From Streptomyces sp. GS7 (lineage in GTDB: Bacteria > Actinomycetota > Actinomycetes > Streptomycetales > Streptomycetaceae), in assembly GCF_009834125.1 (NCBI RefSeq), contig NZ_CP047146.1, positions 2,597,501 through 2,661,500 on the forward strand: a DNA stretch of 64,000 nt. The letters run 5' to 3'. Numbering within the stretch: the first letter of the stretch is position 1; every line of letters starts with the position of its first letter. The notes under the pieces are model-generated. The model saw only the letters and a program-made list of their open reading frames with translations, did not search any database and had not been told where the DNA came from. The position numbers and the translations under genes were made by a program. Shown here one piece after another: positions 1 through 64,000 of this stretch.

Positions 1-652
1 CCACCGTCACCGCCGCGGTGACACCCACCGCGGCGACCACCGCGGCGCCCACCGGCCGGGTCAGCCCGGCCAGCGACGCCAGCACGCCCGCCCACACCCA
101 GCGGCCGGTCAGCACGCAGTACACGCCCCAGGCCGCGAGCGCGGTGAACAGCGACTCCGAGTACGCCATCGACTGCACGATCCCGACCGGCAGCGCGGCC
201 CACAGCGCGGCCAGTGCCACCCCGGCCCGCGGTCCGTGCAGCCGCTCCCCGGTCGCGTACAGCGCCCAGGCCGCCGCCAGCGAGGTCAGCCACGCCACCG
301 CCATCCCGGCGTCCGCCGCGGACAGCGGGGTGATCGCCGACAGGCCCCGCTCCAGCCAGGGCAGCAGCGGGAAGAAGGCGAGGTCGGAGTGCACGGCGCC
401 GTTGGCCAGGTGGACGGTGTGGCCGTAGCCCTGCTCGGCGATCCCGGTGTACCAGAGGGAGTCCCAGCGGGCGGTCAGCAGGGTGTGCCAGTCCTTGCCG
501 TTGGCGGCCGACCAGACCATGAGCACGGCCAGGCCCAGCAGCCGGACCGCCGCGTACGCCGCCAGCCCGGGGGCGGCACGGCGCAGCGCGGCCCGGACGG
601 CGGGCGGGCACAGCGTGCGGCCGGGGGCGGCGGTCGAGGCAAGATCGTTCAT
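1..652 (-). CDS. PIG-V/GT-C-like membrane mannosyltransferase, partial (C-terminus outside window)
   Basis: Reading leftward from an ATG at 650-652, an open frame continues past the left edge, giving at least 217 residues. The visible part is strongly hydrophobic with several membrane segments (about residues 27-50, 96-125, 140-165, 180-215). Two short motifs resemble the lumenal loop of PIG-V-type mannosyltransferases: RWDSLWY near residues 62-68 and SDLAFFPLLP near 89-98. Such GT-C proteins transfer sugars from polyprenyl-phosphate donors at the outer face of the membrane. Actinobacterial members are mostly of unknown substrate. It is divergent from the MFS gene at 878, with about 225 bases between. 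The family call is from motif recognition only. Confidence 0.7.
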   Translation of the reverse strand, partial: MNDLASTAAPGRTLCPPAVRAALRRAAPGLAAYAAVRLLGLAVLMVWSAANGKDWHTLLTARWDSLWYTGIAEQGYGHTVHLANGAVHSDLAFFPLLPWLERGLSAITPLSAADAGMAVAWLTSLAAAWALYATGERLHGPRAGVALAALWAALPVGIVQSMAYSESLFTALAAWGVYCVLTGRWVWAGVLASLAGLTRPVGAAVVAAVGVTAAVTV

Positions 653-877
653 CGGGACGATTATCCAGGTGGCGAAAGTGGGCCCGACCCGGGCGGGTCG
701 CGCAACGTCAGGGGCTGCGAGGAGCGTCTCACCGTGAGGTGGGCCACGCGGGCCCCAGGTGGACTCGCGTAGTCTGACGTCTCCACTCGCCCGTGCCACC
801 GGTTTCCCCGGGGCGCCTTCGTGCCCCGGTCCGTGGCCGCGAGCGCATGACGGCGAGCGCATGACAGGAGGTACTGG

Positions 878-2521
878 ATGTCAGGGACGACCGCGTCCGG
901 CAGGGGGCGGACGGGGGGAGTTCCCCGGCACACAGGCGGCGGCGTGAACCGCTGGACCGTGCTGACCGTGCTCTGCGTCAGCCTGGTCTTCGTCGCGCTG
1001 GACACCACGATCCTGTACGTGGCGGTGCCCTCCGTCACCGAGGACCTGCGGCCCGGACCGGTGGAGCTGCTCTGGATCGTCGACATCTACCCGCTGATCG
1101 CGGCGTCGCTGCTGATCCTCTTCGGCACGCTCGGCGACCGCGTCGGCCGGCGCCGCATCCTGCTCCTCGGTTACGGCCTCTTCGGACTGGCCTCGGCAGC
1201 CGCCGCGCTCGCGCCCAATCCGCAGATCCTGATGACGGCCCGCGCGCTGCTCGGCATCGGCGGCGCGATGATCATGCCCGCGACGCTGTCGATTCTGCGC
1301 CAGGTCTTCCCCGACCGGCGGGAGCGCGCGGTCGCCATCGGCGTCTGGAGCGCGGTGGCCGCGGTCGGCGCCGCGGTCGGCCCGGTGCTCGGCGGCTTCC
1401 TCGTCGAGAACTTCTGGTGGGGCTCGGTCTTCCTCATCAACATCCCGATGATGGCCGCGATGTTCCTGATAGGACGCTGGCTGCTGCCGGAGTCGCGGGG
1501 CGAGCGCAACGGCCCCTGGGACGTGGTCGGCGCGGTCGTCGCGGCCCTCGGCGTGCTGGGCATCGTGCTGGGCGTCAAGCGGCTGGGCAGCGGTGCGCCC
1601 GTGGTGGGCCCGACCACCCTGCTCCCGATCGCCCTCGGCACCCTGCTGCTGATCCTCTTCGTGCGCCGCCAGCGCCGCCGGGAGCATCCGCTGATCGACA
1701 TGCGGCTGTTCGCCCGGCCCGCGTTCGGCACCTCCATCGGCTGCATCGTGCTGGCCATGCTCGCCCTTGTCGGGCTCCAGCTGATCGCCGTCCAGTACCT
1801 CCAACTCGTCCTGGGGCTGAGCCCGCTGGAGACCGGCCTGCGGATGCTGCCGCTGGTCTTCTCCGCGATGGCCGCCGGGCTCACCGGCTCGAAGCTGCTC
1901 CAGGCGCTCGGCCCGCGGGCGATGGTCGCCGGCGGCTTCACGCTGACCGCGACCGCGGTGCTGACGCTGACCGCGCTGGGCAGCCAGGACCGCTTCTGGC
2001 AGCTGGCGCTCGGCTTCGTCCTGCTCGGCTTCGGCTTCCAGTCGACGCTGTTCGGCGCGTACGAGTCGATGCTGAGCGAGGCCCCCGCCGAGCAGTCGGG
2101 CGGTGCCGCGGCGCTCGGCGAGACCGCCTACCAGCTCGGTGCCGGGATCGGCGTCGCACTGCTCGGCAGTGTCATGAACGCCGCGTACGCACCGGGCCTG
2201 GACCGGGTCGACGGCGTCAGCGCCAAGGCGTCCCACTCGGCGTCGCATTCGCTCGGCGAGGCGTACAAGGTCGCGGCCGGACTGGGCGAGCACGCCCGGC
2301 ACGCGCTGCGGCTGGCCGCCCGGGACTCCTTCATCCAGGGGCTGCGGGTCACCCTCGTCGCCAGCGCCCTGCTGCTGCTCGTCGGCGCGGGGATCGCGCT
2401 GCGGCTGCCGCGCCGGGCCGCGGAGTCCACCGAACGGGCAGAGGGCGAGACCGCCGCCGGCGAGGGTGCGCCGGCCGCCGGGCGCGAGGGTGCGCCGGCC
2501 CCGGCGAGCACCGGCCGCTGA
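878..2521 (+). CDS. MFS drug:H+ antiporter, DHA2 (14-TM) family
   Basis: 547 residues. The ATG at 878 is preceded by AGGAGG at 866-871 with a spacing of six bases, which fixes the start. Family signatures are clear: LDTTI at residues 41-45 in the first membrane helix, the cytoplasmic-loop motif GDRVGRRR at 86-93, and a motif-C-like stretch (AAVGPVLGGFLVE) in the fifth helix. The length and helix count fit the 14-helix EmrB/QacA group, which exports drugs, dyes or endogenous metabolites using the proton gradient. The C-terminal 40 residues are a disordered Ala/Glu/Gly tail encoded by imperfect GC-rich repeats. No regulator gene adjoins it, so the substrate cannot be inferred. Confidence 0.9.
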   Translation: MSGTTASGRGRTGGVPRHTGGGVNRWTVLTVLCVSLVFVALDTTILYVAVPSVTEDLRPGPVELLWIVDIYPLIAASLLILFGTLGDRVGRRRILLLGYGLFGLASAAAALAPNPQILMTARALLGIGGAMIMPATLSILRQVFPDRRERAVAIGVWSAVAAVGAAVGPVLGGFLVENFWWGSVFLINIPMMAAMFLIGRWLLPESRGERNGPWDVVGAVVAALGVLGIVLGVKRLGSGAPVVGPTTLLPIALGTLLLILFVRRQRRREHPLIDMRLFARPAFGTSIGCIVLAMLALVGLQLIAVQYLQLVLGLSPLETGLRMLPLVFSAMAAGLTGSKLLQALGPRAMVAGGFTLTATAVLTLTALGSQDRFWQLALGFVLLGFGFQSTLFGAYESMLSEAPAEQSGGAAALGETAYQLGAGIGVALLGSVMNAAYAPGLDRVDGVSAKASHSASHSLGEAYKVAAGLGEHARHALRLAARDSFIQGLRVTLVASALLLLVGAGIALRLPRRAAESTERAEGETAAGEGAPAAGREGAPAPASTGR

Positions 2522-2607
2522 GGTCCGGCCGCCGCCGCGGCACGTCCCGCCGCGCGGCGGTGACCCTTGCCCGCGCGGCGCCCGGGGCCGTACCGTCGGA
2601 CGCGCGT

Positions 2608-2624
2608 AACTACCACTGCTAGTT
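2608..2624. promoter_or_regulatory. 17-bp palindrome, copy 1 of 3 (putative TetR operator)
   Basis: AACTACCACTGCTAGTT lies 29 bp before the gcdH start. The arms AACTACCA and TGCTAGTT match at 7 of 8 positions around a central C. Near-identical sites occur at 56689-56705 and 60158-60174, each upstream of a catabolic dehydrogenase gene. The local AT-richness and spacing to the start suit a repressor site overlapping the promoter. Confidence 0.7.
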
Positions 2625-2653
2625 TTTCGCGCGAACCCGCCGGAGGCCCCGCC

Positions 2654-3847
2654 ATGTCCGCAACGCCGACCTCGCTTCCGCCGTTCGACCCGGGCGACCC
2701 CCTGGGCATCGACGATCTGCTCACCGACGAGGACCGCGCGGTCCGCGCCACCGTCCGCCGGTGGGCCGCCGACCGCGTACTGCCGCAGATCGCCGACTGG
2801 TACGAGCGCGGCGAACTCCCCGGCATCCGCGAACTCGCCCGCGAACTCGGCTCGATCGGCGCCCTCGGCATGTCGCTGACCGGATACGGCTGCGCCGGCG
2901 CCTCCCACGTCCAGTACGGGCTCGCCTGCCTGGAACTGGAGGCCGCCGACTCCGGTATCCGCTCGCTGGTCTCCGTCCAGGGCTCGCTGGCCATGTACGC
3001 CATCTGGCGCTTCGGCTCCGAGGAGCAGAAGCAGCGCTGGCTGCCGGGGATGGCCTCCGGCGAGATCATCGGCTGCTTCGGGCTGACCGAGCCGGACCAC
3101 GGCTCCGACCCGGCGAGCATGCGGACCTACGCCAGGCGCGAGGGGTCCGACTGGGTGCTGACCGGGCGCAAGATGTGGATCACCAACGGGTCGGTGGCCG
3201 GTGTCGCGGTGGTCTGGGCGAGGACCGACGACGGCATCCGCGGCTTCGCGGTACCGACCGACAGCCCGGGGTTCTCCGCCCCCGAGATCAAGCACAAGTG
3301 GTCGCTGCGCGCCTCGGTCACCAGCGAACTGGTCCTGGACGAGGTACGGCTGCCCGCCGACGCGATGCTGCCCGACGCCGCCGGGCTGGGCGCCCCGCTG
3401 CGGTGCCTGAGCCACGCCCGCTACGGGATCGTCTGGGGTGCGATGGGGGCGGCGCGCAGCTGCTTCGAGACGGCCCTCGACTACGCGCGCACCCGCGAGC
3501 AGTTCGGCCGGCCCATCGGCGGCTTCCAGCTCACCCAGGCCAAGTTGGCGGACATGGCGCTGGAACTCCACAAAGGGGTGCTGCTCGCCCACCACTTGGG
3601 GCGGCGCTTCGACGCCGGGAAGCTGCGCCCCGAGCAGATCAGCTTCGGCAAGCTCAACAACGTCCGGGAGGCGATCGAGATCTGCCGTACGTCCCGGACC
3701 ATCCTCGGCGCCAACGGGATCTCGCTCGAATACCCCGTCATGCGGCATGCCACGAACCTGGAGTCGGTGCTCACCTACGAGGGCACCGCGGAGATGCACC
3801 AGCTGGTGCTGGGCAAGGCGCTCACCGGGCTCGACGCCTTCCGGTGA
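2654..3847 (+). CDS. gcdH: Acyl-CoA dehydrogenase, glutaryl-CoA dehydrogenase type
   Basis: 397 residues. The ATG at 2654 has CGGAGG at 2641-2646 as ribosome site; longer upstream starts lack one and would cover the operator. The enzyme is a FAD-dependent acyl-CoA dehydrogenase. The flavin-binding segment CFGLTEPDHGSDP, the KMWITNGS loop and the C-terminal LTYEGT with catalytic base Glu376 are all present. The N-terminal FDPGDPLGIDDLLT and the SVQGSLAMYAI segment are typical of glutaryl-CoA dehydrogenase, which oxidises and decarboxylates glutaryl-CoA to crotonyl-CoA in lysine and tryptophan breakdown. The call rests on these family hallmarks; a related short-chain acyl-CoA dehydrogenase is the alternative. 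A 17-bp palindrome shared with two other catabolic genes precedes it. Confidence 0.85.
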   Translation: MSATPTSLPPFDPGDPLGIDDLLTDEDRAVRATVRRWAADRVLPQIADWYERGELPGIRELARELGSIGALGMSLTGYGCAGASHVQYGLACLELEAADSGIRSLVSVQGSLAMYAIWRFGSEEQKQRWLPGMASGEIIGCFGLTEPDHGSDPASMRTYARREGSDWVLTGRKMWITNGSVAGVAVVWARTDDGIRGFAVPTDSPGFSAPEIKHKWSLRASVTSELVLDEVRLPADAMLPDAAGLGAPLRCLSHARYGIVWGAMGAARSCFETALDYARTREQFGRPIGGFQLTQAKLADMALELHKGVLLAHHLGRRFDAGKLRPEQISFGKLNNVREAIEICRTSRTILGANGISLEYPVMRHATNLESVLTYEGTAEMHQLVLGKALTGLDAFR

Positions 3848-3940
3848 GCGGCCCTGCCGCTGCTCGCGGGTACCGCCCTTGCCGGGGACGGTGCCGCGGG
3901 CGCCCGGCGCCCGGGCCCCCGGCCGAAACCCCCACGCCGG

Positions 3941-4390
3941 TCAACTCTGGTTGAAGAAGCCGCCGTTGCGGTGCGCGCGGGACTCGCCGGAGACCACCTT
4001 GTAGTCGGCGGGGGTCAGCAGGAACACCCGGGTCGCGACCCGCTCGATGGAGCCGCGCAGGCCGAACGTCAGGCCGGCGGCGAAGTCGACCACGCGCTTG
4101 GCGTCGGCGGGCTCCATGGCCGTCAGGTTGACGATCACCGGGACGCCGTCCCGGAAGAGCTCGCCGATGTTGCGGGCGTCCCGGAAGGAGGCCGGGGTGA
4201 CCGTGGCGATGCGGGTGCCCTGGTCCTGGGCGGCCTCGTCGGCCACCCGGACCCGGGGGTCGGTCACCCAGGGGCTGCCACCCGAGTCCGCGGACTCGGG
4301 TCCCTCGGCGTAGTCGTCGTCGTAGTAGCGCTCGTCATCGTTGTCGTCCACGAGGCCAAGCCAGGCACTCGCCTTGCGCACCGATCCCAT
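3941..4390 (-). CDS. sepF2: SepF-like cell division protein (stand-alone paralogue)
   Basis: 149 residues. The ATG at 4390 follows AGAGGAGG (4397-4404 on the other strand), a near-perfect ribosome site. The N-terminus [16 protein letters not shown] resembles the membrane-binding amphipathic start of SepF proteins. An acidic Tyr/Asp linker follows, then the DUF552 core ([19 protein letters not shown], then FAAGLTFGL). It ends in GGFFNQS, as SepF proteins do. SepF tethers FtsZ to the membrane. Streptomyces carry three homologues; the one in the division cluster is SepF1, and this gene is isolated beside gcdH, as I recall for SepF2 of S. coelicolor. Whether it is SepF2 or SepF3 is inferred from remembered synteny only. 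Confidence 0.85.
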
Positions 4391-4841
4391 TGACGCCTCC
4401 TCTCACCCGCGGTGTCTGTGTTCTGTCCGCCCCTATCGTCGTTCATGAGGCCGAGTGTGTGCCAAGTGGATAGCCGCCGCACGGGGGGTTCGTGACATAT
4501 CTGGTGCAAAGAGGGTGGTGCACCGTCAGGTTGCGTGCCCCGGTGGTGAACTGACAGTACGACGGGGGTCACGGTCGGTACCAGTCCGCAGATGTCGGCA
4601 GGTGGCCGGTGTCGACAGGTTCGGATCCGCGGGGAGCGCGCGGGCGGGCCCAGGGCATATGTCGTCGGTCTTGGCCGCAGGTCTGGGTAAGCCCGATGAT
4701 CGGGTGACTGACCCAGAGGAGTGTCGTTGACGCCGCGGCGGAAACCGCTCCGCTCGTCGACGCGGACCGGGTGGGAGTGCCGGGGCGCCGGGCGTACCGG
4801 CCCACGGGGGCGGGCGGTCCGGCGGCCGCCCGCCCCCGTCG
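4391..4841. other. Intergenic region, no convincing gene
   Basis: About 450 bases between the SepF-like start and the end of the ABC binding-protein gene. It must hold the leftward promoter of the SepF-like gene. A small hairpin (CCCGAT-G-ATCGGG) lies near 4692-4704. A TTG at 4727 with a good ribosome-site-like GAGGAG could start a 45-residue basic peptide, but that frame runs through the terminator at 4804-4839, so I do not call it. Confidence 0.5.
4804..4839. terminator. Rho-independent-type hairpin after the leftward binding-protein gene
   Basis: A perfect 14-bp GC-rich stem (4804-4817 with 4826-4839) around an 8-base loop, lying two bases beyond the stop of the leftward binding-protein gene at 4842. 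There is no U-tract, as is usual in streptomycetes. Confidence 0.75.
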
Positions 4842-5846
4842 TCAGCGGAGCTCCGGCGGGCTGATCCGCGAGGTGGCGATGGCCGAGGGGGCGGTGCCCC
4901 ACTTCTCCAGGATCCGGTCGTAGGTCCCGTCCTCCTTGAGGCGGTTGACCGCGGCCTGGAAGGCGGGTGCCAGCGGTGTCCCCTTCTTGAAGGCGAAGCC
5001 GACGTCCAGGCGCCGGAACTCGTTGAGGAACCTCAGTCCCGGCTGTTGCTTCACGGCGTAGCGCAGCCCGTTGACGGTGCTCATCACCACGTCGCTGCGG
5101 CCCTGCCGGAGCGAGATCCACAGCGCGCCCTGCTCCGCGAAGGTCGTGACGACGTACGGCTTCTTCCCGGCGTCCTTGCAGCGGTGTGCGTTCTCCGCCA
5201 GCGTGGCCTCGAAGGTGGTGCCGGCGCCGGTGGCGACGGTCAGGCCGCACAGCCGGGTCAGTGCGGTGATCTTCTTCAGCGGGCTGTCGGCGCGGACCGC
5301 GAAGCCCTGGCCGTCGTCGACGTAGGTGACGAAGTCGATGGTCCTGCGGCGTTCGTCGGTGACGCCGAAGTTGCCGGTGCCCACGTCGTACTTGCCGCTG
5401 CCCAGGGCCGGGAGGATCGCCTCGAAGCTCGCCACCTCGCGGTGGAGCCGGATGCCGAGGACCCTGCCGACCGCGTCCGCGAAGTCGATGTCCTGGCCGG
5501 CCAGGGTCGTGCCGTCGGGCAGGTAGGTGGCGCCGGGTGGGCTGCCGACGGCGGCGGCGAGGGAGAGGGCGCCGCGGGCGCGGACGCCGGCGGGCAGCAG
5601 CCGTGCCGCGGCCGGGTCCTTGTGGACCGCGGAGACCACGTCCGCGGTGGGGATGCGGGCGTCGGCGGCGGCCGGTCCGGCGTCCCTGGCACCGGACGCC
5701 GCACCGCCCGTACCGCAGGCGGTGAGCGACAGCACCGCGGCCGCCAGCAGGGCTGCGGTACGGGACGGGAGGATGGGGGTCCCCCTGTTCGAGCGAAGCC
5801 GGGAGTGGAGGAGGGGCCGGCGGGCCCGGCGGCTGCGGGTGGTCAT
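4842..5846 (-). CDS. ABC transporter substrate-binding lipoprotein, amino-acid type (SBP 1)
   Basis: 334 residues. A lipoprotein signal peptide ends in the lipobox LTAC with Cys44. The family-3 solute-binding fold follows, with DIDFADAVGRVLGI, DVGTGNFGVTDERR and the terminal LEKWGTAPSAIATSRISPP. Such proteins deliver amino acids or related amines to an ABC permease. The start ATG overlaps the stop of the upstream GNAT remnant as ATGA, so the two are one leftward unit. The n-region of the signal peptide is unusually long: residues about 12-25 are encoded by a dispersed repeat (5771-5811) inserted in frame. Its C-terminus matches that of the second binding protein at 11433 (both end ATSRxxPPxL), so both probably serve the divergent transporter. 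Confidence 0.88.
   Translation of the reverse strand: MTTRSRRARRPLLHSRLRSNRGTPILPSRTAALLAAAVLSLTACGTGGAASGARDAGPAAADARIPTADVVSAVHKDPAAARLLPAGVRARGALSLAAAVGSPPGATYLPDGTTLAGQDIDFADAVGRVLGIRLHREVASFEAILPALGSGKYDVGTGNFGVTDERRRTIDFVTYVDDGQGFAVRADSPLKKITALTRLCGLTVATGAGTTFEATLAENAHRCKDAGKKPYVVTTFAEQGALWISLRQGRSDVVMSTVNGLRYAVKQQPGLRFLNEFRRLDVGFAFKKGTPLAPAFQAAVNRLKEDGTYDRILEKWGTAPSAIATSRISPPELR
5771..5811. repeat. Dispersed repeat, family A, copy 1 (inside SBP 1)
   Basis: The segment contains GGGGGTCCCCCTGTTCGAGC followed by GAAGCCGGGAGTGGAGGAGG. Its core (CCTGTTCGAGC, GAAGCCG) is shared with copies at 44005-44045 and 55811-55854. It keeps the reading frame of the binding-protein gene and adds about 13 residues to the signal peptide. 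Confidence 0.7.
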
Positions 5847-6084
5847 GGTCGGGGGATCTCCAGATGCTTCTCGAACGGCAGCGGGCCGATCGACTCCGGT
5901 GCCGCGGTGAGGTCGAACAGCGGGCGGTAACCGGCGGCGGGATAGAGGCCCTTGGCCTCGGGCTGGCGGGGGCCGGTGGTCAGGTGGACGCGGGTGCAGC
6001 CGCGGTCGGCGGCGTGCCGCTCCAGGGCGTCCAGGACGCGCCGGGCCAGTCCGCGCCGGCGGTGCGCGGAGTGGGTCCAGATCC

Positions 6085-6114
6085 TCCCCCGGACTTCGTC
6101 CGGGGGTACCCCCA
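6085..6114. repeat. Dispersed palindromic repeat, family B, copy 1 (inside GNAT remnant)
   Basis: CTCCCCCGGACTTCGTCC followed by GGGGGTACCCCCAT. It forms a hairpin (CCCCCGGAC/GTCCGGGGG) with a TT loop, then a GGGGGTACCCCC palindrome. It lies between the codons for TAE and RIWTHS of the acetyltransferase. Confidence 0.7.
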
Positions 6115-6255
6115 TGCGTTCGGCGGTGTCGGGGTCGTAGCGGCGGCGCCCCCGGGCGGGGCGAACTCCTCGGCCGGGTACTCCAGGCTCAGGTCGACGG
6201 GCTTGTCGTAGCGGGTGCTGTACTCGTGGGTGAGCCCGTCCAGCAGGGGGCGGGC

Positions 6256-6290
6256 TGGGGGGTCCCCCCGGCCGCAGGCCGGGGGAGGGT
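6256..6290. repeat. Dispersed palindromic repeat, family B, copy 2 (inside GNAT remnant)
   Basis: TGGGGGGTCCCCCCGGCCGC followed by AGGCCGGGGGAGGGT. It combines a GGGGGGTCCCCCC palindrome and a CCCCCGGCC/GGCCGGGGG hairpin, the same layout as the copy at 6085 in inverse order. It lies in the N-terminal coding part of the GNAT remnant. Confidence 0.7.
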
Positions 6291-6354
6291 CGGTGACGGT
6301 GGTGTGACGGATCGTCAGGCAGGCCGCGTGCGGCGGCCGTGGCGCGGCGGTCAT

Positions 6355-6901
6355 CGAGTCGCCTCCGTGTCCAGTGGCGCCGCTCGACGGCGTACGAGCG
6401 CGCCGGGGAAGGGAAGTTACGGGACGGGCGAAACCGAGAACAGAGTGCGGGGGCGGGACGGGGCAACGGGGCGGAGCGAGGGGAGGGGTGCGCCCTACGA
6501 GGGCGCGGGGTGTGAAGGCGCGCGGCGGGAAGGGGGGTCCGGACCGGCCGGGAGGGCCGCGGGGACCGGGAGAACCGCGAAACGGCCCGGCCTGGGGCGG
6601 CGGGCTTCAGGGCAGGGGATCAGCTCAACAGGACGCGGACCACACACGACCGAAGTCGATGTGGTCGCGGGTGACCAGCCGCTGCCATGGATGCATGGAA
6701 CCAAGTGGAACAGGCATCCGTTTCCGCGTCAACCGCCGAGTGATCCATCGCTCACCGTACGGACGGCGGGCCAACCACCCTTGACAGCGGGCCGTGTTCA
6801 CCCCATAGCCTCAAGGACCGGTCGTGCTGAGGGGCGCGGCCCGTTCCGCCCGTGTGAAGGCGCGCGACTCCCGTGATCGACAGCGTCCACGGAGCCTTCG
6901 C
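6355..6901. other. Divergent intergenic region of the ABC transport locus
   Basis: About 550 bases without a credible gene. The left part (6400-6630) is featureless GC-rich DNA. The right part is less GC-rich and holds an inverted repeat GGATGC (6689-6694) and GCATCC (6714-6719), with CCATGG and ATGCAT palindromes inside, a plausible operator. The promoter at 6781 follows. Confidence 0.5.
6781..6811 (+). promoter_or_regulatory. Probable promoter of the ABC transporter operon
   Basis: A perfect TTGACA at 6781-6786 is followed by CATAGC at 6804-6809 (17-base spacer) or TAGCCT at 6806-6811 (19-base spacer). It lies about 90 bases before the first permease start and fits a housekeeping-sigma promoter. 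Confidence 0.55.
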
Positions 6902-7759
6902 ATGTCTTCCGACACCCTCGACGCCCCCGCCGTGGCCCCGCCCGGCGCACCGGACGGTGCCGTACCGCGCATCGTGCCGCGGCGCCGCACCGGCCAGTGG
7001 GCGGCGGCCGTCCTCGTCCTCGCCCTGGCGGCCCTGGCCGTCACGTCCGTGGTCCGCAATCCCGCCTTCCAATGGGACGTGGTCGCCGACTACTTCCTGA
7101 CCGGCGCGGTGCTGCGCGGTCTGTGGCTCACCCTCTGGCTGACCGCCGTGGTGATGGTGCTCGGCTTCGCGCTGGGCACCCTGCTCGCGGTGCTGCGGCT
7201 GTCCGGCAACCCCGTGCTGCGCGGCGTCGCCCGCGGCTACGTCTGGCTGTTCCGGTCGATGCCGATCCTGGTGCAGCTGCTGTTCTGGTTCAACATCGGT
7301 GCGCTGTACCCGGTCGTCCTCGGCGTCCGCACGGTCGACCTGCTCGGCCCGGTCGCCGTCGCCGTCATCGGGCTCACCCTGCACGAGGCCGCGTACGCCG
7401 CCGAGGTCGTCCGCGGCGGCGTGCTGTCCGTCGACAAGGGGCAGGTGGAGGCCGCGCAGTCGCTGGGGCTCGGGCGCTGGCGGCGGCTGCGCCGGATCGT
7501 GCTGCCGCAGGCGATGCGGTCGATCGTGCCGCCGGCCGGGAACATGCTGATCGGCACGCTCAAGGGCACCTCGATCGTCAGCGTCATCGCGGTCCAGGAC
7601 CTGCTCTACTCCGTCCAGTTGGTCTACCACCGCACCTACGAGGTCGTCCCGCTGCTGCTGGTGGCGACCCTCTGGTACGTCCTCGTCACCTCCCTCCTCG
7701 GCGTCGGTCAGCACTACATCGAGCGGCACTACGCCCGCGGTGCGGCCGGTGTCCGGTGA
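6902..7759 (+). CDS. ABC transporter permease, polar amino acid family (permease 1)
   Basis: 285 residues. ATG 6902 has GGAG at 6891-6894; the frame is open further upstream but with no ribosome site. After a hydrophobic segment (about 32-50) come the HisM/HisQ-type permease helices. The EAA-loop motif that contacts the ATPase is present (EAAQSLGLGRWRRLRRIVLPQ, starting near residue 184), and the C-terminus YIERHYARGAA is typical of the family. It is the first gene of a five-gene rightward operon; its stop overlaps the next GTG start (GTGA at 7756). Permease 2 at 9644 is a clear paralogue, so the pair probably forms a heterodimeric channel. Confidence 0.9.
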   Translation: MSSDTLDAPAVAPPGAPDGAVPRIVPRRRTGQWAAAVLVLALAALAVTSVVRNPAFQWDVVADYFLTGAVLRGLWLTLWLTAVVMVLGFALGTLLAVLRLSGNPVLRGVARGYVWLFRSMPILVQLLFWFNIGALYPVVLGVRTVDLLGPVAVAVIGLTLHEAAYAAEVVRGGVLSVDKGQVEAAQSLGLGRWRRLRRIVLPQAMRSIVPPAGNMLIGTLKGTSIVSVIAVQDLLYSVQLVYHRTYEVVPLLLVATLWYVLVTSLLGVGQHYIERHYARGAAGVR

Positions 7760-9660
7760 GGCCGGCCGCGCGCGGCGCCGTACGGCCGTCGGTGGTGATC
7801 GTGGGCGCCGGCCCGCGGGGCACCGGGATCCTGGAACGGATCGCCGCCAACGCCCCCGAGCTCTACGGCGATACGCCGCTCGACCTGCACCTGGTCGATC
7901 CGCACCCGCCCGGCGGCGGCCGGATCTGGCGCCGCGACCAGTCCCCGCTGCTGTGGATGAACTCCCTGTCCGAGGACGTCACCATGTTCACCGACGAGAG
8001 CGTCGAGTTGGCGGGGCCGGTGCGGCCCGGCCCCTCGCTCGCCGAGTGGGCGCGGGCGGTGCGGGCCGGCGAGATCCCGGTCGCGCCGGACCTCGCCGAC
8101 GGCGTCGCGGCGCTGGGGCCGCAGGACTTCGCCGGGCGGCACCTGCAGAGCGCCTATCTGCGCTGGGTGTACGAGGAGGCGGTGGCCGCGCTGCCGCCGC
8201 GGGTCGCCGTGCACGAGCACCGGCGCACCGCGCTGCGGATCTCCGGGCCGCGCGACGGGCGCCAGCAGGTGTGGCTGGCGGGCCGCCCCACCCCGCTGCG
8301 GGCCGATCTGGTCGTCCTGGCGCTCGGCCATCTGGAGTCGGAACTCTCCGAGGAACAGCGGGAATTGAGCGGCTTCGCGGCCCGGCACGGGCTGACGCAC
8401 CTGCCGCCGGCGTTCACCGCCGACAGCGATCTGAGCGCGCTGCGGCCGGGCGAGCCGGTGCTGGTGCGCGGTTTCGGACTGGCCTTCGTCGACCTGATGG
8501 TGCTGCTGACCGAGGGGCGCGGCGGCACGTACACCACGGGAGCCGACGGGAAGTTGACGTACCGGCCCTCGGGCCGCGAACCGGTCCTGCACGTCGGATC
8601 GCGGCGCGGGGTGCCCTACCACTCCAAGATCGGCTACCGGCTGTCCGGTGAACGGCCGCCGCTGCCCCGGTTCTTCGGGCCGCGGCAGGTCGACGAGCTG
8701 CTGGCCCGGCCCGGCGGCCCGGACTTCCGGCGCGACGTGTGGCCGCTGATCGACAAGGAGCTGGGCTTCGCCCACTACCACCGGCTGTTCACCGCGCACC
8801 CCGAACGCACCCGGATGCACCGGCCGGACTTCGAGGAGAAGTACGCCGCCGCCGACCCGGGCAGTGCCGCACTCCAGGCCCTGGTCGCCGCCGCGGTCCC
8901 GGACCCGGCCGACCGGCTCGACCTGGACGCGCTGGACCATCCGCTGGACGGGGTGCGCTACGCGGACGGCGCGGCCCTCCAGGAAGGGCTGCGCGGCTAC
9001 ATCGAGGCCGACCTCGCCCGCCGCCACGACCCCGCGCACAGCCCGGACCTGGCGGTCTTCCTCGCGCTGCTGTCGGTCTACGGGCAGCTGGTCCGGATCG
9101 GCGACCGCGGCCCCTGGTGGCACGGCTTCTTCAGCTATCTCGCCTCCGGTCCCCCGGGACCGCGGCTGCGGCAGCTGCTCGCGCTCTCCCGGGCCGGGGT
9201 GGTGCGCTTCCTGGGCGCCGGCCTCACCGTCACCGCCGACGAGGCCCACGGGGTGTTCCGCGCCACCGGCGCGAGCGTGCCCGGGGAGTCGGTCGCGGCG
9301 CGCGCACTGGTGGAGGCGCGGCTGCCGGAGCCGACCGTCGCGCACACCCGGGACCGGCTGCTGCGCGCCCTGTACGCCGAGGGCGCGGCGGCGACGCCCG
9401 CCGGCCTGCTGGCCGTCGACCCCGCCGACGGCCGGATCCTGGACCGGGCCGGCCGCCCGCATCCGCGCCGCTTCGCCCTCGGCCCGCACACCGACGCGCG
9501 GGCCGGCGGCGCCTTCACCCGCCCCCGTACCAACGCGCCCGCCTTCCGGCAGAACGACGCGAGCGCGCGCGCCCTGCTCACCTTCCTCCGGGACCGCACC
9601 GCCCCGCCGGTACCCGTCCCCGCACTCACCCCCGAGGACCCCGATGCCGCTGACCAGTGA
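7756..9660 (+). CDS. FAD/NAD(P)-binding protein embedded in ABC transporter operon
   Basis: 634 residues from GTG 7756, which overlaps the permease stop as GTGA. The N-terminus carries a dinucleotide-binding motif VVIVGAGPRGTG (about residues 13-24), with a second flavoprotein-like segment DLVVLALGHLESE further on. This fits the NAD_binding_9 family (PF13454), whose chemistry is largely unassigned; distant relatives include N-hydroxylating monooxygenases. No signal peptide or membrane helix is visible, so it should be cytoplasmic. Being between the two permease genes and coupled to both (the next start, 9644, lies inside its 3' end) argues that it acts on the imported compound. Proposed role: oxidation or N-hydroxylation of an amino acid-like substrate. 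This is inference. Confidence 0.75.
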   Translation: MRPAARGAVRPSVVIVGAGPRGTGILERIAANAPELYGDTPLDLHLVDPHPPGGGRIWRRDQSPLLWMNSLSEDVTMFTDESVELAGPVRPGPSLAEWARAVRAGEIPVAPDLADGVAALGPQDFAGRHLQSAYLRWVYEEAVAALPPRVAVHEHRRTALRISGPRDGRQQVWLAGRPTPLRADLVVLALGHLESELSEEQRELSGFAARHGLTHLPPAFTADSDLSALRPGEPVLVRGFGLAFVDLMVLLTEGRGGTYTTGADGKLTYRPSGREPVLHVGSRRGVPYHSKIGYRLSGERPPLPRFFGPRQVDELLARPGGPDFRRDVWPLIDKELGFAHYHRLFTAHPERTRMHRPDFEEKYAAADPGSAALQALVAAAVPDPADRLDLDALDHPLDGVRYADGAALQEGLRGYIEADLARRHDPAHSPDLAVFLALLSVYGQLVRIGDRGPWWHGFFSYLASGPPGPRLRQLLALSRAGVVRFLGAGLTVTADEAHGVFRATGASVPGESVAARALVEARLPEPTVAHTRDRLLRALYAEGAAATPAGLLAVDPADGRILDRAGRPHPRRFALGPHTDARAGGAFTRPRTNAPAFRQNDASARALLTFLRDRTAPPVPVPALTPEDPDAADQ

Positions 9661-10558
9661 TCCGCCCGCCGGCTCCGCCCTCGCCGGGACGCCCGCCCCG
9701 CAGCGGACCGGGCCCCCGAAGGCGGACGATCCGGCGGCCCTGAAGGTCGTCCCCGTACGCCACCCCTGGCGCTGGGCGGCGATCGCGGTGACCGCCGTGC
9801 TGCTCGCCCAGTTCGTGCACGGACTGGTCACCAACCCGGCCTGGGAATGGGGGGTGTTCGCCCAGTTCTTCGCCACCGGGACGGTGCTGAAGGCGGTCTG
9901 GGTCACCTTCCGGCTGACCGCCTACGGCACCGCCCTGGGCTTCGCGCTCGGCATGGTGCTGGCCCTGATGCGGCTGTCCGCGAGCCCGTTCCTGCGCTGG
10001 GTCGCCTTCGGCTACATCTGGGCTTTCCGGTCCGTTCCGCTGATCGTCCAGCTGCTGTTCTGGTTCAACCTCTCCTACCTCTACAAGCGGCTGGACTTCG
10101 GGATCCCCTTCGGCCCCGGCGTCTTCCACCTCGACACCATGGGGCTGGTCGGCGCGATGGGCGCGGCGGTGCTCGGGCTGGCGCTGCACCAGGCCGCGTA
10201 CGCCGCCGAGATCGTCCGCGCCGGGGTGCTGGCGGTGGACGGCGGGCAGGTGGAGGCGGCGGCCGCCCTCGGCATCCCCCGGCTGCGCCGGCTGCGGTGG
10301 ATCGTGCTGCCGCAGGCGATGCGCTCCATCCTGCCGAACGCCGGCAACGAGGTGATCTCGCTCTTCAAGGGCACCTCGATCGTCTCCGTGATGGCGATCG
10401 GCGAACTCTTCTACCAGGTCCAGGTCGTCTACGGACGGAACCGCCGGGTGGTGCCCCTGCTGATGGTGGCCACCGCCTGGTACATCCTGCTCACCACCGT
10501 GCTCTCCGTCCTCCAGCACTACGTCGAACGCCACTACGCCAAGGGAGCCGCGCGGTGA
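9644..10558 (+). CDS. ABC transporter permease, polar amino acid family (permease 2)
   Basis: 304 residues from ATG 9644, overlapping the flavoprotein gene by 17 bases. A charged N-terminal tail of about 40 residues precedes the first helix ([17 protein letters not shown]). The permease core contains [20 protein letters not shown] and the EAA loop [20 protein letters not shown]. It ends [12 protein letters not shown], closely matching permease 1. The pair probably arose by duplication and forms the membrane channel with the ATPase encoded next. Its stop overlaps the ATPase GTG as GTGA. Confidence 0.9.
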
Positions 10559-11367
10559 ACGCCATGGTCGAGGTCCGCTCCGTCCACAAGAGCTTCGGCT
10601 CGCTCGACGTGCTGAAGGGGGTGGACCTCCAGGTCCGTACCGGCGAAGTCGCCGTCGTCCTGGGCCCGTCGGGCTCCGGCAAGTCCACCCTGCTGCGCAC
10701 CATCAACCACCTGGAGAAGGTCGACAGCGGCTGGATCAGCGTCAACGGCGCGCTGATCGGCTACCGGCGCGGTGACGACACCGCGGCCCGAAGGGCCTTC
10801 GGCAAGGGCGGTGGCGGGCGACGGGCGGGCCGGCTGTACGAGCTGCGGGAGCGCGACATCCTCAAGCAGCGCACCCGGATCGGTTTCGTCTTCCAGAACT
10901 TCCACCTCTTCCCGCATCTGACGGTGCTGGAGAACATCACCGAGGCACCGGTCTCCGCGCTGCGCCGGCCGAAGGCGGCGGCGGTGCACACCGCCGAGCG
11001 GCTGCTCGACCGGGTCGGGCTCGCCGACAAGGCAGGCGCCTACCCCGGGCAGCTCTCCGGCGGCCAGCAGCAGCGGGTCGCCATCGCCCGGGCGCTCGCC
11101 CTGGAGCCGGAGCTGCTGCTCTTCGACGAGCCGACCTCGGCGCTCGACCCGGAGCTGGTCGGTGAAGTCCTCGATGTCATCAAGGACTTGGCGGGCCGGG
11201 GCACCACGATGATCGTCGTCACCCACGAGATCGGCTTCGCCCGCGAGGTCGCCGACACCGTCGTCTTCATGGACGGCGGGCGGATCGTCGAACAGGGCCC
11301 GCCCGGTGAGGTCCTGGACCACCCGCGCCACGAGCGCACCAGAGCCTTCCTCTCCAAGGTCCTGTGA
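10555..11367 (+). CDS. ABC transporter ATP-binding protein, polar amino acid family
   Basis: 270 residues from GTG 10555 (GTGA overlap with permease 2). All ATPase motifs are intact: Walker [10 protein letters not shown] at residues 37-45, Q-loop Gln114 in FVFQNF, signature LSGGQ at about 167-171, Walker B LLLFDEP near 188-194 and the switch histidine in VVTHE. Between Walker A and the Q-loop there is a basic, glycine-rich insertion (about residues 72-92) longer than in typical GlnQ/HisP proteins. It is the only ATPase in the locus and should serve both permeases. It powers uptake rather than export, given the binding-protein partners. Confidence 0.92.
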
Positions 11368-11432
11368 CCCCGACGCTCCCTGCCCCCGGCACCCGCCCAC
11401 CTCGCCCCGCCCCGCCCACGAGGAGACATCCG

Positions 11433-12407
11433 TTGATCCGCCGCACGGTCGCCGCCGCCCTCGCGCTCGCCGCCGGCTCCGTCCTGCTCACCGCCTGCGG
11501 CGCCGGCGACGCGGCGGGCGACACCGTGGACGCCGCCGCGGGGAAGAACGCGCCGAAGCTCGACCTCGGCCCGGACCAGCACCGGATCCGCGGCACCAAG
11601 GACCCGCAGGCCGCCGCGCTGGTGCCGCGGCGGGTCCGGGACACCGGCGAACTCCGCATCGGGGTGGGCGCCGAGAGCAGCCCGCCGCTGACCTTCTACG
11701 CCACCGACGACAAGACCCTGATCGGCGTGGAGGAGGACCTGGCCACCCTCGTCGCCGACACCCTCGGCCTCACCCCGCACTTCGCACCGCTCTCCTGGGA
11801 GAACCTCTTCGTCGGCCTGGACAGCGGCCGACTCGACGCGGTCTTCGGCAACGTCACCGTCACCGAGGAGCGCAAGGAGAAGTACGACTTCGCCACCTAC
11901 CGGCTCGACAAGCTGGCGATGGAGGCCAGGAAGGGCAGCGGCTGGAAGGTCCGCGGCGCCCGGGACGTCGCGGGGCGGACCATCGCCGTCGGCTCCGGCA
12001 CCAACCAGGAGAAGATCCTGGTCGAGTGGAGCAGGCAGGACGAGAAGGCCGGCCGCAAGCCGGTCGACATCAAGTACTTCCAGAAGCCCTCGGACGTCTA
12101 CCTGGCACTCCGATCGGGCCGCGTCGACGGCTACTTCGGCCCCAACCCGTCCGTCGCCTACCACGTGGCCACCGCCGGGCAGACGGAGATCACCGGAACC
12201 TTCTCGGGCGGCGGCGCCACCGTCCAGGGGGAGATCGCCGCCACGACGAAGAAGGACAGCGGCCTGGTGCAGGCGTACGCCGCCGCGCTCCGCAAGGTCA
12301 TCCACGACGGCCGCCACGCCAGGGTGCTGGCCCGCTGGGGGCTGTCCGGCGAGGCCGTCGCGACCTCGCGCGTCAATCCGCCCGGCCTGCCCAGGACCGC
12401 CGACTGA
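11433..12407 (+). CDS. ABC transporter substrate-binding lipoprotein, amino-acid type (SBP 2)
   Basis: 324 residues from TTG 11433, chosen because AGGAGA at 11421-11426 is well spaced and gives a compact lipoprotein signal with LTAC and Cys22. A GTG at 11364, overlapping the ATPase stop, is in frame and would add 23 Pro/Arg-rich residues. The family-3 binding fold is complete: IGVGAESSPPLTFY, GVEEDLATLVADTLGL, VFGNVTVTEERKEKYDF, and ARWGLSGEAVATSRVNPPGL at the end. It shares that ending with SBP 1 across the divergent promoter. Two binding proteins on one permease set may broaden substrate range or bind precursor and product. Confidence 0.9.
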   Translation: MIRRTVAAALALAAGSVLLTACGAGDAAGDTVDAAAGKNAPKLDLGPDQHRIRGTKDPQAAALVPRRVRDTGELRIGVGAESSPPLTFYATDDKTLIGVEEDLATLVADTLGLTPHFAPLSWENLFVGLDSGRLDAVFGNVTVTEERKEKYDFATYRLDKLAMEARKGSGWKVRGARDVAGRTIAVGSGTNQEKILVEWSRQDEKAGRKPVDIKYFQKPSDVYLALRSGRVDGYFGPNPSVAYHVATAGQTEITGTFSGGGATVQGEIAATTKKDSGLVQAYAAALRKVIHDGRHARVLARWGLSGEAVATSRVNPPGLPRTAD

Positions 12408-12609
12408 CCCCGTGCCGCGCGCCCGCGGAGCCCGGTGCGCGCGGTGTGGCCGCTTCCTGACCGGCCGACGCGCGGACCGGGCCCCCGCAGGCCGGCGGGC
12501 GGGGCCCGGCCCCGGGCTCGCCACGAGCCTCGACCGCCTCCCGGGCCGGGCCTACCATGGGAGACAAAAGCGACTCGGGCGACGCAACGGCACACTTCAG
12601 GGAGCCGTG

Positions 12610-13551
12610 ATGGTCGAAGAGCTGGTCGCGGCCGGGGTGGCGCTGGCCTCCGCGGGCGCGGTGTATCTGATGGCGGCGGCGCGGGTGGTCAAGCAGTACG
12701 AGCGCGGCGTGGTGCTCCGGCTGGGACGGCTGACCGACGAGGTGCGCGAGCCGGGCTTCAACATGATCATCCCCGGCATCGACCGGATGCGTAAGGTCAA
12801 CATGCAGATCGTCACGATGCCGGTGCCCGCGCAGGAAGGCATCACCCGCGACAACGTCACGGTCCGGGTCGACGCGGTGGTCTACTTCAAGGTCGTGGAC
12901 GCCGCCGACGCGGTCGTCCGGGTCGAGGACTACCGCTTCGCGGTCTCGCAGATGGCGCAGACCTCGCTGCGGTCGATCATCGGCAAGAGTGAACTGGACG
13001 ACCTGCTGTCGAACAGGGAGAAGCTCAACCAGGGCCTGGAGCTGATGATGGACAGCCCGGCCATCGGCTGGGGCGTGAGCGTCGACCGGGTCGAGATCAA
13101 GGACGTCTCGCTGCCGGAGACGATGAAGCGCTCGATGGCCCGCCAGGCGGAGGCGACCCGGGACCGGCGGGCCCGCGTGATCAACGCGGACGCCGAACTC
13201 CAGGCGTCCAAGAAGCTGGCCGAGGCCGCCGCGGCGATGTCCGACCAGCCCGCGGCGCTGCAACTGCGGCTGCTGCAGACCGTGGTGGCGGTCGCCGCCG
13301 AGAAGAACTCCACCCTGGTCCTGCCGTTCCCCGTGGAGCTGCTGCGGTTCCTGGAGCGCTCCGGGCTCCAGGCCCAGGCGCAGACCGCCCAGGCGGAGGC
13401 GGAGACCGAACGGGCGCGCGCGACGGGTCCGGCCGCGCCCGCGGCCCCGGCTACGGCCCCGGCTCCGGCTCCGGCTCCGGTGGAGAACGGCGCCGCCGAC
13501 GGTGAACTGCCCTTGCTGGAGGACCTCCCGGAGGCCGAGAACCTGTCGTAG
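12610..13551 (+). CDS. SPFH/band-7 domain protein (slipin/stomatin type)
   Basis: 313 residues. ATG 12610 sits just after GGAG at 12601-12604; a GTG three bases earlier is possible. One N-terminal membrane segment (about 5-25) is followed by the band-7 domain: VKQYERGVVLRLGRL, PGFNMIIPGID, TRDNVTVRVDAVVYFKV and SLPETMKRSMARQAEATRDR. A helical segment (AEAAAAMSDQPAALQLR) and a Pro/Ala-rich acidic tail follow. Slipins scaffold ordered membrane domains in bacteria and often pair with a NfeD protein; none is adjacent. A hairpin terminator follows, so the gene is likely monocistronic. Confidence 0.9.
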   Translation: MVEELVAAGVALASAGAVYLMAAARVVKQYERGVVLRLGRLTDEVREPGFNMIIPGIDRMRKVNMQIVTMPVPAQEGITRDNVTVRVDAVVYFKVVDAADAVVRVEDYRFAVSQMAQTSLRSIIGKSELDDLLSNREKLNQGLELMMDSPAIGWGVSVDRVEIKDVSLPETMKRSMARQAEATRDRRARVINADAELQASKKLAEAAAAMSDQPAALQLRLLQTVVAVAAEKNSTLVLPFPVELLRFLERSGLQAQAQTAQAEAETERARATGPAAPAAPATAPAPAPAPVENGAADGELPLLEDLPEAENLS

Positions 13552-13569
13552 GCCCCGCCGCCCCCGCTG

Positions 13570-13614
13570 ATCGCCGTACGTACCCGTCCCCGTAGGGGGC
13601 GCGCGTACGGCGAT
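13570..13614. terminator. Terminator hairpin after the band-7 gene
   Basis: A perfect 11-bp stem, ATCGCCGTACG (13570-13580) with CGTACGGCGAT (13604-13614), enclosing a small CCCC/GGGG inner hairpin and followed by TT. Confidence 0.7.
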
Positions 13615-13770
13615 TTCGCGCGCTGCGCGCCGTCGCTTTCCGGACATTGGCAACCCTCACACTTCGCGCGCCGCCGGCGGCCCGGCACGCCCTCTGATGT
13701 CCGCACTCGGGATCGGCGCGTGCGGATATCGGTGTGAGTGTCGTGTGACGAAAAGGTGAACTCCCGTACC

Positions 13771-13791
13771 CAAGACCGGAACTCGGTCTTG
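13771..13791. promoter_or_regulatory. Palindromic putative operator upstream of the secreted protease
   Basis: CAAGACCG and CGGTCTTG form a perfect 8-bp inverted repeat around GAACT, about 160 bases before the protease start. It is not in a terminator position and lies in AT-richer DNA, so an operator is more likely. Confidence 0.5.
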
Positions 13792-13830
13792 TGCACGAGT
13801 GTGGCGGGTGGGAATACTCGGCTCCGCACG

Positions 13831-13841
13831 TTGGCATGGAC
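13831..13841 (+). promoter_or_regulatory. TTGGCATGGAC motif, copy 1 (upstream of protease)
   Basis: TTGGCATGGAC, followed by a purine and C, about 113 bases before the protease start. The same 11 bases occur at 49169-49179 upstream of the SGNH lipase gene. It may be part of a promoter shared by secreted hydrolases. Confidence 0.45.
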
Positions 13842-13953
13842 GCGACTCCCCGAGGTGCCGTTGTGGGGCCGAGCCGTCTGTGCTCCGATTCCCCACTCTC
13901 GGGCCCGTGCGCTCCCCTCAGTCCGGGCCCATCCCCCCACGGGAGGCTCTGAG

Positions 13954-15024
13954 TTGAAGCACCGACGCATACCCAACCGCCGCGCGATGCTGGCCGGCGC
14001 GGGCGCGCTCGCCCTCGCCACCACCGCGACCGTCACCCTCGCCAACGCCAACGCGGCCCCGGCCCCCACCCCCACGGTGGCCAAGCTCACCCCGGCCGCG
14101 GCGACCACCCTGGCGTCCCAGCTCAAGACCGGTACGGCCGGCGCCTATTACGACGCCCAGGCCCGGAAGCTGGTCGTCAACGTCGTCGACCAGGCCGCGG
14201 CCAAGACCGTACGGGCCAAGGGCGCGGAGGCCAGACTCGTCAAGTACTCGCTCGCCCAGCTCGACTCGGCCCGGCAGACACTGAAGGCCAGGGCCACGAT
14301 CCCCGGCACCGCCTGGGGCGTGGACCCGAAGAGCGACAAGGTCGTGGTGACCGCCGACCGCACGGTCAAGGGCGCCAGGCTGGCCCAGCTCACCAAGGTC
14401 GCCAAGGGCCTCGGCGACAAGGTCGAACTCCGGCAGACCAAGGGGGAGTTCAAGCCCCTGATCGCCGGCGGTGACGCGATCTGGGGCAGCAGCGCCCGCT
14501 GCTCGCTCGGCTTCAACGTGACCAAGGGCGGCCATCCGTACATCCTGACCGCCGGCCACTGCGGCAACGCCGTCCAGGACTGGTCCGACCAGCAGGGCGG
14601 CCAGACGATCGCGACCACCGAGGACTCCAAGTTCCCGGGCACCGACTACTCGATCGCCAAGTACGCCAGCGACGCCGCCCAACCCAGTGAGGTCGACCTC
14701 TACAACGGCAGCACCCAGAAGATCACCAAGGCGGCGGACGCCACCGTCGGCGAGAAGGTGAAGCGCAGCGGCAGCACGACCCAGGTGCACGACGGCACCG
14801 TCAAGGCGCTGAACGCCACCGTCAACTACCAGGAGGGCTCGGTCAGCGGCTTGATAGACACCGACGTCTGCGCCGAGCCCGGTGACAGCGGCGGTGCCCT
14901 CTTCGACGGCGAGAGCGCGCTCGGCCTCACCTCCGGCGGCAGCGGCGACTGCACCAACGGCGGCGAGACCTTCTTCCAGCCGGTTCCGGCGGCCCTCCAG
15001 GCCGAGGGTGCGCAGATCGGCTGA
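13954..15024 (+). CDS. Secreted trypsin-like serine protease, streptogrisin (S1E) family
   Basis: 356-residue preproprotein from TTG 13954 with GGGAGG at 13941-13946. A signal peptide spans about residues 1-35. The alpha-lytic-protease-type prodomain runs to about 169, and the mature enzyme should begin at Ile170 (IAGGDAIWG). The catalytic triad is visible: His202 in LTAGHCG, Asp231 in GTDYSIAKY and Ser312 in GDSGGALF. The cysteines Cys183/Cys203 and Cys306/Cys333 probably form the conserved disulfides. Streptogrisins are extracellular proteases that release their propeptide by self-cleavage. The convergent neighbour encodes a subtilisin-inhibitor family protein that could control it. Confidence 0.95.
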   Translation: MKHRRIPNRRAMLAGAGALALATTATVTLANANAAPAPTPTVAKLTPAAATTLASQLKTGTAGAYYDAQARKLVVNVVDQAAAKTVRAKGAEARLVKYSLAQLDSARQTLKARATIPGTAWGVDPKSDKVVVTADRTVKGARLAQLTKVAKGLGDKVELRQTKGEFKPLIAGGDAIWGSSARCSLGFNVTKGGHPYILTAGHCGNAVQDWSDQQGGQTIATTEDSKFPGTDYSIAKYASDAAQPSEVDLYNGSTQKITKAADATVGEKVKRSGSTTQVHDGTVKALNATVNYQEGSVSGLIDTDVCAEPGDSGGALFDGESALGLTSGGSGDCTNGGETFFQPVPAALQAEGAQIG

Positions 15025-15044
15025 CCTCCGCGCGTATGATGCGG

Positions 15045-15083
15045 CACCGGCCCCCGGACGGTTGCGTCGTCCGGGGGCCGGTG
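15045..15083. terminator. Bidirectional terminator between protease and inhibitor genes
   Basis: A perfect 16-bp stem (15045-15060 with 15068-15083) around GTTGCGT, between two convergent stop codons at 15024 and 15108. Confidence 0.85.
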
Positions 15084-15107
15084 GCATGAGTGGCGCGGGG
15101 AGGTCGG

Positions 15108-15545
15108 TCAGAACTCGAAGACCGAGCCGTGGTCCGCCATCTCACAGGCGTTGGGGAAGACGTGCGTGTACGAGAGGCGGCGGCCCTGCCAGACGCCGTC
15201 CGCGGTGACCACGACGGGGTCCCAGATCTGGGGGCATATCCGGCCGCTCTCGGTCGCCGTCACCTCGGTGAAGTCGCCGGACGCCGCGCGCAGTTGGGTG
15301 CAGGCGGTCCGTGCGTACGGGTGGCTGCCGGACGCGCCCGGCATACAGGTGAGGGTCGCCGCGCGCAGCGCCGTGGCGGTCTCGCGGCTGTCGCCCTGAC
15401 CGACCGTCAGCACCAGCTCGCTCTGGGCGTACAGCCCGCCGGTCCGCGCGGGCTGCACCGGTGCGGTGGCGGCCTGTGCGGTGGTGGCGAGCGACCCCAG
15501 GACCAGCGCCGCGCCGAGCGCAATCGCACCAGTGATGTACCGCAT
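15108..15545 (-). CDS. Streptomyces subtilisin inhibitor (SSI) family protease inhibitor
   Basis: 145-residue secreted precursor. ATG 15545 is preceded by AAAGGAG on the same strand. The signal peptide ends around TAQA. The mature part has the SSI signatures: LYAQSELVLTVGQG, the first disulfide region TLTCMPG...ARTACTQL, the reactive-site region GRICPQIWDPVVVTADGVWQ and the ending VFPNACEMADHGSVFEF. The P1-P1' bond should lie just after the ICPQI segment. SSI proteins are dimeric inhibitors of subtilisin- and trypsin-like enzymes. It is convergent with the protease gene and shares its terminator, so the two can be regulated separately. Confidence 0.95.
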   Translation of the reverse strand: MRYITGAIALGAALVLGSLATTAQAATAPVQPARTGGLYAQSELVLTVGQGDSRETATALRAATLTCMPGASGSHPYARTACTQLRAASGDFTEVTATESGRICPQIWDPVVVTADGVWQGRRLSYTHVFPNACEMADHGSVFEF

Positions 15546-15857
15546 AACGAGCTCCTTTGCTCGTAGGTTTCAGATACCGGACGGGAGTCTGGCCCAACCG
15601 CATCTCAAACGCACGCGGGGCGTTCACTTTCAGTCGTTGGGTGAAAGCTGAGGGTAATGGCGCGATCGCGCCGGGTCGCAGGGGAGTGGGCTGCGGGGGC
15701 TGTGGGGCGCTGCCAGCACGGATGCGGCCGGGCCGGTGTCCCCGCCGGGTGTGCGGGCGGGCCCGGGAGGGAGGAATCCGGCCGCCGACCGGTCGTTCGG
15801 GAGGTATTCGATCTCCGGCGATTGGCCGAAGGTCCGGGCCAGTTGTGAAGCGCCCGG
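15546..15857. other. Intergenic region upstream of the inhibitor gene
   Basis: 312 bases. The inhibitor promoter must lie here, reading leftward. An inverted repeat CTTTCA (15627-15632) and TGAAAG (15642-15647), about 80-100 bases before the inhibitor start, is a possible operator. The remainder to the TetR stop at 15858 shows nothing recognisable. Confidence 0.45.
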
Positions 15858-16517
15858 CTACTTGTGACACTTGTTCAGCTCCGGCAGTCCCGCGGTCAGC
15901 GCGCGCATCCCGCGGACGACCAGTTCGCCGGGCCCGTGCGGGCCGTCCGGCCGCTCCTCGCCCGCGGCCCACTCCTCGACCGCGACCCGCATCGCGGTGT
16001 TGGCGGCGGCGGCGGCCAGCCGTACCGCCAGGGGGTCCGCGCCGGTCAGCCGTGCGAGGACCGGCCGCAGCGCCTCCTCGGAGTCGTGGTGGACGCGGTG
16101 CCAGACCGCGCGCAGCCCGGGGTCGCCGGGCATCGCCCGCAGCAGCCCGCGGGTCCAGCGCAGCGCCTCGGCGGCCGGTTCGCCGGCCGGGGTGAGGGCC
16201 CGGCGGGCGGCCGCCTCCAGCGCCTCGCGGGCGGGCGGCGCGTCCGGTCCGGCGGTCACCGCGGCCAGGTCGTCGATCCACTGCCGCACGCCGACGGCGA
16301 GCAGCGGCGCCACCGCGTCCTCCTTGGTGCGGAAGTAGCGGTAGAAGGTGCGCAGCGCGACGCCCGAGGCGCGGGCGATCTCGTCGGCGGTGACCCCGGG
16401 GCCGCGCTCCGCGAACAGGGCCGCCGCGGTGCGGGCGATCTCCAGCTGGGTCTCGGCCTTGCGCCGCTCCGTGAGGGAGGGGCGGGGCCGCGGCTCGGGG
16501 TGGGGTGCGGTGGGCAT
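15858..16517 (-). CDS. TetR family regulator divergent from an SDR gene
   Basis: 219 residues. The N-terminal helix-turn-helix is clear: RTAAALFAERGPGVTADEIA then ASGVALRTFYRYFRTKEDAV (about residues 29-70). The C-terminal ligand domain is variable, with several Trp residues. It is transcribed away from the SDR gene at 16640; the shared 120-base gap contains a perfect TGGCAC-ATC-GTGCCA palindrome that is its likely operator. By the usual pattern it represses the SDR gene and itself. The ligand is unknown. Confidence 0.88.
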   Translation of the reverse strand: MPTAPHPEPRPRPSLTERRKAETQLEIARTAAALFAERGPGVTADEIARASGVALRTFYRYFRTKEDAVAPLLAVGVRQWIDDLAAVTAGPDAPPAREALEAAARRALTPAGEPAAEALRWTRGLLRAMPGDPGLRAVWHRVHHDSEEALRPVLARLTGADPLAVRLAAAAANTAMRVAVEEWAAGEERPDGPHGPGELVVRGMRALTAGLPELNKCHK

Positions 16518-16565
16518 GGGGTCAGCTTACGGAGCGCGGTGACAGAACGGCATGACATGTGAATC

Positions 16566-16580
16566 TGGCACATCGTGCCA
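16566..16580. promoter_or_regulatory. Palindrome in the TetR/SDR divergent promoter
   Basis: TGGCACATCGTGCCA: perfect 6-bp arms around ATC, centred between the two divergent starts (16517 and 16640). A likely binding site for the adjacent TetR protein. Confidence 0.6.
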
Positions 16581-16639
16581 AGTGGGCGTACGGTGCGGAC
16601 GTACCCCAGTGAAGGGGCCTTCGAGAACGGAGCAGCACC

Positions 16640-17410
16640 ATGAACCGCTTTGACGGACGCCGCGTACTGGTCACCGGAGCCGGCTCGGGCATCGGGCAGG
16701 CCACCGCCCACCGGATCCTCGCCGAGGGCGGCCGGGTCGTGGCGGTGGACGTCGACACCGCGGGCCTTGCGGCCACCGCCGACCGCGCCGCCGCGGACGG
16801 CGCCGCCGGGCGCCTGGAGGCCGCCGCGCTCGACATATCCGACGAGGCCGCGGTCCGCTCCGGCGTCGCCGCCGCGGTGGAGCGCCTCGGCGGGCTCGAC
16901 GTCCTGGTCAACGCGGCCGGCATCCTGCGCTCCTCGCACACCCACGAGACCAGCCTGGACTTCTTCAACAAGATCATCTCGGTCAATCTGACCGGCACCT
17001 TCCTGATGATCCGCGAGTCGCTGCCCGCCCTCCTGGCGGGCGTGGCGCCGGTGATCGTCAACTTCAGCTCCACCTCCGCCTCGTTCGCGCACCCGTACAT
17101 GTCGGCGTACGCGGCGAGCAAGGGCGGCATCCAGTCCATGACGCACGCCATCGCGAGCGAGTACGGCAAGCAGGGGCTGCGCGCCGTGTGCGTGGCGCCG
17201 GGCTCCATCGCCAGCAACATGACCACCGGGCGCGGCCCGGGGCTGCCCGAGGACGCCGACATGAGCCTGTTCGCGAAGCTCGCCCCGGCCATCGGGCAGG
17301 GCTTCGCGGGCCCGGAGACCGTCGCCGGCGTCGTCGCGATGCTCGCCTCGGAGGACGGCGCGTTCATCACCGGCACGGAGATCCGGATCGACGGCGGTAC
17401 GCACATGTGA
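16640..17410 (+). CDS. Short-chain dehydrogenase/reductase
   Basis: 256 residues from ATG 16640. The Rossmann motif TGAGSGIG (about residues 13-20) binds the cofactor, and Asp37-Val-Asp after the second strand suggests NAD(H) preference. NAAG is at about 92-95. The catalytic Ser, Tyr and Lys are present in NFSSTSASF and YAASKGG, and the fold ends in GTEIRIDGGTHM. The N-terminal length and SDR spacing are standard for the classical group. The substrate cannot be told; the divergent TetR gene suggests induction by a small hydrophobic molecule. Confidence 0.9.
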   Translation: MNRFDGRRVLVTGAGSGIGQATAHRILAEGGRVVAVDVDTAGLAATADRAAADGAAGRLEAAALDISDEAAVRSGVAAAVERLGGLDVLVNAAGILRSSHTHETSLDFFNKIISVNLTGTFLMIRESLPALLAGVAPVIVNFSSTSASFAHPYMSAYAASKGGIQSMTHAIASEYGKQGLRAVCVAPGSIASNMTTGRGPGLPEDADMSLFAKLAPAIGQGFAGPETVAGVVAMLASEDGAFITGTEIRIDGGTHM

Positions 17411-17413
17411 CAC

Positions 17414-17440
17414 CCAACGCCCCTGTGGCCAGGGGGTGTT
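17414..17440. terminator. Terminator hairpin after the SDR gene
   Basis: CAACGCCCCT and AGGGGGTGTTG pair over about 10 bp with one bulge around GTGGCC, immediately after the SDR stop and before the convergent membrane-protein gene. Confidence 0.6.
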
Positions 17441-17528
17441 GCGGGAGACGGCGCCCCGTGTGTGCCGCGTCGGGAGGGGCGCGGCAGGCGCGGGGCGCCG
17501 GGTCCGTCCGCGGACCGTTCGCTCCCGG

Positions 17529-18617
17529 TTACGCCGGCAGTCGCTCCCCGCCGCCGGCCGGCTCCCCGCTCCCCGGCTCGCCGTCCGCCCGCTCGCCGTT
17601 CGTTCCGCGGAGCGTCGCGAGGGCGAGGGTGGCCAGGGTCCCGCCCACCGCCCAGGCGGCGAGCACCAGCAGCGGTCCGGTCAGCGCCCGGCCGTTGAAG
17701 TACGCGAGGGAGCGCGCCGCCCAGGTGCCGGCGCCCGGCGGCAGCGCGGGCCCGATCGCGTGCCAGAACGGCGGCAGCAGCGGATACGGATAGGCGCCGC
17801 CCGCGCTCGGGTTGCCGAACACCACGATCACCAGGATCGCCAGGCCGATGCCGATGACGCCCAGCAGCCCCTGGAACGCCAGCGTCGTGGCTCCCACCGC
17901 GAAGACGACCAGCGCGCCCAGTCCCCACAGTCCGAAGAGGCTGCCGGGCAGCGCGCCGAGGACCGGGCCGACCACGATCGCCCCGGCCAGCCCGGCGGCG
18001 ATCGCGTACAGCGCCAGCGCGGCCAGCCGGATGACGGCCCGCTGCCCGTTGGCCGGGCGGGCCCCGGCGCTGACCGCCAGGATCGCGGCGCACAGATAGC
18101 CGCCCACGCACCAGCCCACGGCCAGGTAGAACGACGACAGGCTGCGGCTGTCGCCCGCGGCGGCCGGCGCCACGTCCTCCGTGCGGACGGCCCGCTGCCG
18201 GGCCTGCTCCGCCTTGACCACGACCGCCTCGACGGCCTGGGAGAGCGAGGCCCCGCCGCCGCCGGCGACCAGCAGCCGGTCGGTGCGGCCGTGTGGATCG
18301 ACGATCAGCGCGGCGTCGATCGCCCGGTCGTCGATCCGGCGCCGCGCGGCCTGTTCGGAGGCGGCCGGGCGCGGGTCCAGCGGTGCGCCGGGCAGCCGGT
18401 CCAGCTGGCGCACCAGCTGCCCGCCGGCCGGGCCGGGCGCGACCACCGCGAGCGGCACCCGGTCCGGCTTCGGGTGGTGGAAGGCGCCGGTGTACGACGT
18501 GATGAACGCGACCATCAGGCCCAGCACACCGATCACCAGCAGCGCCGCCCGGGGCGTCACCGCGTTCTTCACCTCCTCCAGGAAGGTGATCCGGGTGCCG
18601 CCGTCGGTCGTGGCCAT
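17529..18617 (-). CDS. ABC-2/YhgE-like multi-pass membrane protein
   Basis: 362 residues from ATG 18617, preceded by CGGAG with good spacing; an in-frame ATG at 18668 would add 17 residues with a weaker site. One N-terminal helix (PRAALLVIGVLGLMVAFITS) is followed by a soluble extracytoplasmic domain of about 140 residues and then five or six helices. This layout matches ABC-2-type or YhgE/Pip-like (DUF3533) membrane proteins. No ATPase is adjacent. The C-terminal tail is a Gly/Glu-rich disordered stretch. The function is unknown; roles in export or cell-envelope maintenance are guesses. Confidence 0.75.
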   Translation of the reverse strand: MATTDGGTRITFLEEVKNAVTPRAALLVIGVLGLMVAFITSYTGAFHHPKPDRVPLAVVAPGPAGGQLVRQLDRLPGAPLDPRPAASEQAARRRIDDRAIDAALIVDPHGRTDRLLVAGGGGASLSQAVEAVVVKAEQARQRAVRTEDVAPAAAGDSRSLSSFYLAVGWCVGGYLCAAILAVSAGARPANGQRAVIRLAALALYAIAAGLAGAIVVGPVLGALPGSLFGLWGLGALVVFAVGATTLAFQGLLGVIGIGLAILVIVVFGNPSAGGAYPYPLLPPFWHAIGPALPPGAGTWAARSLAYFNGRALTGPLLVLAAWAVGGTLATLALATLRGTNGERADGEPGSGEPAGGGERLPA

Positions 18618-18749
18618 GCGCCGCTCCGTTCCGGGATTGCGGCCCTGTTTTCCGGGCTTTATGGCCATATCTTCCGGTCGATGGTGGGGCCGTGCAGATT
18701 GGGTGGGCTGATCGACGGATGGGTACGGGCGGCTTCCCGAGCCGCGCGT

Positions 18750-18765
18750 TCGTACGAGTGTTCGA
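18750..18765. promoter_or_regulatory. LexA-like SOS box upstream of dnaE2
   Basis: TCGTACGAGTGTTCGA matches the actinobacterial LexA consensus TCGAAC-N4-GTTCGA with one mismatch. It lies 77 bases before the dnaE2 start, where a DNA-damage operator is expected. Confidence 0.7.
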
Positions 18766-18841
18766 GTTGGCGTTATGGTGGAGGGAGTGAAACGAGGGAC
18801 ACGGAGTCGGCCAGGGGGCGGATGAGGCGCAGGAGGTGCGG

Positions 18842-21800
18842 ATGCCCGGGTTCACGCATCTGCACACCGCTTCGGGGTTCTCCCTGCGCTACGGCGCCTC
18901 CCATCCGGAGCGGCTGGCCGAGCGCGCCGCCGAGCGCGGAATGGACGCCCTCGCGCTGACCGACCGGGACGGGCTCTCCGGCGCCGTACGGTTCGCCAAG
19001 GCCGCCGCCGAGGCCGGTGTCCGCCCGCTGTTCGGCGCCGAACTGGCCGTGGCGGAGCGGGAACCGGCGCCCCGGCCCACCGCCCGCCGCCGCACCCCGG
19101 TGCGCGGCGGCGCCTTCCTCGACGAGTCCGCCGCCCGCGCCGTCTTCCTGGCCCGGGACGGCGCCACCGGCTGGGCCGCCCTGTGCCGGCTGGTCTCGGC
19201 CGCCCACGTGGGCCGGGGCGAGCGGCCCGTCCTTTCCCAAGACGCCCTGGAATCCGCCACGGACGGGCTGACCGTGCTGCTCGGACCGGACTCCGACGTC
19301 GGCCGGGCGCTGGCCGCCGGCCGCCCGGACCGCGCCGCCCGGCTCCTCGCCCCCTGGCGCGAGCTGTACGGCGACGCGCTGCGCCTGGAGGCCGTCGACC
19401 ACGGGCGCCCCGGCAGCGGCCCCGGCTCGCTGCGGCTGGCCGCCCGCACCCTCGGCTTCGCCGTCGACCAGGGCGTGTGCGCGGTGCTGACCAACGCGGT
19501 CCGCTACGCCGATCCCGGCCAGGGCCCGGTCGCCGACGTCCTGGACTCCGCCCGCCGGCTGGTGCCGGTGGACCGGCACCGCCCCGAGACCTGGGACAGC
19601 GGCGAGCGCTGGCTCAAAGGCACCGCCGCGATGAGCCGCACCGCCGACCGGATCGCCGAGGCGGCCGGCTTCCGGCGCGGCGTCGCCCACCGGCTGCTCG
19701 CCATGACCGAGGAGACCGCCGGGGAGTGCCTGGTGGACCCGCAGGACGACATCGGGCTGGGCCGCATCCACTTCCCCGAGCCCCGGCTGGTCGGCGCGGA
19801 ACACCGCACCGCCGCCCGGGTGCTGCGCTCCCGCTGCGCCGCCGCGATGGTGCTGCGCGGCTACGACCGCGACCGCACGCGCTGGGCCCGGCTGCACGAC
19901 GAACTGCGCACCATCGAACGGCTCGGCTACCCCTCGTACTTCCTGACGGTCGCCCGGGTCGTCGACGACGTGCGGGAGCGGGGCATCCGGGTCGCGGCCC
20001 GCGGGTCCGGCGCCGGATCCCTGGTCAACCACCTCCTGGGCATCGCGCACGCCGACCCGGTCGAGCACGGGCTGCTGATGGAGCGCTTCCTGTCCGAGCG
20101 GCGGGCCGCGCTGCCGGACATCGACATCGACGTCGAGTCGGCCCGCCGGCTGGAGGTCTACCACGCGATCTTCGACCGCTTCGGCGCGGAGCGGGTGGCG
20201 ACCGTCTCGATGCCGGAGACCTACCGCGTACGGCACGCCGTACGGGACGTGGGCGTCGCCCTCGGCATGGATCCGGCCCGGGTGGACCGGCTCGCCAAGG
20301 CGTTCCCGCACATCCGGGCCCGGGACGCGCGGGCCGCGCTGGCCGAACTCCCCGAGCTGCGCGGCGTCCGGGAGAGCGCCGACGAGCGGCTGTGGCCGCT
20401 GGTCGAGGCGCTGGACGCGCTGCCGCGCGGGATCGCCATGCACCCGTGCGGGGTGCTGCTCTCCGACGCCACGCTGCTGGACCGCACGCCCGTCGTGCCG
20501 ACCAGCGGCGAGGGGTTCGCGATGTCCCAGTTCGACAAGGAGGACGTGGAGGACCTCGGGCTGCTCAAGCTCGATGTGCTGGGCGTGCGGATGCAGTCCG
20601 CGATGGCGCACGCGGTCGCCGAGATCGGCCGGGCCACCGGGGTCCGGCTCGACCTGGACGACCCGGCGCAGGTGCCGCCCGGCGACCCGGCCACCTACGA
20701 CCTGATCCGCTCGACCGAGACGCTGGGCTGCTTCCAGATCGAGTCGCCCGGCCAGCGCGACCTGGTCGGCCGGCTCCAGCCCGCCACCTTCCACGACCTG
20801 GTCGTCGACATCTCGCTGTTCCGGCCGGGGCCGGTCGCCGCCGACATGGTGCGGCCCTTCATCGAGGCCCGGCACGGCCGCGCGGCGGTCCGCTACCCGC
20901 ATCCCGACCTGGCGGAACCGCTGCGCGAGACCTACGGCGTGGTGGTGTTCCACGAGCAGATCATCGAGATCCTGCGGATCATGACGGGGTGCCGGCGGGA
21001 CGAGGCGGACGAGCAGCGGCGCGCGCTGTCGGACCCGGAGAAGCAGGGCCGGGTGCGCGCCTGGTTCGCCGGGCGGGCCGAGCGGCGCGGATACGCACCC
21101 GAAGTCGTCGCGCACACCTGGGAGATCGTCGAGGCGTTCGGCGCGTACGGCTTCTGCAAGGCGCACGCGGTGGCGTTCGCGGTGCCCACCTACCAGTCCG
21201 CCTGGCTCAAGGCGCACCACCCCGCGGCCTTCTACGCCGGGCTGCTCACCCACGACCCCGGGATGTACCCGAAGCGGCTGCTGCTCGCGGACGCCCGGCG
21301 GCGCGGGGTGCCGGTGCTGCCGCTCGATGTGAACCGGTCGGCGGTCCGCCATAGAATCGAACTGGTGTCCGGCGGAGAGGGTTCCCGCGGTGTCTGGGGG
21401 CTGCGGCTCGCGTTCTGCGACGTGCACGGCATGAGCGAGGCCGAGGCGCGGCGGATCGTGGACGGGCAGCCCTACCGCTCGCTCCAGGACCTGTGGCAGC
21501 GGGCCCGGCCGGGCCGCCCGGTGGCCGAACGCCTCGCCCGGGTGGGTGCGTTGGACGCCTTCGGCGCCAACCGGCGGGACCTGCTGTTGCACATCGCCGA
21601 GCTGCACCACCGGCAACGCGGCGCCTCCGGCGGCCAGTTGGCGCTGCACACGGACCAGGACGCGCCCGACCGGATCGAGCCGGCGGGCCTGCCCGACCTC
21701 GGCGACGCCGAACGGCTCAGCGCCGAGCTGGGTGTCCTCGGCATGGACGCCTCCCGCCATCTGATGGCCGACCACCGGGAGTTCCTCACCGAGCTGGGCG

Positions 21801-22348
21801 CGGTGCCGGCCCGGCTGCTGCGCACCGCCCGGCACGGCGAGACGGTGCTGGTCGCCGGGGCCAAGGCGGCCACCCAGACCCCGCCGATCCGCTCCGGCCG
21901 CCGGGTCATCTTCACCACCCTCGACGACAGCACCGGCCTGGTCGACTGCGCCTTCTTCGAGGACAGTCACGAGAGGTGCGCCCACACCGTCTTCCACTCC
22001 TGGCTGCTGCTGGTGCGCGGTACGGTCCAGCGGCGCGGGCCGCGCAGCCTCAGTGTGGTCGGCGCGGCGGCCTGGAACCTCGCCGAACTGGCCGAACTGC
22101 GCCGCGAGGGCGGCCTGGAGGCGGTCACCGCCCGGCTCGCCGCCACACCGGACCGGCCGGCCGGGGACGCGACCGCGGCGGGCGCCGGGGGCGGCGCCGC
22201 GCCGGAGCCCGAGCCGGTCGCCGCCGGGCGCACCATCCGCCTGGAGACCGGCTACGAGATGCACCCCTGGGCCGACCTCCAGCCGCCCGGCGAGCGCGCC
22301 GCCACCGGCCGCAAGTTGTGGCACTCCAGCCCCGGGAGCGCGGGATGA
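18842..22348 (+). CDS. dnaE2: Error-prone DNA polymerase III alpha subunit
   Basis: 1168 residues. ATG 18842 is chosen over GTG 18836 because AGGAGG at 18831-18836 sits directly before it. The protein begins with a PHP domain (FTHLHTASGFSLRYG, ALTDRDGL). The polymerase palm has ARGSGAGSLVNHLLGI and PDIDIDVES near residues 425-434, which carry the catalytic acidic residues. Finger and helix-hairpin-helix regions and a C-terminal OB-fold segment (FTTLDDSTGLVDCAFF) follow. DnaE2 is the non-essential polymerase of damage-induced mutagenesis. It overlaps the next gene as ATGA and follows a LexA-like box, consistent with SOS control. Confidence 0.95.
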   Translation: MPGFTHLHTASGFSLRYGASHPERLAERAAERGMDALALTDRDGLSGAVRFAKAAAEAGVRPLFGAELAVAEREPAPRPTARRRTPVRGGAFLDESAARAVFLARDGATGWAALCRLVSAAHVGRGERPVLSQDALESATDGLTVLLGPDSDVGRALAAGRPDRAARLLAPWRELYGDALRLEAVDHGRPGSGPGSLRLAARTLGFAVDQGVCAVLTNAVRYADPGQGPVADVLDSARRLVPVDRHRPETWDSGERWLKGTAAMSRTADRIAEAAGFRRGVAHRLLAMTEETAGECLVDPQDDIGLGRIHFPEPRLVGAEHRTAARVLRSRCAAAMVLRGYDRDRTRWARLHDELRTIERLGYPSYFLTVARVVDDVRERGIRVAARGSGAGSLVNHLLGIAHADPVEHGLLMERFLSERRAALPDIDIDVESARRLEVYHAIFDRFGAERVATVSMPETYRVRHAVRDVGVALGMDPARVDRLAKAFPHIRARDARAALAELPELRGVRESADERLWPLVEALDALPRGIAMHPCGVLLSDATLLDRTPVVPTSGEGFAMSQFDKEDVEDLGLLKLDVLGVRMQSAMAHAVAEIGRATGVRLDLDDPAQVPPGDPATYDLIRSTETLGCFQIESPGQRDLVGRLQPATFHDLVVDISLFRPGPVAADMVRPFIEARHGRAAVRYPHPDLAEPLRETYGVVVFHEQIIEILRIMTGCRRDEADEQRRALSDPEKQGRVRAWFAGRAERRGYAPEVVAHTWEIVEAFGAYGFCKAHAVAFAVPTYQSAWLKAHHPAAFYAGLLTHDPGMYPKRLLLADARRRGVPVLPLDVNRSAVRHRIELVSGGEGSRGVWGLRLAFCDVHGMSEAEARRIVDGQPYRSLQDLWQRARPGRPVAERLARVGALDAFGANRRDLLLHIAELHHRQRGASGGQLALHTDQDAPDRIEPAGLPDLGDAERLSAELGVLGMDASRHLMADHREFLTELGAVPARLLRTARHGETVLVAGAKAATQTPPIRSGRRVIFTTLDDSTGLVDCAFFEDSHERCAHTVFHSWLLLVRGTVQRRGPRSLSVVGAAAWNLAELAELRREGGLEAVTARLAATPDRPAGDATAAGAGGGAAPEPEPVAAGRTIRLETGYEMHPWADLQPPGERAATGRKLWHSSPGSAG

Positions 22349-23502
22349 GCGCGGCACCGGGGCCGCCCGCCGCCGTACCGCCGGAGCCCTCCGGCGCCCC
22401 GCGGCCGGCCGGCATGCTCCACGTACGCTTCCGGACCGCCGACGGCGAGCCGGTCGGCGCCGAGCAGTACGAGCAACTGCTGCGCCTGCTGGGCCGGTTC
22501 ACCCCGGCGATCGAGGCGCTGCCGCCGGACGCCGCGCTGGCCGACGTCCGCGGGGCGCTGCGCTACTTCGACCGGGACGCGGTGGGCATCGCCGAGCTGA
22601 TCCGGCTGCGCGCGCTGGCCTGGCACGGGGTGCGGTGCACGATCGGGATCGGAGGCAACCCGCTGCTGGCCCGTATGGCGGCCCGGGAAGCGCCGCCCGG
22701 AGAGATCCGGGCCGTTCCCGCGGACCCCCGGGAGGTCGCCGCCTTCCTCGACCGCCGCCCGGCCGCGGCACTGGACGGCGTCGGGCCGGCGACCGCGCGC
22801 GCCCTGTGCGGGTACGGGCTCGACAGCGTCGGCCGGATCGCCGCCGCACCGCCCGCCACCCTCCAGCGGATCCTCGGCGCGAAGGCCGGCCGGGCGGTCT
22901 CCGAGCGGGCCCGCGGTATCGACCCGACGCCGGTCACCCCCAACGCCTCCGCCCGCTCGATGGGCGCCGAACACCGCTTCGCCCACGACGAGTTGGACCC
23001 CGTCCGGCGCCGCCGGGCGCTGCTCTCGCTCGCCGACGGACTCGGCGCCCGGATGCGCGCGAGCGGGCAGGTGGCCCGGGCGCTCACCCTCACCGTCCGC
23101 TACGCCGACCGCTCCACGACGACCCGTACCCGGCGGCTGGAGGAGCCGACCGCACACGGCCCCGCGCTGACCGAGGCGGCCTACGCCCTGCACGCCGCGC
23201 TCGGCCTCCAGCGTGCGCGGGTGCGGTCCCTGGCGCTGCGCGCGGAGGACCTCTGCCGCGCCGAACTCGCCGCGCACCAGCTGACCTTCGACCCGGCCGA
23301 CGACAAGGCGCACCGCATCGAGGCGGCCGTGGACCGCGCCAGGGCCCGCTTCGGTACCGGCTCCGTACGCCCCGCGGCCACGCTCGGCCCGGCCCCCGGA
23401 ACCGGCACCGCCCCGGCGCCCGGGCCTCCCGGCCCGGCCCGCACCACCGGCCGCCGGCCCCCGTGGCCGGCGGGCAACCCCCTGGGCCCGTCGGGCAGTT
23501 AG
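22345..23502 (+). CDS. Degenerate Y-family DNA polymerase-like protein (ImuB-like), DnaE2 partner
   Basis: 385 residues, ATG overlapping the dnaE2 stop (ATGA). The palm, helix-hairpin-helix (DGVGPATARALCGYGLDSVG) and little-finger (HRFAHDELDPVRRRRALLSL) parts of a Y-family polymerase can be followed. The catalytic residues are missing: the first Asp motif is replaced by MLHVRFRT, and the usual SxDE by ALADVRGA. The fold should therefore be non-catalytic, like ImuB, which recruits DnaE2 to the sliding clamp. The tail after residue 340 is Pro/Ala/Gly-rich. No imuA gene is adjacent, so this is a two-gene cassette. The ImuB-like role is inferred from sequence loss and position. Confidence 0.82.
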   Translation: MSAAPGPPAAVPPEPSGAPRPAGMLHVRFRTADGEPVGAEQYEQLLRLLGRFTPAIEALPPDAALADVRGALRYFDRDAVGIAELIRLRALAWHGVRCTIGIGGNPLLARMAAREAPPGEIRAVPADPREVAAFLDRRPAAALDGVGPATARALCGYGLDSVGRIAAAPPATLQRILGAKAGRAVSERARGIDPTPVTPNASARSMGAEHRFAHDELDPVRRRRALLSLADGLGARMRASGQVARALTLTVRYADRSTTTRTRRLEEPTAHGPALTEAAYALHAALGLQRARVRSLALRAEDLCRAELAAHQLTFDPADDKAHRIEAAVDRARARFGTGSVRPAATLGPAPGTGTAPAPGPPGPARTTGRRPPWPAGNPLGPSGS

Positions 23503-23538
23503 CCCCTGCCCCCACCCCCGCCCCACTCCGCCCCACTC

Positions 23539-23567
23539 CGCCCGGGAGGGAAGCACCCTCTCGGGCG
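23539..23567. terminator. Terminator hairpin after the dnaE2 cassette
   Basis: A 12-bp stem with one G-U pair (23539-23550 with 23556-23567) around AAGCA, 37 bases after the stop of the Y-family gene. Confidence 0.7.
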
Positions 23568-23678
23568 CGGCGTATCGGCATACGGCGCGTGAAGTCTGCC
23601 CAAATACACGCAACCGGCGTTTCGCACCCGGGCGTTCGGTGAGGGTTGTGTGCGGTTTCCTTCACCGTCATACCGCTG

Positions 23679-23719
23679 GTAAGTCCTGCTTACCCGGCCG
23701 TAACTTACTTGTCAGTTAC
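23679..23719. promoter_or_regulatory. Two inverted repeats in the lipase promoter region
   Basis: GTAAG-tcctg-CTTAC (23679-23693) and GTAACT-tacttgtc-AGTTAC (23700-23719) lie side by side, 83-123 bases before the lipase start, in locally AT-rich DNA. They resemble a tandem operator. The binding protein is unknown. Confidence 0.5.
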
Positions 23720-23801
23720 CACGTTGGCCCTTGCGATCCGGATCGCAGGTGAACGGCTCACCGAGCACTTCGGAGTCCCCTCATCTCGCAAGGAGCATCG
23801 T

Positions 23802-24665
23802 ATGAAGTTGCGCCGGTCACGCATGCGCCGGCCGAGAAGGCTCGCCCTCCTCCCGGTCGCCGCCCTGGCCATGGGCATCACCACCGCCACCCCTGCCGCC
23901 GCCGCCCCCACTATCAGCAGCGGTTGGAACAACTTCTCCTGCAAGCCCTCCGCCGCCCACCCCCGCCCGGTGGTCCTGGTACACGGCACCCTCGGCAACG
24001 GCACCGACAACTGGCTCGGCCTCGCGCCCTACTTGGTCGACCGCGGCTACTGCGTCTTCTCCCTGGACTACGGCCAGCTGCCCGGCGTCCCGGTCTTCTA
24101 CGGGCTCGGCCCGGTCGACGGCTCCGCGCAGCAACTCGCCACCTATGTGGACCGGGTGCTGGCCGCCACCGGCGCGCCCAAGGTCGATCTCGTCGGGCAC
24201 TCCCAGGGCGGCATGATGGCGCGCGTCTACATGAAGTTCCACGGCGGTGCGGACAAGGTGAACACGCTGGTCGGGCTGGCTCCCGACAACCACGGCACCA
24301 CCCTGGACGGGCTGACCAAGCTGCTGAACCTCTTCCCCGGCGCCAAGCAGTACATCGACAAGTTCACCCCGGGGCTGACCGACCAGGCCGTCGGCTCCGA
24401 CATCCTCAACCGCCTCAACGCCGGCGGCGACACCCTCCCCGGCGTCCACTACACCGTCATCGCGACCAAGTACGACGAGGTCGTCACGCCCTACACGTCG
24501 GGGTACCTCAACGGCCCCGACGTCCACAACGTGCTGCTCCAGGACCTGTGCCCGGTGGACCTCTCCGAGCACGTCGCCATCGGGACGGTCGACCGGGCCG
24601 CCTTCCACGAGACGGCCAACGCGCTGGACCCGGCGCACGCCACCCCGACCACCTGCGTCTCCTGA
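23802..24665 (+). CDS. Secreted lipase, alpha/beta hydrolase (lipase class 2)
   Basis: 287 residues from ATG 23802 with AAGGAG at 23790-23795. An Arg-rich signal peptide is cut near residue 35 (PAAAA). The alpha/beta-hydrolase features are VVLVHGTLGNG (oxyanion region), the nucleophile elbow GHSQGG with Ser134, an acid likely in ATKYDEVVTPY and a histidine in DLSEHVAIG. Cys residues 47, 84, near 252 and near 286 could form disulfides. This is the Streptomyces/Burkholderia-type secreted lipase group acting on acylglycerols. The adjacent inverted repeats suggest regulated expression. It is convergent with the amino acid permease gene and ends at a hairpin. Confidence 0.9.
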   Translation: MKLRRSRMRRPRRLALLPVAALAMGITTATPAAAAPTISSGWNNFSCKPSAAHPRPVVLVHGTLGNGTDNWLGLAPYLVDRGYCVFSLDYGQLPGVPVFYGLGPVDGSAQQLATYVDRVLAATGAPKVDLVGHSQGGMMARVYMKFHGGADKVNTLVGLAPDNHGTTLDGLTKLLNLFPGAKQYIDKFTPGLTDQAVGSDILNRLNAGGDTLPGVHYTVIATKYDEVVTPYTSGYLNGPDVHNVLLQDLCPVDLSEHVAIGTVDRAAFHETANALDPAHATPTTCVS

Positions 24666-24697
24666 CCGGCGGCCGGCCCGGCCGGCGGACAGCGGCG

Positions 24698-24730
24698 GCC
24701 CGGCCCGCACCCCCGGTGCCGGCCGGGCCG
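24698..24730. terminator. Bidirectional terminator between lipase and permease genes
   Basis: A nine-base-pair GC stem (24698-24706 with 24722-24730) continues through one mismatch into GCACC/GGTGC around a CCC loop, between convergent stops at 24665 and 24745. Confidence 0.75.
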
Positions 24731-24744
24731 TCCGCCGCGGTACG

Positions 24745-26037
24745 TCAGCCGTTGCCGCGCCCCGGCCGACGCAGTGTCAGGAAGCAGCCGGACGCCGCCG
24801 CCAGCGCCGCCGGGATCAGCAGCAGCCACCCCGAGAAGGCGAGCACCCCCGCCGTCAGCACGGAACTGGCCAGCACGCCGTACCACAGGAGGGTGCGGCG
24901 CGGCAGCAGCACCAGCGCGGCGGCCAGCCCGGCCAGCGTCACCGCGGCCAGGCAGGTGGCGGTGGCCCGCATCAGCAGATCGAGATCGGTGCCGCCGGAC
25001 CCGGCGGCCACGGCCAGGACGACCGACGCCGCGCCCAGCACCGCCAGCGAGCGGCGCGGCACCTCGCCCGGCGCCCCGCCCTTGGCCAGCCAGCGGGGCG
25101 CCGCCCCGTCCCGGCCGAGCGCCGCGCCGAGCCGGGAGGCCCCGGCCAGGTACGCGTTGGCCGTCCCGAAGGTGAGGAGCAGCGCCGCCGCGGCGGCCAC
25201 CGGGCGGGCGGCGCCGCCCACGCTCCGGGTGAGCAGCGCGGTCAGCGGGGTGTCGGTGTCCGCGGCGGCCGGCCCCAGCACGCCGACGGTGGCCACCGCG
25301 AGCCCCAGGTAGAGCACCGTGATGACAGCCAGGGTGCGGCGGGTCACCCGCGGCAGGTCCCGCGCCGGATCGGCGAATTCACCGGACAGGTGGCTGGCCG
25401 CCTCCCACCCGGCGAACGCGAAGAACAGCACCGAGGCCGCCGAGCCGACCGACGCCCAGCCGCCCGGCATGAACGGGGTGAAGTGCGCGGCGGACACCTG
25501 CGGGGCGGCGGCCAGGACGGTGCACAGCAGCACCGCGGCCAGCAGCCCGCCGAGCAGCAGCTGCACCCGCCCGGACATCCGCAGCCCGACCGCGTTGGAC
25601 ACCAGCGACCCCACCAGCACCGCCCCGCCGACCGCGGCCGCGCCGGCGTCGCCCCAGCCCACCGCGTCGGCCACGTACTTGCCGCCGATCCACGCGGCCG
25701 AGACCACCCCGATCGGCACCGCCCCGTAGAACCACCACCCGACCACCGCCGCGGCCCGCGGGCCGATGGCCCGGTGCACGTACGTGGCGACGCCCCCGCC
25801 GTCGGGGAACCGCGCGCCGAGCGCCGCGAACGAGGCGGCCACCGGGACGCACATGGCCAGCAGGACGACCCAGGCCAGGATCGAGGCGGGGCCGGCCGCG
25901 GCCGCGGCCAGCGACGGCAGCGTCAGGACACCCGGGCCCAGGACGGCGCCCGCGCAGAGCGCGGTGCCGCTGCCGATGCCCAGCCGCCGTACATCCGGCG
26001 GCGCGGAAGCGGAAAGGGATGATTCTTGTACGGACAC
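24745..26037 (-). CDS. APC-superfamily amino acid permease
   Basis: 430 residues from GTG 26037. About twelve membrane helices are apparent. The first-helix motif GTALCAGAVLGPGVLTLPSLA is the unwound substrate-binding region of APC transporters, and FFAFAGWEAASHLSGEF in the sixth helix is equally typical. The start is less certain because only a weak AGGG precedes it. It is divergent from an Lrp-family gene with only 80 bases between, so it is probably an amino acid carrier controlled by that regulator. Import or export cannot be decided from sequence. Confidence 0.85.
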   Translation of the reverse strand: MSVQESSLSASAPPDVRRLGIGSGTALCAGAVLGPGVLTLPSLAAAAAGPASILAWVVLLAMCVPVAASFAALGARFPDGGGVATYVHRAIGPRAAAVVGWWFYGAVPIGVVSAAWIGGKYVADAVGWGDAGAAAVGGAVLVGSLVSNAVGLRMSGRVQLLLGGLLAAVLLCTVLAAAPQVSAAHFTPFMPGGWASVGSAASVLFFAFAGWEAASHLSGEFADPARDLPRVTRRTLAVITVLYLGLAVATVGVLGPAAADTDTPLTALLTRSVGGAARPVAAAAALLLTFGTANAYLAGASRLGAALGRDGAAPRWLAKGGAPGEVPRRSLAVLGAASVVLAVAAGSGGTDLDLLMRATATCLAAVTLAGLAAALVLLPRRTLLWYGVLASSVLTAGVLAFSGWLLLIPAALAAASGCFLTLRRPGRGNG

Positions 26038-26080
26038 GGGCCCTGACGGTAGCCGTTCGATTGGTCACATTGAGCTGCCA

Positions 26081-26100
26081 CCGAACGAAATTCGGTTCGT
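26081..26100. promoter_or_regulatory. Inverted repeat between permease and Lrp-family gene
   Basis: CGAAC (26082-26086) and GTTCG (26095-26099) flank GAAATTCG, with a second nested CGAA/TTCG pair, in the 80-base divergent gap. A likely binding site for the Lrp-type protein. Confidence 0.5.
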
Positions 26101-26117
26101 GCGGCACCATGGGACCC

Positions 26118-26585
26118 ATGGACGACATTGATTCGGCGATTGTCCGCGAACTCCAGCGCGATGCACGGCAGACCAACCGTGAACTCGCCCGCCTGCTGAA
26201 CATCGCCCCCTCCACCTGCCTGGAGCGGGTCCGCGCGCTGCGCGCCCGCGGCGTGATCACCGGCTACCGCGCCACGGTGGACCTGCGCGCCCTCAACCGC
26301 CCCGTACAGGCGCTGCTCACGGTCCGCATCCGGCCCATGAACCGCGAGGTCATCGAGCGCTTCAAGGCGTTCTTGACCTCGCTGCCCGAGGTGCTCAACG
26401 TCTATGTCGTCGCGGGCGGCGACGACTTCCTGGTCCATGTCGCGGTCCCGGACGTCGACCGGCTGCACGCCCTGCTCATGGACCAGGTCTTCAAGCGCCG
26501 CGAGGTCGTCGACTGCCGCAGCTCGGTCGTCTACCAGCACGTCGCCAACGACATCATCGAGCCGCTGCCGCCCGAACGGGCCTGA
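26118..26585 (+). CDS. Lrp/AsnC family transcriptional regulator
   Basis: 155 residues from ATG 26118; an ATG at 26109 would add three residues. The N-terminal winged helix (DSAIVRELQRDARQTNRELA, then STCLERVRALRARGVITGY) is followed by the RAM ligand-binding domain (LLTVRIRP, NVYVVAGGDDFLVHVAVPD). Such proteins form octamers that sense amino acids. The divergent permease is the obvious target, a common arrangement for amino acid transport control. Confidence 0.92.
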   Translation: MDDIDSAIVRELQRDARQTNRELARLLNIAPSTCLERVRALRARGVITGYRATVDLRALNRPVQALLTVRIRPMNREVIERFKAFLTSLPEVLNVYVVAGGDDFLVHVAVPDVDRLHALLMDQVFKRREVVDCRSSVVYQHVANDIIEPLPPERA

Positions 26586-26637
26586 CGGCCTGACGGGGGC
26601 AGCGGCCCGGGGCGATCGGCCGCGGAGCCGGAGCGGC

Positions 26638-27618
26638 TCAGCCGTGGTTGCGGACGGCCCTGCGGCGGGCGGTGGTGAACAGCACCGCGGCGCCGATGGC
26701 GAGCACCGCGGCGCCGCCGATGGCGAGCGGGGCGGTGGCGGCGTTGCCACCGGTCTCGGCCAGCCGGCGGCCGTCGACGGGCCGCGCCGCGCCGTCGGGG
26801 TGCGCGCCGCCGGCCACCGAGGCGGCGTCCGCACCCGCGGCCGCCGCCGGCCGGCCCGCGCCGCCGGCCATGTGGCCGTGCCCGCTCATGTCCATCGACG
26901 ACCTGCCGGCGCCCGCCGCTATCTGGCGGTCGGTCGGCGCGGAGGCGGTGGGCGCCGGCGTCGCCGACCCGGTGCCGCCGCTGTCCTTGCCGAAGACCAC
27001 GTCGGAGCAGGTGTAGAACGCCTCGGGGCTGTCCGAGCGCTGCCAGATGCTGTAGACGAGGTGGCGGCCCGAGCGGGCGGGCACCTTGCCGTCGAAGACG
27101 TACTCCCCGTTGGTCAGCGTCGGGTCGGTCACCTTCGCGAACGGTTGGGACTCCAGGTCCGACCACTTCAGCGGCTTGGTCGGGTCGTAGCCGTCCTTGG
27201 TGAGGTACAGCTCGAAGGAGCCCTTGTGCGGGGCGGTGGCCTTGTAGTGGAAGGTGTGGTTGCCCGCCTGCATCTTCGTGGACGGCCAGTCGGCGCGCGG
27301 CAGGTCCAGGCCCTTGTACTCGGGGTTGCCGGCGCTGCACAGCCGGCCGTCCGGGATCTTCTCCTTGGACCTGCCGCCCGCGTTGCCGTCCCGGACCGCG
27401 TTCCAGTCGTAGAGCGCCTGGGTGCCGCCGACCTGCACGGCCGCCTTGCACGCCGCCGACTTGGGGTGCTCCGGACCCTCCGCGTAGCAGGCCGCGACCC
27501 GGCTGACCGGGTCCGACATCGTCCCGTGCGCGGCGGCCGGGGCCGCGGCGAGCACGGTGAGCGCCAGGGGGGCGACGCCGACCAGGGCGATCACGGTGGC
27601 CTTGCGACGAACGGTCAT
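26638..27618 (-). CDS. AA10 lytic polysaccharide monooxygenase with LAETG cell-wall sorting signal
   Basis: 326 residues from ATG 27618 (GGAG nine bases upstream; an ATG at 27636 is a longer alternative). The signal peptide ends APAAA so His31 becomes the N-terminal copper ligand. The second ligand is probably His131 in KATAPH, with Phe209 in CSDVVF as the axial residue. AA10 enzymes oxidatively cleave chitin or cellulose. After residue 212 comes a low-complexity linker with a Met/His-rich stretch (SMDMSGHGHM, 241-250). The C-terminus has LAETG (286-290), a hydrophobic helix and a basic tail, the signal for class E sortases. The enzyme should be covalently attached to the cell wall. Confidence 0.92.
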   Translation of the reverse strand: MTVRRKATVIALVGVAPLALTVLAAAPAAAHGTMSDPVSRVAACYAEGPEHPKSAACKAAVQVGGTQALYDWNAVRDGNAGGRSKEKIPDGRLCSAGNPEYKGLDLPRADWPSTKMQAGNHTFHYKATAPHKGSFELYLTKDGYDPTKPLKWSDLESQPFAKVTDPTLTNGEYVFDGKVPARSGRHLVYSIWQRSDSPEAFYTCSDVVFGKDSGGTGSATPAPTASAPTDRQIAAGAGRSSMDMSGHGHMAGGAGRPAAAAGADAASVAGGAHPDGAARPVDGRRLAETGGNAATAPLAIGGAAVLAIGAAVLFTTARRRAVRNHG

Positions 27619-27952
27619 CGTGGGGGGCTCCTTCATCAGGTGCGTCGGGTTCGGGGGTGGGGGAGCGAAGGCGGAGGTGGGGGGTCGGGACGCGGGTGCC
27701 GCGGTGCCGCCCCCCGGTGAACGGCACCGGCGGGTACCCGAACCCGCCTTGCGAGCAGCACGCTAGCCGCGCTGAGCAGCGGATTCGGGGCCCGGAGGCC
27801 GATCCCGGCGATCCTTATGGTCGTCTTAAGCCGGGACTAAGCAGGGGCACAGGAAGCCAGGGGGAAAACGGGCATCAGGGGCCCGGAGAACGGGGGTTGG
27901 GGTGGTGGCGGGTGCCGCCCGGGTCACCGGCGGTCGGGGTCGGGGAGCGGGG
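27619..27952. other. Intergenic region upstream of the AA10 oxidase
   Basis: 334 bases carrying the leftward promoter of the AA10 gene. An AT-richer patch with CTTAAG and repeated CTTA lies near 27813-27842. I see no DasR-like chitin-regulation site and no gene. Confidence 0.4.
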
Positions 27953-30448
27953 TCACCGGTCGTCGGGGTCGGCGAACGCGTCGATGAGGGCGCTCGCCGG
28001 TACGGCCTCGACCACTGTCTCCAGAGGGAGTTCGGCCCAGATGAACTTGCCGTCGGCGGTGTAGCGGGCGCCCCACCGCTCGGCGTACTGGGCGATGAGG
28101 AACAGGCCCCGGCCGCCCTCGTCGGTGGTCCTGGCGTGGCGCAGATGCGGCGCGGTGCTGCTGCCGTCCGAGACCTCGCAGATCAGCGTCCCGTCCCGGA
28201 TCATCCGCAGCCGGATCGGCCCGGAGGCGTGCCGGATGGCGTTGGTGACCAGTTCGCTGACGATCAGCTCGGTGGAGAACTCCAGCTTCTCCAGCCCCCA
28301 TCGGGCCAGCTGCCCGGCGGCGGACCGGCGGGCCTCGCCGACCGCGGACGGGGCGGCGGCGATGTCCCAGACGGCCAGCTGCTCCTTCGGCAACGCCCGG
28401 GTGCGGGCCAGCAGCAGGGCCACGTCGTCGACCGGCCGGGCGCCGGGCAGGCTGCTGATGACGGACTCGCAGATGTCCTCCAGCGGGGCCTGCGGATCGG
28501 CCAGCGCGGTCCGCAGCCGGGTGATCCCGCCGTCGAGGTCGAGGGCCTTGCCCAGCAGCAGACCGTTCGTGTAAAGCGCCAGCAAACTCCCTTCGGGCAG
28601 CGGGAGTTCCGCGGATTCGAAGGGCATCCCGCCCAGCCCCAGCGGCGGACCGGTCGGCAGTTCCACGAGCTGGCAGGCGCCCGCCGGGCTGACCAGCAGC
28701 GGCGGCGGATGCCCGGCCCGGGCCAGCGTGCAGCAGCAACTCACCGGGTCGTAGACCGCGTACAGGCAGGTCGCGCCGATCACCCCGTCGTCGCTGTTGG
28801 CGTCATGGGCGACCCGGTTGACCATCTCGTCCAGGTGGGCCAGCACCTCGTCCGGCGCCAGGTCCAGATCGGCCAGCGCCTGCACCGCGGACCGCAGCCG
28901 CCCCATCGTGGCCGCGGCGTGCACCCCGTGCCCGACCACGTCGCCGACCACCAGCGCGACCCGGGCCCCGGACAGCGGGATCACATCGAACCAGTCGCCG
29001 CCCACCCCCGTGGACGAATCGGCGGGCAGATAGCGGTACGCCGCGTCCACCGCGCTCTGTTCGGGCAGATCGCGCGGCAGCAGACTGCGCTGGAGGGTGA
29101 GCGCCGCGGTGTGCTCGCGGGTGAACCGGCGGGCGTTGTCGAGGGAGATCGCCGCACGGTTCACGAACTCCTCGGCCAGCACCAGGTCGTCGGGCTGGAA
29201 CGGCCCGGTGGGCTGCCAGCGGGCGAACGTGGCCGCGCCCAGGGAGACGCCCCGGGCCCGCAGCGGCACCACCATCAGCGAGTGGAAGCCCAGCTCCCTC
29301 AGGCGCGCGGCGCGGACCGGGTCGTCGGCCGGCCAGTCGCTGCCGCTGTCCAGGTCCAGGGCCGGCAGCAGCAGGGAGTCGCCCCCGGTCAGGCTCAGGA
29401 CGACGGGCGCCGACGAGGGATAGGCGGCCGGCTCCCCGACGGCGATCACCGCCTCGGGGCAGCCCTCCCGTACGGACCGCTGGCCCGCCCGGCGCATGGT
29501 GAACAGGGTCCCGGCGTCGATCGGCCCGGACGAGGGCTCCTCACCGGAGACCATCGCGTCGAGCAGGTCGACGGTGACGAAGTCGGCGAGGTCCGGAACC
29601 GCCGCGTCCGCCAGCTCCTGCGCCGTCTGCCAGACGTCCAGCGAACTGCCGATCCGCTCCCCGGCGCGGCTGAGCAGCGCCATCCGCTGCCGGGCGCGAT
29701 AGCTCTCCGTGACGTCCAGGACCATGTAGCAGACGCCCAGCACATGGCCGGCCTCGTCCTCCAGGCGGAAGAACGACGTCGAGTAGGCGTGCTCGCGCTG
29801 CGGATCGGACCGCGGGCGGCCCAGGTACTCGACGCCCACCGACGGCACGCCGGTCCGCAGCACCCGGCGCATCTCCGCCTCGATGGACTCGGCGGGCAGC
29901 CCCGGCTGCGCCTCGCCGATCCGCTTCCCGACCCGCTCCGCGCGCGGCGAGCCGCCCATCCGCTCCAGCGCGTCGTTCAGCCAGACGTACCGGAGATCGG
30001 GGTCCAGCATGGCCACCCCGACCGGCGACATCCCGAGAATCCCGTCCAGCATCGAACGGCCCAGCCCCGACCAGGGGGTCCGCATCATCTCGGCGGCCAG
30101 GACCAGCCGGAAGGACCGCTTTTCGGCGTCCAGCACCGGCAGCACGCGCAGTTCCAGGTCCAGCCGGCGCCCGTCGCCGCGGCGTACCGCGGCCAGCCCG
30201 CTCCAGCCGTCCGCCGCCGCCAGCCGGTCCCGCCAGGTGTCGTCCTGCGACGGCTGGCGGGGGTCGGCCCCGGCGAAGACCTCCGCGAGCGGCCGGCCGA
30301 CGGCCCGGGACACCGGATACCCCAGGAGCCGTTCGGCGCCCTCGGTCCAGCCCTGCACCACGCCCGTGCGATCGGCCAGCACCACGGCGGTCCGGGTGAA
30401 GTCGAGGACTCCGTCTCCGGTGAGGCGGCTGCTCGGGAATGCGCTCAT
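27953..30448 (-). CDS. PAS-PAS-GAF-SpoIIE phosphatase-HATPase fusion regulator
   Basis: 831 residues. Two PAS-like domains (about 12-120 and 130-250; GVVQGWTEGAERLLGYP, PDLRYVWLNDALERMGG) are followed by a GAF domain (about 270-440). The PP2C/SpoIIE phosphatase core (about 455-665) has GVGGDWFDVIPL and VVGDVVGHGVHAAATM with the metal-binding Asp residues. A C-terminal RsbW-like ATPase domain (about 700-820; SELVTNAIRHA, EGGRGLFLIAQYAERWG) completes it. Such fusions combine anti-anti-sigma phosphatase and anti-sigma kinase activities in one cytoplasmic sensor. The signal and sigma partner are not encoded nearby. Confidence 0.9.
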   Translation of the reverse strand: MSAFPSSRLTGDGVLDFTRTAVVLADRTGVVQGWTEGAERLLGYPVSRAVGRPLAEVFAGADPRQPSQDDTWRDRLAAADGWSGLAAVRRGDGRRLDLELRVLPVLDAEKRSFRLVLAAEMMRTPWSGLGRSMLDGILGMSPVGVAMLDPDLRYVWLNDALERMGGSPRAERVGKRIGEAQPGLPAESIEAEMRRVLRTGVPSVGVEYLGRPRSDPQREHAYSTSFFRLEDEAGHVLGVCYMVLDVTESYRARQRMALLSRAGERIGSSLDVWQTAQELADAAVPDLADFVTVDLLDAMVSGEEPSSGPIDAGTLFTMRRAGQRSVREGCPEAVIAVGEPAAYPSSAPVVLSLTGGDSLLLPALDLDSGSDWPADDPVRAARLRELGFHSLMVVPLRARGVSLGAATFARWQPTGPFQPDDLVLAEEFVNRAAISLDNARRFTREHTAALTLQRSLLPRDLPEQSAVDAAYRYLPADSSTGVGGDWFDVIPLSGARVALVVGDVVGHGVHAAATMGRLRSAVQALADLDLAPDEVLAHLDEMVNRVAHDANSDDGVIGATCLYAVYDPVSCCCTLARAGHPPPLLVSPAGACQLVELPTGPPLGLGGMPFESAELPLPEGSLLALYTNGLLLGKALDLDGGITRLRTALADPQAPLEDICESVISSLPGARPVDDVALLLARTRALPKEQLAVWDIAAAPSAVGEARRSAAGQLARWGLEKLEFSTELIVSELVTNAIRHASGPIRLRMIRDGTLICEVSDGSSTAPHLRHARTTDEGGRGLFLIAQYAERWGARYTADGKFIWAELPLETVVEAVPASALIDAFADPDDR

Positions 30449-30623
30449 CTACGACCGGTCCCATGCCGGTGCGACGCCCGGCGTCCGCGGCCCTCCGCCG
30501 CGGACCGCCACCGGCTACCACCAGCGCTTTCAACGGTACTCCCCCGCCCCGCCCGGCCGCAGTCCACGGCCGCGTGCCCGGCGGTCCCCGGCCGTTGTCA
30601 GTGGTGGCGGGCACCATGGACGC

Positions 30624-31268
30624 ATGACTGCCAACACCCCCGCCGACCAGGCGGAATCGCCCCTGCCCGACGCGGACGCGGCCTATTGGGAAGCCGCCGC
30701 CGCGACCTTCGACGACGAGCCCGACCACGGCCTGCGCGACCCCGCCCTCCGCGCCGCCTGGGCCGCCCGGCTGCGCTCCTGGCTGCCCGCCGCGCCCGCC
30801 GAGATCCTCGATCTGGGCTGCGGCACGGGCAGCCTGGCGCTGCTCGCCGCCGAGCAGGGCCACCGGGTCACCGGCGTCGACCGTTCACCGGCCATGGTCG
30901 CGCTGGCCCGTGACAAGTTCGCGGGACGCGACGCGGTGTTCCTCGTGGGCGATGCCGCCGAACCGCCCGTAGGAGAGCGCCGGTTCGCCGCCGTCCTGGT
31001 GCGCCACGTCCTGTGGGCGCTGCCCGATCCGGCGTCCGTGCTGCGCCGGTGGGCGGGGCTGCTGGCCCCCGGCGGCCGGCTGGTCCTGGTGGAGGGCCGC
31101 TGGGGCGAGGCCGCCCCGATCGGCCTGCGCGCCACCGAACTCGCGGCGCTCGCCGCCCCGTTGGCGTCGCGTACGGAGCTGTTCGAGCTGTCGGCCGAGC
31201 CGGCGCTGTGGGGGAGGGAGGTCCGCGACGAGCGGTACGCCCTGATCGTCCATCCGGACCGCCCCTGA
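30624..31268 (+). CDS. Class I SAM-dependent methyltransferase
   Basis: 214 residues from ATG 30624 (an ATG at 30615 adds three). Motif I ILDLGCGTGSLALL is at about 56-69, with the acidic motif II GVDRSPAM and a proline-containing WALPDPASVLRRW downstream. This is the type-11/25 methyltransferase fold using S-adenosylmethionine; the acceptor substrate cannot be told. It is divergent from the PAS/SpoIIE regulator and tail-to-tail with the frameshifted GNAT gene. Confidence 0.82.
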   Translation: MTANTPADQAESPLPDADAAYWEAAAATFDDEPDHGLRDPALRAAWAARLRSWLPAAPAEILDLGCGTGSLALLAAEQGHRVTGVDRSPAMVALARDKFAGRDAVFLVGDAAEPPVGERRFAAVLVRHVLWALPDPASVLRRWAGLLAPGGRLVLVEGRWGEAAPIGLRATELAALAAPLASRTELFELSAEPALWGREVRDERYALIVHPDRP

Positions 31269-31321
31269 TCCCCTGCCCCCTGCCCCCTGACCACCCCTGA
31301 CTCCCTGGCCCCGTGACCGCT

Positions 31322-32252
31322 TCACCCCCGCACCAGGTCCCGTACGCACCGCCGTTGGGCGGCGTACGGCTGGTAGCCGAAGGCACGGTTGACGGCCAGC
31401 ATCGGGGCGTTGCCGTCGTCGTTGCCGGTGAAGGCTTCGGTGCACCCGGCGTCCCGGGCGCGCCGCAGCGAGTCGGTCTTGGCGAGCCGGGCCAGGCCCC
31501 GGCCGCGGAAGGCGCGCCGGCTGCCGGTCATCGCCGAGACATAACGGCCGAGGCCGTCGGTGGCGACGAGGGTGAAGGCGGCGACCTCGCCGTCGACGGT
31601 CACCACCGAGGTGAGGTCGAGGTCGATGTCGGGGTGCTCCCAGGTGGTGCGCAGCCAGGTCTCGTAGTCCATGGCGTCGATGGCGACATCGCCCGGCTCG
31701 TCCGCGGCGGCCTCCGCCTCCGCGGCGAACAGCGGATACGGGTCGGCCCCGAAGTCCGCGCCGGTGCACAGCCGGACGCCGGGCGGCAAGGGGGGCGGGG
31801 AGCGGGGGCAGCGCGGTGCCCGCGAGATCGAGCCGGAGAAAGCCGGCCGGGCGGGAGAGGCGGTAGCCGCGGCGCGCGGCGAAGGCCAGCGAGCCGGGTT
31901 CGTCGACGGCCCAGGCGAAGAGGTGCTCGGCGCCGACCGCGGCCAGATGGTCCTCGGCCGCGGTCAGCAGGGCCCCGCCGGCGCCCTGCCGCCGGTGGCC
32001 GGGGTGGACGACGGGGGTGGCCGCCGCCTGCCCCGGCACGCTGCTCTGGTGCACGAGCTGCGCGCTGATCTGGCCGATCACCCGGCCGGCCAGCTCGGCG
32101 ACGAACACCCGCAGCCGCTTCGCCGGGGGAGCGCCGGCGACCTGCCGGGCGACGCCCTGCGGGGTCGAGATCAGATGCGGCAGGACCGCCCGCCGCAGGT
32201 CGGCCACGGCCTTGGCGTCGGCGGGTCGGAAGTCGCGCACGGTAAGCGTCAT
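31322..32252 (-). pseudogene. Two-domain GNAT acetyltransferase with a frameshift
   Basis: From ATG 32252 a first GNAT domain reads MTLTVRDFRPADAKAV, PVVHPGHRRQGAGGALL and RLSRPAGFLRLDL. The second domain follows in a different frame: GVRLCTGADFGADPYPLF, VVTVDGEVAAF, GRYVSAMTGSRRAFRGRGLA and GNDDGNAPMLAVN, ending at 31322. The frame changes at 31784-31802, a C-rich run on the coding strand. An intact protein would be about 310 residues, like known tandem-GNAT proteins. The downstream frame has only a TTG at 31789 without ribosome site as its own start. A real mutation, a sequencing indel or a slippery tract are all possible. Confidence 0.75.
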
Positions 32253-32506
32253 GGTCGCGCACGGTACGCCGCCCCGCCCCGCCGTGCCTCTCCTTTTAGG
32301 CCCTCCGCCCTGCGAGGTTGCCGCCGGTTTCCCGGCCCGCGGGGGGATGCGGCGGTGCCGATCCGGTGAGCGGTGCGTATCTGGCTCGTTCCGGACGGTC
32401 GCACACCTACATAGGTGGCCACTGCAACTAACCGGGCGTACGGTGATCACGCGGGCCGCCGACGGGAGTGCGGCGGCCGGCCGCAACCGAAGGAGGAGCC
32501 GCGACC

Positions 32507-34357
32507 ATGTGCGGAATCACCGGATGGATCTCCTACGACAACGACCTGACGACGCAGCGCCCCACCCTTGAGGCGATGACGCAGACCATGGCCTGCCGCG
32601 GCCCGGACGCCGCCGGCGTCTGGCTCGACACCCACGCCGCGCTCGGCCACCGCCGGCTCGCCGTCATCGACATCGACGGCGGCAGGCAGCCCATGCAGGT
32701 CGACCGGGACGGCCGCACCCTGATCGTCACGACGTACAGCGGCGAGGTCTACAACTACCGCGAACTGCGCGCCGAGTTGGAGACCCTCGGCCACACCTTC
32801 CGGACCAGCAGCGACACCGAAGTCGTGCTGCACGCCTACCTCCAGTGGGGCGAGGCGTTCGCCGAGCGCCTCAACGGCATGTACGCCTTCGCGCTCTGGG
32901 ACCCGCGCACCGAGGAACTCCTGCTGGTACGCGACCGGATGGGGATCAAGCCGCTCTTCTACCACCCCACCCGCGACGGCGTCCTCTTCGGCTCCGAACC
33001 CAAGGCGGTCCACGCCCACCCCGACATACGCCCGGCCGTCGACGCCGAGGGCCTCGCCGAACTGATCACCTTCACCAAGACGCCCGGCCACGCCGTCTAC
33101 AAGGGCCTGCACGAGGTCCGCCCCGGTCACCTCGTCCGGGTCGACCGCAACGGGGTGCACGTCAGCCGCTACTGGGCCCTGGAGGCCCGCGAGCACACCG
33201 ACGACCTCGACACCACCGTCGCCCGCGTCCGCGAGCTGCTCGACGACATCGTCGCCCGCCAGCTGATCGCCGACGTCCCGCTGTGCACCCTGCTCTCCGG
33301 CGGCCTGGACTCCTCCGCCATCACCGCGCTCTCCGCCAAGGCGCTGGCCGCCCAGGGCAGCGGCCCGGTCCGCTCGTTCGCCGTCGACTTCACCGGCTAC
33401 ACCGAGAACTTCACGCCCGACGACCTGCGCGGCACCCCCGACGGCCCGTACGCGCACGCGCTGGCCGAGCACGTCCGCTCCGACCACCACGACATCGTGC
33501 TGGACACCGCCGCCCTGATGGACCCCGGCCACCGCGGCGCGGTGCTCGCCGCCCGCGATCTGCCCAACGGCTTCGGCGACGGCGACACCTCCCTCTACCT
33601 GCTGTTCAAGGCGGTCCGCGAGCAGTCCACGGTCGCCCTCTCCGGCGAATCCGCGGACGAGGTGTTCGGTGGCTACCGCTGGTTCCACGACCCGGAGTCG
33701 GTCAACGCCGACACCTTCCCCTGGGTCGCCGCGGGCGTCTCCGGCCGGTTCTCCGGCGGCGACGCGGTCCGGGAGGCGCTGCTCGACCGCGCCCTGCTCA
33801 AGCGGCTCGACCTGCCCGGGTACGAGCACCTCCGCTATCGCGAGGCGCTCGCCGAAGTCCCGTACCTGGACGGCGACACCGGCCATCAGCGCCGCATGCG
33901 CGAGGTCAGCTACCTGCACCTGACCCGCTTCGTGCAGATCCTCCTGGACCGCAAGGACCGCGCCAGCATGGCCGTCGGCCTGGAGGTCCGGGTCCCGTTC
34001 TGCGACCACCGGCTGGTCGACTACGTCTTCAACACCCCCTGGTCGATGAAGACCTTCGACGGCCGCGAGAAGTCGCTGCTGCGCGCCGCCACCCGCGACG
34101 TCCTGCCCGACCTGGTCGCCGACCGCGTCAAGAGCCCCTACCCCAGCACCCAGGACCCGCACTACAACGAGGCGCTGCGCGCCGAGCTGAAGGCCCTGGC
34201 CGCCGACCGGGACGCCCCCGTCCGCCCGCTGCTGGACTCCGGAGCGCTGGCCGAGGCCACCGCCGACGGCGCGCGCAACGACATCCGCCCCGGCGCCGAA
34301 CTCGCCCTCGGCATGAACACCTGGCTGCGGACCACCGGCACGACGCTGGAGCTGTAG
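32507..34357 (+). CDS. asnB: Asparagine synthase (glutamine-hydrolysing)
   Basis: 616 residues from ATG 32507 after AAGGAGGAG at 32490-32498, so the catalytic cysteine is residue 2 (MCGITGW) once Met is removed. The class-II glutaminase domain (to about 210) has the CRGPDAAG and NYRELR motifs. The synthetase domain has the ATP-pyrophosphatase loop SGGLDSS and later LSGESADEVFGGY and GLEVRVPF. It makes asparagine from aspartate, ATP and glutamine. It may have its own promoter in the 250 bases upstream. A role in modifying a cell-wall or secondary metabolite is possible but nothing nearby requires it. Confidence 0.93.
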   Translation: MCGITGWISYDNDLTTQRPTLEAMTQTMACRGPDAAGVWLDTHAALGHRRLAVIDIDGGRQPMQVDRDGRTLIVTTYSGEVYNYRELRAELETLGHTFRTSSDTEVVLHAYLQWGEAFAERLNGMYAFALWDPRTEELLLVRDRMGIKPLFYHPTRDGVLFGSEPKAVHAHPDIRPAVDAEGLAELITFTKTPGHAVYKGLHEVRPGHLVRVDRNGVHVSRYWALEAREHTDDLDTTVARVRELLDDIVARQLIADVPLCTLLSGGLDSSAITALSAKALAAQGSGPVRSFAVDFTGYTENFTPDDLRGTPDGPYAHALAEHVRSDHHDIVLDTAALMDPGHRGAVLAARDLPNGFGDGDTSLYLLFKAVREQSTVALSGESADEVFGGYRWFHDPESVNADTFPWVAAGVSGRFSGGDAVREALLDRALLKRLDLPGYEHLRYREALAEVPYLDGDTGHQRRMREVSYLHLTRFVQILLDRKDRASMAVGLEVRVPFCDHRLVDYVFNTPWSMKTFDGREKSLLRAATRDVLPDLVADRVKSPYPSTQDPHYNEALRAELKALAADRDAPVRPLLDSGALAEATADGARNDIRPGAELALGMNTWLRTTGTTLEL

Positions 34358-34491
34358 GCGGGCCGAGGCGTCCCGCCGCACGGCACGGTGGCCGCTCCTG
34401 ACGCACAATGGATGCCACAAAACCGCGCACCCCGCGAGCCCGGGCCCGCGCACCCGCCGCCCGCGCCACCACGAGTACCAGGAGTGCCACC

Positions 34492-34881
34492 GTGTCCCCG
34501 CAGACCCTGACGATCACCATCGACCCGGCGGCGGCCGAGGCCCCGTTCGAGCAGGTACGCACCCAGATCGCCGACCAGGCCAGGGACGGCGGTCTGCCGG
34601 TCGGCTACAAACTCCCCACCGTCCGCGGGCTGGCCGAGGAACTCGGGCTGGCCGCCAACACCGTCGCCAAGGCGTACCGCGCCCTGGAGACCGACGGCGT
34701 CATCGAGACCCGCGGCCGCAACGGCAGCTTCGTCGCGGCGGCCGGTGACGCCGCCGACCGGGAGGCCGCCGCGGCGGCCGAAGCCTACGCCCGCCGCGCC
34801 CACCGCCTGGGCCTGGACCGACATGCCGCCCGCACCGCCGTCGAGAACGCGCTGCGTGCCGCGTACGGAGCCGATGCCTGA
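34492..34881 (+). CDS. GntR family regulator, YtrA-like
   Basis: 129 residues from GTG 34492, which has AGGAG at 34480-34484; the ATG at 34408 would add a low-complexity Ala/Arg stretch. The winged helix is standard (PFEQVRTQIADQARDG, KLPTVRGLAEELGLAANTVA, VIETRGRNGSFVA) and is followed only by a short helical dimerisation region, as in the YtrA subgroup. The next gene, for DDAH, starts 51 bases later in the same direction, so they are probably one unit. Confidence 0.85.
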   Translation: MSPQTLTITIDPAAAEAPFEQVRTQIADQARDGGLPVGYKLPTVRGLAEELGLAANTVAKAYRALETDGVIETRGRNGSFVAAAGDAADREAAAAAEAYARRAHRLGLDRHAARTAVENALRAAYGADA

Positions 34882-34932
34882 CGCGCCGCCCGCCGGGCGC
34901 CGCGCCGCCCCTCCTGACGGAAGGACCCGCCC

Positions 34933-35709
34933 ATGCCCAGCCGGCACGCCCTCGTCCGCCGCCCCGGCCCCCGCCTCGCCGAGGGCCTGGTCACCCATGT
35001 CGACCGGCGGCCGGTGGACCCGGCGCGGGCGCTCGGCCAGTGGGAGGAGTACGTCCGGGTGCTGCGCGACCACGGCTGGCGGATCACCGAGGTGGACCCC
35101 GCCGACGACTGCCCCGACGCGGTCTTCGTCGAGGACACCATGGTCGTCTTCCGCAATGTCGCCCTGCTCGCCCGCCCCGGCGCCGACTCCCGCAAGCCCG
35201 AGGTCGCCGCGGCCCGTGCGGCGGCCGAGGCGCTCGGCTGCTCGCTCAACGAGATCCGCGCGCCCGGCACACTCGACGGCGGCGACGTCCTCAAGGTCGG
35301 CGACACCGTGTACGTGGGCCGCGGCGGCCGTACCAACGCCGAGGGGGTACGCCAACTCCGTTCCGTCTTCGAGCCGTTGGGTGCCCGGGTGGTCGCCGTG
35401 CCGGTCAGCCGGGTGCTCCATCTGAAGTCCGCGGTCACCGCCCTGCCCGACGGCACCGTCATCGGCTACCCCCCGCTGGTCGACGACCCCGCGGTGTTCC
35501 CGCGCTTCCGGCCCGTCCCGGAGGAGGCCGGTTCGCATGTCGTCCTCCTCGGCGGCCGCCGGCTCCTGATGGCCGCCTCGGCGCCCCGCACCGCACGGCT
35601 CTTCACCGACCTCGGCTACCGGCCGGTGCCCGTGGACATCGGCGAGTTCGAGAAGCTGGAGGGGTGCGTGACCTGCCTGTCCGTACGCCTCCGCGACCTG
35701 TACGCCTGA
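34933..35709 (+). CDS. ddaH: Dimethylarginine dimethylaminohydrolase (DDAH)
   Basis: 258 residues from ATG 34933 with GGAAGGA before it. It is a pentein-fold hydrolase: the substrate-binding FVEDTMVVF, GTLDGGDVL, the catalytic His in VLHLKSAVT, and the C-terminal EGCVTCLS in which Cys248 is the expected nucleophile. DDAH converts N-methylated arginines to citrulline and methylamines. Several streptomycetes carry it as a housekeeping gene. A related arginine deiminase-type hydrolase is the alternative but the length and motifs favour DDAH. Confidence 0.92.
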   Translation: MPSRHALVRRPGPRLAEGLVTHVDRRPVDPARALGQWEEYVRVLRDHGWRITEVDPADDCPDAVFVEDTMVVFRNVALLARPGADSRKPEVAAARAAAEALGCSLNEIRAPGTLDGGDVLKVGDTVYVGRGGRTNAEGVRQLRSVFEPLGARVVAVPVSRVLHLKSAVTALPDGTVIGYPPLVDDPAVFPRFRPVPEEAGSHVVLLGGRRLLMAASAPRTARLFTDLGYRPVPVDIGEFEKLEGCVTCLSVRLRDLYA

Positions 35710-35791
35710 AAGCCGGCGGGCCCGCCCCGGAAAACGGTGCATATGATCGCTGATAGGGCTTGAACCGGCCGGCGTCGGACAGGGGACGCGG

Positions 35792-36925
35792 ATGGAACCT
35801 TCCTCCAGGAGGCTGCCCTGGTACGTCGCGATCGTGCCGGTCGTACTGATCGTCGCCGGGGCGGCCGGGGACGCCCTGACACCGACGGAGTACGCCGGGG
35901 ACGCGCTGCTGTCCGCCGGCGTCATGGTGACGGGAGCCCTGTTCTCGCTCCGGCGCACCATCGCCGCCGGCGCGGCCATGGTCCTGATCGAGGTGGTACT
36001 GACGATCAGGGACGGGTACTTCGGCCGCCCGGTCGGCACCCGCACCCTGATCAACGTGGTGCTCATCGCGCTCGTCGGGGTCGGGGTGAACCGGGTGGTC
36101 GCCCACTACGGGCGCCGACTGGAACAGGCCCGTTCCGTCGCGGAGGCCGCCCAGCGTGCGGTGCTGCCCCAGCCGCCGGCGCGAATCGGCCCGCTGACCG
36201 TCGCGGCGGTCTACCACGCGGCGGAGGTCGAGGCGCAGATCGGCGGGGACGCCTACGCGGTGCAGGGCACGCCCTACGGCACCCGGCTGCTGATCGCGGA
36301 CGTGCGGGGCAAGGGGATGGGCGCGGTCGGCGTGGTCTCCGTACTGCTCGGCACGTTCCGCGTGGAGGCGGACCGGGCACCCGACCTCACGGCACTGGCC
36401 GGGGCCCTGGAACATGCCCTGCTCAAGGAGGGCTCGCACCGCGAGGAGGCAGTCCGGACGGAGGGGTTCGTCACGGCCCTGCTCGGTGAGATCACCCCGG
36501 GTGCGGACCGCGTACGGCTGCTGAACTGCGGCCATCCCGCGCCCTATCTGCTCCGGGGCACCGCGGTGTGCGCGCTGGATCCGGCCGACCCCGGCCTTCC
36601 ACTGGGCATGAGCGGCCTGGGCGTGCCGCGGCCGGAGCCGGACACCTGGCCGTTCCCGCCCGGCGGCACCCTGCTGCTGATCACCGACGGGGTGACCGAG
36701 GCCAGGAACCGCTCCGGACAGTTCTACGAACCGGCGGCCGGACTCGGCGGCCGGGGCCCGTTCCGCCGCCCGGAGCAGGCCATCGACGCCCTCCTCCACG
36801 ACGTCGAGCACTGGACCGGCGGCCCCCGCGACGACGACATGGCGATCCTGGCGATCACCCGGAGCGCGGGGGAGCCGTACCGGGGCGGACAGGAGGAAGG
36901 GCCGGGACGGCCGCCGCCGCGCTAG
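35792..36925 (+). CDS. Membrane-anchored SpoIIE/PP2C-type serine phosphatase
   Basis: 377 residues from ATG 35792. Three or four N-terminal helices (about 8-105) anchor a cytoplasmic phosphatase domain: EAQIGGDAYAVQ (about 148-159), LIADVRGKGMGAVG and a terminal DDDMAILAI. The acidic residues that hold the metal ions are present. It resembles the many Streptomyces membrane RsbU-like phosphatases that dephosphorylate anti-anti-sigma factors. No sigma-regulator gene adjoins. Its stop codon overlaps the convergent AAA gene's stop by three bases. Confidence 0.88.
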   Translation: MEPSSRRLPWYVAIVPVVLIVAGAAGDALTPTEYAGDALLSAGVMVTGALFSLRRTIAAGAAMVLIEVVLTIRDGYFGRPVGTRTLINVVLIALVGVGVNRVVAHYGRRLEQARSVAEAAQRAVLPQPPARIGPLTVAAVYHAAEVEAQIGGDAYAVQGTPYGTRLLIADVRGKGMGAVGVVSVLLGTFRVEADRAPDLTALAGALEHALLKEGSHREEAVRTEGFVTALLGEITPGADRVRLLNCGHPAPYLLRGTAVCALDPADPGLPLGMSGLGVPRPEPDTWPFPPGGTLLLITDGVTEARNRSGQFYEPAAGLGGRGPFRRPEQAIDALLHDVEHWTGGPRDDDMAILAITRSAGEPYRGGQEEGPGRPPPR

Positions 36926-38034
36926 AGGTACAGCCCCGCGTCCGCGCCCGTGTCCTGGGCCGGGACCGAGGCGGGCCGGGTGCCGCGGCGCAGCGCGTAG
37001 AGCTCGGCCAGGGTGGCGCCGTCGCGGCCGATGCCCTCCTCCGCGCCCAGCCAGCCGACGGCCTCCCCGCGGGTCAGCGGACCGACCTCGATACGGGCCA
37101 GGCAGCGGCCGGGGCGGACCACCGCGGGGTGCATCCGCTCCAGGTCCTCGTTGGTGGTGACGCCGACCAGGACGTTGCGGCCCTGGCCCAGCAGGCCGTC
37201 GGTGAGATTGAGCAGCCGGGAGAGCGCCTGGCCCGCGGTGTGCTTGGCCTCGCCGCGGATCAGCTCGTCGCAGTCCTCCAGGAGGAGCAGCCGCCAGCGG
37301 CTCCGGCCGGTGACGTCGTCCTCGCCGATGGCGATGTCCATGAGGTAGCCGACGTCGTTGAAGAGCCGCTCCGGGTCGAGTACGCAGTCCACCTGGCACC
37401 AGTCGCGCCAGGACCGGGCGAGCGTCCGCAGCGCGGAGGTCTTGCCCGTACCGGGCGGGCCGTGCAGCAACAGCAGCCGGCCGGCGATCTGCTCGGGCGC
37501 CACCTTCATCAGCCGGTCCATCGCGTCGGCCACCGGCGCGGTGTAGTTGGGGCGGATCTCCTCCCACGTGCCGGCGGTGATCTGGCGGGAGGTGCGGTGC
37601 GGGCCGCGGCGCGGGGAGAAGTACCAAAAGCCCATCGGGACGTTCTCCGGCTGCGGTTCCGGTTCGTCCTCCGCGCCGTCCGCGGACTGCGCCAGCACCT
37701 TCTCGGCGAGCGCGTCGGTGACGGCGGTGACCGTGACGTCGGCGCCGCGGTTCCAGCGGGAGACCAGCAGCGTGAAGCCGTCGCCCTCGGCGAGCGTGGC
37801 GCTGCGGTCGTCGTCGCGTGCCGCGCGCAGGATCCGGACGCCGGGCGGCAGCAGCGTCAGCCCGGCCTTGACCCGGTCCACCGACCGGCTGCGGGCGTAC
37901 GGCTGCTCGCCGTTGGCGAAACGCCCCAGGAACAGCGCGTCGACGACGTCGGACGGCGAATCGCTGTCGTCCATCGTGAGCCGGAGCGGGAGCGACGCTT
38001 CGGTGGGGGAGGGCTGGACGTGATCGGCACACAT
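36922..38034 (-). CDS. AAA ATPase with DUF5925-like N-terminal domain
   Basis: 370 residues from ATG 38034. The AAA module is complete: Walker A GPPGTGKT at 182-189, Walker B LLLEDCDE near 240-247, sensor-1 GVTTNED and an arginine-finger-like VVRPGRCLARIE. The N-terminal 170 residues form a domain found only in actinobacteria as far as I recall. The protein is cytoplasmic and of unknown substrate; a chaperone or remodelling role is a guess. Its 3' end overlaps that of the phosphatase gene. Confidence 0.82.
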   Translation of the reverse strand: MCADHVQPSPTEASLPLRLTMDDSDSPSDVVDALFLGRFANGEQPYARSRSVDRVKAGLTLLPPGVRILRAARDDDRSATLAEGDGFTLLVSRWNRGADVTVTAVTDALAEKVLAQSADGAEDEPEPQPENVPMGFWYFSPRRGPHRTSRQITAGTWEEIRPNYTAPVADAMDRLMKVAPEQIAGRLLLLHGPPGTGKTSALRTLARSWRDWCQVDCVLDPERLFNDVGYLMDIAIGEDDVTGRSRWRLLLLEDCDELIRGEAKHTAGQALSRLLNLTDGLLGQGRNVLVGVTTNEDLERMHPAVVRPGRCLARIEVGPLTRGEAVGWLGAEEGIGRDGATLAELYALRRGTRPASVPAQDTGADAGLYL

Positions 38035-38212
38035 GCCGCCATGATCCGCCACCACGGGCCGCCGCGTACATGGATTATCCGGCGTCGCCCGGCACGTGCC
38101 GCACCACCGGGCACCCGGCCGAATGCCCGTCCGAATACGGCGGATCCGGCGCCGGATACGCCCTCGGTGCGCCCTGGCCGCGCCGGACCCGGCCGCCCTA
38201 CTGTGGTCCGTC

Positions 38213-39664
38213 GTGCGACGTCGTGCTGGGGAACGCCAGGGCCGCCCGGGGCATCCGGCGCACCGCGGCCGGCTCCGTCGGACCGGCCTACGGGACGGTG
38301 CGGTCCTGCACGGGCGGCGGGGTACGGCCGTCGGGGTCGCGGTGGTGGTCGGGCTGGCGGCGCTGGCGCTGCTGCTGGTGATGTGCGGGAGGGGCGGTGA
38401 GCGCGGGATGTCGCAACGGGCGGCGGGGCCGGTCGTCGGATGGGGCTTCACCCATACCCAGTTCAGCGCGGACCGGGGGAGCGGGACCGCCACGGACCGG
38501 GTCACCCGGCTGCTGTCCGGCACCCCCATGCCGCAGAACCAGCACATCATGGGGTGGGGCGCGGACAGCCCCGAACCGAGCCCCGGACACTACGACTTCG
38601 CCGATCTGGACCGCCGCATCGCGCTGATCCGGCGCTCCGGCGGCACGCCCGTGCTGACGCTGTGCGGCGCCCCCGACTGGATGAAGGGCGGCCGGTCCGG
38701 GAGCACCGACTGGAGCAGGCTGGAGCAGGCCCCCGACCCGGCGCACTACGCCGACTTCGCCGCGCTGGCCGGAAAGATCGCCCGCCGGTACCCCGAGGTC
38801 CGGCACTACCTGGTCTGGAACGAGTTCAAGGGCTTCTTCGACGACGACAAGGGCCGCTGGGACTACGAGGGTTACACCCGGCTCTACAACCTCGTCTACC
38901 GGGAGCTGAAGAGGGTGGACAAGGGCATCCAGGTGGGCGGGCCGTATCTGGTGATGGACAGCTACCTGCCCGGAGACCGGACGTACGCGTCCGAGGTCCA
39001 GGGCTCCTGGGGAAGCCTCGACCGGCGGACGGTCGACGCGCTCCGCTACTGGAACCGGCACAAGGCGGGGGCGGACTACGTCGTCGTCGACGGTTCCAGC
39101 TACACCAAGGACGGGCACTACGCGCAGGACGACCCGTTCCTGGCGACCCTGAAGTTCGCCGACGTGGGGCGCTGGGTGCGCAAGGAGACCGGGCTGCCGC
39201 TGTGGTGGGCGGAGTGGTACGTGGAGGCGGGCGAGGAGGAGGGCGCCCGGCACGACCCCGGATGGAGCGGGCCCGAGCGGCTCGCGGTGCGGGCCGCCGC
39301 GCTGATGGAGATGGCGGCCGGGGGCGCGACCAGCGGGCTGTACTGGAACCCGGAGAGCGAGGACCCCGACGCCCCGTGTCCCGGTTGCCTGTGGAGCAGT
39401 ACCGAACAGGACGGCGGCGGGCGGGAGTTGCCGATGCTGGACCTGCTGATGCGGTTCTCCCGGGCCTTCCCGCCGGACGGCCGGGTGCGCCCGCCCGTCC
39501 GCACGGTGCGCGGCGGGGAAGCGGATCCGGCGGTCCGGGTGCTCGGCGGCGACCACACGGTCATGCTCGTCAACACCGCGGACCGGCCTGCCACGGTGAC
39601 GGTGGAGGGGCGGACGGTGACGCTCGACGCCTACGCGGTGCGCTGGCTCGACCGTCGCTCCTGA
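38213..39664 (+). CDS. GH39-like glycoside hydrolase, membrane-anchored or lipoprotein
   Basis: 483 residues if started at GTG 38213; no ribosome site is visible, so the start is uncertain. An Arg-rich n-region and a hydrophobic segment (VAVVVGLAALALLLVMCG) precede the enzyme, which may be a lipoprotein. The barrel has HIMGWGADSP, TPVLTLCGAPDWM, the acid/base motif YLVWNEFKGF and a likely nucleophile in PLWWAEWYVEAG. This fits the xylosidase/iduronidase-like GH39 clan. It is convergent with the polysaccharide operon and could trim or degrade that polymer, which is inference from position. Confidence 0.72.
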   Translation: MRRRAGERQGRPGHPAHRGRLRRTGLRDGAVLHGRRGTAVGVAVVVGLAALALLLVMCGRGGERGMSQRAAGPVVGWGFTHTQFSADRGSGTATDRVTRLLSGTPMPQNQHIMGWGADSPEPSPGHYDFADLDRRIALIRRSGGTPVLTLCGAPDWMKGGRSGSTDWSRLEQAPDPAHYADFAALAGKIARRYPEVRHYLVWNEFKGFFDDDKGRWDYEGYTRLYNLVYRELKRVDKGIQVGGPYLVMDSYLPGDRTYASEVQGSWGSLDRRTVDALRYWNRHKAGADYVVVDGSSYTKDGHYAQDDPFLATLKFADVGRWVRKETGLPLWWAEWYVEAGEEEGARHDPGWSGPERLAVRAAALMEMAAGGATSGLYWNPESEDPDAPCPGCLWSSTEQDGGGRELPMLDLLMRFSRAFPPDGRVRPPVRTVRGGEADPAVRVLGGDHTVMLVNTADRPATVTVEGRTVTLDAYAVRWLDRRS

Positions 39665-39712
39665 CCCCCTCGCCGCACCCCCGGTGTCCCTCCCCGGCGC
39701 CCGCCGCGACGG

Positions 39713-42700
39713 CTACGACATCGTCGCGAAGCGCTGGACCAGCGATGCCAGGAACACCACCAGCAGGGGCAGGGCGAACCAGAACAGGCCCTGGAGCCGG
39801 TGGAGCCGGCGCTCGCCGGGCGGGGCGGCGATCCGGAGCACCTCGCGGGCGGACAGCAGCAGGACCACCGCGAGCGCCGCCAGCGCGCCGAGCACCGACC
39901 ACGGTGTCCAGGTCACCAGCGGTCCGGCCGGGCCGGGGCGGGGGGAGGGGATCACGCCCGGCGTCCGGCGGGTCGACTCGTAGACCGCGGCATGGGCGTT
40001 GGACACCACCCGGCGGAGATCGGGGCGGGCGTCCAGGGCGGCGCGCAGCCGCTGCTCCCAGTGCTCCCCGAAGCCCGAGTCGAGGCGCAGCGACTCGGCC
40101 TGGGCGTGGTTGACGACCAGATACGACTGCGGGCCGGCCCTCCGCAGGGCGTCGAGCACCGGGGCCACTTGGGACGGGTCGCGGAGGGCCGACACCGGCT
40201 GGTACTGGACCCGCTCCATGTCCCGGGCGCCCCAGGGGAGTTCGGGGGTCACGCTGTTGGCGGGGTCGGGGCTCAGCCACAGCAGGCGGGCGGTCGGCCG
40301 GTCGTGGGCGTAGACGTAGTCCATCGCCGCGACCTCGCCGGGCCGGACGCGCTCGAACGGCTCGTTGCCCCAGCGGGCGACGAGGAAGCCGAACGCCAGC
40401 AGCAGACCCGTCAGCAGGGCGGCGAGCGGACCGAGGGCGGCGCGCAGGCCGCCGCGGGCCGCCCCGGCGTCGCGCGGGAAGAGCCCCAGGGCCGCCAGCA
40501 CGCAGGCGCCGGGCAGCGTGAACAGGAAGACCCGGAGCGCCATTTCGCCGCCGTAGGACTGCATGCCGAAGCCCAGGAACGGGACGGCGGCCAGGACGAG
40601 GAGCGAGCGATCCGAGTAGCCGGCCGCCCGCCGGCGCAGCATCCCCCAGCAGGCCAGCGCCAGCACGCCGCCGGCCAGCGCCACCCGGGTGTAGAGGACC
40701 AGTTGGTGGGTGGGGTCGCCGCCGATCCGGTCGGTGACGGACGAGGCGACGTTGCCGCCGACGCCCCCGAGGCCGCCGAACAGCTCGTCGAAGTGCCCCG
40801 ACCAGTACGGCTCGGCCAGGAACCCCACCCACGCCGCGACCAGCACCCCGCACAGCAGCGGCAGCCCGCGCGGCTCCGACCGGCCGGCGAGCACCAGCAC
40901 GGTCAGCACCCCGAGCATGACGAAGGGGGTGAGCTGGTGGCCCGCGACCGCGGCGGCGAAGAGGGCGACGAGCACCGCGAGCAGTGTCACCCGCCGGCCG
41001 CGGCCGGCGGGGGCGGCCGCCGCCTCGCCCGGGATGCGGTCCCCCCGGGACGGCGGCCCCGGCGCGCGGAACCACACCAGCAGGATCGCCGTGAACACCA
41101 GGTAGAGGAGGTAGGTGAAGCCCTGCGGTGAGAAGTAGTCCTGGCCGACCCAGCCGCACAGCGCGAACAGCCAGGCCGCGCACCACTTCGCCCGCCAGCT
41201 CGCCCGTACGGCCCGCAGGAGCAGGAACAGCGGTGCCAGGTAGAGGAGTTCGAGGACCGTCGGCCACCAGCGCAGCACCTCGGTGAAGTCCGTGACGCCG
41301 CACGCCCCGGCCATGAACCGCGCCCCGGCGAAGAACCCCGGCCAGCTCCAGCGGGCGTCCAGGTCCGGTACGGCGGTGCCGGTCCGCCCGAGGTAGTCGA
41401 GGAAGCCCAGATGCTGCCAGGCGGTGGGGAAGCGGGGCACGCTCTCCAGTACGGCCGGGAGGGCGTGCAGCGAGAACACCGTGAGCAGCAGGACGGTGGT
41501 CAGCAGCACGGGGCGCGGCCGGGGCAGCCACAGGGCGCAGCCGTACGCCGCGATCAGCAGGGCGACACCGGCCAGGGAGGCGGCCGGCAGCACGGAGAGC
41601 AGCCCGAGCCCGCCCATCCGGTCCAGGTCGGCGTCGCCCATACCGCCGAGCGGCAGCCAGTACAGCGCGAGGGCGGTGCCCGCCAGCACCGCGACGCCCA
41701 GCGGCAGCAGGCGCCCCCGGTCGCCGCGCGGCTTGTGGGGCGTCGGCTCCGGCTCGGCCCGGGGCGCGTCCCAGGACGGCCCGTCCCCCTGGTCCCCGTA
41801 CACCGCCAGGTCCGCCAGGTCCCCGTCCGGTGCGACCGCCTGCACCGGCGCCCGGACCACCGCCGCCCTCGGCCGCCCGTCCAGCCCGCCGCCCGCCTCC
41901 CCGCGCAGCACCCGCCGCAACCGCACGCCGGCCACCGCGACGATCACCGTCAGGCTGGCGACCTCGGCGAGCCCCGCGCCGGTCAGGCCCATCCGCGGCA
42001 GCAGCACCACGGTCAGCCCGAGCACCAGGGCGCACAACAGGCCCTGGAGACCGGCCAGTCCGGAGGTCCGGTTCTGCGCGCGCAGCACCGCGAAGTGGAC
42101 CTCCATGACGACCCGCAGCGCGGCCCCCACCGCGAACCAGCGGAGCAGCGGGGTCGCCGCCTCGGCGTACTCCGGGCCGAAGACCCCCAGGACGTGGGGC
42201 GCGCCCACGAACAGGCCGACGCAGACCGGGAGCATGATCCGGGTCATCCGGCGCAGCGCGGCCCGGGTGTTGTGGGCCAGCCGGGCCGGGTCGTGGGCGC
42301 CCTCGACGGTCAGCGAGGCGCCCATGTTGAGGGCGAGCAGGTTGACCGTGCCCGCGATGGTGGTGGTGATGTAGAAGTACGCGTTGTCCGCCGCGGTGAC
42401 CTGCGCGGCGACCAGGACCGGAACGAAGTAGACGACGGCCAGCGAGAACAGCGAGCCGGTGCAGTCGCCGGCCAGGAAGCGGGCCATCTGGCGCAGCGTC
42501 GGCGGCCGGGCGCCCGGCCCGGTGGCCCCTACGTGCCCGGGAATCAGCCGCCGGAAGACCAGCCGGCCCAGCGGGAGCACCGACACCGCGATCGCCGCGG
42601 CCCAGGAGACGAAGACCCCGGCGGCCGGCAGCGCCGCCGCGAAGAGCACCAGCAGCCCCAGCTTCACCGCCGAGAACGCGAGGTTGCCGACCGGCACCCA

Positions 42701-43210
42701 CAGCGCGCTGCGCAGCCCGGTCAGCACCGCGTCCTGGAGGGTCAGCAGCGACCAGGCGACCACCGCCGCGGTGAAGCCGAGGCCGCCCCAGGGCCCGTGC
42801 AGGAAGCGGTAGGACGGGCCCCAGTCGTCGAGGGTGAGCAGGAAGACGGCCGCGGCGAGGGCCACCACGGCGGCGCTGCCGGCGTAACTGCGCCGCACCA
42901 GGCGGGCGGTGGTGTGCCCGGCGACCGGGATGAAGCGGGCGAGCGTGCCGGTCAGCGTCACCGCGGCCAGCCCGGCCAGCAGCTTCATCGCGGCGATCGC
43001 CGCCGAGCCCTGGCCGACCGCGTCCGCTGTGTAGTAGCGGGCGGCGACCAGCCAGAACCCGAGGCCGAGCAGCCCGGAGACACCGGTGTTGAGCATCAGC
43101 GCATAGGCGTTGCGGAAGAGCGGGCCGTGCCCGCCCCGCCCCGCGTCGCGCCCGTCGCCCGCCCGCTCCGGGCCGGTGCGCTCCTCGGCCCACGTGGTCG
43201 TGTCAGTCAC
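39713..43210 (-). CDS. Fusion: MOP-type polysaccharide flippase + GT-C-like membrane glycosyltransferase
   Basis: 1165 residues from GTG 43210, overlapping the deacetylase gene by 8 bases. The N-terminal part (about 30-440) looks like a Wzx/MOP flippase: FRNAYALMLNTGVSGLLGLG and a dozen helices. A charged linker (about 440-500) leads to a second polytopic region of about 650 residues with large extracytoplasmic loops, typical of GT-C transferases or polymerases (DLDARWSWPGFFAGA, WWPTVLELLYLAPLFLLLR, GQDYFSPQGFTYLLYLVF). Flipping and polymerising a lipid-linked glycan would thus be on one chain. It is the last gene of a coupled operon with two family-2 glycosyltransferases and a deacetylase. 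Confidence 0.8.
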   Translation of the reverse strand: MTDTTTWAEERTGPERAGDGRDAGRGGHGPLFRNAYALMLNTGVSGLLGLGFWLVAARYYTADAVGQGSAAIAAMKLLAGLAAVTLTGTLARFIPVAGHTTARLVRRSYAGSAAVVALAAAVFLLTLDDWGPSYRFLHGPWGGLGFTAAVVAWSLLTLQDAVLTGLRSALWVPVGNLAFSAVKLGLLVLFAAALPAAGVFVSWAAAIAVSVLPLGRLVFRRLIPGHVGATGPGARPPTLRQMARFLAGDCTGSLFSLAVVYFVPVLVAAQVTAADNAYFYITTTIAGTVNLLALNMGASLTVEGAHDPARLAHNTRAALRRMTRIMLPVCVGLFVGAPHVLGVFGPEYAEAATPLLRWFAVGAALRVVMEVHFAVLRAQNRTSGLAGLQGLLCALVLGLTVVLLPRMGLTGAGLAEVASLTVIVAVAGVRLRRVLRGEAGGGLDGRPRAAVVRAPVQAVAPDGDLADLAVYGDQGDGPSWDAPRAEPEPTPHKPRGDRGRLLPLGVAVLAGTALALYWLPLGGMGDADLDRMGGLGLLSVLPAASLAGVALLIAAYGCALWLPRPRPVLLTTVLLLTVFSLHALPAVLESVPRFPTAWQHLGFLDYLGRTGTAVPDLDARWSWPGFFAGARFMAGACGVTDFTEVLRWWPTVLELLYLAPLFLLLRAVRASWRAKWCAAWLFALCGWVGQDYFSPQGFTYLLYLVFTAILLVWFRAPGPPSRGDRIPGEAAAAPAGRGRRVTLLAVLVALFAAAVAGHQLTPFVMLGVLTVLVLAGRSEPRGLPLLCGVLVAAWVGFLAEPYWSGHFDELFGGLGGVGGNVASSVTDRIGGDPTHQLVLYTRVALAGGVLALACWGMLRRRAAGYSDRSLLVLAAVPFLGFGMQSYGGEMALRVFLFTLPGACVLAALGLFPRDAGAARGGLRAALGPLAALLTGLLLAFGFLVARWGNEPFERVRPGEVAAMDYVYAHDRPTARLLWLSPDPANSVTPELPWGARDMERVQYQPVSALRDPSQVAPVLDALRRAGPQSYLVVNHAQAESLRLDSGFGEHWEQRLRAALDARPDLRRVVSNAHAAVYESTRRTPGVIPSPRPGPAGPLVTWTPWSVLGALAALAVVLLLSAREVLRIAAPPGERRLHRLQGLFWFALPLLVVFLASLVQRFATMS

Positions 43211-44069
43211 GCCGGACCACCTGCCGGGTGCGGCGCACCATCGCGTACCCCTTGGTGAGCACCCGGTCCCGGGCGAACGTCCGCCCGATCCCGCGCCCTT
43301 CGACGAGCCGGGCGAACTCCGCGATGCCGGTGTGCCGCCGGACGGTCAGCCGGGCCAGCGCGTACGGCCCCTGCCGCGGCTCGGCGAGCGCGTTGCGCAC
43401 CGCCAGCGCCTGCCGGAAGCCCAGCGCCCGCACCGTCCGCCGCACCCGCCCGCTGGAGTGGCCGTAGGGGTAGGCGAACGACTCCGGCGCCGTCCCGGTC
43501 TCCTCGGCGATGATCTCCCGGCAGCGCGCGACCTCCTGCCACAGCCGCTCCTCGCCGACCGCGTCCAGCGACGGATGGCGGTGGCTGTGCCCGCCGATCT
43601 CCACGCCGGCAGCGGCCAGTTCCCGTATCTCGTCCCAGCCGAGCATGGTGTCCGGCGCGCCCCCGGTGGCGTGCCGGCCGCGCAGCCAGCCCGTCGCGGC
43701 GAAGAGGGTGGCCGGGTGGCCGTACCGGGCGAGGACGGGCAGCGCATGGCGGTGGACGCCCGCGTAGCCGTCGTCGAAGGTGATCAGCACCGGCCGGGAC
43801 GGCAGCGGGCCGCCGTCCCGCCAGGCCGCCGCCAGCGCGGCGGTGGTCAGCGGGGTGAAGCCGCGGGCGGCCAGCACCGCCATCTGGTCCGCGAACGCCT
43901 CGGGGGTGACCGACAGTTCCCTCATGGCGGGCGCCGGGGCGGGGGTCACCGCGTGGTACATGAGGATCGGCACGGGCGCCGTGGCGTCGGCTGCTCCGGT
44001 GATTGGGGCCTCCCCTGTTCGAGCAGATTCGAGAGCTTGGGGAACGGTCTCCGCACCGGGGGGAATCAT
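43203..44069 (-). CDS. Polysaccharide deacetylase (NodB/CE4)
   Basis: 288 residues from ATG 44069 (ATGA overlap with the glycosyltransferase). All CE4 motifs are present: TFDDGYAG (motif 1), GGHSHRHP (metal-binding His residues) and FAYPYG (motif 3). These enzymes remove acetyl groups from N-acetylhexosamine polymers. Residues about 9-22 (VPQALESARTGEAPI) are encoded by a dispersed repeat at 44005-44045, so the N-terminus is a recent-looking extension. No clear signal peptide is seen; it may act on the cytoplasmic or membrane side of the pathway, or be exported otherwise. Confidence 0.88.
   Translation of the reverse strand: MIPPGAETVPQALESARTGEAPITGAADATAPVPILMYHAVTPAPAPAMRELSVTPEAFADQMAVLAARGFTPLTTAALAAAWRDGGPLPSRPVLITFDDGYAGVHRHALPVLARYGHPATLFAATGWLRGRHATGGAPDTMLGWDEIRELAAAGVEIGGHSHRHPSLDAVGEERLWQEVARCREIIAEETGTAPESFAYPYGHSSGRVRRTVRALGFRQALAVRNALAEPRQGPYALARLTVRRHTGIAEFARLVEGRGIGRTFARDRVLTKGYAMVRRTRQVVRRD
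44005..44045. repeat. Dispersed repeat, family A, copy 2 (inside deacetylase gene)
   Basis: GGGGCCTCCCCTGTTCGAGC, then AGATTCGAGAGCTTGGGGAA. It shares the CCTGTTCGAGC...GAGAGCTTGGGG pattern with the copies at 5771 and 55811 and lies in frame near the 5' end of the deacetylase gene. Confidence 0.68.
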
Positions 44070-45136
44070 GCCGCGGCCTCCCCGTGCGCCGGTGTGTTCG
44101 GGGAGGACGGAGCGGTCGGAGCGGTCGGCGGTCCCCCGACTCCCGTACGGGGGACCACCGTTGACCGGTACCGCAGCCTGCCCACCGCGTAGCCGCCCGC
44201 CGCGGCCGTCGCCCCCGCAACGATCGCACCGGCCCGGACGAGCCCGCCGGGCCGTCCCAGCAGGGCGTCCCCCAGACCGCGCAGCACCCCCGCGGGCAGC
44301 ACCCGGGCCGTGTGGCGGCGCTCCGCCGCCAGCCCGTCCCGCGCGCCGACGCTCCGCGCCACCAGTGCCTTGGACAGCCCCTCCGCGTAGGCCCGGCCGC
44401 GGAAGTAGCCGAAGCGCTCCCGTACGGCGGGCACCCGGTGGTGGATGACCGCCCGGTCGTCGATCAGCAGCACCGCGTCCGGCAGCGCCTGGGTGATCCG
44501 GATGCACAGCTCGGTCTCCTCGCCGCCCAGCGGACGCCGCCCGGCGTCCCGGCCGATGCCGGTGGTGAACCCGCCGACCAGGTCGAACACCCGGGTGCGG
44601 AACGACGCGTTGCCGCCGAGCACGTTGCGCACCCGCACCTTCCCCGGCGGCAGTCCGCGGTAGGTGCACCCCACCACCCAGTCGAACTCGGCGGGGAACC
44701 ACCGGGGCCGGCGTCCCGACGCCCACACCGGTTCGGTGCGCCCGCCGACCGCCTGCACCGCCGGGTCCGCGTACGCCGCCGCGAGGTGCCGCAGCCAGTC
44801 CCGCTCGGCCACCGCGTCGTCGTCCAGGAACGCGACGACGTCGCCGGTGGCCGCGGCGATACCGGTGTTGCGCCCCGCGGAGAGCCCGCGGGGCCCCGAA
44901 TTGGCCATGATCCGCGGGGGAGTCGGGGGCGCGGGCCGGTCGCCCGCGCCGCCGAAGTGCTCCCGCAGCCGCGCCAGCAGCGCGTCGTGGTGGTCGACGA
45001 CCACCAGCACCTCGGCCGCGGGATACGACTGGTCCCGCACCGACGCCACCGCCGCCAGCACGTCCGCCCACCGCTCCTGGGTGTGCGCGCAGATCACGAC
45101 CGACACTCTCGGGCCCGAGCCCCCGGGCCCCGTCAC
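44066..45136 (-). CDS. Family-2 glycosyltransferase with C-terminal hydrophobic segment
   Basis: 356 residues from GTG 45136 (GTGA overlap with the upstream transferase). The GT-A fold begins SVVICAHTQERWADVL, with nucleotide-sugar contacts in GLSAGRNTGIAAATGDVVAF and the metal-binding LDDDAV. The central NVLGGNASFRTRVF and GEETELCIRI (catalytic-base region) are typical of rhamnosyl/galactosyl-type transferases. A membrane-prone segment near the C-terminus (GAIVAGATAAAGGYAVG) may hold it to the membrane. It adds a sugar to the lipid-linked glycan in the operon. Confidence 0.87.
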   Translation of the reverse strand: MTGPGGSGPRVSVVICAHTQERWADVLAAVASVRDQSYPAAEVLVVVDHHDALLARLREHFGGAGDRPAPPTPPRIMANSGPRGLSAGRNTGIAAATGDVVAFLDDDAVAERDWLRHLAAAYADPAVQAVGGRTEPVWASGRRPRWFPAEFDWVVGCTYRGLPPGKVRVRNVLGGNASFRTRVFDLVGGFTTGIGRDAGRRPLGGEETELCIRITQALPDAVLLIDDRAVIHHRVPAVRERFGYFRGRAYAEGLSKALVARSVGARDGLAAERRHTARVLPAGVLRGLGDALLGRPGGLVRAGAIVAGATAAAGGYAVGRLRYRSTVVPRTGVGGPPTAPTAPSSPNTPAHGEAAA

Positions 45137-45951
45137 CGCACGTCCCCGGCGATCAGCGCGGGCCGGGCGGCCGGCTTCCGCCTGGCGCCCCGCTCGCGCA
45201 GGATCACCCGCAGCACCCGCAGCCCGTCGCGTACCGCCCGCAGATTGCTGGCGCCGTGGATGCGGATGTACTCGTGGCTGGGGATCTCCTGGACCCGCAG
45301 ACCCGCCTTGACCACCCGGATGTTCATCAGCGTCTCGACCTCGAACCCGGCGCAGTCCAGGGCTATCCGGTCCAGGCAGTGCCGCCAGAAGGCGTTGTAG
45401 CCGTAGCACAGGTCGGTGTAGCGGGCGCCGAACTTGAGGTTGACGAGGGCGGTCAGCACCCGGTTGCCCAGCCGGCGCACCGGCGTCATGTCGTCCGTGC
45501 CGCCCCCGTTGGCGAAGCGCGACCCCTTGGCGAAGTCGGCCCCGGAGACCAGCGCCGAGACATAGCTGACGATCTCCCGGCCGTCGGCCGACCCGTCCGC
45601 GTCGACCATCACGATGATCTCGCCGGTGCACGCCGCGAAGCCGCTGATCAGGGCGTCCCCCTTGCCCCTGCCGCGCTGGGTGACGACGGTGACGCCGGGC
45701 CACAGCTCGCGGGCGACCCGGACGGTGTCGTCGGTGGAGTTCCCGTCGACCAGGACCACTTCGTGGATCCAGTCCGGCAGGGTCCGGAAGACGTACGGAA
45801 GGTTCGCCGCCTCGTTCATCGCCGGGATGACGACGCTCACCGGCGGCGTGATGGCGAGGTGGCAGGAGACGGGACGGTAGGCGGAGCGGTCGGGCACCAC
45901 GGTCAGCGGCGACGGTTCGTCCGCGTCGGCAGGGCGAAGGAAGGAGCTCAT
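45133..45951 (-). CDS. Family-2 glycosyltransferase, dolichol-phosphate mannosyltransferase-like
   Basis: 272 residues from ATG 45951. GT-A motifs are VSVVIPAMNEAANLPYVF, LVDGNSTDDTV, GKGDALISGF and the metal-binding VDADGS. The FGARYTDLCYGYNAFWR segment is characteristic of polyprenyl-phosphate sugar transferases. It is the first gene of the operon 45951-39713, in which every junction overlaps. It probably makes the lipid-linked sugar donor or the first linkage of the polymer. Its promoter must lie in the 470-base gap upstream. Confidence 0.87.
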   Translation of the reverse strand: MSSFLRPADADEPSPLTVVPDRSAYRPVSCHLAITPPVSVVIPAMNEAANLPYVFRTLPDWIHEVVLVDGNSTDDTVRVARELWPGVTVVTQRGRGKGDALISGFAACTGEIIVMVDADGSADGREIVSYVSALVSGADFAKGSRFANGGGTDDMTPVRRLGNRVLTALVNLKFGARYTDLCYGYNAFWRHCLDRIALDCAGFEVETLMNIRVVKAGLRVQEIPSHEYIRIHGASNLRAVRDGLRVLRVILRERGARRKPAARPALIAGDVR

Positions 45952-46420
45952 GGGCGGTTTCCCTCTCGTCCGGTGAGACGTCCGGTGGAGCTTTCGGTGG
46001 ACCGCCCGTCTCCGGGCGGTCCGGCTTGCGGTCCGGGGCGAAAGGGGGGTGCCCACCCCGTTCGGTGCGGCAGGCGGTGCAGGCGGCGATCGACTGCCGT
46101 GCGAACAAGGTGAGTTGGCATGCGCGCACTCGGCCGCGCGGTCGTGTTCCGGCCCCCGGCAGGCAGCGGACAGCCTGCGAGGACCGGGCGCATGGGACCC
46201 CCCCACCGCGCCCCGCGCCGGACGGCTCACCGCGTGGCCGGCGCCCTCCCCAGGGGAAGCCGTGCCGTGATCATCCGATGCGGGTGGATGTGCGACGATA
46301 TTGACGAACGGGACTTTAAAGCAATACCTCCTATGGCAAGTCCCCTTTCGCGCCATTGGCCGGGACGGACTGGAGTGCGCCGGCGCCCGGCCGCGCTCCC
46401 TCCGCCGCCGCGACCGCCCC
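45952..46420. other. Intergenic region upstream of the polysaccharide operon
   Basis: 469 bases without a gene. The AT-rich island 46290-46350 stands out. It holds an inverted repeat GGGACTT...AAGTCCC and, on the leftward strand, TTGCCA and TAAAGT elements that could form a promoter of 15-base spacing. On the rightward strand there is TTGACG. The rest is GC-rich and featureless. Confidence 0.45.
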
Positions 46421-47515
46421 TCACCGCCCCGTGCGGAGCCGCCCCACCCTCTTGAGCAGGCGGTCCGCGGGCCCGGACAGCTCCGGCCTGGCCAGTACGG
46501 CGTGCCGCAGCGCGCGCACCGGCGCGCGCCGGGCCACGTGACCCAGCGCAACAGGATGACGCCTCATCACCATCCCTTCGTGGACCGTTAGTTCACGTGT
46601 CTTCAGGGAGTTCTTGTAGTCCTTCGCGCCGCGCCCCAGGTCCAGATACGCCAGCGCGTCCGCGGCCGCCGCCTCCGCCATCCGCAGATGCAGCACCAAC
46701 CCGGGCGAGAACCTCGCGAACCGCGGGTCGTAGGCCGGGAACCAGCAGGCGAGCACCGACGGCGACCGCAGCCCGAAGTGCGCGGCCACCGGCCGGTCCC
46801 CGGCGTACAGCACCGACAGCAGACCGGTGAACGACTCCGTACGGGTGTGGAACAGCTGCTCCATGAGCCGCACGATCCACGGGTGCGCGAACCGGTCGCT
46901 GCGCCCGGTCCTGCGGTACTGCGCCGACTTCCAGCGCATCAGCGTGCGCAGCACCGCGGGGTCGCGCTCGTCGTGGACGAACCGGACCGGTGCGACGTCC
47001 CGGCCGAGCTTGCGCTCCTTGGCGAAGGTGGTGCGGACGAACTTCGACGACCGGGCACGCAGTTGCCGCAGATACGCGTCGAACCCCCGGTCCACGTCGA
47101 CGACCGGAGACCCGAATACGGGGAACTTCCGGCTGCCGAAAGGCTCCTGACCCTCCACCAGATGATCGAACTCCAGTACCGACAGTCCGCATGCCCGGAT
47201 CAACTCCTGGGCGTCCCAGTGGAATCCGGGACGGTGGACCACCCCCTGCGCGTCGGAGAGCCCCAGGCCGATCGCCCGCCCCACGCCCAGCGCCGTCCGC
47301 TCGAACGGCAGGTAGGCCACCGGCCCGGCGCCTTCGTGGACCACCGCGATCCGCACCCCGGGCCGGCAGCGGCCCACGGCGAGGGTGAACTCCGGTGCCA
47401 GGAAGGGGTTCGCCAGCTGCGGTGCGCCCAGCGCGCGGGCCTCGGACTGCAGGGCCCGCCAGACCTCCCGGTCGGCCCCGGTCAGCTCGCCGGGACGCAG
47501 TACGGCAAGGTCCAC
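46421..47515 (-). CDS. FemAB/CelD-like GNAT-fold acyltransferase
   Basis: 364 residues from GTG 47515, four bases after the preceding stop. It has the double-GNAT layout of the CelD/BioF2-like (PF13480) group: ARSSKFVRTTFAKERKLGRD, RTLMRWKSAQYRRTG, AAHFGLRSPSVLACWFPAYD, and YLDLGRGAKDYKNSLKTRE near the end. Members sit in exopolysaccharide loci and are thought to acylate sugars or lipid-linked intermediates. It lies upstream of the glycosyltransferase operon in the same direction and probably belongs to the same pathway. Confidence 0.82.
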   Translation of the reverse strand: MDLAVLRPGELTGADREVWRALQSEARALGAPQLANPFLAPEFTLAVGRCRPGVRIAVVHEGAGPVAYLPFERTALGVGRAIGLGLSDAQGVVHRPGFHWDAQELIRACGLSVLEFDHLVEGQEPFGSRKFPVFGSPVVDVDRGFDAYLRQLRARSSKFVRTTFAKERKLGRDVAPVRFVHDERDPAVLRTLMRWKSAQYRRTGRSDRFAHPWIVRLMEQLFHTRTESFTGLLSVLYAGDRPVAAHFGLRSPSVLACWFPAYDPRFARFSPGLVLHLRMAEAAAADALAYLDLGRGAKDYKNSLKTRELTVHEGMVMRRHPVALGHVARRAPVRALRHAVLARPELSGPADRLLKRVGRLRTGR

Positions 47516-47516
47516 G

Positions 47517-48014
47517 TCACTCCACCCGGTCCCGGCGGCCGCGCCGGGCCCGCCGCCGTATCGCGCTCAGCAGCAGCCCGGCGCCGCTCAGCGCCGCCAC
47601 CGCGAGCACCCCGCCGCGTACCGACCAGACGTGCAGCGCCAGCATCGTCTGGGCCACCAGCAGATCGACCGCGAGCGCCCCGGCCCCGGCGACCACCGCG
47701 CGGCCGAGCGGATCCATCCGGCCGAGCGCCGCGGCGATCGCGGCGGCCGGCGCCATCAGCAGGAAGAAGAGCGTGAACGGTGCGCGCAGCGGTGAGCCGA
47801 TGTCGCCGATCGACAGGACGGCGCCCGTCGCGGCGGTTCCGAAGGCGGCCCCCGCGACGAGCGACGCGGCAGGGCTGCGCGGTCGGTCGTCGGGCGGCGG
47901 GCTGCTGGGCGGGCCGCCGTACGGGCCGTCGGACCGCCGGTCGGCGGGCTGTTGGGCGGATCGCTCGGTGGGGCCCTCGCCGGGGCAGGTGTGGTGCATG
48001 GTGTGGGTGTGCAT
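47517..48014 (-). CDS. Small membrane protein, unknown function
   Basis: 165 residues from ATG 48014; other starts are possible as no good ribosome site is seen. A disordered, His/Pro/Arg-rich N-terminal half (beginning MHTHTMHH) is followed by three or four helices (AASLVAGAAFGTAATGAVLS, APFTLFFLLMAPAAAIAAAL, AVVAGAGALAVDLLVAQTML, GVLAVAALSGAGLLLSAI). It matches no family I recognise. It precedes the FemAB-like gene with one base between stop and start, so the two are co-transcribed. Confidence 0.65.
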   Translation of the reverse strand: MHTHTMHHTCPGEGPTERSAQQPADRRSDGPYGGPPSSPPPDDRPRSPAASLVAGAAFGTAATGAVLSIGDIGSPLRAPFTLFFLLMAPAAAIAAALGRMDPLGRAVVAGAGALAVDLLVAQTMLALHVWSVRGGVLAVAALSGAGLLLSAIRRRARRGRRDRVE

Positions 48015-48203
48015 TGGCAGCTTTACCCCCCATAAGCGCCGGATGCCGGGCCTCAATGTGACGCAGCGCTCGAAGGGCCGTCAAGACGCGCGGGGCGCCC
48101 ACAGACGGCGCAATGGCCCGGTGGCGGCCGGGCGGCTCCGGAGACTGTCGGCACGCGGCTGCCCGGCTGGCGGCGCCGTGACCCGGTGGAAGGAGCCGTG
48201 GCC

Positions 48204-48911
48204 GTGGAGCCGCCGAGCGGAGTTGCCCTGACCGTGGTCCTGGTCTGCCTGACCTTGGTCACCGGTGTACTCGACGCCGTCAGCTTCCTGGCGCTCGGCC
48301 ATGTCTTCATCGCCACCCAGACCGGCAATCTGCTCTTCCTCGGCTTCGGTATCGCCGGACAGGGCGGGCTGCCGGTGGCGGCCACGGTGGTCTCGCTCGG
48401 CGCGTTCCTGGTGGGCGCGGCCCTCGGGGCCCGGGTGGAGTCGGGGCTGGCGGCCCGGCGGCGGCCGTGGTTCCCGGTGGCCCTGCTGGTCGAGGCGGCG
48501 CTGCTGGTCGCGGCGGCGGCCACGGGCTGGGAGTCCGGGCCGGGCGGTGACCTGGCGACCGGTCAGCGCTACGCCGTGATCGGCCTGATGGCGGCGGCGA
48601 TGGGGGTGCGCAACGTCACCGCGATGCGGGTGGCCGCCCCCGACTTCACCACCACGGTGGAGACCCGGGTGATGACGGCCCTGGTGAGCGGCTCCCCGCT
48701 GGGCCGCGACCGGCGGCTGGGCTACGGCAGCGGTGCGGGGCCCCGGCGGTTGAGTTCGGTGGGCGCGATGCTCGCGGGCGGCCTGCTGGGGGCCTGGCTG
48801 CTCGGCCTGGGCACCCGTCCGCCGCTGGTGGTGCTGCTGGTGGCGTTCACCGTCGCGGCCACGGCACTGCTGGTGCCCGGTCTCGCGCACGGCCGGAGCG
48901 CCGAAGGCTGA
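48204..48911 (+). CDS. YoaK family (DUF1275) membrane protein
   Basis: 235 residues from GTG 48204, chosen because AAGGAG at 48190-48195 gives an eight-base spacing; GTG 48186 and 48198 are in frame. Six helices are apparent. The signatures TLVTGVLDAVSFLALGHVF and TQTGNLLFLG (about 13-48) and MGVRNVTAMRVAAPDFTTTV are typical of DUF1275, a family of unknown function widespread in bacteria. Confidence 0.87.
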   Translation: MEPPSGVALTVVLVCLTLVTGVLDAVSFLALGHVFIATQTGNLLFLGFGIAGQGGLPVAATVVSLGAFLVGAALGARVESGLAARRRPWFPVALLVEAALLVAAAATGWESGPGGDLATGQRYAVIGLMAAAMGVRNVTAMRVAAPDFTTTVETRVMTALVSGSPLGRDRRLGYGSGAGPRRLSSVGAMLAGGLLGAWLLGLGTRPPLVVLLVAFTVAATALLVPGLAHGRSAEG

Positions 48912-49243
48912 CGGGTCGCCGGCCGGCCGCCGAAGTCCCGGGGGAGATGCGGACGCCGGCGCCGTCGACGCCCGGGTGACACCCGCCCGTGGCATGTACG
49001 TAATCGGCCGTTTCGGAAAGTCCGTGATCGACCGTCGAAGGACGCGATGAGCCGCACTCGGCTGTCCGGAGTCCCAACGGGGTGTCATATGCGCGTCATG
49101 GCACGGCAATGCCGCCGCGTGGGAGATCCTGACGGAACGACGGATTTGTCATGAACTCTGTACGACTTTTGGCATGGACACTTCCGGCTACTCGCGAGTC
49201 TTGGTACGACGGATCAGGCAGAGATCCTGCTATGGGAGGTTCC
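48912..49243. other. Intergenic region upstream of the SGNH lipase
   Basis: 332 bases. It holds the rightward lipase promoter region with the TTGGCATGGAC motif at 49169-49179. The segment 49080-49240 is less GC-rich than its surroundings. No gene is visible. Confidence 0.45.
49169..49179 (+). promoter_or_regulatory. TTGGCATGGAC motif, copy 2 (upstream of SGNH lipase)
   Basis: Identical over 11 bases to the site at 13831-13841 upstream of the secreted protease, and 65 bases before the lipase start. Confidence 0.45.
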
Positions 49244-50050
49244 ATGAGACTGTCCCGATATGCGGCATTGACATCCGTCCTCTTCGTCACCCCGGCGCTC
49301 GCGCTCACCGGCGCGAGCGCCGCGGTATCCGCCCAACTCCCGCACGCCGCCGGCTATGTGGCCCTCGGCGACTCCTACTCCTCCGGCGTCGGAGCCGGCA
49401 GCTACGACGGCAGCAGCGGCTCGTGCAAGCGCAGCACCAAGGCGTACCCCGCCCTCTGGGCCGCCGCGCACCGGCCCGCGTCCTTCTCGTTCGACGCCTG
49501 TTCAGGGGCCCGAACGGGTGATGTCGTCAGCGGTCAGCTCGGCGGGCTCAACTCCGGCACGGGCCTGGTGAGCATCACCGTCGGCGGCAACGACGCCGGA
49601 TTCGCCGACACCATGGAGACCTGTACGCTCCAGGGCGAGAGCGCCTGCCTGGCCCGGGTCGGCCAGGCGCGCACCTACATCGAGAACACGCTCCCCGGCA
49701 AGCTCGACACCGTCTACGCCGCCATCGCCCACAAGGCACCGTCGGCCCGGGTCGTCGTGCTGGGCTATCCGCGCTTCTACAAACTCAACGGCGACTGCGC
49801 CGCCGGGCTGACGGAGAAGTCCCGCGCCGCCATCGACGCCGCCGCCGACGACATCAACGGCGTCCTCGCCAAGCGCGCCGCCGACCATCACTTCACATTC
49901 GCCGATGTCAACAGGGCCTTCGCCGGCCATGAGCTGTGCTCGGGCAGTCCGTGGTTGCACAGCGTGACCTTCCCCGTCGACGAGTCCTACCACCCCACGG
50001 CGGCCGGTCAGTCCCGCGGCTATCTCCCGGTGCTCGGCTCCGCTGCGTAA
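49244..50050 (+). CDS. Secreted SGNH-type lipase/esterase
   Basis: 268 residues from ATG 49244, with GGGAGG at 49234-49239. The signal peptide ends around ASAAVSA (residues 24-30). The SGNH blocks are GDSYSSG with Ser44 as nucleophile, a Gly in the second block, ITVGGNDAGF and the terminal YHPTAAG with the catalytic His. Six Cys residues are spaced as in Streptomyces secreted lipases of this group (three disulfides). These enzymes hydrolyse acylglycerols and phospholipids outside the cell. It is transcribed alone. Confidence 0.93.
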   Translation: MRLSRYAALTSVLFVTPALALTGASAAVSAQLPHAAGYVALGDSYSSGVGAGSYDGSSGSCKRSTKAYPALWAAAHRPASFSFDACSGARTGDVVSGQLGGLNSGTGLVSITVGGNDAGFADTMETCTLQGESACLARVGQARTYIENTLPGKLDTVYAAIAHKAPSARVVVLGYPRFYKLNGDCAAGLTEKSRAAIDAAADDINGVLAKRAADHHFTFADVNRAFAGHELCSGSPWLHSVTFPVDESYHPTAAGQSRGYLPVLGSAA

Positions 50051-50300
50051 TCCCGCGCACACGGGGCGCGGAGGAGGGTCGGCGCCTCCTCCGCGCTCCA
50101 ATGCCCCACGGGCCGTCAGGCCGTCCCGACGGTCGCTCAACTCGCCCTGGTACACGCGCTGTACGTGACATTCCGTATGGTGTTCGTCAACGTCACAGCA
50201 AGGCAGGTGAATCCGTTGACCGGTCTGCACGCGTGTCCTCCAAGAGAGATAGGGTTACTCTGCCCGTTGGCCGGGTGCCCTCGTACGGGTGGGGAGATTC

Positions 50301-50564
50301 ATGGAACAGATAACAGTGCGCAGCAGGGCGCGAGTCCCTGCCATCACATGCGGAAGCAGCGCGTCCAGCGCGCGTCTCGACCGGCATCTCGCGGTGCTCG
50401 GCGGACCCGCCATCCCGCAGCGTGAGGCAGAGGGCGCGACGTCGCTGATGCAGGAGCTCACCGCGCGTGATCACTCGCGCACGAGGAGGAGCCGCGGCGC
50501 CCGGGTGTCGCTGTTCGCGCCGCTGCGCAGGCTGCGCCGCTCGCTCTTCGGAGGCCACGGCTGA
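50301..50564 (+). CDS. Small conserved-looking hypothetical protein
   Basis: 87 residues from ATG 50301 with GGGGAG well spaced. It is soluble, basic at its C-terminus (SLFAPLRRLRRSLFGGHG) and without a recognisable domain. I believe similar small proteins occur in other streptomycetes, mainly from the central RLDRHLAVLGGPA segment and the SL..LRRLRRSLFG end, but cannot verify it here. A hairpin terminator follows. It lies between the lipase and the type ISP-like gene and is not obviously linked to either. Confidence 0.6.
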   Translation: MEQITVRSRARVPAITCGSSASSARLDRHLAVLGGPAIPQREAEGATSLMQELTARDHSRTRRSRGARVSLFAPLRRLRRSLFGGHG

Positions 50565-50647
50565 GCCGTCCCTGAAGCGGCACCACGGGCACAGGCGACT
50601 CATCGTCCCTTCCCGGCGCAGCGCTGCCGCCCGGTGTCCCCTTCTCG

Positions 50648-50672
50648 CCACCCGTCACGCCGTGACGGGTGG
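50648..50672. terminator. Terminator hairpin between convergent genes
   Basis: CCACCCGTCAC (50648-50658) and GTGACGGGTGG (50662-50672) form a perfect 11-bp stem around GCC, followed by CCCTTT. It can serve the small gene at 50301 and the convergent gene ending at 50762. Confidence 0.8.
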
Positions 50673-50761
50673 CCCTTTGTGTGCCCGGCGTGTGCCCGGC
50701 CCCGCGCGCCCGGATGCGGTCCGCTCCCGCCGGCGCTCCCCCCGGCACCCCGCCCCGCGCG

Positions 50762-52039
50762 TCACAAGAGCGCGAACTGGCCGTTCGGCCCCTCCTCGTG
50801 ATGGTCGAGCACGGAGGCCGGCCGGCGCGCGGCGTCCGGCACCGGCAGCACCCCCGCCGCCCGCAGCTCCGCCCCGCCGATCTGCGGCCCTGCGGCCACC
50901 TCCCGCGCCAACCTTCCTACATCCGGCCGGAGTTCGGCCACCAGTGCCAGGACGGTGAGCAGCTCCAGCAGCTCCGACGTCCACTCCTGCGGCCAGCCGG
51001 CGGGACGCAGCGCCGCCAGCGCACCGCCGTCCGCGGCCTCGGTGTCCGGTGCGGCGGCGCCCCGCTGGGCGAACCACGCCTCCAGCACGCGGACGCCCCC
51101 CGCGGAGAACTCCCAGGCACCGCGCGGCACCGGCGCGATCCGGCCGCCGCCGACCAGCAGCGCCTCCTCCTCGGCGTCGTACGCCGCGGTGTCCGGCAGG
51201 CCGCGGGCGGGCAGCGCGGCCCGTACGTACGGCCGCCGGCCGCCCGGCATCCGGGGCCGCTCGCCGGCTGGGCGGCCGGGCGCGTGGCGGCTCGCGTACC
51301 GGCCCCGGGTGTGCAGCCACAGCAGGCGCTCGCCGAGCGCGACACCGCGGTCCCAGAGGGCGGGGTCGGCGGTGAGCGCGACCGCGGCGCCGTCGGGGGA
51401 GTGGCGGGCCGTGGCGGTGATCCAGGCGAGCAGGTCGGTCGGTGCGACGGGGCGGTCCAGGCGGCGGGCCAGCAGCTCCGGCAGGCCGGGGGCGAGATTG
51501 GGCTCGGTGCCGCCGGGGCGTCGGTAGAGGGGGCGGATCCGGCCGGGCCGGCCGGCCGGGGAGTGCCCGTCCGGCAGCAGGTCGGAGCAGACCACGGCGG
51601 GCCCCGGCGACTGCGGTACGTGCCCCAACTCCACGGCGAACAGCTGCCGTTCGTCGGCCACCCGCCACAACTCCGGCCGGGCCGCGTCGATCATCCGGTG
51701 GTCGGGCAGCAACCACTGCCGGTCGAAGGGGCCGTGCAGCACCGGCACCGGTTCCGGGCACGGCCCGCCCGCCCGGGACAGCGGCCCGGTGGGGGTGGCC
51801 TGCCCCGGCAGCTGGCCGACCGCGGAATCCGGCGTCCGGGCCCGCGACGGCCGAAACAGCCGCGCGCGGGCCGCCCCGTCCCCGGCGTCCACCAGCGCCT
51901 TCCACCGGGCGCGCAGCGTGGCCGCGTCCGGCGCCCTCACCCATGAGCGCCCGAGCCGCAGCGGCGGCACGGACCACGGCATCAGCTCGGACAGCCGCGG
52001 CGCACCGTCGACCTCTGGCGCCCCCTGCTTCGCCGTCAC
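50762..52039 (-). CDS. Orphan type ISP restriction/modification C-terminal (target-recognition) domain protein
   Basis: 425 residues from GTG 52039, chosen for GGGAGGGG just upstream; ATG 52078 is the longer alternative. It shows the C-terminal domain of type ISP restriction-modification enzymes (PF18135-like): LMPWSVPPLRLGRSWVRAP, VLHGPFDRQWLLPDHRMID, LFAVELG and LLWLHTRGRYASRHA. The helicase and methyltransferase domains of a complete type ISP enzyme are absent and no partner gene is adjacent, so it cannot by itself be a restriction enzyme. It may be a specificity remnant or a repurposed protein. Streptomycetes often carry such solo copies, as I recall. Confidence 0.72.
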   Translation of the reverse strand: MTAKQGAPEVDGAPRLSELMPWSVPPLRLGRSWVRAPDAATLRARWKALVDAGDGAARARLFRPSRARTPDSAVGQLPGQATPTGPLSRAGGPCPEPVPVLHGPFDRQWLLPDHRMIDAARPELWRVADERQLFAVELGHVPQSPGPAVVCSDLLPDGHSPAGRPGRIRPLYRRPGGTEPNLAPGLPELLARRLDRPVAPTDLLAWITATARHSPDGAAVALTADPALWDRGVALGERLLWLHTRGRYASRHAPGRPAGERPRMPGGRRPYVRAALPARGLPDTAAYDAEEEALLVGGGRIAPVPRGAWEFSAGGVRVLEAWFAQRGAAAPDTEAADGGALAALRPAGWPQEWTSELLELLTVLALVAELRPDVGRLAREVAAGPQIGGAELRAAGVLPVPDAARRPASVLDHHEEGPNGQFALL

Positions 52040-52207
52040 GCGGAGCCCCTCCCGGACCGTACGGTTGACCCCCGGCATGGTAGCGACGGGAGCGGGCGCC
52101 GTTCGCGGCACCCGTCGGCGGTGCGGCGGGGGAGAGGCGGTCTTCCGCTTGCCGATCTTGGCGCAGTACCGTCCTGGCCGTACCAGCCTGCCAAGGGGAG
52201 GACCGCC

Positions 52208-53599
52208 ATGAGGGACACCGCCTCCGCCGCGCCCGAACGGTGCGGGGGGACCCCCGTCGCGACCAGGGCCGCGGCGCGACTGGACCGGCTGCCGCCGTCC
52301 CGGTGGCACCGCCGGATCACGCTCGTCGTCGGTATCGGCGCCTTCTTCGACCTCTACGAGATCTTCCTCGGCGGCGTGCTGGCGGCGGTCCTCGCCGCGC
52401 AGTGGAACCTGGGCCACACGGCCAAGTCCTGGGTGATCGCCGCCGGGTTCCTGGGCATGTTCGCCGGCGCCAACGTCCTGTCCGTGCTGGCCGACCGGTT
52501 CGGCCGGCGCCGGATGCTCCTGGTCAACCTGGGCTGCTACTCGCTGTTCTCGCTCGCCTGCGCCGTCGCGCCGAACCTGTCCTGGCTGCTCGCGCTGCGC
52601 TTTCTCGCCGGTCTCGGGCTCGGTGCCGAACTCGTCCTGGTGGATACCTATTTGGCGGAGTTCCTCCCGCGGGCGGTGCGCGGTCGCTACCTCGCCTACG
52701 CGTACACCTTCGGGTTCGTCGGGGTCCCGGTGGCGGCCCTGCTCGGCGCCCGGCTGGTGGCCGGGCACCAGCTGCTGGGCGTCGACGGCTGGCGCTGGCT
52801 GCTGATCGCGGGTGCGCTGGGGGCCGGCTTCCTCCAGCTGATGCGCCGACAGCTCCCGGAGTCACCGCGGTGGCTGGTGGTCCAGGGGCGGGACGCGGAG
52901 GCCCGGCGGATCGTGGCCGGCATCGAGGAGCGGGTGGCGGCGGAGACCGGGCAGAGCCTGCCGTCCGTACCGGAGGCGGAGACGGTGCCGGAGCGCCGGG
53001 TGCCGCTCGGCGAGATGTTCCGCGGCGACCACCGCCGGCGGACGCTGATGTGGTGGGTCTTCCAGGTCCTGCAGACGGTCGGCTACTACGGCTTCGGCTC
53101 GCTGGCGCCGGTGGTGCTGACGGCCAAGGGGTACACGGTCACCGATTCGCTGCTCTACGCCGCGCTGAGCTTCGGCGGCTATCCGATCGGCTCCGCGCTG
53201 TCCATCCCGCTCATCGACCGGATCGAGCGCCGCACGCTGATCATCGCCTCCGCGCTCGGCATCGCGGCCTGCGGCCTGGCCTTCGGCTTCGCCGCCGCCC
53301 CCTGGGCCGTCGTCGCCTTCGGCTTCCTGCTGACGGTGTGCAGCAACGTCTTCTCCAACGCCTTCCACGTCTACCAGACCGAGCTCTTCCCGACCGGCCT
53401 GCGCAGCAGCGCGATCGGCATCGCCTACTCGCTGTCCCGGCTCACCTCGGTCGTGCTGCCGTTCGTCGCGCTGACCGTGCTGACCGACCTCGGACCGGCC
53501 GCGGTGTTCGCCGGGTCCGCGGTGCTGATGGTGCTGCTGTGCCTGGACGTGGCGCTGCTGGGGCCACGCAGCACGGGGCGGAGCCTGGAGCGGATCTGA
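52208..53599 (+). CDS. MFS transporter, metabolite:H+ symporter (NiaP/sugar-porter-like)
   Basis: 463 residues from ATG 52208 with GGGGAGGA before it. Twelve helices are apparent. TM1 has GIGAFFDLYEIFLGGVLAA with acidic residues typical of the NiaP/aromatic-acid symporter group. The loop motif ADRFGRRRM is standard. TYLAEFLPRAVRGRY in the fourth-fifth helix loop and LPESPRWLVVQGRDAEA before the central loop also fit this group. Substrates are nicotinate, aromatic acids or sugars. The convergent GntR/hmgA genes suggest, weakly, an aromatic acid. Confidence 0.88.
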   Translation: MRDTASAAPERCGGTPVATRAAARLDRLPPSRWHRRITLVVGIGAFFDLYEIFLGGVLAAVLAAQWNLGHTAKSWVIAAGFLGMFAGANVLSVLADRFGRRRMLLVNLGCYSLFSLACAVAPNLSWLLALRFLAGLGLGAELVLVDTYLAEFLPRAVRGRYLAYAYTFGFVGVPVAALLGARLVAGHQLLGVDGWRWLLIAGALGAGFLQLMRRQLPESPRWLVVQGRDAEARRIVAGIEERVAAETGQSLPSVPEAETVPERRVPLGEMFRGDHRRRTLMWWVFQVLQTVGYYGFGSLAPVVLTAKGYTVTDSLLYAALSFGGYPIGSALSIPLIDRIERRTLIIASALGIAACGLAFGFAAAPWAVVAFGFLLTVCSNVFSNAFHVYQTELFPTGLRSSAIGIAYSLSRLTSVVLPFVALTVLTDLGPAAVFAGSAVLMVLLCLDVALLGPRSTGRSLERI

Positions 53600-53602
53600 G
53601 AG

Positions 53603-53621
53603 CCGGGCGGCCGGAGCCCGG
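53603..53621. terminator. Short hairpin between convergent MFS and GntR genes
   Basis: CCGGGC and GCCCGG pair around GGCCGGA just after the MFS stop; a second GGCCGC pair overlaps. A weak terminator candidate. Confidence 0.4.
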
Positions 53622-53639
53622 TGGCCGCACGCGGCGGGG

Positions 53640-54389
53640 TCAGTGCGCCTCCAGCGTCACGGTGAAGGAGAACCGGTCGCCGCGGTAGTGGATCCGGGCG
53701 ACGTCGAGCACCCGCCCGGACTCGTCGTAGGTGATGCCGGTGTAGTGCAGGATCGGGCTGAGCAGCGGCACCTGGAGCAGCCGGGCGGTCTCCGGGTCGG
53801 CCAGCCGGGCCTCGACGGTGTCGGTGATCCGGCTGATGCGGACGCCCACCGCGTCCCGCAGCACCTTGGTCATCGGCCAGCGCTCCAGGTCCGCGAGGTC
53901 GATCCGGGCGGCGACGTCGGGGCGGACGTAGTTCCGTGCGTGGTTGGTGGGTTCGCCCGACGCCTCGTCGCTGCGCAGTCGCCGGAAACCGGCCACTTCG
54001 TCCATGTCCGGGAAGAATTCGGATAGTTCGGGAGGTACGGAGACCGGGCCGTGCTCCAGCAGGGCGGTCCGCATCCCGGACTGCTGGGCCACGATCGCGT
54101 CCACCGACCCGAGCAGCCGGACCGGCGCACCGCGCTGCGCGCTCGGCTCGATGAACGTGCCGCGGCGCCGGTGCCGGCTGATCAGCCCTTCCGACTCCAG
54201 CTCCTTGAGGGCCTGGCGCATCGTCAGCACGCTGACGCCGTAGTGCTCGGCGAGCGCGTCCTCGGTGGGGAGCCGGAGCGGCGCCTCGGGCGAGCGCCCC
54301 AGTATGGAAGCGCGCAGGGACTGCGAGACCTGGTACCACAGCGGCAGTTTGCGGTTCAGGGCGATCGAGTCGGGAGCGAAGGTGGTCAC
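53640..54389 (-). CDS. GntR family regulator, HutC subfamily
   Basis: 249 residues from GTG 54389. The winged helix (PLWYQVSQSLRASILG, RLPTEDALAEHYGVSVLTMR, GLISRHRRRGTFIEP) is followed by a UTRA ligand domain (ERWPMTKVLRDAVGVRISRI, PILHYTGITYDESGRVLDVARIHYRGDRF). HutC-type proteins respond to small carboxylates. It starts 18 bases after the hmgA stop in the same direction, so hmgA-gntR is an operon, and it is the best candidate to bind the 28-bp palindrome in front of hmgA. Confidence 0.9.
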   Translation of the reverse strand: MTTFAPDSIALNRKLPLWYQVSQSLRASILGRSPEAPLRLPTEDALAEHYGVSVLTMRQALKELESEGLISRHRRRGTFIEPSAQRGAPVRLLGSVDAIVAQQSGMRTALLEHGPVSVPPELSEFFPDMDEVAGFRRLRSDEASGEPTNHARNYVRPDVAARIDLADLERWPMTKVLRDAVGVRISRITDTVEARLADPETARLLQVPLLSPILHYTGITYDESGRVLDVARIHYRGDRFSFTVTLEAH

Positions 54390-54406
54390 AGAGCGATCCC
54401 CGGATC

Positions 54407-55732
54407 CTACGGGCGGAAGTGGCGCTGAAGACCCTGCCATACGTCGTCGTAGCCGCGCTGGAGGTGTCCGGCGTCCCGGGCCTGCGCGGTGAGCGTCAGC
54501 GGCCAGCGGGTCTCGAACATGAAGGCCAGCCCGTTGTCGATCTTCTGCGGGGCGAGTTCGGCGGCGCTGGCCCGCTCGAAGGTCTCCCGGTCGGGGCCGT
54601 GCGCGGACATCATGTTGTGCAGCGAGCCGCCGCCCGGAACGAAACCCTCCGCCTTGGCGTCGTAGGCGCCTTCGATCAGGCCCATGTACTCGGTCATCAC
54701 GTTGCGGTGGAAGTACGGCGGCCGGAAGGTGTCCTCGCCGACCAGCCAGCGCGGCGCGAACACCACGAAGTCGACGCCCGCCAGGCCCGGGGTGTCCGAG
54801 GGGGAGGTGAGCACCGTGAAGATCGACGGGTCCGGGTGGTCGTAGCTGATCGAGCCGATGACGTTGAAGCGGCGCAGGTCGTAGACGTACGGGACGTGGT
54901 TGCCGTGCCAGGCGACGACGTCCAGGGGCGAGTGGTCGTAGGTGGCCGTCCAGAGGTTGCCGCCGAACTTGTTCAGGACCTCGACCGGGCCGTCGACGTC
55001 CTCGTAGGCGGCCGTCGGGGCGAGGAAGTCCCGGGCGTTGGCGAGGCCGTTGGCGCCGATCGGGCCGAGGTCGGGCAGCTCGAAGGGGCGGCCGTAGTTC
55101 TCGCAGACATAGCCGCGCGCGGTCGCGTCCAGCAGCTCGACGCGGAAGCGCACACCGCGCGGGATCAGCGCCACATGGCCCGGTTCGGCCCGCAGCAGGC
55201 CGAACTCGGTGCGCAGCAGCAGCCCGCCGCGCTCCGGCACGATGAGCAGCTCGCCGTCCGCGTCGCTGAACACCCGCCGGTCCATGGAGGCGTTGGCGTG
55301 GTAGAGGTGCACCGCCATACCGGCGCGCTGGGTGGCGTCGCCGTTGCCGCCCAGGGTCCACAGGCCGTCCACGAAGTCCGTCGGGTCGGCGGGCTCGGGG
55401 AGCGGGTTCCAGCGCAGCCGGTTGGGGTCGGGCAGGCACTCGGTGAACGGCGCGGAGCGGATCTCGCCCCGGTTGGCGCGGAGGAACGGCGGGTGCGCGG
55501 CCGACGGGCGGATGCGGTAGAGCCAGGAGCGCCGGTTGTGGCGGCGCGGTTCGGTGAAGGCCGAGCCGCTGAGCTGCTCGGCATACAGGCCGAGGGGGGC
55601 CCGCTGCGGGGAGTTGCGGCCCACCGGCAGTGCCCCGGGGACGGCCTCCGAGCTGTGCTCGTTGCCGAAGCCGGAGGAGTAGGCCAGCCCCTCGGCCGTC
55701 TTCCTCGCCTGCTCGTTGCCCGTACCAGTCAT
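54407..55732 (-). CDS. hmgA: Homogentisate 1,2-dioxygenase
   Basis: 441 residues from ATG 55732 with GGGAG nearby. It opens the aromatic ring of homogentisate in tyrosine and phenylalanine breakdown. Sequence landmarks are [33 protein letters not shown] and the iron-binding region [14 protein letters not shown] (His and Glu ligands) with the third ligand His in [15 protein letters not shown]. The length matches the family. It is followed by the GntR gene and preceded by a strong inverted repeat at 55762-55789. Maleylacetoacetate isomerase and fumarylacetoacetase genes are not in the window. Confidence 0.96.
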
Positions 55733-55761
55733 CGCGCGCTCCCGCCGTTCACGGAACTCAA

Positions 55762-55789
55762 GGAATCCTATGCAAGACCTTAGGATTCC
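55762..55789. promoter_or_regulatory. 28-bp inverted repeat upstream of hmgA
   Basis: GGAATCCTA and TAGGATTCC form a perfect 9-bp inverted repeat around TGCAAGACCT, 29-57 bases before the hmgA start. The size and symmetry fit a dimeric repressor, most likely the HutC-type protein encoded by the operon's second gene. Confidence 0.65.
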
Positions 55790-55810
55790 GGGCGGTGGGT
55801 CGTCAACGAT

Positions 55811-55854
55811 GGGGGGGACCTCCCTGCGCGAGCAAAGCCGAGAACCTGGGGGAG
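55811..55854. repeat. Dispersed repeat, family A, copy 3 (intergenic)
   Basis: GGGGGGGACCTCCCTGCGCG, then AGCAAAGCCGAGAACCTGGG and GGAG. It matches the copies at 5771 and 44005 over most of its length and lies between hmgA and the next TetR gene. Confidence 0.68.
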
Positions 55855-55921
55855 TCCGGCCGGGATGGCCGGATCCCCGCCCTCGGCCATCCCGGCTCCG
55901 TACGGCGGGCAAGATGACCGT

Positions 55922-56620
55922 GTGCAGCCATCGACGCCTCAACCCGCCCCCCGGTCCGCCCCCACGACCGCGTCCACCACCCCGTCCGCCGCCCCCGCCG
56001 CCGGACCGTCCGCCGCCCCCTCCCCGCTCCGCCGCGCGCCCGTGCAGCGGCGCAGCGCCCAGCGCCTGGCCCGGATCCTCGACGCCTGCGCCGAGCTGCT
56101 GGACGAGACCGGATACGAGGACCTCAGCACCCGCGCCGTCGCCGGCCGCGCCGGGGTCCCGATCGGCTCCGTCTACCGCTTCTTCCCCAACAAGCGCGCC
56201 ATGGCGGAGGCGCTCGCCCAGCGGAACCTCGACGCGTACGCGGACCGGATCACCACCCGGCTGACCGCCCCCGGGCAGCCGCCGGGCTGGCGCGGCGCGA
56301 TGGACGTGGTGGTCGACGAGTACCTCGCCATGAAGCGCACGGTGCCGGGCTTCGCCCTGGTCGAGTTCACCGTCCCCGCCCCGCGCGAGACGCGGCAGGC
56401 CAACTACGAGGTCGCCGACCGGCTGCTGGGCCTGCTCGCCGGACGGCTCGGCCTGGACGCCGCCGACGACCGGCTGCGCACCGCCTTCCTCGTCGGCGTG
56501 GAGACCGCCGACGCGCTGCTCCAGCTCGCCTTCCGCACGGACCCCGGCGGCGATCCGGCGATCGTCGCGGAGACGAAGGAGCTGCTGCGGGCCTATCTGG
56601 TGCGGTATCTGGACGCGTAG
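55922..56620 (+). CDS. TetR family regulator upstream of the aldehyde dehydrogenase
   Basis: 232 residues from GTG 55922. An unusually long Pro/Ala/Thr-rich N-terminus (about 45 residues) precedes a clean helix-turn-helix ([40 protein letters not shown]). The C-terminal domain has the helical pattern of the TetR_C_17-like group. It lies 168 bases before the aldehyde dehydrogenase gene in the same direction, but the site in between (56689-56705) is the same as those near another TetR gene, so it may or may not control that gene. Confidence 0.88.
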
Positions 56621-56688
56621 GCCAGTGGGGCGGAGGTGGCGCGGGGGTACCGGGCACACGGGTGGCCGAGAGCTGCTGGCGGCCACGA

Positions 56689-56705
56689 AACTACCGGCGC
56701 TAGTT
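56689..56705. promoter_or_regulatory. 17-bp palindrome, copy 2 of 3 (putative TetR operator)
   Basis: AACTACCGGCGCTAGTT, arms matching at 7 of 8 positions around a central G; it extends to AAACTA...TAGTTT (56688-56706). It lies 83 bases before the aldehyde dehydrogenase start. Confidence 0.7.
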
Positions 56706-56788
56706 TGGATGGTGTCCCCCTGGGAGGCGCCCGGGGCGCCCCCTAGGGTGCGGAAGAGGACGACCAGGCGGCCCGGGAGGACCACGAC

Positions 56789-58183
56789 GTGAAGCAGCAC
56801 GACGCGATGTACATCGACGGCGGCTGGCGGCCCGCCGAGGGCAGCGGCCGGATCGAGGTCGTCAACCCGGCCGACGAGCAGGTGATCGGCACCGTCCCGG
56901 CCGGATCCGAGGAGGACGTGGACGCCGCGGTGCGGGCCGCCCGCGCCGCGCTGCCCGGCTGGGCCGCCACTCCGCCCGCGGCGCGCGCCGACCGGCTGGC
57001 CGCGCTGCACGACCAACTCGTCGCGCGCACCGAGGAGATCGCCGCGACCGTCACCGCCGAACTGGGCTCGCCGCTCGCCTTCAGCACCGCGGTGCACGCC
57101 GGGGTGCCGCTCGCGGTCTGCGGCTCGTACGCCGAGCTGGCCCGGTCGTGCGCCTTCGAGGAGACCGTCGGCAACTCCACCGTGCTGCTCGAACCGGTCG
57201 GCGTGGTGGGCGCGATCACGCCGTGGAACTATCCGCTGCACCAGATCGTCGCCAAGGTCGCCCCGGCGCTGGCGGCGGGCTGCACGGTCGTGCTCAAGCC
57301 GGCCGAGGACACCCCGCTGGTGGCCCAGCTGTTCGCCGAGTGCGTCGACGCGGCCGGGTTCCCGGCCGGTGTCTTCAACCTCGTCACCGGCCTCGGCCCG
57401 GTCGCCGGCCATGCGCTCGCCGAGCACGACGGCGTCGATCTGGTCTCCTTCACCGGCTCGACGGCCGTCGGCAGGAAGATCGGCGCCATCGCGGGCGCCG
57501 CGGTCAAGCGGGTGGCGCTGGAGCTGGGCGGCAAGTCCGCCAACGTCATCCTGCCCAGCGCCGACCTCGGCAGGGCGGTGGCCGTCGGCGTCGCCAACGT
57601 CATGGCCAACTCCGGCCAGACGTGCAGTGCGTGGACCCGGATGCTGGTCCCCACGGACCGCTACGACGAGGCGGTCGCGCTGGCCGCCGCCGCGGTCGCC
57701 AAGTACGTCCCCGGCGAGCGGGTCGGCCCGCTGGTCAGCGCCCGGCAGCGGGACCGGGTGCGCGGCTACATCGAGCGGGGCATCGCCGACGGCGCCACGG
57801 TCGTCGCGGGCGGCCCGGAGGCACCCGCCGAGGTCGGCTACTACGTCACCCCGACCGTCTTCGCGGACGTCGCCCCCGAGATGGCCATCGCCCAGGAGGA
57901 GATCTTCGGCCCGGTGCTGTCGATCCTGCGCTACGAGGACGAGGACGACGCAGTACGGATCGCCAACGGCACCGTCTACGGGCTCGCCGGCGCGGTCTGG
58001 GCCGGCGACGACGCCGAGGCGGTCGCCTTCGCCCGCCGCCTCGACACCGGGCAGGTCGACATCAACGGCGGGCGCTTCAACCCCCTCGCCCCGTTCGGCG
58101 GTTACAAGCAGTCGGGGGTGGGCCGCGAGCTGGGCCCGCACGGCCTGGCCGAGTACCTGCAGACGAAGTCGCTCCAGTTCTGA
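56789..58183 (+). CDS. NAD(P)-dependent aldehyde dehydrogenase
   Basis: 464 residues from GTG 56789, with GGGAGGA at 56775-56781. The fold is complete: [12 protein letters not shown] (cofactor binding), [11 protein letters not shown], the base Glu245 in LELGGKS and the nucleophile Cys279 in SGQTCSAW. The C-terminal [15 protein letters not shown] is typical of the class. It oxidises an aldehyde to an acid; the exact substrate is not evident. The adjacent zinc alcohol dehydrogenase 133 bases downstream suggests the pair oxidise an alcohol stepwise. Confidence 0.93.
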
Positions 58184-58229
58184 GCCGGTCGGACCCCTGG
58201 CGGAGCGCCGGCGCCGCCCGGCCCGGCCG

Positions 58230-58261
58230 CCCGCCGCCCCGTCATCCCGCCGCCCCGTCAT
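58230..58261. repeat. Tandem 16-bp duplication
   Basis: CCCGCCGCCCCGTCAT occurs twice in direct tandem in the gap between the aldehyde and alcohol dehydrogenase genes. Probably a simple replication slip. Confidence 0.7.
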
Positions 58262-58315
58262 CCCGCCCGCTCACCCCGTCACCCCGCCGTCCTCCGCCCG
58301 CCCCGAGGAGATCCC

Positions 58316-59416
58316 GTGGTCCGCGCCGCCGTACTGCCCGCCGTCAACGCCCCGCTCCAGATCACCGAGATCGAGCTGCCGGAGCCGGGGCCGGGCCAGG
58401 TCCGCATCCGGCTCGCCGCCGCCGGTGTCTGCCACTCCGACCTGTCGCTGTCCAACGGAACGCTGCGGCAGCCCGCTCCGGCCGTGCTCGGGCACGAGGG
58501 CGCGGGCACCGTCACCGCGGTCGGACCGGAGGTCACCGGCGTCGCCCCCGGCGACCGCGTCATCCTCAACTGGGCCCCGTCCTGCGGGAGCTGCCGGTTC
58601 TGCGAGCTGGCCGAGCCCTGGCTGTGCGCCCACTCCGGGCGCGCCGGCGAAACCCCCTACGCCACCCGCGCCGACGACGGCAGCCCGCTCTACGCCGCGC
58701 TGGGCACCGCCGTCTTCGCCGAGGAGACCGTGGTGCCCGAGCGGGCCGCGCTGCCGCTGCCCGACGGGGTGCCGCTGGCCGACGCGGCGCTGCTCGGCTG
58801 CGCGGTGCTCACCGGCTGGGGCGCGGTGCACCACAGTGCCCGGGTGCGGGCGGGGGAGTCGGTCGCGGTGTTCGGGGTCGGCGGGGTGGGGCTGGCCACC
58901 GTGCAGGCGGCGCGCATCGCGGGGGCGGGCACGATCGTGGCGGTGGACGTCTCGCCGGAGAAGGAGGAGCTGGCGCGGGCGGCCGGGGCCACCGACTTCG
59001 TGGTCGTGGGCGAGAACGGGTCTTCCGGAAAGGAGTGCGCCCAGCGGATCCGCGCGCTGACCGGCGGGTTCGGCACCGATGTCGCGGTGGAGTGCGTGGG
59101 CCGCGCCGACGCGATCCGCACCGCCTGGTCCGCCACCCGGCGGGGCGGCCGGACGACCGTGGTGGGCATCGGCGGCAAGGAGCAGCAGGTGGCGTTCTCC
59201 GCCCTGGAGCTCTTCTACTTCGGCCGGACGCTCTCCGGCTGCGTCTACGGCAACAGCGACCCGGCGCGCGATCTCCCCGTCATCGCCGGACAGGTCCGCT
59301 CCGGCGCGCTCGACCTCTCCGCCCTGGTCACCGACCGGATCGGGCTGGACGGCATCCCCGACGCCTTCGAGGCGATGCTCGCGGGGAAGGGCGGCCGGGC
59401 GCTGGTCGTCTTCTGA
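58316..59416 (+). CDS. Zinc-dependent alcohol dehydrogenase (class III type)
   Basis: 366 residues from GTG 58316 with GAGGAG at 58305-58310. The catalytic zinc ligands Cys39 (GVCHSD) and His60/Glu61 (GHEGAG) are present, as is the structural-zinc lobe Cys90, Cys93, Cys96 and Cys104. The Rossmann motif GVGGVGLATVQ follows. It interconverts alcohols and aldehydes with NAD. With the upstream aldehyde dehydrogenase it forms a likely alcohol-to-acid oxidation unit. Confidence 0.93.
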   Translation: MVRAAVLPAVNAPLQITEIELPEPGPGQVRIRLAAAGVCHSDLSLSNGTLRQPAPAVLGHEGAGTVTAVGPEVTGVAPGDRVILNWAPSCGSCRFCELAEPWLCAHSGRAGETPYATRADDGSPLYAALGTAVFAEETVVPERAALPLPDGVPLADAALLGCAVLTGWGAVHHSARVRAGESVAVFGVGGVGLATVQAARIAGAGTIVAVDVSPEKEELARAAGATDFVVVGENGSSGKECAQRIRALTGGFGTDVAVECVGRADAIRTAWSATRRGGRTTVVGIGGKEQQVAFSALELFYFGRTLSGCVYGNSDPARDLPVIAGQVRSGALDLSALVTDRIGLDGIPDAFEAMLAGKGGRALVVF

Positions 59417-59471
59417 GGCGCCCTGGGGAGCCGGTCGCGGTCCGGGGCGGCGCGCGGCCGGCGGGGCAGGT

Positions 59472-60128
59472 CTATGGCCGGGGCGGGCCGCCGGGCGGGG
59501 CGAGCTCCGGGTGGTGCAGCGTCAGGCCGTCCACCAGCGCGAGCAGTCCCGCCTCGAACGCGCCCTCGTCGACCCGGCGTTGATGCTCCGCCAGGAGGTG
59601 TGCCTGACCCAGGTGCGGATAGGCGTCGGGGTCGTAGGCGCCGGGGTCGTCGACGAAGCCGCGGGCGAACGAGCCCAGCGCGGAGCCCGCGACGAAATAG
59701 CGGACCATGGCGCACACCCGGGTGGCCTGTGCGGGTGGCCAGCCCGCCCCCACCATGCCGCCGAACGCCGCGTCGGCCATCTTCAGCCCGGCGGGGCGCC
59801 GGCCGGGGCCCTGGGCGAGGAACGGCACGATGTGCGGATGGGCGGCGAGCGCCGCGCGGTAGGAGCGGGCCCAGTCGAGCAGTCCGGCGCGCCAGTCCCC
59901 GCCGCGCTCGAACGTCGACACGTCGACCTCGGCGATGACCGTGTCCGCGACCGCGTCGAGGATCTCGTCCTTGGTCGTGAAGTGGTTGTAGAGCGACGGC
60001 CCGCTCACGCCCAGCTCCGCCGCCAGCCGCCGGGTGGAGAGCGCCGCGAGCCCGTCCGCGTCGATCAGCGCCAGCGCGGTGGTGACGATGCGCTCGCGGC
60101 TCAGCAGGGGCTTGCGGGGTCGGGCCAT
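59472..60128 (-). CDS. TetR family regulator divergent from an acyl-CoA dehydrogenase
   Basis: 218 residues from ATG 60128. The HTH is typical of the TetR/TetR_C_1 group (RIVTTALALIDADGLAALST, LGVSGPSLYNHFTTKDEI), and the C-terminal half contains the EGAFEAGLLALVDGL end of that subfamily. The 78-base gap to the acyl-CoA dehydrogenase contains the 17-bp palindrome at 60158-60174. This is the best candidate for the protein that also binds the copies before gcdH and the aldehyde dehydrogenase. The regulon is inferred. Confidence 0.9.
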   Translation of the reverse strand: MARPRKPLLSRERIVTTALALIDADGLAALSTRRLAAELGVSGPSLYNHFTTKDEILDAVADTVIAEVDVSTFERGGDWRAGLLDWARSYRAALAAHPHIVPFLAQGPGRRPAGLKMADAAFGGMVGAGWPPAQATRVCAMVRYFVAGSALGSFARGFVDDPGAYDPDAYPHLGQAHLLAEHQRRVDEGAFEAGLLALVDGLTLHHPELAPPGGPPRP

Positions 60129-60157
60129 GACGCACATAGTAGGGGCTGCCAGCTAAA

Positions 60158-60174
60158 AACTAGCACCGCTAATT
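60158..60174. promoter_or_regulatory. 17-bp palindrome, copy 3 of 3 (putative TetR operator)
   Basis: AACTAGCACCGCTAATT, arms matching at 6 of 8 positions around a central C, centred in the 78-base gap between the divergent TetR and acyl-CoA dehydrogenase genes. It covers the region where both promoters should lie. Confidence 0.75.
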
Positions 60175-60205
60175 AAACCGTCTTCCCGCCGACAGGGGGC
60201 CCGAG

Positions 60206-61357
60206 ATGAACCTGGAGCTCAGTGCCGAACAGGCCGCCGTACGCCGGCTCGCCGAGGACTTCGTCGACCGCGAGATCGCCCCGCACGCCGCCGCCTGGGA
60301 CCGCGCGGAGCGGGTCGACCCCGGTATCGTCGGGAAGCTCGGCGCCCTCGGCTTCCTCGGCCTGACCGTCCCCGAGGAGTACGGCGGCTCCGGCGGCGAC
60401 CACCTCGCGTACGCCCTGGTCACCGAAGAGCTGGGGCGCGGCGACTCCGCCGTGCGCGGCATCGTCTCGGTCTCGCTCGGGCTGGTCGCCAAGACCATCG
60501 CCTCCTGGGGAGACGAGGAGCAGAAGCGGGCCTGGCTCCCGCGGCTGACCTCCGGCCGGGCGGTCGGCTGCTTCGGCCTGACCGAGCCCGGCACCGGCTC
60601 CGACGCGGGCAACCTCACCACCCGGGCGGTCCGCGACGGCGGGGACTACGTCGTCGACGGCGCGAAGATGTTCATCACCAACGGCACCTGGGCGGACGTC
60701 GTGCTGCTCTTCGCCCGGACCGGCGGCGCCCCCGGCCACAAGGGCGTCAGCGCCTTCCTGATACCGACGGACACCCCGGGCCTGACCCGCCGCGAGATCC
60801 ACGGCAAGCTCGGGCTGCGCGGCCAGGCCACCGCCGAACTGGTCCTGGAGGGCGTGCGGGTGCCCGCCTCCGCCATGCTGGGCCCCGAGGGCAAGGGCTT
60901 CTCGGTCGCCATGTCCGCCCTGGCCAAGGGCCGGATGTCGGTCGCCGCCGGCTGCGTCGGCATCGCCCGGGCCGCGCTGGACGCGGCCGTCGGGTACGCC
61001 GGCGAGCGCGAGCAGTTCGGTGCGCCGATCGCCCGCCACCAGCTCGTCCAGGAACTCCTCAGCGACATCGCGGTGGACGTGGACGCCGCGCGGCTGCTGA
61101 CCTGGCGGGTGGCCGATCTCATCGACCGCGGCGAGCCGTTCGCCACCGAGGCGTCGAAGGCCAAGCTCTTCGCCTCCGAGGCCGCGGTGCGTGCCGCCAA
61201 CAACGCCCTCCAGGTCTTCGGCGGCTACGGCTACATCGACGAGTACCCGGTCGGCAAGCTGCTGCGCGACGCCCGGGTGATGACCCTCTACGAAGGCACC
61301 AGCCAGATCCAGAAACTGGTGATCGGCCGCGCGCTCACCGGGGTCTCCGCGTTCTGA
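60206..61357 (+). CDS. Acyl-CoA dehydrogenase
   Basis: 383 residues from ATG 60206 with AGGGGG before it. The flavin-binding GCFGLTEPGTGSDA and KMFITNGTWADV segments are standard, and Glu363 in TLYEGTSQIQ is the expected catalytic base. The position of the base and the length fit short/branched-chain or butyryl-CoA type dehydrogenases. It introduces the alpha,beta double bond in acyl-CoA breakdown, passing electrons to ETF. It is divergent from its probable TetR repressor. Confidence 0.94.
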   Translation: MNLELSAEQAAVRRLAEDFVDREIAPHAAAWDRAERVDPGIVGKLGALGFLGLTVPEEYGGSGGDHLAYALVTEELGRGDSAVRGIVSVSLGLVAKTIASWGDEEQKRAWLPRLTSGRAVGCFGLTEPGTGSDAGNLTTRAVRDGGDYVVDGAKMFITNGTWADVVLLFARTGGAPGHKGVSAFLIPTDTPGLTRREIHGKLGLRGQATAELVLEGVRVPASAMLGPEGKGFSVAMSALAKGRMSVAAGCVGIARAALDAAVGYAGEREQFGAPIARHQLVQELLSDIAVDVDAARLLTWRVADLIDRGEPFATEASKAKLFASEAAVRAANNALQVFGGYGYIDEYPVGKLLRDARVMTLYEGTSQIQKLVIGRALTGVSAF

Positions 61358-61429
61358 CCGGCTCCTGCCGCGTACGCTCCGTCCCGGCGCCCGCGCCCGC
61401 GCCGGCTCGTTCCGCACCCGGGAGGAGAC

Positions 61430-61445
61430 CTAAGCGCTTGCTCAG
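61430..61445. promoter_or_regulatory. 16-bp box CTAAGCGCTTGCTCAG, copy 1
   Basis: An imperfect palindrome (CTAAGC/GCTCAG, 5 of 6 arm positions), 8 bases before a TATGGT element (61454-61459) upstream of the TetR gene. An identical copy is at 62641-62656. Confidence 0.75.
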
Positions 61446-61511
61446 TCGCGCGGTATGGTGTTCGATCCGGGCAGAGGAAGGTCCCTGGCGGATCGAGGAG
61501 CGGGGTACGCG

Positions 61512-62138
61512 ATGGGTGCGGCGGAGCGGGCGGCCAAGGAGAGCGAGGAATGGGCCGGGGTGAGCCCGGACGCCGCGCGGCGGCTGGTCGCCGCGGCCGT
61601 CGAGGCGTTCGCCGAGCGCGGCTACCACGCCACCACCACCCGCGACATCGCCGGCCGCGCCGGGATGAGCCCGGCCGCGCTCTACATCCACTACAAGACC
61701 AAAGAGGAGCTGCTGTACCGCATCAGCGGCATCGGCCACGAGAAGGCGCTGTGCATCATGGGCGCCGCCGCTGAGGCCGCGGGCAGCCCGACCGAGCGGC
61801 TGCGCGACGCGGTACGGACCTTCGCCCGCTGGCACGCCGAGCACCACACCACCGCCCGCGTCATCCAGTACGAGCTGCAGGCGCTGAGCGACGTGCACTA
61901 CGCCGAGATCGCCGGTCTGCGCCGCCGCACCGACCGGCTGCTGCGCCAGATCATCCAGGACGGCGCCGACAGCGGCGAGTTCCGGGTCGGCGACGTCCCG
62001 GGCACCACCCTCGCCGTGCTGTCGCTGTGCGTGGACGTGGCCCGCTGGTTCTCCGCCGACGGTCCGCGGACGCCCGACGAGGTCGGCGCGCTCTACGCCG
62101 ACCTCGTCCTGCGGATGGTGGGTGCCCCGCCGGCCTGA
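61512..62138 (+). CDS. TetR family regulator (acyl-CoA/MaoC-associated)
   Basis: 208 residues from ATG 61512, with GAGGAG at 61496-61501; the ATG at 61455 lies within the promoter. The HTH reads RLVAAAVEAFAERGYHATTT, GRAGMSPAALYIHYKTKEEL. The C-terminal domain contains WHAEHHTTARVIQYELQAL, seen in FadR/KstR2-like fatty-acid regulators. The same 16-bp box precedes it and the MaoC gene, so it probably represses both. Its ligand may be an acyl-CoA, by analogy. Confidence 0.9.
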   Translation: MGAAERAAKESEEWAGVSPDAARRLVAAAVEAFAERGYHATTTRDIAGRAGMSPAALYIHYKTKEELLYRISGIGHEKALCIMGAAAEAAGSPTERLRDAVRTFARWHAEHHTTARVIQYELQALSDVHYAEIAGLRRRTDRLLRQIIQDGADSGEFRVGDVPGTTLAVLSLCVDVARWFSADGPRTPDEVGALYADLVLRMVGAPPA

Positions 62139-62150
62139 CCGCCGGCCCGG

Positions 62151-62612
62151 CTAGAGGTAGAAGCGGCTGACCGACTCCGCGACGCACACCGGCTTGTCGC
62201 CGCCCTCCCGCTCGATCGTCACGACCGTGGTCAGCTGCACCCCGCCGGACACGTCGGCGACCTCCGCGATCCGGGCGGTGGCCCGCAGCCGCGAGCCGAC
62301 CGGGACGGTCGCCGGGAAACGGACCTTGTTGGTGCCGTAGTTGATGCCCATCGTCACGTTGTCGACCCGCATCAGCCGCGGGACCAGCGCCGGCAGCAGC
62401 GACAGCGTCAGATAGCCGTGCGCGATGGTGGTGCCGAACGGCCCGGCCGCGGCCTTCTCCTGGTCGACGTGGATCCACTGGTGGTCACCGGTGGCCTCCG
62501 CGAACAGGTCGATCCGCTTCTGGTCGACCTCCAGCCAGTCGCTGGGACCCAACTCCGTGCCGACCGCGGCCCGCAGTTCCTCGACCGACCCGAACACCCG
62601 GGGCTCTGCCAT
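62151..62612 (-). CDS. MaoC-like (R)-specific enoyl-CoA hydratase
   Basis: 153 residues from ATG 62612. The hot-dog fold signature is clear: FAEATGDHQWIHVDQEKAAA with the catalytic Asp/His and GTTIAHGYLTLSLLP. It hydrates enoyl-CoA esters in fatty-acid-type breakdown or polyketide precursor supply. It is convergent with the TetR gene and has an exact copy of that gene's upstream box at 62641-62656. Confidence 0.92.
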   Translation of the reverse strand: MAEPRVFGSVEELRAAVGTELGPSDWLEVDQKRIDLFAEATGDHQWIHVDQEKAAAGPFGTTIAHGYLTLSLLPALVPRLMRVDNVTMGINYGTNKVRFPATVPVGSRLRATARIAEVADVSGGVQLTTVVTIEREGGDKPVCVAESVSRFYL

Positions 62613-62640
62613 CTCCGTCTGCCTCCTCAGCGTCGCCTTA

Positions 62641-62656
62641 CTAAGCGCTTGCTCAG
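62641..62656. promoter_or_regulatory. 16-bp box CTAAGCGCTTGCTCAG, copy 2
   Basis: Exact 16-base match to 61430-61445, lying 29 bases upstream of the MaoC start on the leftward strand and in the shared region before the SoxR gene at 62717. Confidence 0.75.
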
Positions 62657-62716
62657 GATGCGAGTGCGCGGGCCCGCTGTCAACGGTCGTCTCGGGGCAG
62701 GTCGTAGGGTTGAGGG

Positions 62717-63277
62717 GTGCCACAGCTTCCGTACAAGGTCCACGAACTCTCCGTCGGCCAGCTCTCCGCGCGCAGCGGCGCGGCGGTGTCCGCGCTGCAC
62801 TTCTACGAGTCGAAGGGGCTGATCAGCAGCACCCGGACGGCCGGGAACCAGCGCCGCTACACCCGCGACGCGCTGCGCCGGGTCGCGTTCGTACGGGCGG
62901 CGCAGCGCGTCGGGATCCCGCTCGCGGTGATCCGGGACGCGCTGGCGGAGCTGCCGGACGAGCGCACCCCCAACCGCGAGGACTGGGCCCGGCTGTCCGA
63001 GGTGTGGCGCTCCGAACTGGACGAGCGGATCAGCCAGCTCGTCGAGCTGCGCGACCGGCTGTCCGACTGCATCGGCTGCGGCTGCCTCTCGCTGCAGACG
63101 TGCGCGCTGTCGAACCCGTACGACAGCCTCGGCGAACAGGGGCCGGGCGCGCGGCGGTTGCGGGTGGACCGGGCCGCCAAGGACCCGGCGCCGGCGGACG
63201 ACGGCGGCGCCGGGCCGTGCGCGCCGGGCGACGCGGGGTGCGCCCCCGCGCCGGGGCGCGGCACCGGCCGGGGATGA
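62717..63277 (+). CDS. soxR: SoxR redox-sensing MerR-family regulator
   Basis: 186 residues from GTG 62717. The MerR helix-turn-helix ([37 protein letters not shown]) is followed by the dimerisation helix and the [2Fe-2S] cluster motif, with Cys118, Cys121, Cys123 and Cys129 in [12 protein letters not shown]. SoxR of streptomycetes senses redox-active molecules such as endogenous pigments. A 45-residue Pro/Ala/Gly-rich tail with two extra Cys residues ([14 protein letters not shown]) is longer than in enterobacterial SoxR. It sits beside the MaoC gene but I see no functional link. Confidence 0.93.
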
Positions 63278-63299
63278 CCGCACCCGGCCCGGCCGCCGG

Positions 63300-64000
63300 C
63301 TACCAGACGGACGGGGTGCGGGCCGCCCACGGACGGGCCCGCTCCAGCTGGGCGGAGAGCGAGATCAGCGTGGCCTCGTCGCCGTAGCGGCCGGCCAGCA
63401 TGACGCCGATCGGCAGGCCCTGTGCCGTCCAGTGCAGCGGGACGCTGACCGCGGGCTGGCCGGTGACGTTGAAGAGCGCGCTAAACGGGGTGAACCGCCC
63501 GATGGCGGCGAACTCGGCCTGCGGATCGGCGTCGTCGCGCAGCGCGCCCACCAGGGGCGGGGGTGCGGCCACGGTGGGGGAGAGGATCACGTCGTAGCCG
63601 GTGTCCGGCGGCATCAGGCCGTCGGCGACGGTCTGGCCGAGCATCCGGAAGGCATGCAGGGACCCCGCGAAGGCCGGGCCGCTGATCGCGGCGCCGCGGG
63701 CCCGCAGATAGCGGGTGAGCGGCATCAGCTTCTCCTCGCTCTCCGGTGGGACGGGGCGGAGGGCGGCCATCACGGACCACACGCGGGTGAAGGCGAGGAG
63801 GATGTCCTCGTCGGCGGGGATGGCCAACTCCTCGCACTCGTGGCCGAGTTCGGCCAGCAGTGCGGTGGTCTCGGCGACCGCGGCCCGGCAGTCGGCGTGC
63901 ACCTCGGCGCCCGCCACGGGGGCCTCGGTGAGCACCGCGATCCGCAGCCGGCCCGGGTCGCGGCGGGCGTGGCCGGCGAAGGTCTCGCCGGGCGGCAGCG
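63300..64000 (-). CDS. Amidase signature-family hydrolase, partial (N-terminus outside window)
   Basis: The C-terminal 233 residues or so; the gene continues past the right edge. Amidase C-terminal features are visible: YDVILSPTVAAPPPLVGAL, PFSALFNVTGQPAVSVPLHW and GLPIGVMLAGRYGDEATLISL. The Ser-Ser-Lys catalytic core lies outside the window. It hydrolyses amides; the substrate is unknown. It is convergent with soxR with a 22-base gap. Confidence 0.88.
   Translation of the reverse strand, partial: LPPGETFAGHARRDPGRLRIAVLTEAPVAGAEVHADCRAAVAETTALLAELGHECEELAIPADEDILLAFTRVWSVMAALRPVPPESEEKLMPLTRYLRARGAAISGPAFAGSLHAFRMLGQTVADGLMPPDTGYDVILSPTVAAPPPLVGALRDDADPQAEFAAIGRFTPFSALFNVTGQPAVSVPLHWTAQGLPIGVMLAGRYGDEATLISLSAQLERARPWAARTPSVW

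Follow-up and report, generated by a model that had tools for sequence, protein, structure and literature searches.

The operator tetO is a palindrome with a 3-nt center and an arm of the type CTA-x-C.

In Streptomyces avermitilis, short-chain acyl-CoA homeostasis is governed by the TetR-family repressor AccR, which acts on scattered genes through one palindrome, given in the accessible part of the source as GTTAA-N6-TTAAC, with accD1A1-hmgL-fadE4, echA8, echA9, and fadE2 as targets (PMC10933834). The mycobacterial TetR-type repressor KstR controls a cholesterol and lipid regulon, its palindrome being found upstream of many lipid-degradation genes according to the available sections of the report (PMC1995591). 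Glutarate catabolism in Pseudomonas putida is under the dedicated control of GcdR and CsiR, as described in the available excerpt (PMC6667623).

We analyzed a stretch of 64,000 nt from Streptomyces sp. GS7 (the window) in which copies of a palindrome precede catabolic genes. This arrangement is best read as pointing to a TetR-type repressor that controls its own gene and scattered genes of acyl-CoA catabolism, perhaps that of dicarboxylyl-CoA. A search of the open-access literature, with most subscription journals outside its scope, returned no paper on this regulator or its operator, and the existing records listed give it only generic names.

The palindrome and its genes in strain GS7

The consensus of the palindrome is AACTASC-N3-GSTARTT. 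Its three copies, which are candidate operators and are read directly without assignment to a strand, are AACTACCACTGCTAGTT at 2608-2624 (upstream of gcdH), AACTACCGGCGCTAGTT at 56689-56705 (upstream of an aldehyde dehydrogenase gene), and AACTAGCACCGCTAATT at 60158-60174 (between divergent genes for a TetR-type regulator and an acyl-CoA dehydrogenase). The initial annotation had reported AACTAsC...GCTARTT with identical spacing at 2608, 56689, and 60158, and all three sites were confirmed, with the pattern AACTASCNNNGCTARTT matching each of them in the window without a mismatch. The distances to the starts of catabolic dehydrogenase genes, claimed to be 30-85 bases, are 29 nt for gcdH (ATG 2654), 83 nt for the aldehyde dehydrogenase (GTG 56789), and 31 nt for the acyl-CoA dehydrogenase (ATG 60206). 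The third site had been placed in a 78-base gap next to a TetR gene at 59472-60128; its location in the TetR/dehydrogenase gap holds, but we put the TetR start at 60137, which is 20 nt from the site and leaves a gap of 68 nt (77 nt with the alternative start at 60128).

The product of gcdH (2654-3847, + strand, 397 aa) has Pfam acyl-CoA dehydrogenase domains and remains below the cut-off of the NCBIfam model GlutCoADH_Des (191.9 vs. 470 bits); its six best matches among solved structures, with up to 608 bits, are all named glutaryl-CoA dehydrogenase. A candidate promoter on the + strand (2567-2596) consists of TTGCCC (2567-2572) and TACCGT (2591-2596) separated by 18 nt, and several relatives carry TGGACG-N17-TAACGT at the aligned position. 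Candidate -10 elements sit directly upstream of the operator. The aldehyde dehydrogenase gene (56789-58183, + strand, 464 aa; PF00171, 523 bits), whose product reaches no cut-off among the NCBIfam matches listed, adjoins that for a zinc-type alcohol dehydrogenase (58316-59416, + strand; PF08240, PF00107) here and in other genomes, and the two probably form one operon. Short-chain acyl-CoA dehydrogenases are among the nearest solved structures of the acyl-CoA dehydrogenase (60206-61357, + strand, 383 aa), which has the Pfam domains of this family. The protein that we propose to bind the three sites, a TetR-type regulator, is encoded on the - strand at 59472-60137 and carries PF02909 and a TetR_N domain (PF00440, 47.7 bits, cut-off 24). 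Two further TetR-type genes are found nearby on the + strand, one upstream of the aldehyde dehydrogenase gene (55865-56620; PF00440, PF17928) and one at 61455-62138 (PF00440, PF17932).

A scan of the window with AACTASCNNNGCTARTT at up to three mismatches returned six strand-matches, which correspond to the same three places and no fourth. Shuffled windows yielded 1.25 such matches on average; because 2 of 100 shuffles reached six, this loose count by itself is weak evidence. Across the 9.07-Mb genome, the three window sites are the sole places with at most one mismatch. Exact matches to AACTASCNNNGSTARTT number 3, compared to 0.0047 expected from a first-order Markov model (parameters fitted on the window, expectation scaled to the genome). 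With AACTASCNNNGSTAGTT and up to two mismatches, 18 places were found genome-wide: two window sites match exactly, the third has one mismatch, and the other 15 places all have two. Eight of the 12 two-mismatch places examined fall within long ORFs, as the window sites do not, and the two-mismatch sites look like chance matches. One of them is located 37 nt upstream of an elongation-factor-type GTPase gene. At two mismatches a reversed control pattern outnumbers the motif (139 vs. 18), so that evidential value is confined to sites that match exactly or nearly so and to where they lie. The genome scan did not find the motif at random positions, the three near-exact sites all being upstream of the genes named above.

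Targets in other genomes and the pathway

The initial annotation had described a local regulon, which proved to be incomplete: neither a fourth target, a thiolase seen in other genomes, nor the TetR-adjoining loci were part of it. Among 114 listed sites from 57 genomes, 54 lie upstream of TetR/acyl-CoA dehydrogenase, 27 of a 3-oxoadipyl-type thiolase, 22 of gcdH, 10 of the aldehyde dehydrogenase, and 1 of a secretory lipase. The make-up of the regulon is thus variable, given the numbers of exact gcdH and aldehyde dehydrogenase sites in these genomes. The lipase site (G155:C22:4242) lies 40 nt upstream of the ORF. A representative of the thiolase (L083:2772-3959) is below the NCBIfam cut-offs for PRK09050 (523.7 vs. 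605) and pcaF (517.6 vs. 597), which are nevertheless its two top-scoring models; the genome of strain GS7 has no close ortholog (best match 58% identity). Elsewhere in the family, a dehydrogenase and a thiolase adjoin the 59472-type TetR, together with a similar operator. Genes found next to this TetR outside Streptomyces are dispersed within the genus, with the operator retained.

The pathway is the weakest step. We tentatively propose that short or dicarboxylic acyl-CoAs undergo beta-oxidation with glutaryl-CoA as the end point, an assignment to which we give slightly less than even weight. We are evenly divided on whether, instead of dicarboxylic acids, the same TetR serves the catabolism of short-chain fatty acids or lipids in general, or the breakdown of lysine via glutarate. 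GcdH also acts in lysine breakdown, the acyl-CoA dehydrogenase most resembles short-chain enzymes, a hydrolase is encoded within 400 nt at 15 of the 27 thiolase sites, and one site precedes a lipase, all in favor of such a role; the thiolase, however, scores best against 3-oxoadipyl-CoA models, though under their cut-offs, and gcdH adjoins the acyl-CoA dehydrogenase gene in genome G464. Rather unlikely is a regulon for acids of the oxidized-lipid or polyester type, meaning omega-hydroxy and dicarboxylic acids, with plant cutin or suberin monomers as examples: lipases would release the acids, alcohol and aldehyde dehydrogenases would finish the omega end, acyl-CoA dehydrogenase and thiolase would shorten the chain, GcdH would take the odd-chain end, and dicarboxylyl-CoA would release the repressor.

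The regulator and its mode of action

Of the 199 genomes sampled from the genus, 173 encode an ortholog of the 59472-type TetR and 165 contain exact motif matches (reversed control: 13 of 199). Both are present in 163 genomes, only the TetR in 10, only the motif in 2, and neither in 24 (Fisher p 6.7e-21, with genomes counted as independent irrespective of relatedness). The two motif-only genomes are G050, which is 82% complete, and G130, in which the TetR gene may be hidden by a gap in the assembly. One-mismatch sites are present in nine of the 10 genomes that have only the TetR, and in eight a site of this kind adjoins the TetR gene; at this level, all 14 genomes compared have more hits to the reversed control than to the motif. 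Genomes devoid of the TetR have gcdH and aldehyde dehydrogenase genes without a site, which is less telling for gcdH because its site is rare even among the listed genomes. A site with at most two mismatches adjoins the TetR gene in all 29 loci of the series L158-L186 and in 35 of the 43 named loci. Six of these 43 have no site with up to four mismatches next to the TetR gene, so that autoregulation would not be universal; a match to the acyl-CoA dehydrogenase is absent from all six.

Outside the genus, both Actinomadura records have two tandem sites next to the TetR gene. In loci L317 and L327 the TetR is present without a site. Distant TetRs whose recognition helix differs are accompanied by a different palindrome; recognition helix and predicted operator change together among relatives. 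A class-wide pattern search matched 54 of 296 genomes, including places outside the family, a breadth at which short chance matches are expected.

The sites recur in other genomes of the genus upstream of gcdH, aldehyde dehydrogenase, and TetR/acyl-CoA dehydrogenase genes. The link to the TetR gene at 59472, previously only suggested, is borne out by the co-occurrence, by the site-less genes in TetR-less genomes, by a neighboring TetR that is kept in motif-less genomes, and by the different operators that go with a different helix. We consider it very likely, on sequence grounds, that the TetR encoded at 59472-60137 owns these operators as a repressor. Its targets would be its own gene, the acyl-CoA dehydrogenase gene divergent from it, the aldehyde/alcohol dehydrogenase pair, and gcdH. 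In each case a dimer would sit downstream of the promoter and ahead of the start codon, with repression lasting until the protein is released by a metabolite of the pathway, probably an acyl-CoA or the corresponding acid. With one repressor on all sites, the scattered catabolic genes would be induced together.

We infer binding, autoregulation, the ligand, and repression as opposed to activation. That the TetR activates its targets is improbable: AtrA, a TetR-family protein with a 425-bp gap, raised expression of its neighbor 4-fold, but in the available part of the same study all five TetR-family proteins with a divergent gap below 200 bp repressed theirs (PMC3511530), which favors repression for the 68-nt gap found here, and the operators follow candidate -10 elements, a position at which a bound protein is expected to obstruct transcription. 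Even less probable is ownership of the operators by another TetR of the neighborhood, even though the genes at 61455-62138 and 55865-56620 both adjoin target genes and the former type follows the acyl-CoA dehydrogenase gene in many relatives. The 61455-type TetR persists in motif-less genomes and is rejected: it is present in 14 of 20 searched genomes without the 59472-type TetR, and in 13 of these 14 the motif does not occur in exact form. The 55865-type is not favored: a match turned up in 8 of the 43 named loci, searched with flanks of 4 kb, and sites are found far more often next to the 59472-type. In the Actinomadura loci, the site and the 59472-type TetR occur together without matches to the other two. 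Chance or another role of the palindromes has a negligible probability, since despite the shortness of the motif and the 2 of 100 shuffled windows that equal the three-mismatch count, 3 exact genome sites contrast with 0.005 expected and other genomes show the same placement.

Significance and comparison with known systems

Operator, regulator, and target set can now be tested for the TetR of 173 of the 199 sampled genomes. The proposed regulon would link glutaryl-CoA breakdown with an acyl-CoA dehydrogenase and with aldehyde oxidation, and in other genomes with thiolase and lipase-type genes. The relatives provide a natural series on how a regulon is kept up when its genes are dispersed, and another on the joint change of recognition helix and operator. 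Acyl-CoA supply feeds polyketide production, so that the regulator may offer a useful handle for engineering.

With the tetracycline repressor TetR, the protein encoded at 59472-60137 has in common the architecture PF00440 plus PF02909 and the divergent autoregulatory layout, and most of its sequence can be aligned with TetR class A structures. The motif resembles tetO in its 3-nt center and a similar CTA-x-C arm. However, the protein scores 93.6 bits against the model PRK13756 (cut-off 265), and catabolic enzymes with several far-apart sites take the place of an efflux pump target. Tetracycline contacts of TetR include His64, Asn82, and His100; as read by eye from the class A alignment, the corresponding positions appear to differ.

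GcdR and CsiR exert dedicated glutarate/glutaryl-CoA control in the available account, as is proposed here, but belong to the LysR and GntR families, whereas the present regulator is of the TetR type. KstR, as far as its report was available, has the same regulon design of one TetR and one palindrome; its model NF033703 is absent among the eight NCBIfam matches (E ≤1e-3) of the protein. The motif AACTASC-N3-GSTARTT differs from the AccR operator as stated in the accessible text, but AccR as portrayed there is likewise one TetR-family repressor that acts through one palindrome on scattered acyl-CoA genes.

Palindromes and genes in the window

The initial annotation claimed three 17-bp palindromes, at 2608-2624, 56689-56705 and 60158-60174, and all three are present there. 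They match AACTASCNNNGCTARTT without mismatch, and a window search allowing up to 3 mismatches revealed no further AACTASCNNNGCTARTT site. The genome (G000; 9.07 Mb in one contig) has 18 places that match AACTASCNNNGSTAGTT with up to 2 mismatches: two of the window sites have 0 mismatches, the third has 1, and the other 15 places have 2. Exact AACTASCNNNGSTARTT was observed 3 times in this genome, compared to 0.0047 expected occurrences (first-order Markov model, fitted to the window and applied to the whole genome). A two-mismatch site at genome position 513731 (L005:1501-1517), 37 nt upstream of an elongation-factor-type GTPase gene, is probably due to chance.

The first palindrome precedes the gene for glutaryl-CoA dehydrogenase (gcdH, 2654-3847), identified from the nearest solved structures, and the second that for an aldehyde dehydrogenase (56789-58183), with a zinc alcohol dehydrogenase (58316-59416) on its 3' side. 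The third separates the proposed regulator TetR1 (59472-60137, minus strand; domains TetR_N and TetR_C_1) from the divergently oriented acyl-CoA dehydrogenase ACD (60206-61357), whose closest group includes short-chain enzymes. Named relatives of TetR1 with up to 96% identity are from Streptomyces, and the window is accordingly assigned to that genus. Two further TetR-type genes (55865-56620 and 61455-62138) were weighed as alternative owners of the sites. An MFS transporter gene (878-2521) lies upstream of gcdH, and this order is found in many genomes, including TetR1-less ones.

Motif, TetR1 and target genes across the genus

The exact motif is found in 165 of 199 genus genomes (reversed control pattern: 13 of 199) and a TetR1 match (E <=1e-30) in 173. 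Both occur in 163 genomes, TetR1 alone in 10, the motif alone in 2 and neither in 24 (Fisher p 6.7e-21, a statistic that ignores the kinship of the 199 genomes). Nine of the 10 TetR1-only genomes carry one-mismatch sites; G145 has none. By coordinates, the site is 17-20 nt from the TetR1 match in six of them, fetched loci likewise show it beside TetR1 in G002 and G021, and in G094 the gcdH site is the only one seen. Among 20 examined one-mismatch loci, 17 precede TetR1/ACD, gcdH, aldehyde dehydrogenase or a thiolase, and 3 do not. G184 and G047 have TetR1 without an adjoining ACD match; a degenerate 3-mismatch site persists there, and their exact sites precede aldehyde dehydrogenase and thiolase. 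The motif without TetR1 occurs in G050, which is 82% complete, and in G130. In the latter, the site-bearing contig begins within the alcohol dehydrogenase gene; a second contig, which carries the 61455-type TetR, stops about 0.5 kb past that TetR gene, so that TetR1 may sit in an assembly gap.

Twenty-six of the 199 genomes are TetR1-less, 20 being named directly and six (G150, G156, G158, G165, G180 and G186) obtained by elimination. The 61455-type TetR, one of the candidate alternative owners, is retained in 14 of the 20 named genomes, and 13 of these 14 are devoid of the motif. Seventeen of the 20 have a gcdH match, with 18 copies in total. Upstream of 16 copies, a search of up to 400 nt (less at contig ends) found no site with 4 mismatches or fewer; the other two (63% and 65%) have one 4-mismatch site each. 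These site-less copies support ownership by TetR1 but are not decisive, an exact gcdH site being absent from many TetR1-positive genomes as well. In the two TetR1-less genomes examined for it (G088 and G138), the aldehyde/alcohol dehydrogenase pair is retained without a site in the preceding 230 nt. With TetR1 and ACD absent, the pair directly adjoins the 61455-type TetR (L311, L312), which may have taken it over.

The target census covers at least 114 distinct exact sites in at least 57 genomes, 83 placed from fetched context and 31 from a distance of <60 nt to TetR1 coordinates (those of G039 and G133 were taken from other searches of the same analysis). Among the sites listed, 54 belong to TetR1/ACD, 22 to gcdH, 10 to aldehyde dehydrogenase, 27 to a thiolase and 1 to a secretory lipase, the subset of targets varying by genome. 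For the thiolase (L083:2772-4910 and 26 other listed sites), the best-scoring models are 3-oxoadipyl-CoA thiolase, below their cut-offs. A Hydrolase_4-type hydrolase starts within 400 nt across the operator at 15 of these 27 sites. G000 has no close match to this thiolase (best 58%). The lipase ORF (PF03583; L036:75-1517, G155:C22), 40 nt downstream of an exact site, is possibly an extra regulon member.

Related loci and recognition helix

The 29 loci L158-L186 all have a site with 2 mismatches or fewer no more than 160 nt from the TetR1 start, as do 35 of the 43 named loci L201-L243. Two of the remaining eight have a 3-mismatch site, and six, all without an adjoining ACD match, have none within 4 mismatches. 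Of the 101 genomes and 17 genera in the family sample, 94 and 14, respectively, have a TetR1 match, some of these matches being weak or partial. Fifteen TetR1 loci (L314-L328) were fetched from the family's other genera; all but L317 and L327 carry a site within 2 mismatches beside TetR1, which makes 13. ACD and thiolase are consecutive beside TetR1 in seven (L314, L316, L319, L320, L324, L326, L328), where the palindrome reads AACTTGC-N3-GCTAGTT. TetR1 is adjoined by the thiolase in L315, by ACD in L318 and L323, by both ACD and aldehyde/alcohol dehydrogenases in L321 and by the latter pair alone in L327; L317, L322 and L325 have no target match beside it. Thus, genes which are separate in the window adjoin TetR1 elsewhere.

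Outside the family, two tandem sites are present in each of the two Actinomadura records, and ACD, aldehyde and alcohol dehydrogenase matches are consecutive beside TetR1 in G455. In G469, sites precede aldehyde/alcohol dehydrogenases and a different acyl-CoA dehydrogenase. G464 has ACD (72%), gcdH (69%) and a BadI/MenB-like protein, which scores below both cut-offs, in a row. This row of BadI/MenB-like gene, gcdH and acyl-CoA dehydrogenase beside the TetR gene, seen in L308:1-3938 and L331 (G464), is a hint that alicyclic acids or pimeloyl-CoA are broken down there.

Most of 151 aligned TetR1-type rows, in which some loci are entered twice, have the recognition-helix stretch VSGPSLYNHF, while distant relatives (53-58% identity) mostly have VQAASLYSHY or VQAASLYGHY. 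The distant type is adjoined by a different palindrome, AACCGAAC-N3-GTTAGGTT, which 13 of the 14 loci compared (L295-L306, L308, L310) have with no more than 1 mismatch and L305 has with 2, a count that is partly circular as the consensus was derived from the same loci. Its absence from the six LYNH-helix loci of this comparison, which have their own-type operator within 1-2 mismatches, is not circular. The two palindromes each have a 3-nt centre and differ at the third base pair from it; at the position corresponding to TetR Gln38, the own type has Gly and the distant type Ala. Helix type and operator type thus appear to go together, as a correlation only. The 14 loci represent a TetR sister group, several with a nearby acyl-CoA dehydrogenase of about 38-40% identity.

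Mode of regulation, pathway and known systems

In aligned upstream regions, TGGACG-N17-TAACGT precedes several gcdH operators, and TATAGT lies 4 nt upstream of most thiolase operators shown. The like place before the window gcdH reads TTGCCC-N18-TACCGT. The predicted operator would overlap the transcription start site or lie downstream of it, a position consistent with repression by the bound regulator. In a published set (PMC3511530), all five TetR-family proteins with gaps <200 bp repressed their neighbour; the TetR1/ACD gap is 68 nt.

As to ligand and pathway, the combination of glutaryl-CoA dehydrogenase, an oxoadipyl-type thiolase and alcohol/aldehyde dehydrogenases would suit dicarboxylic or omega-oxidised acids, but a general role in short-chain or lipid catabolism is no less likely.

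TetR1 has 3321 homologs at E <=1e-30, with generic names only among the 120 listed, and full-text searches of an open-access library yielded no study of this regulator. We call the TetR1 system a putative catabolic regulon of the TetR type, for which the comparative evidence is clean. It is set apart from AccR, KstR, TetR and the Pseudomonas glutarate regulators by operator, model match or family.
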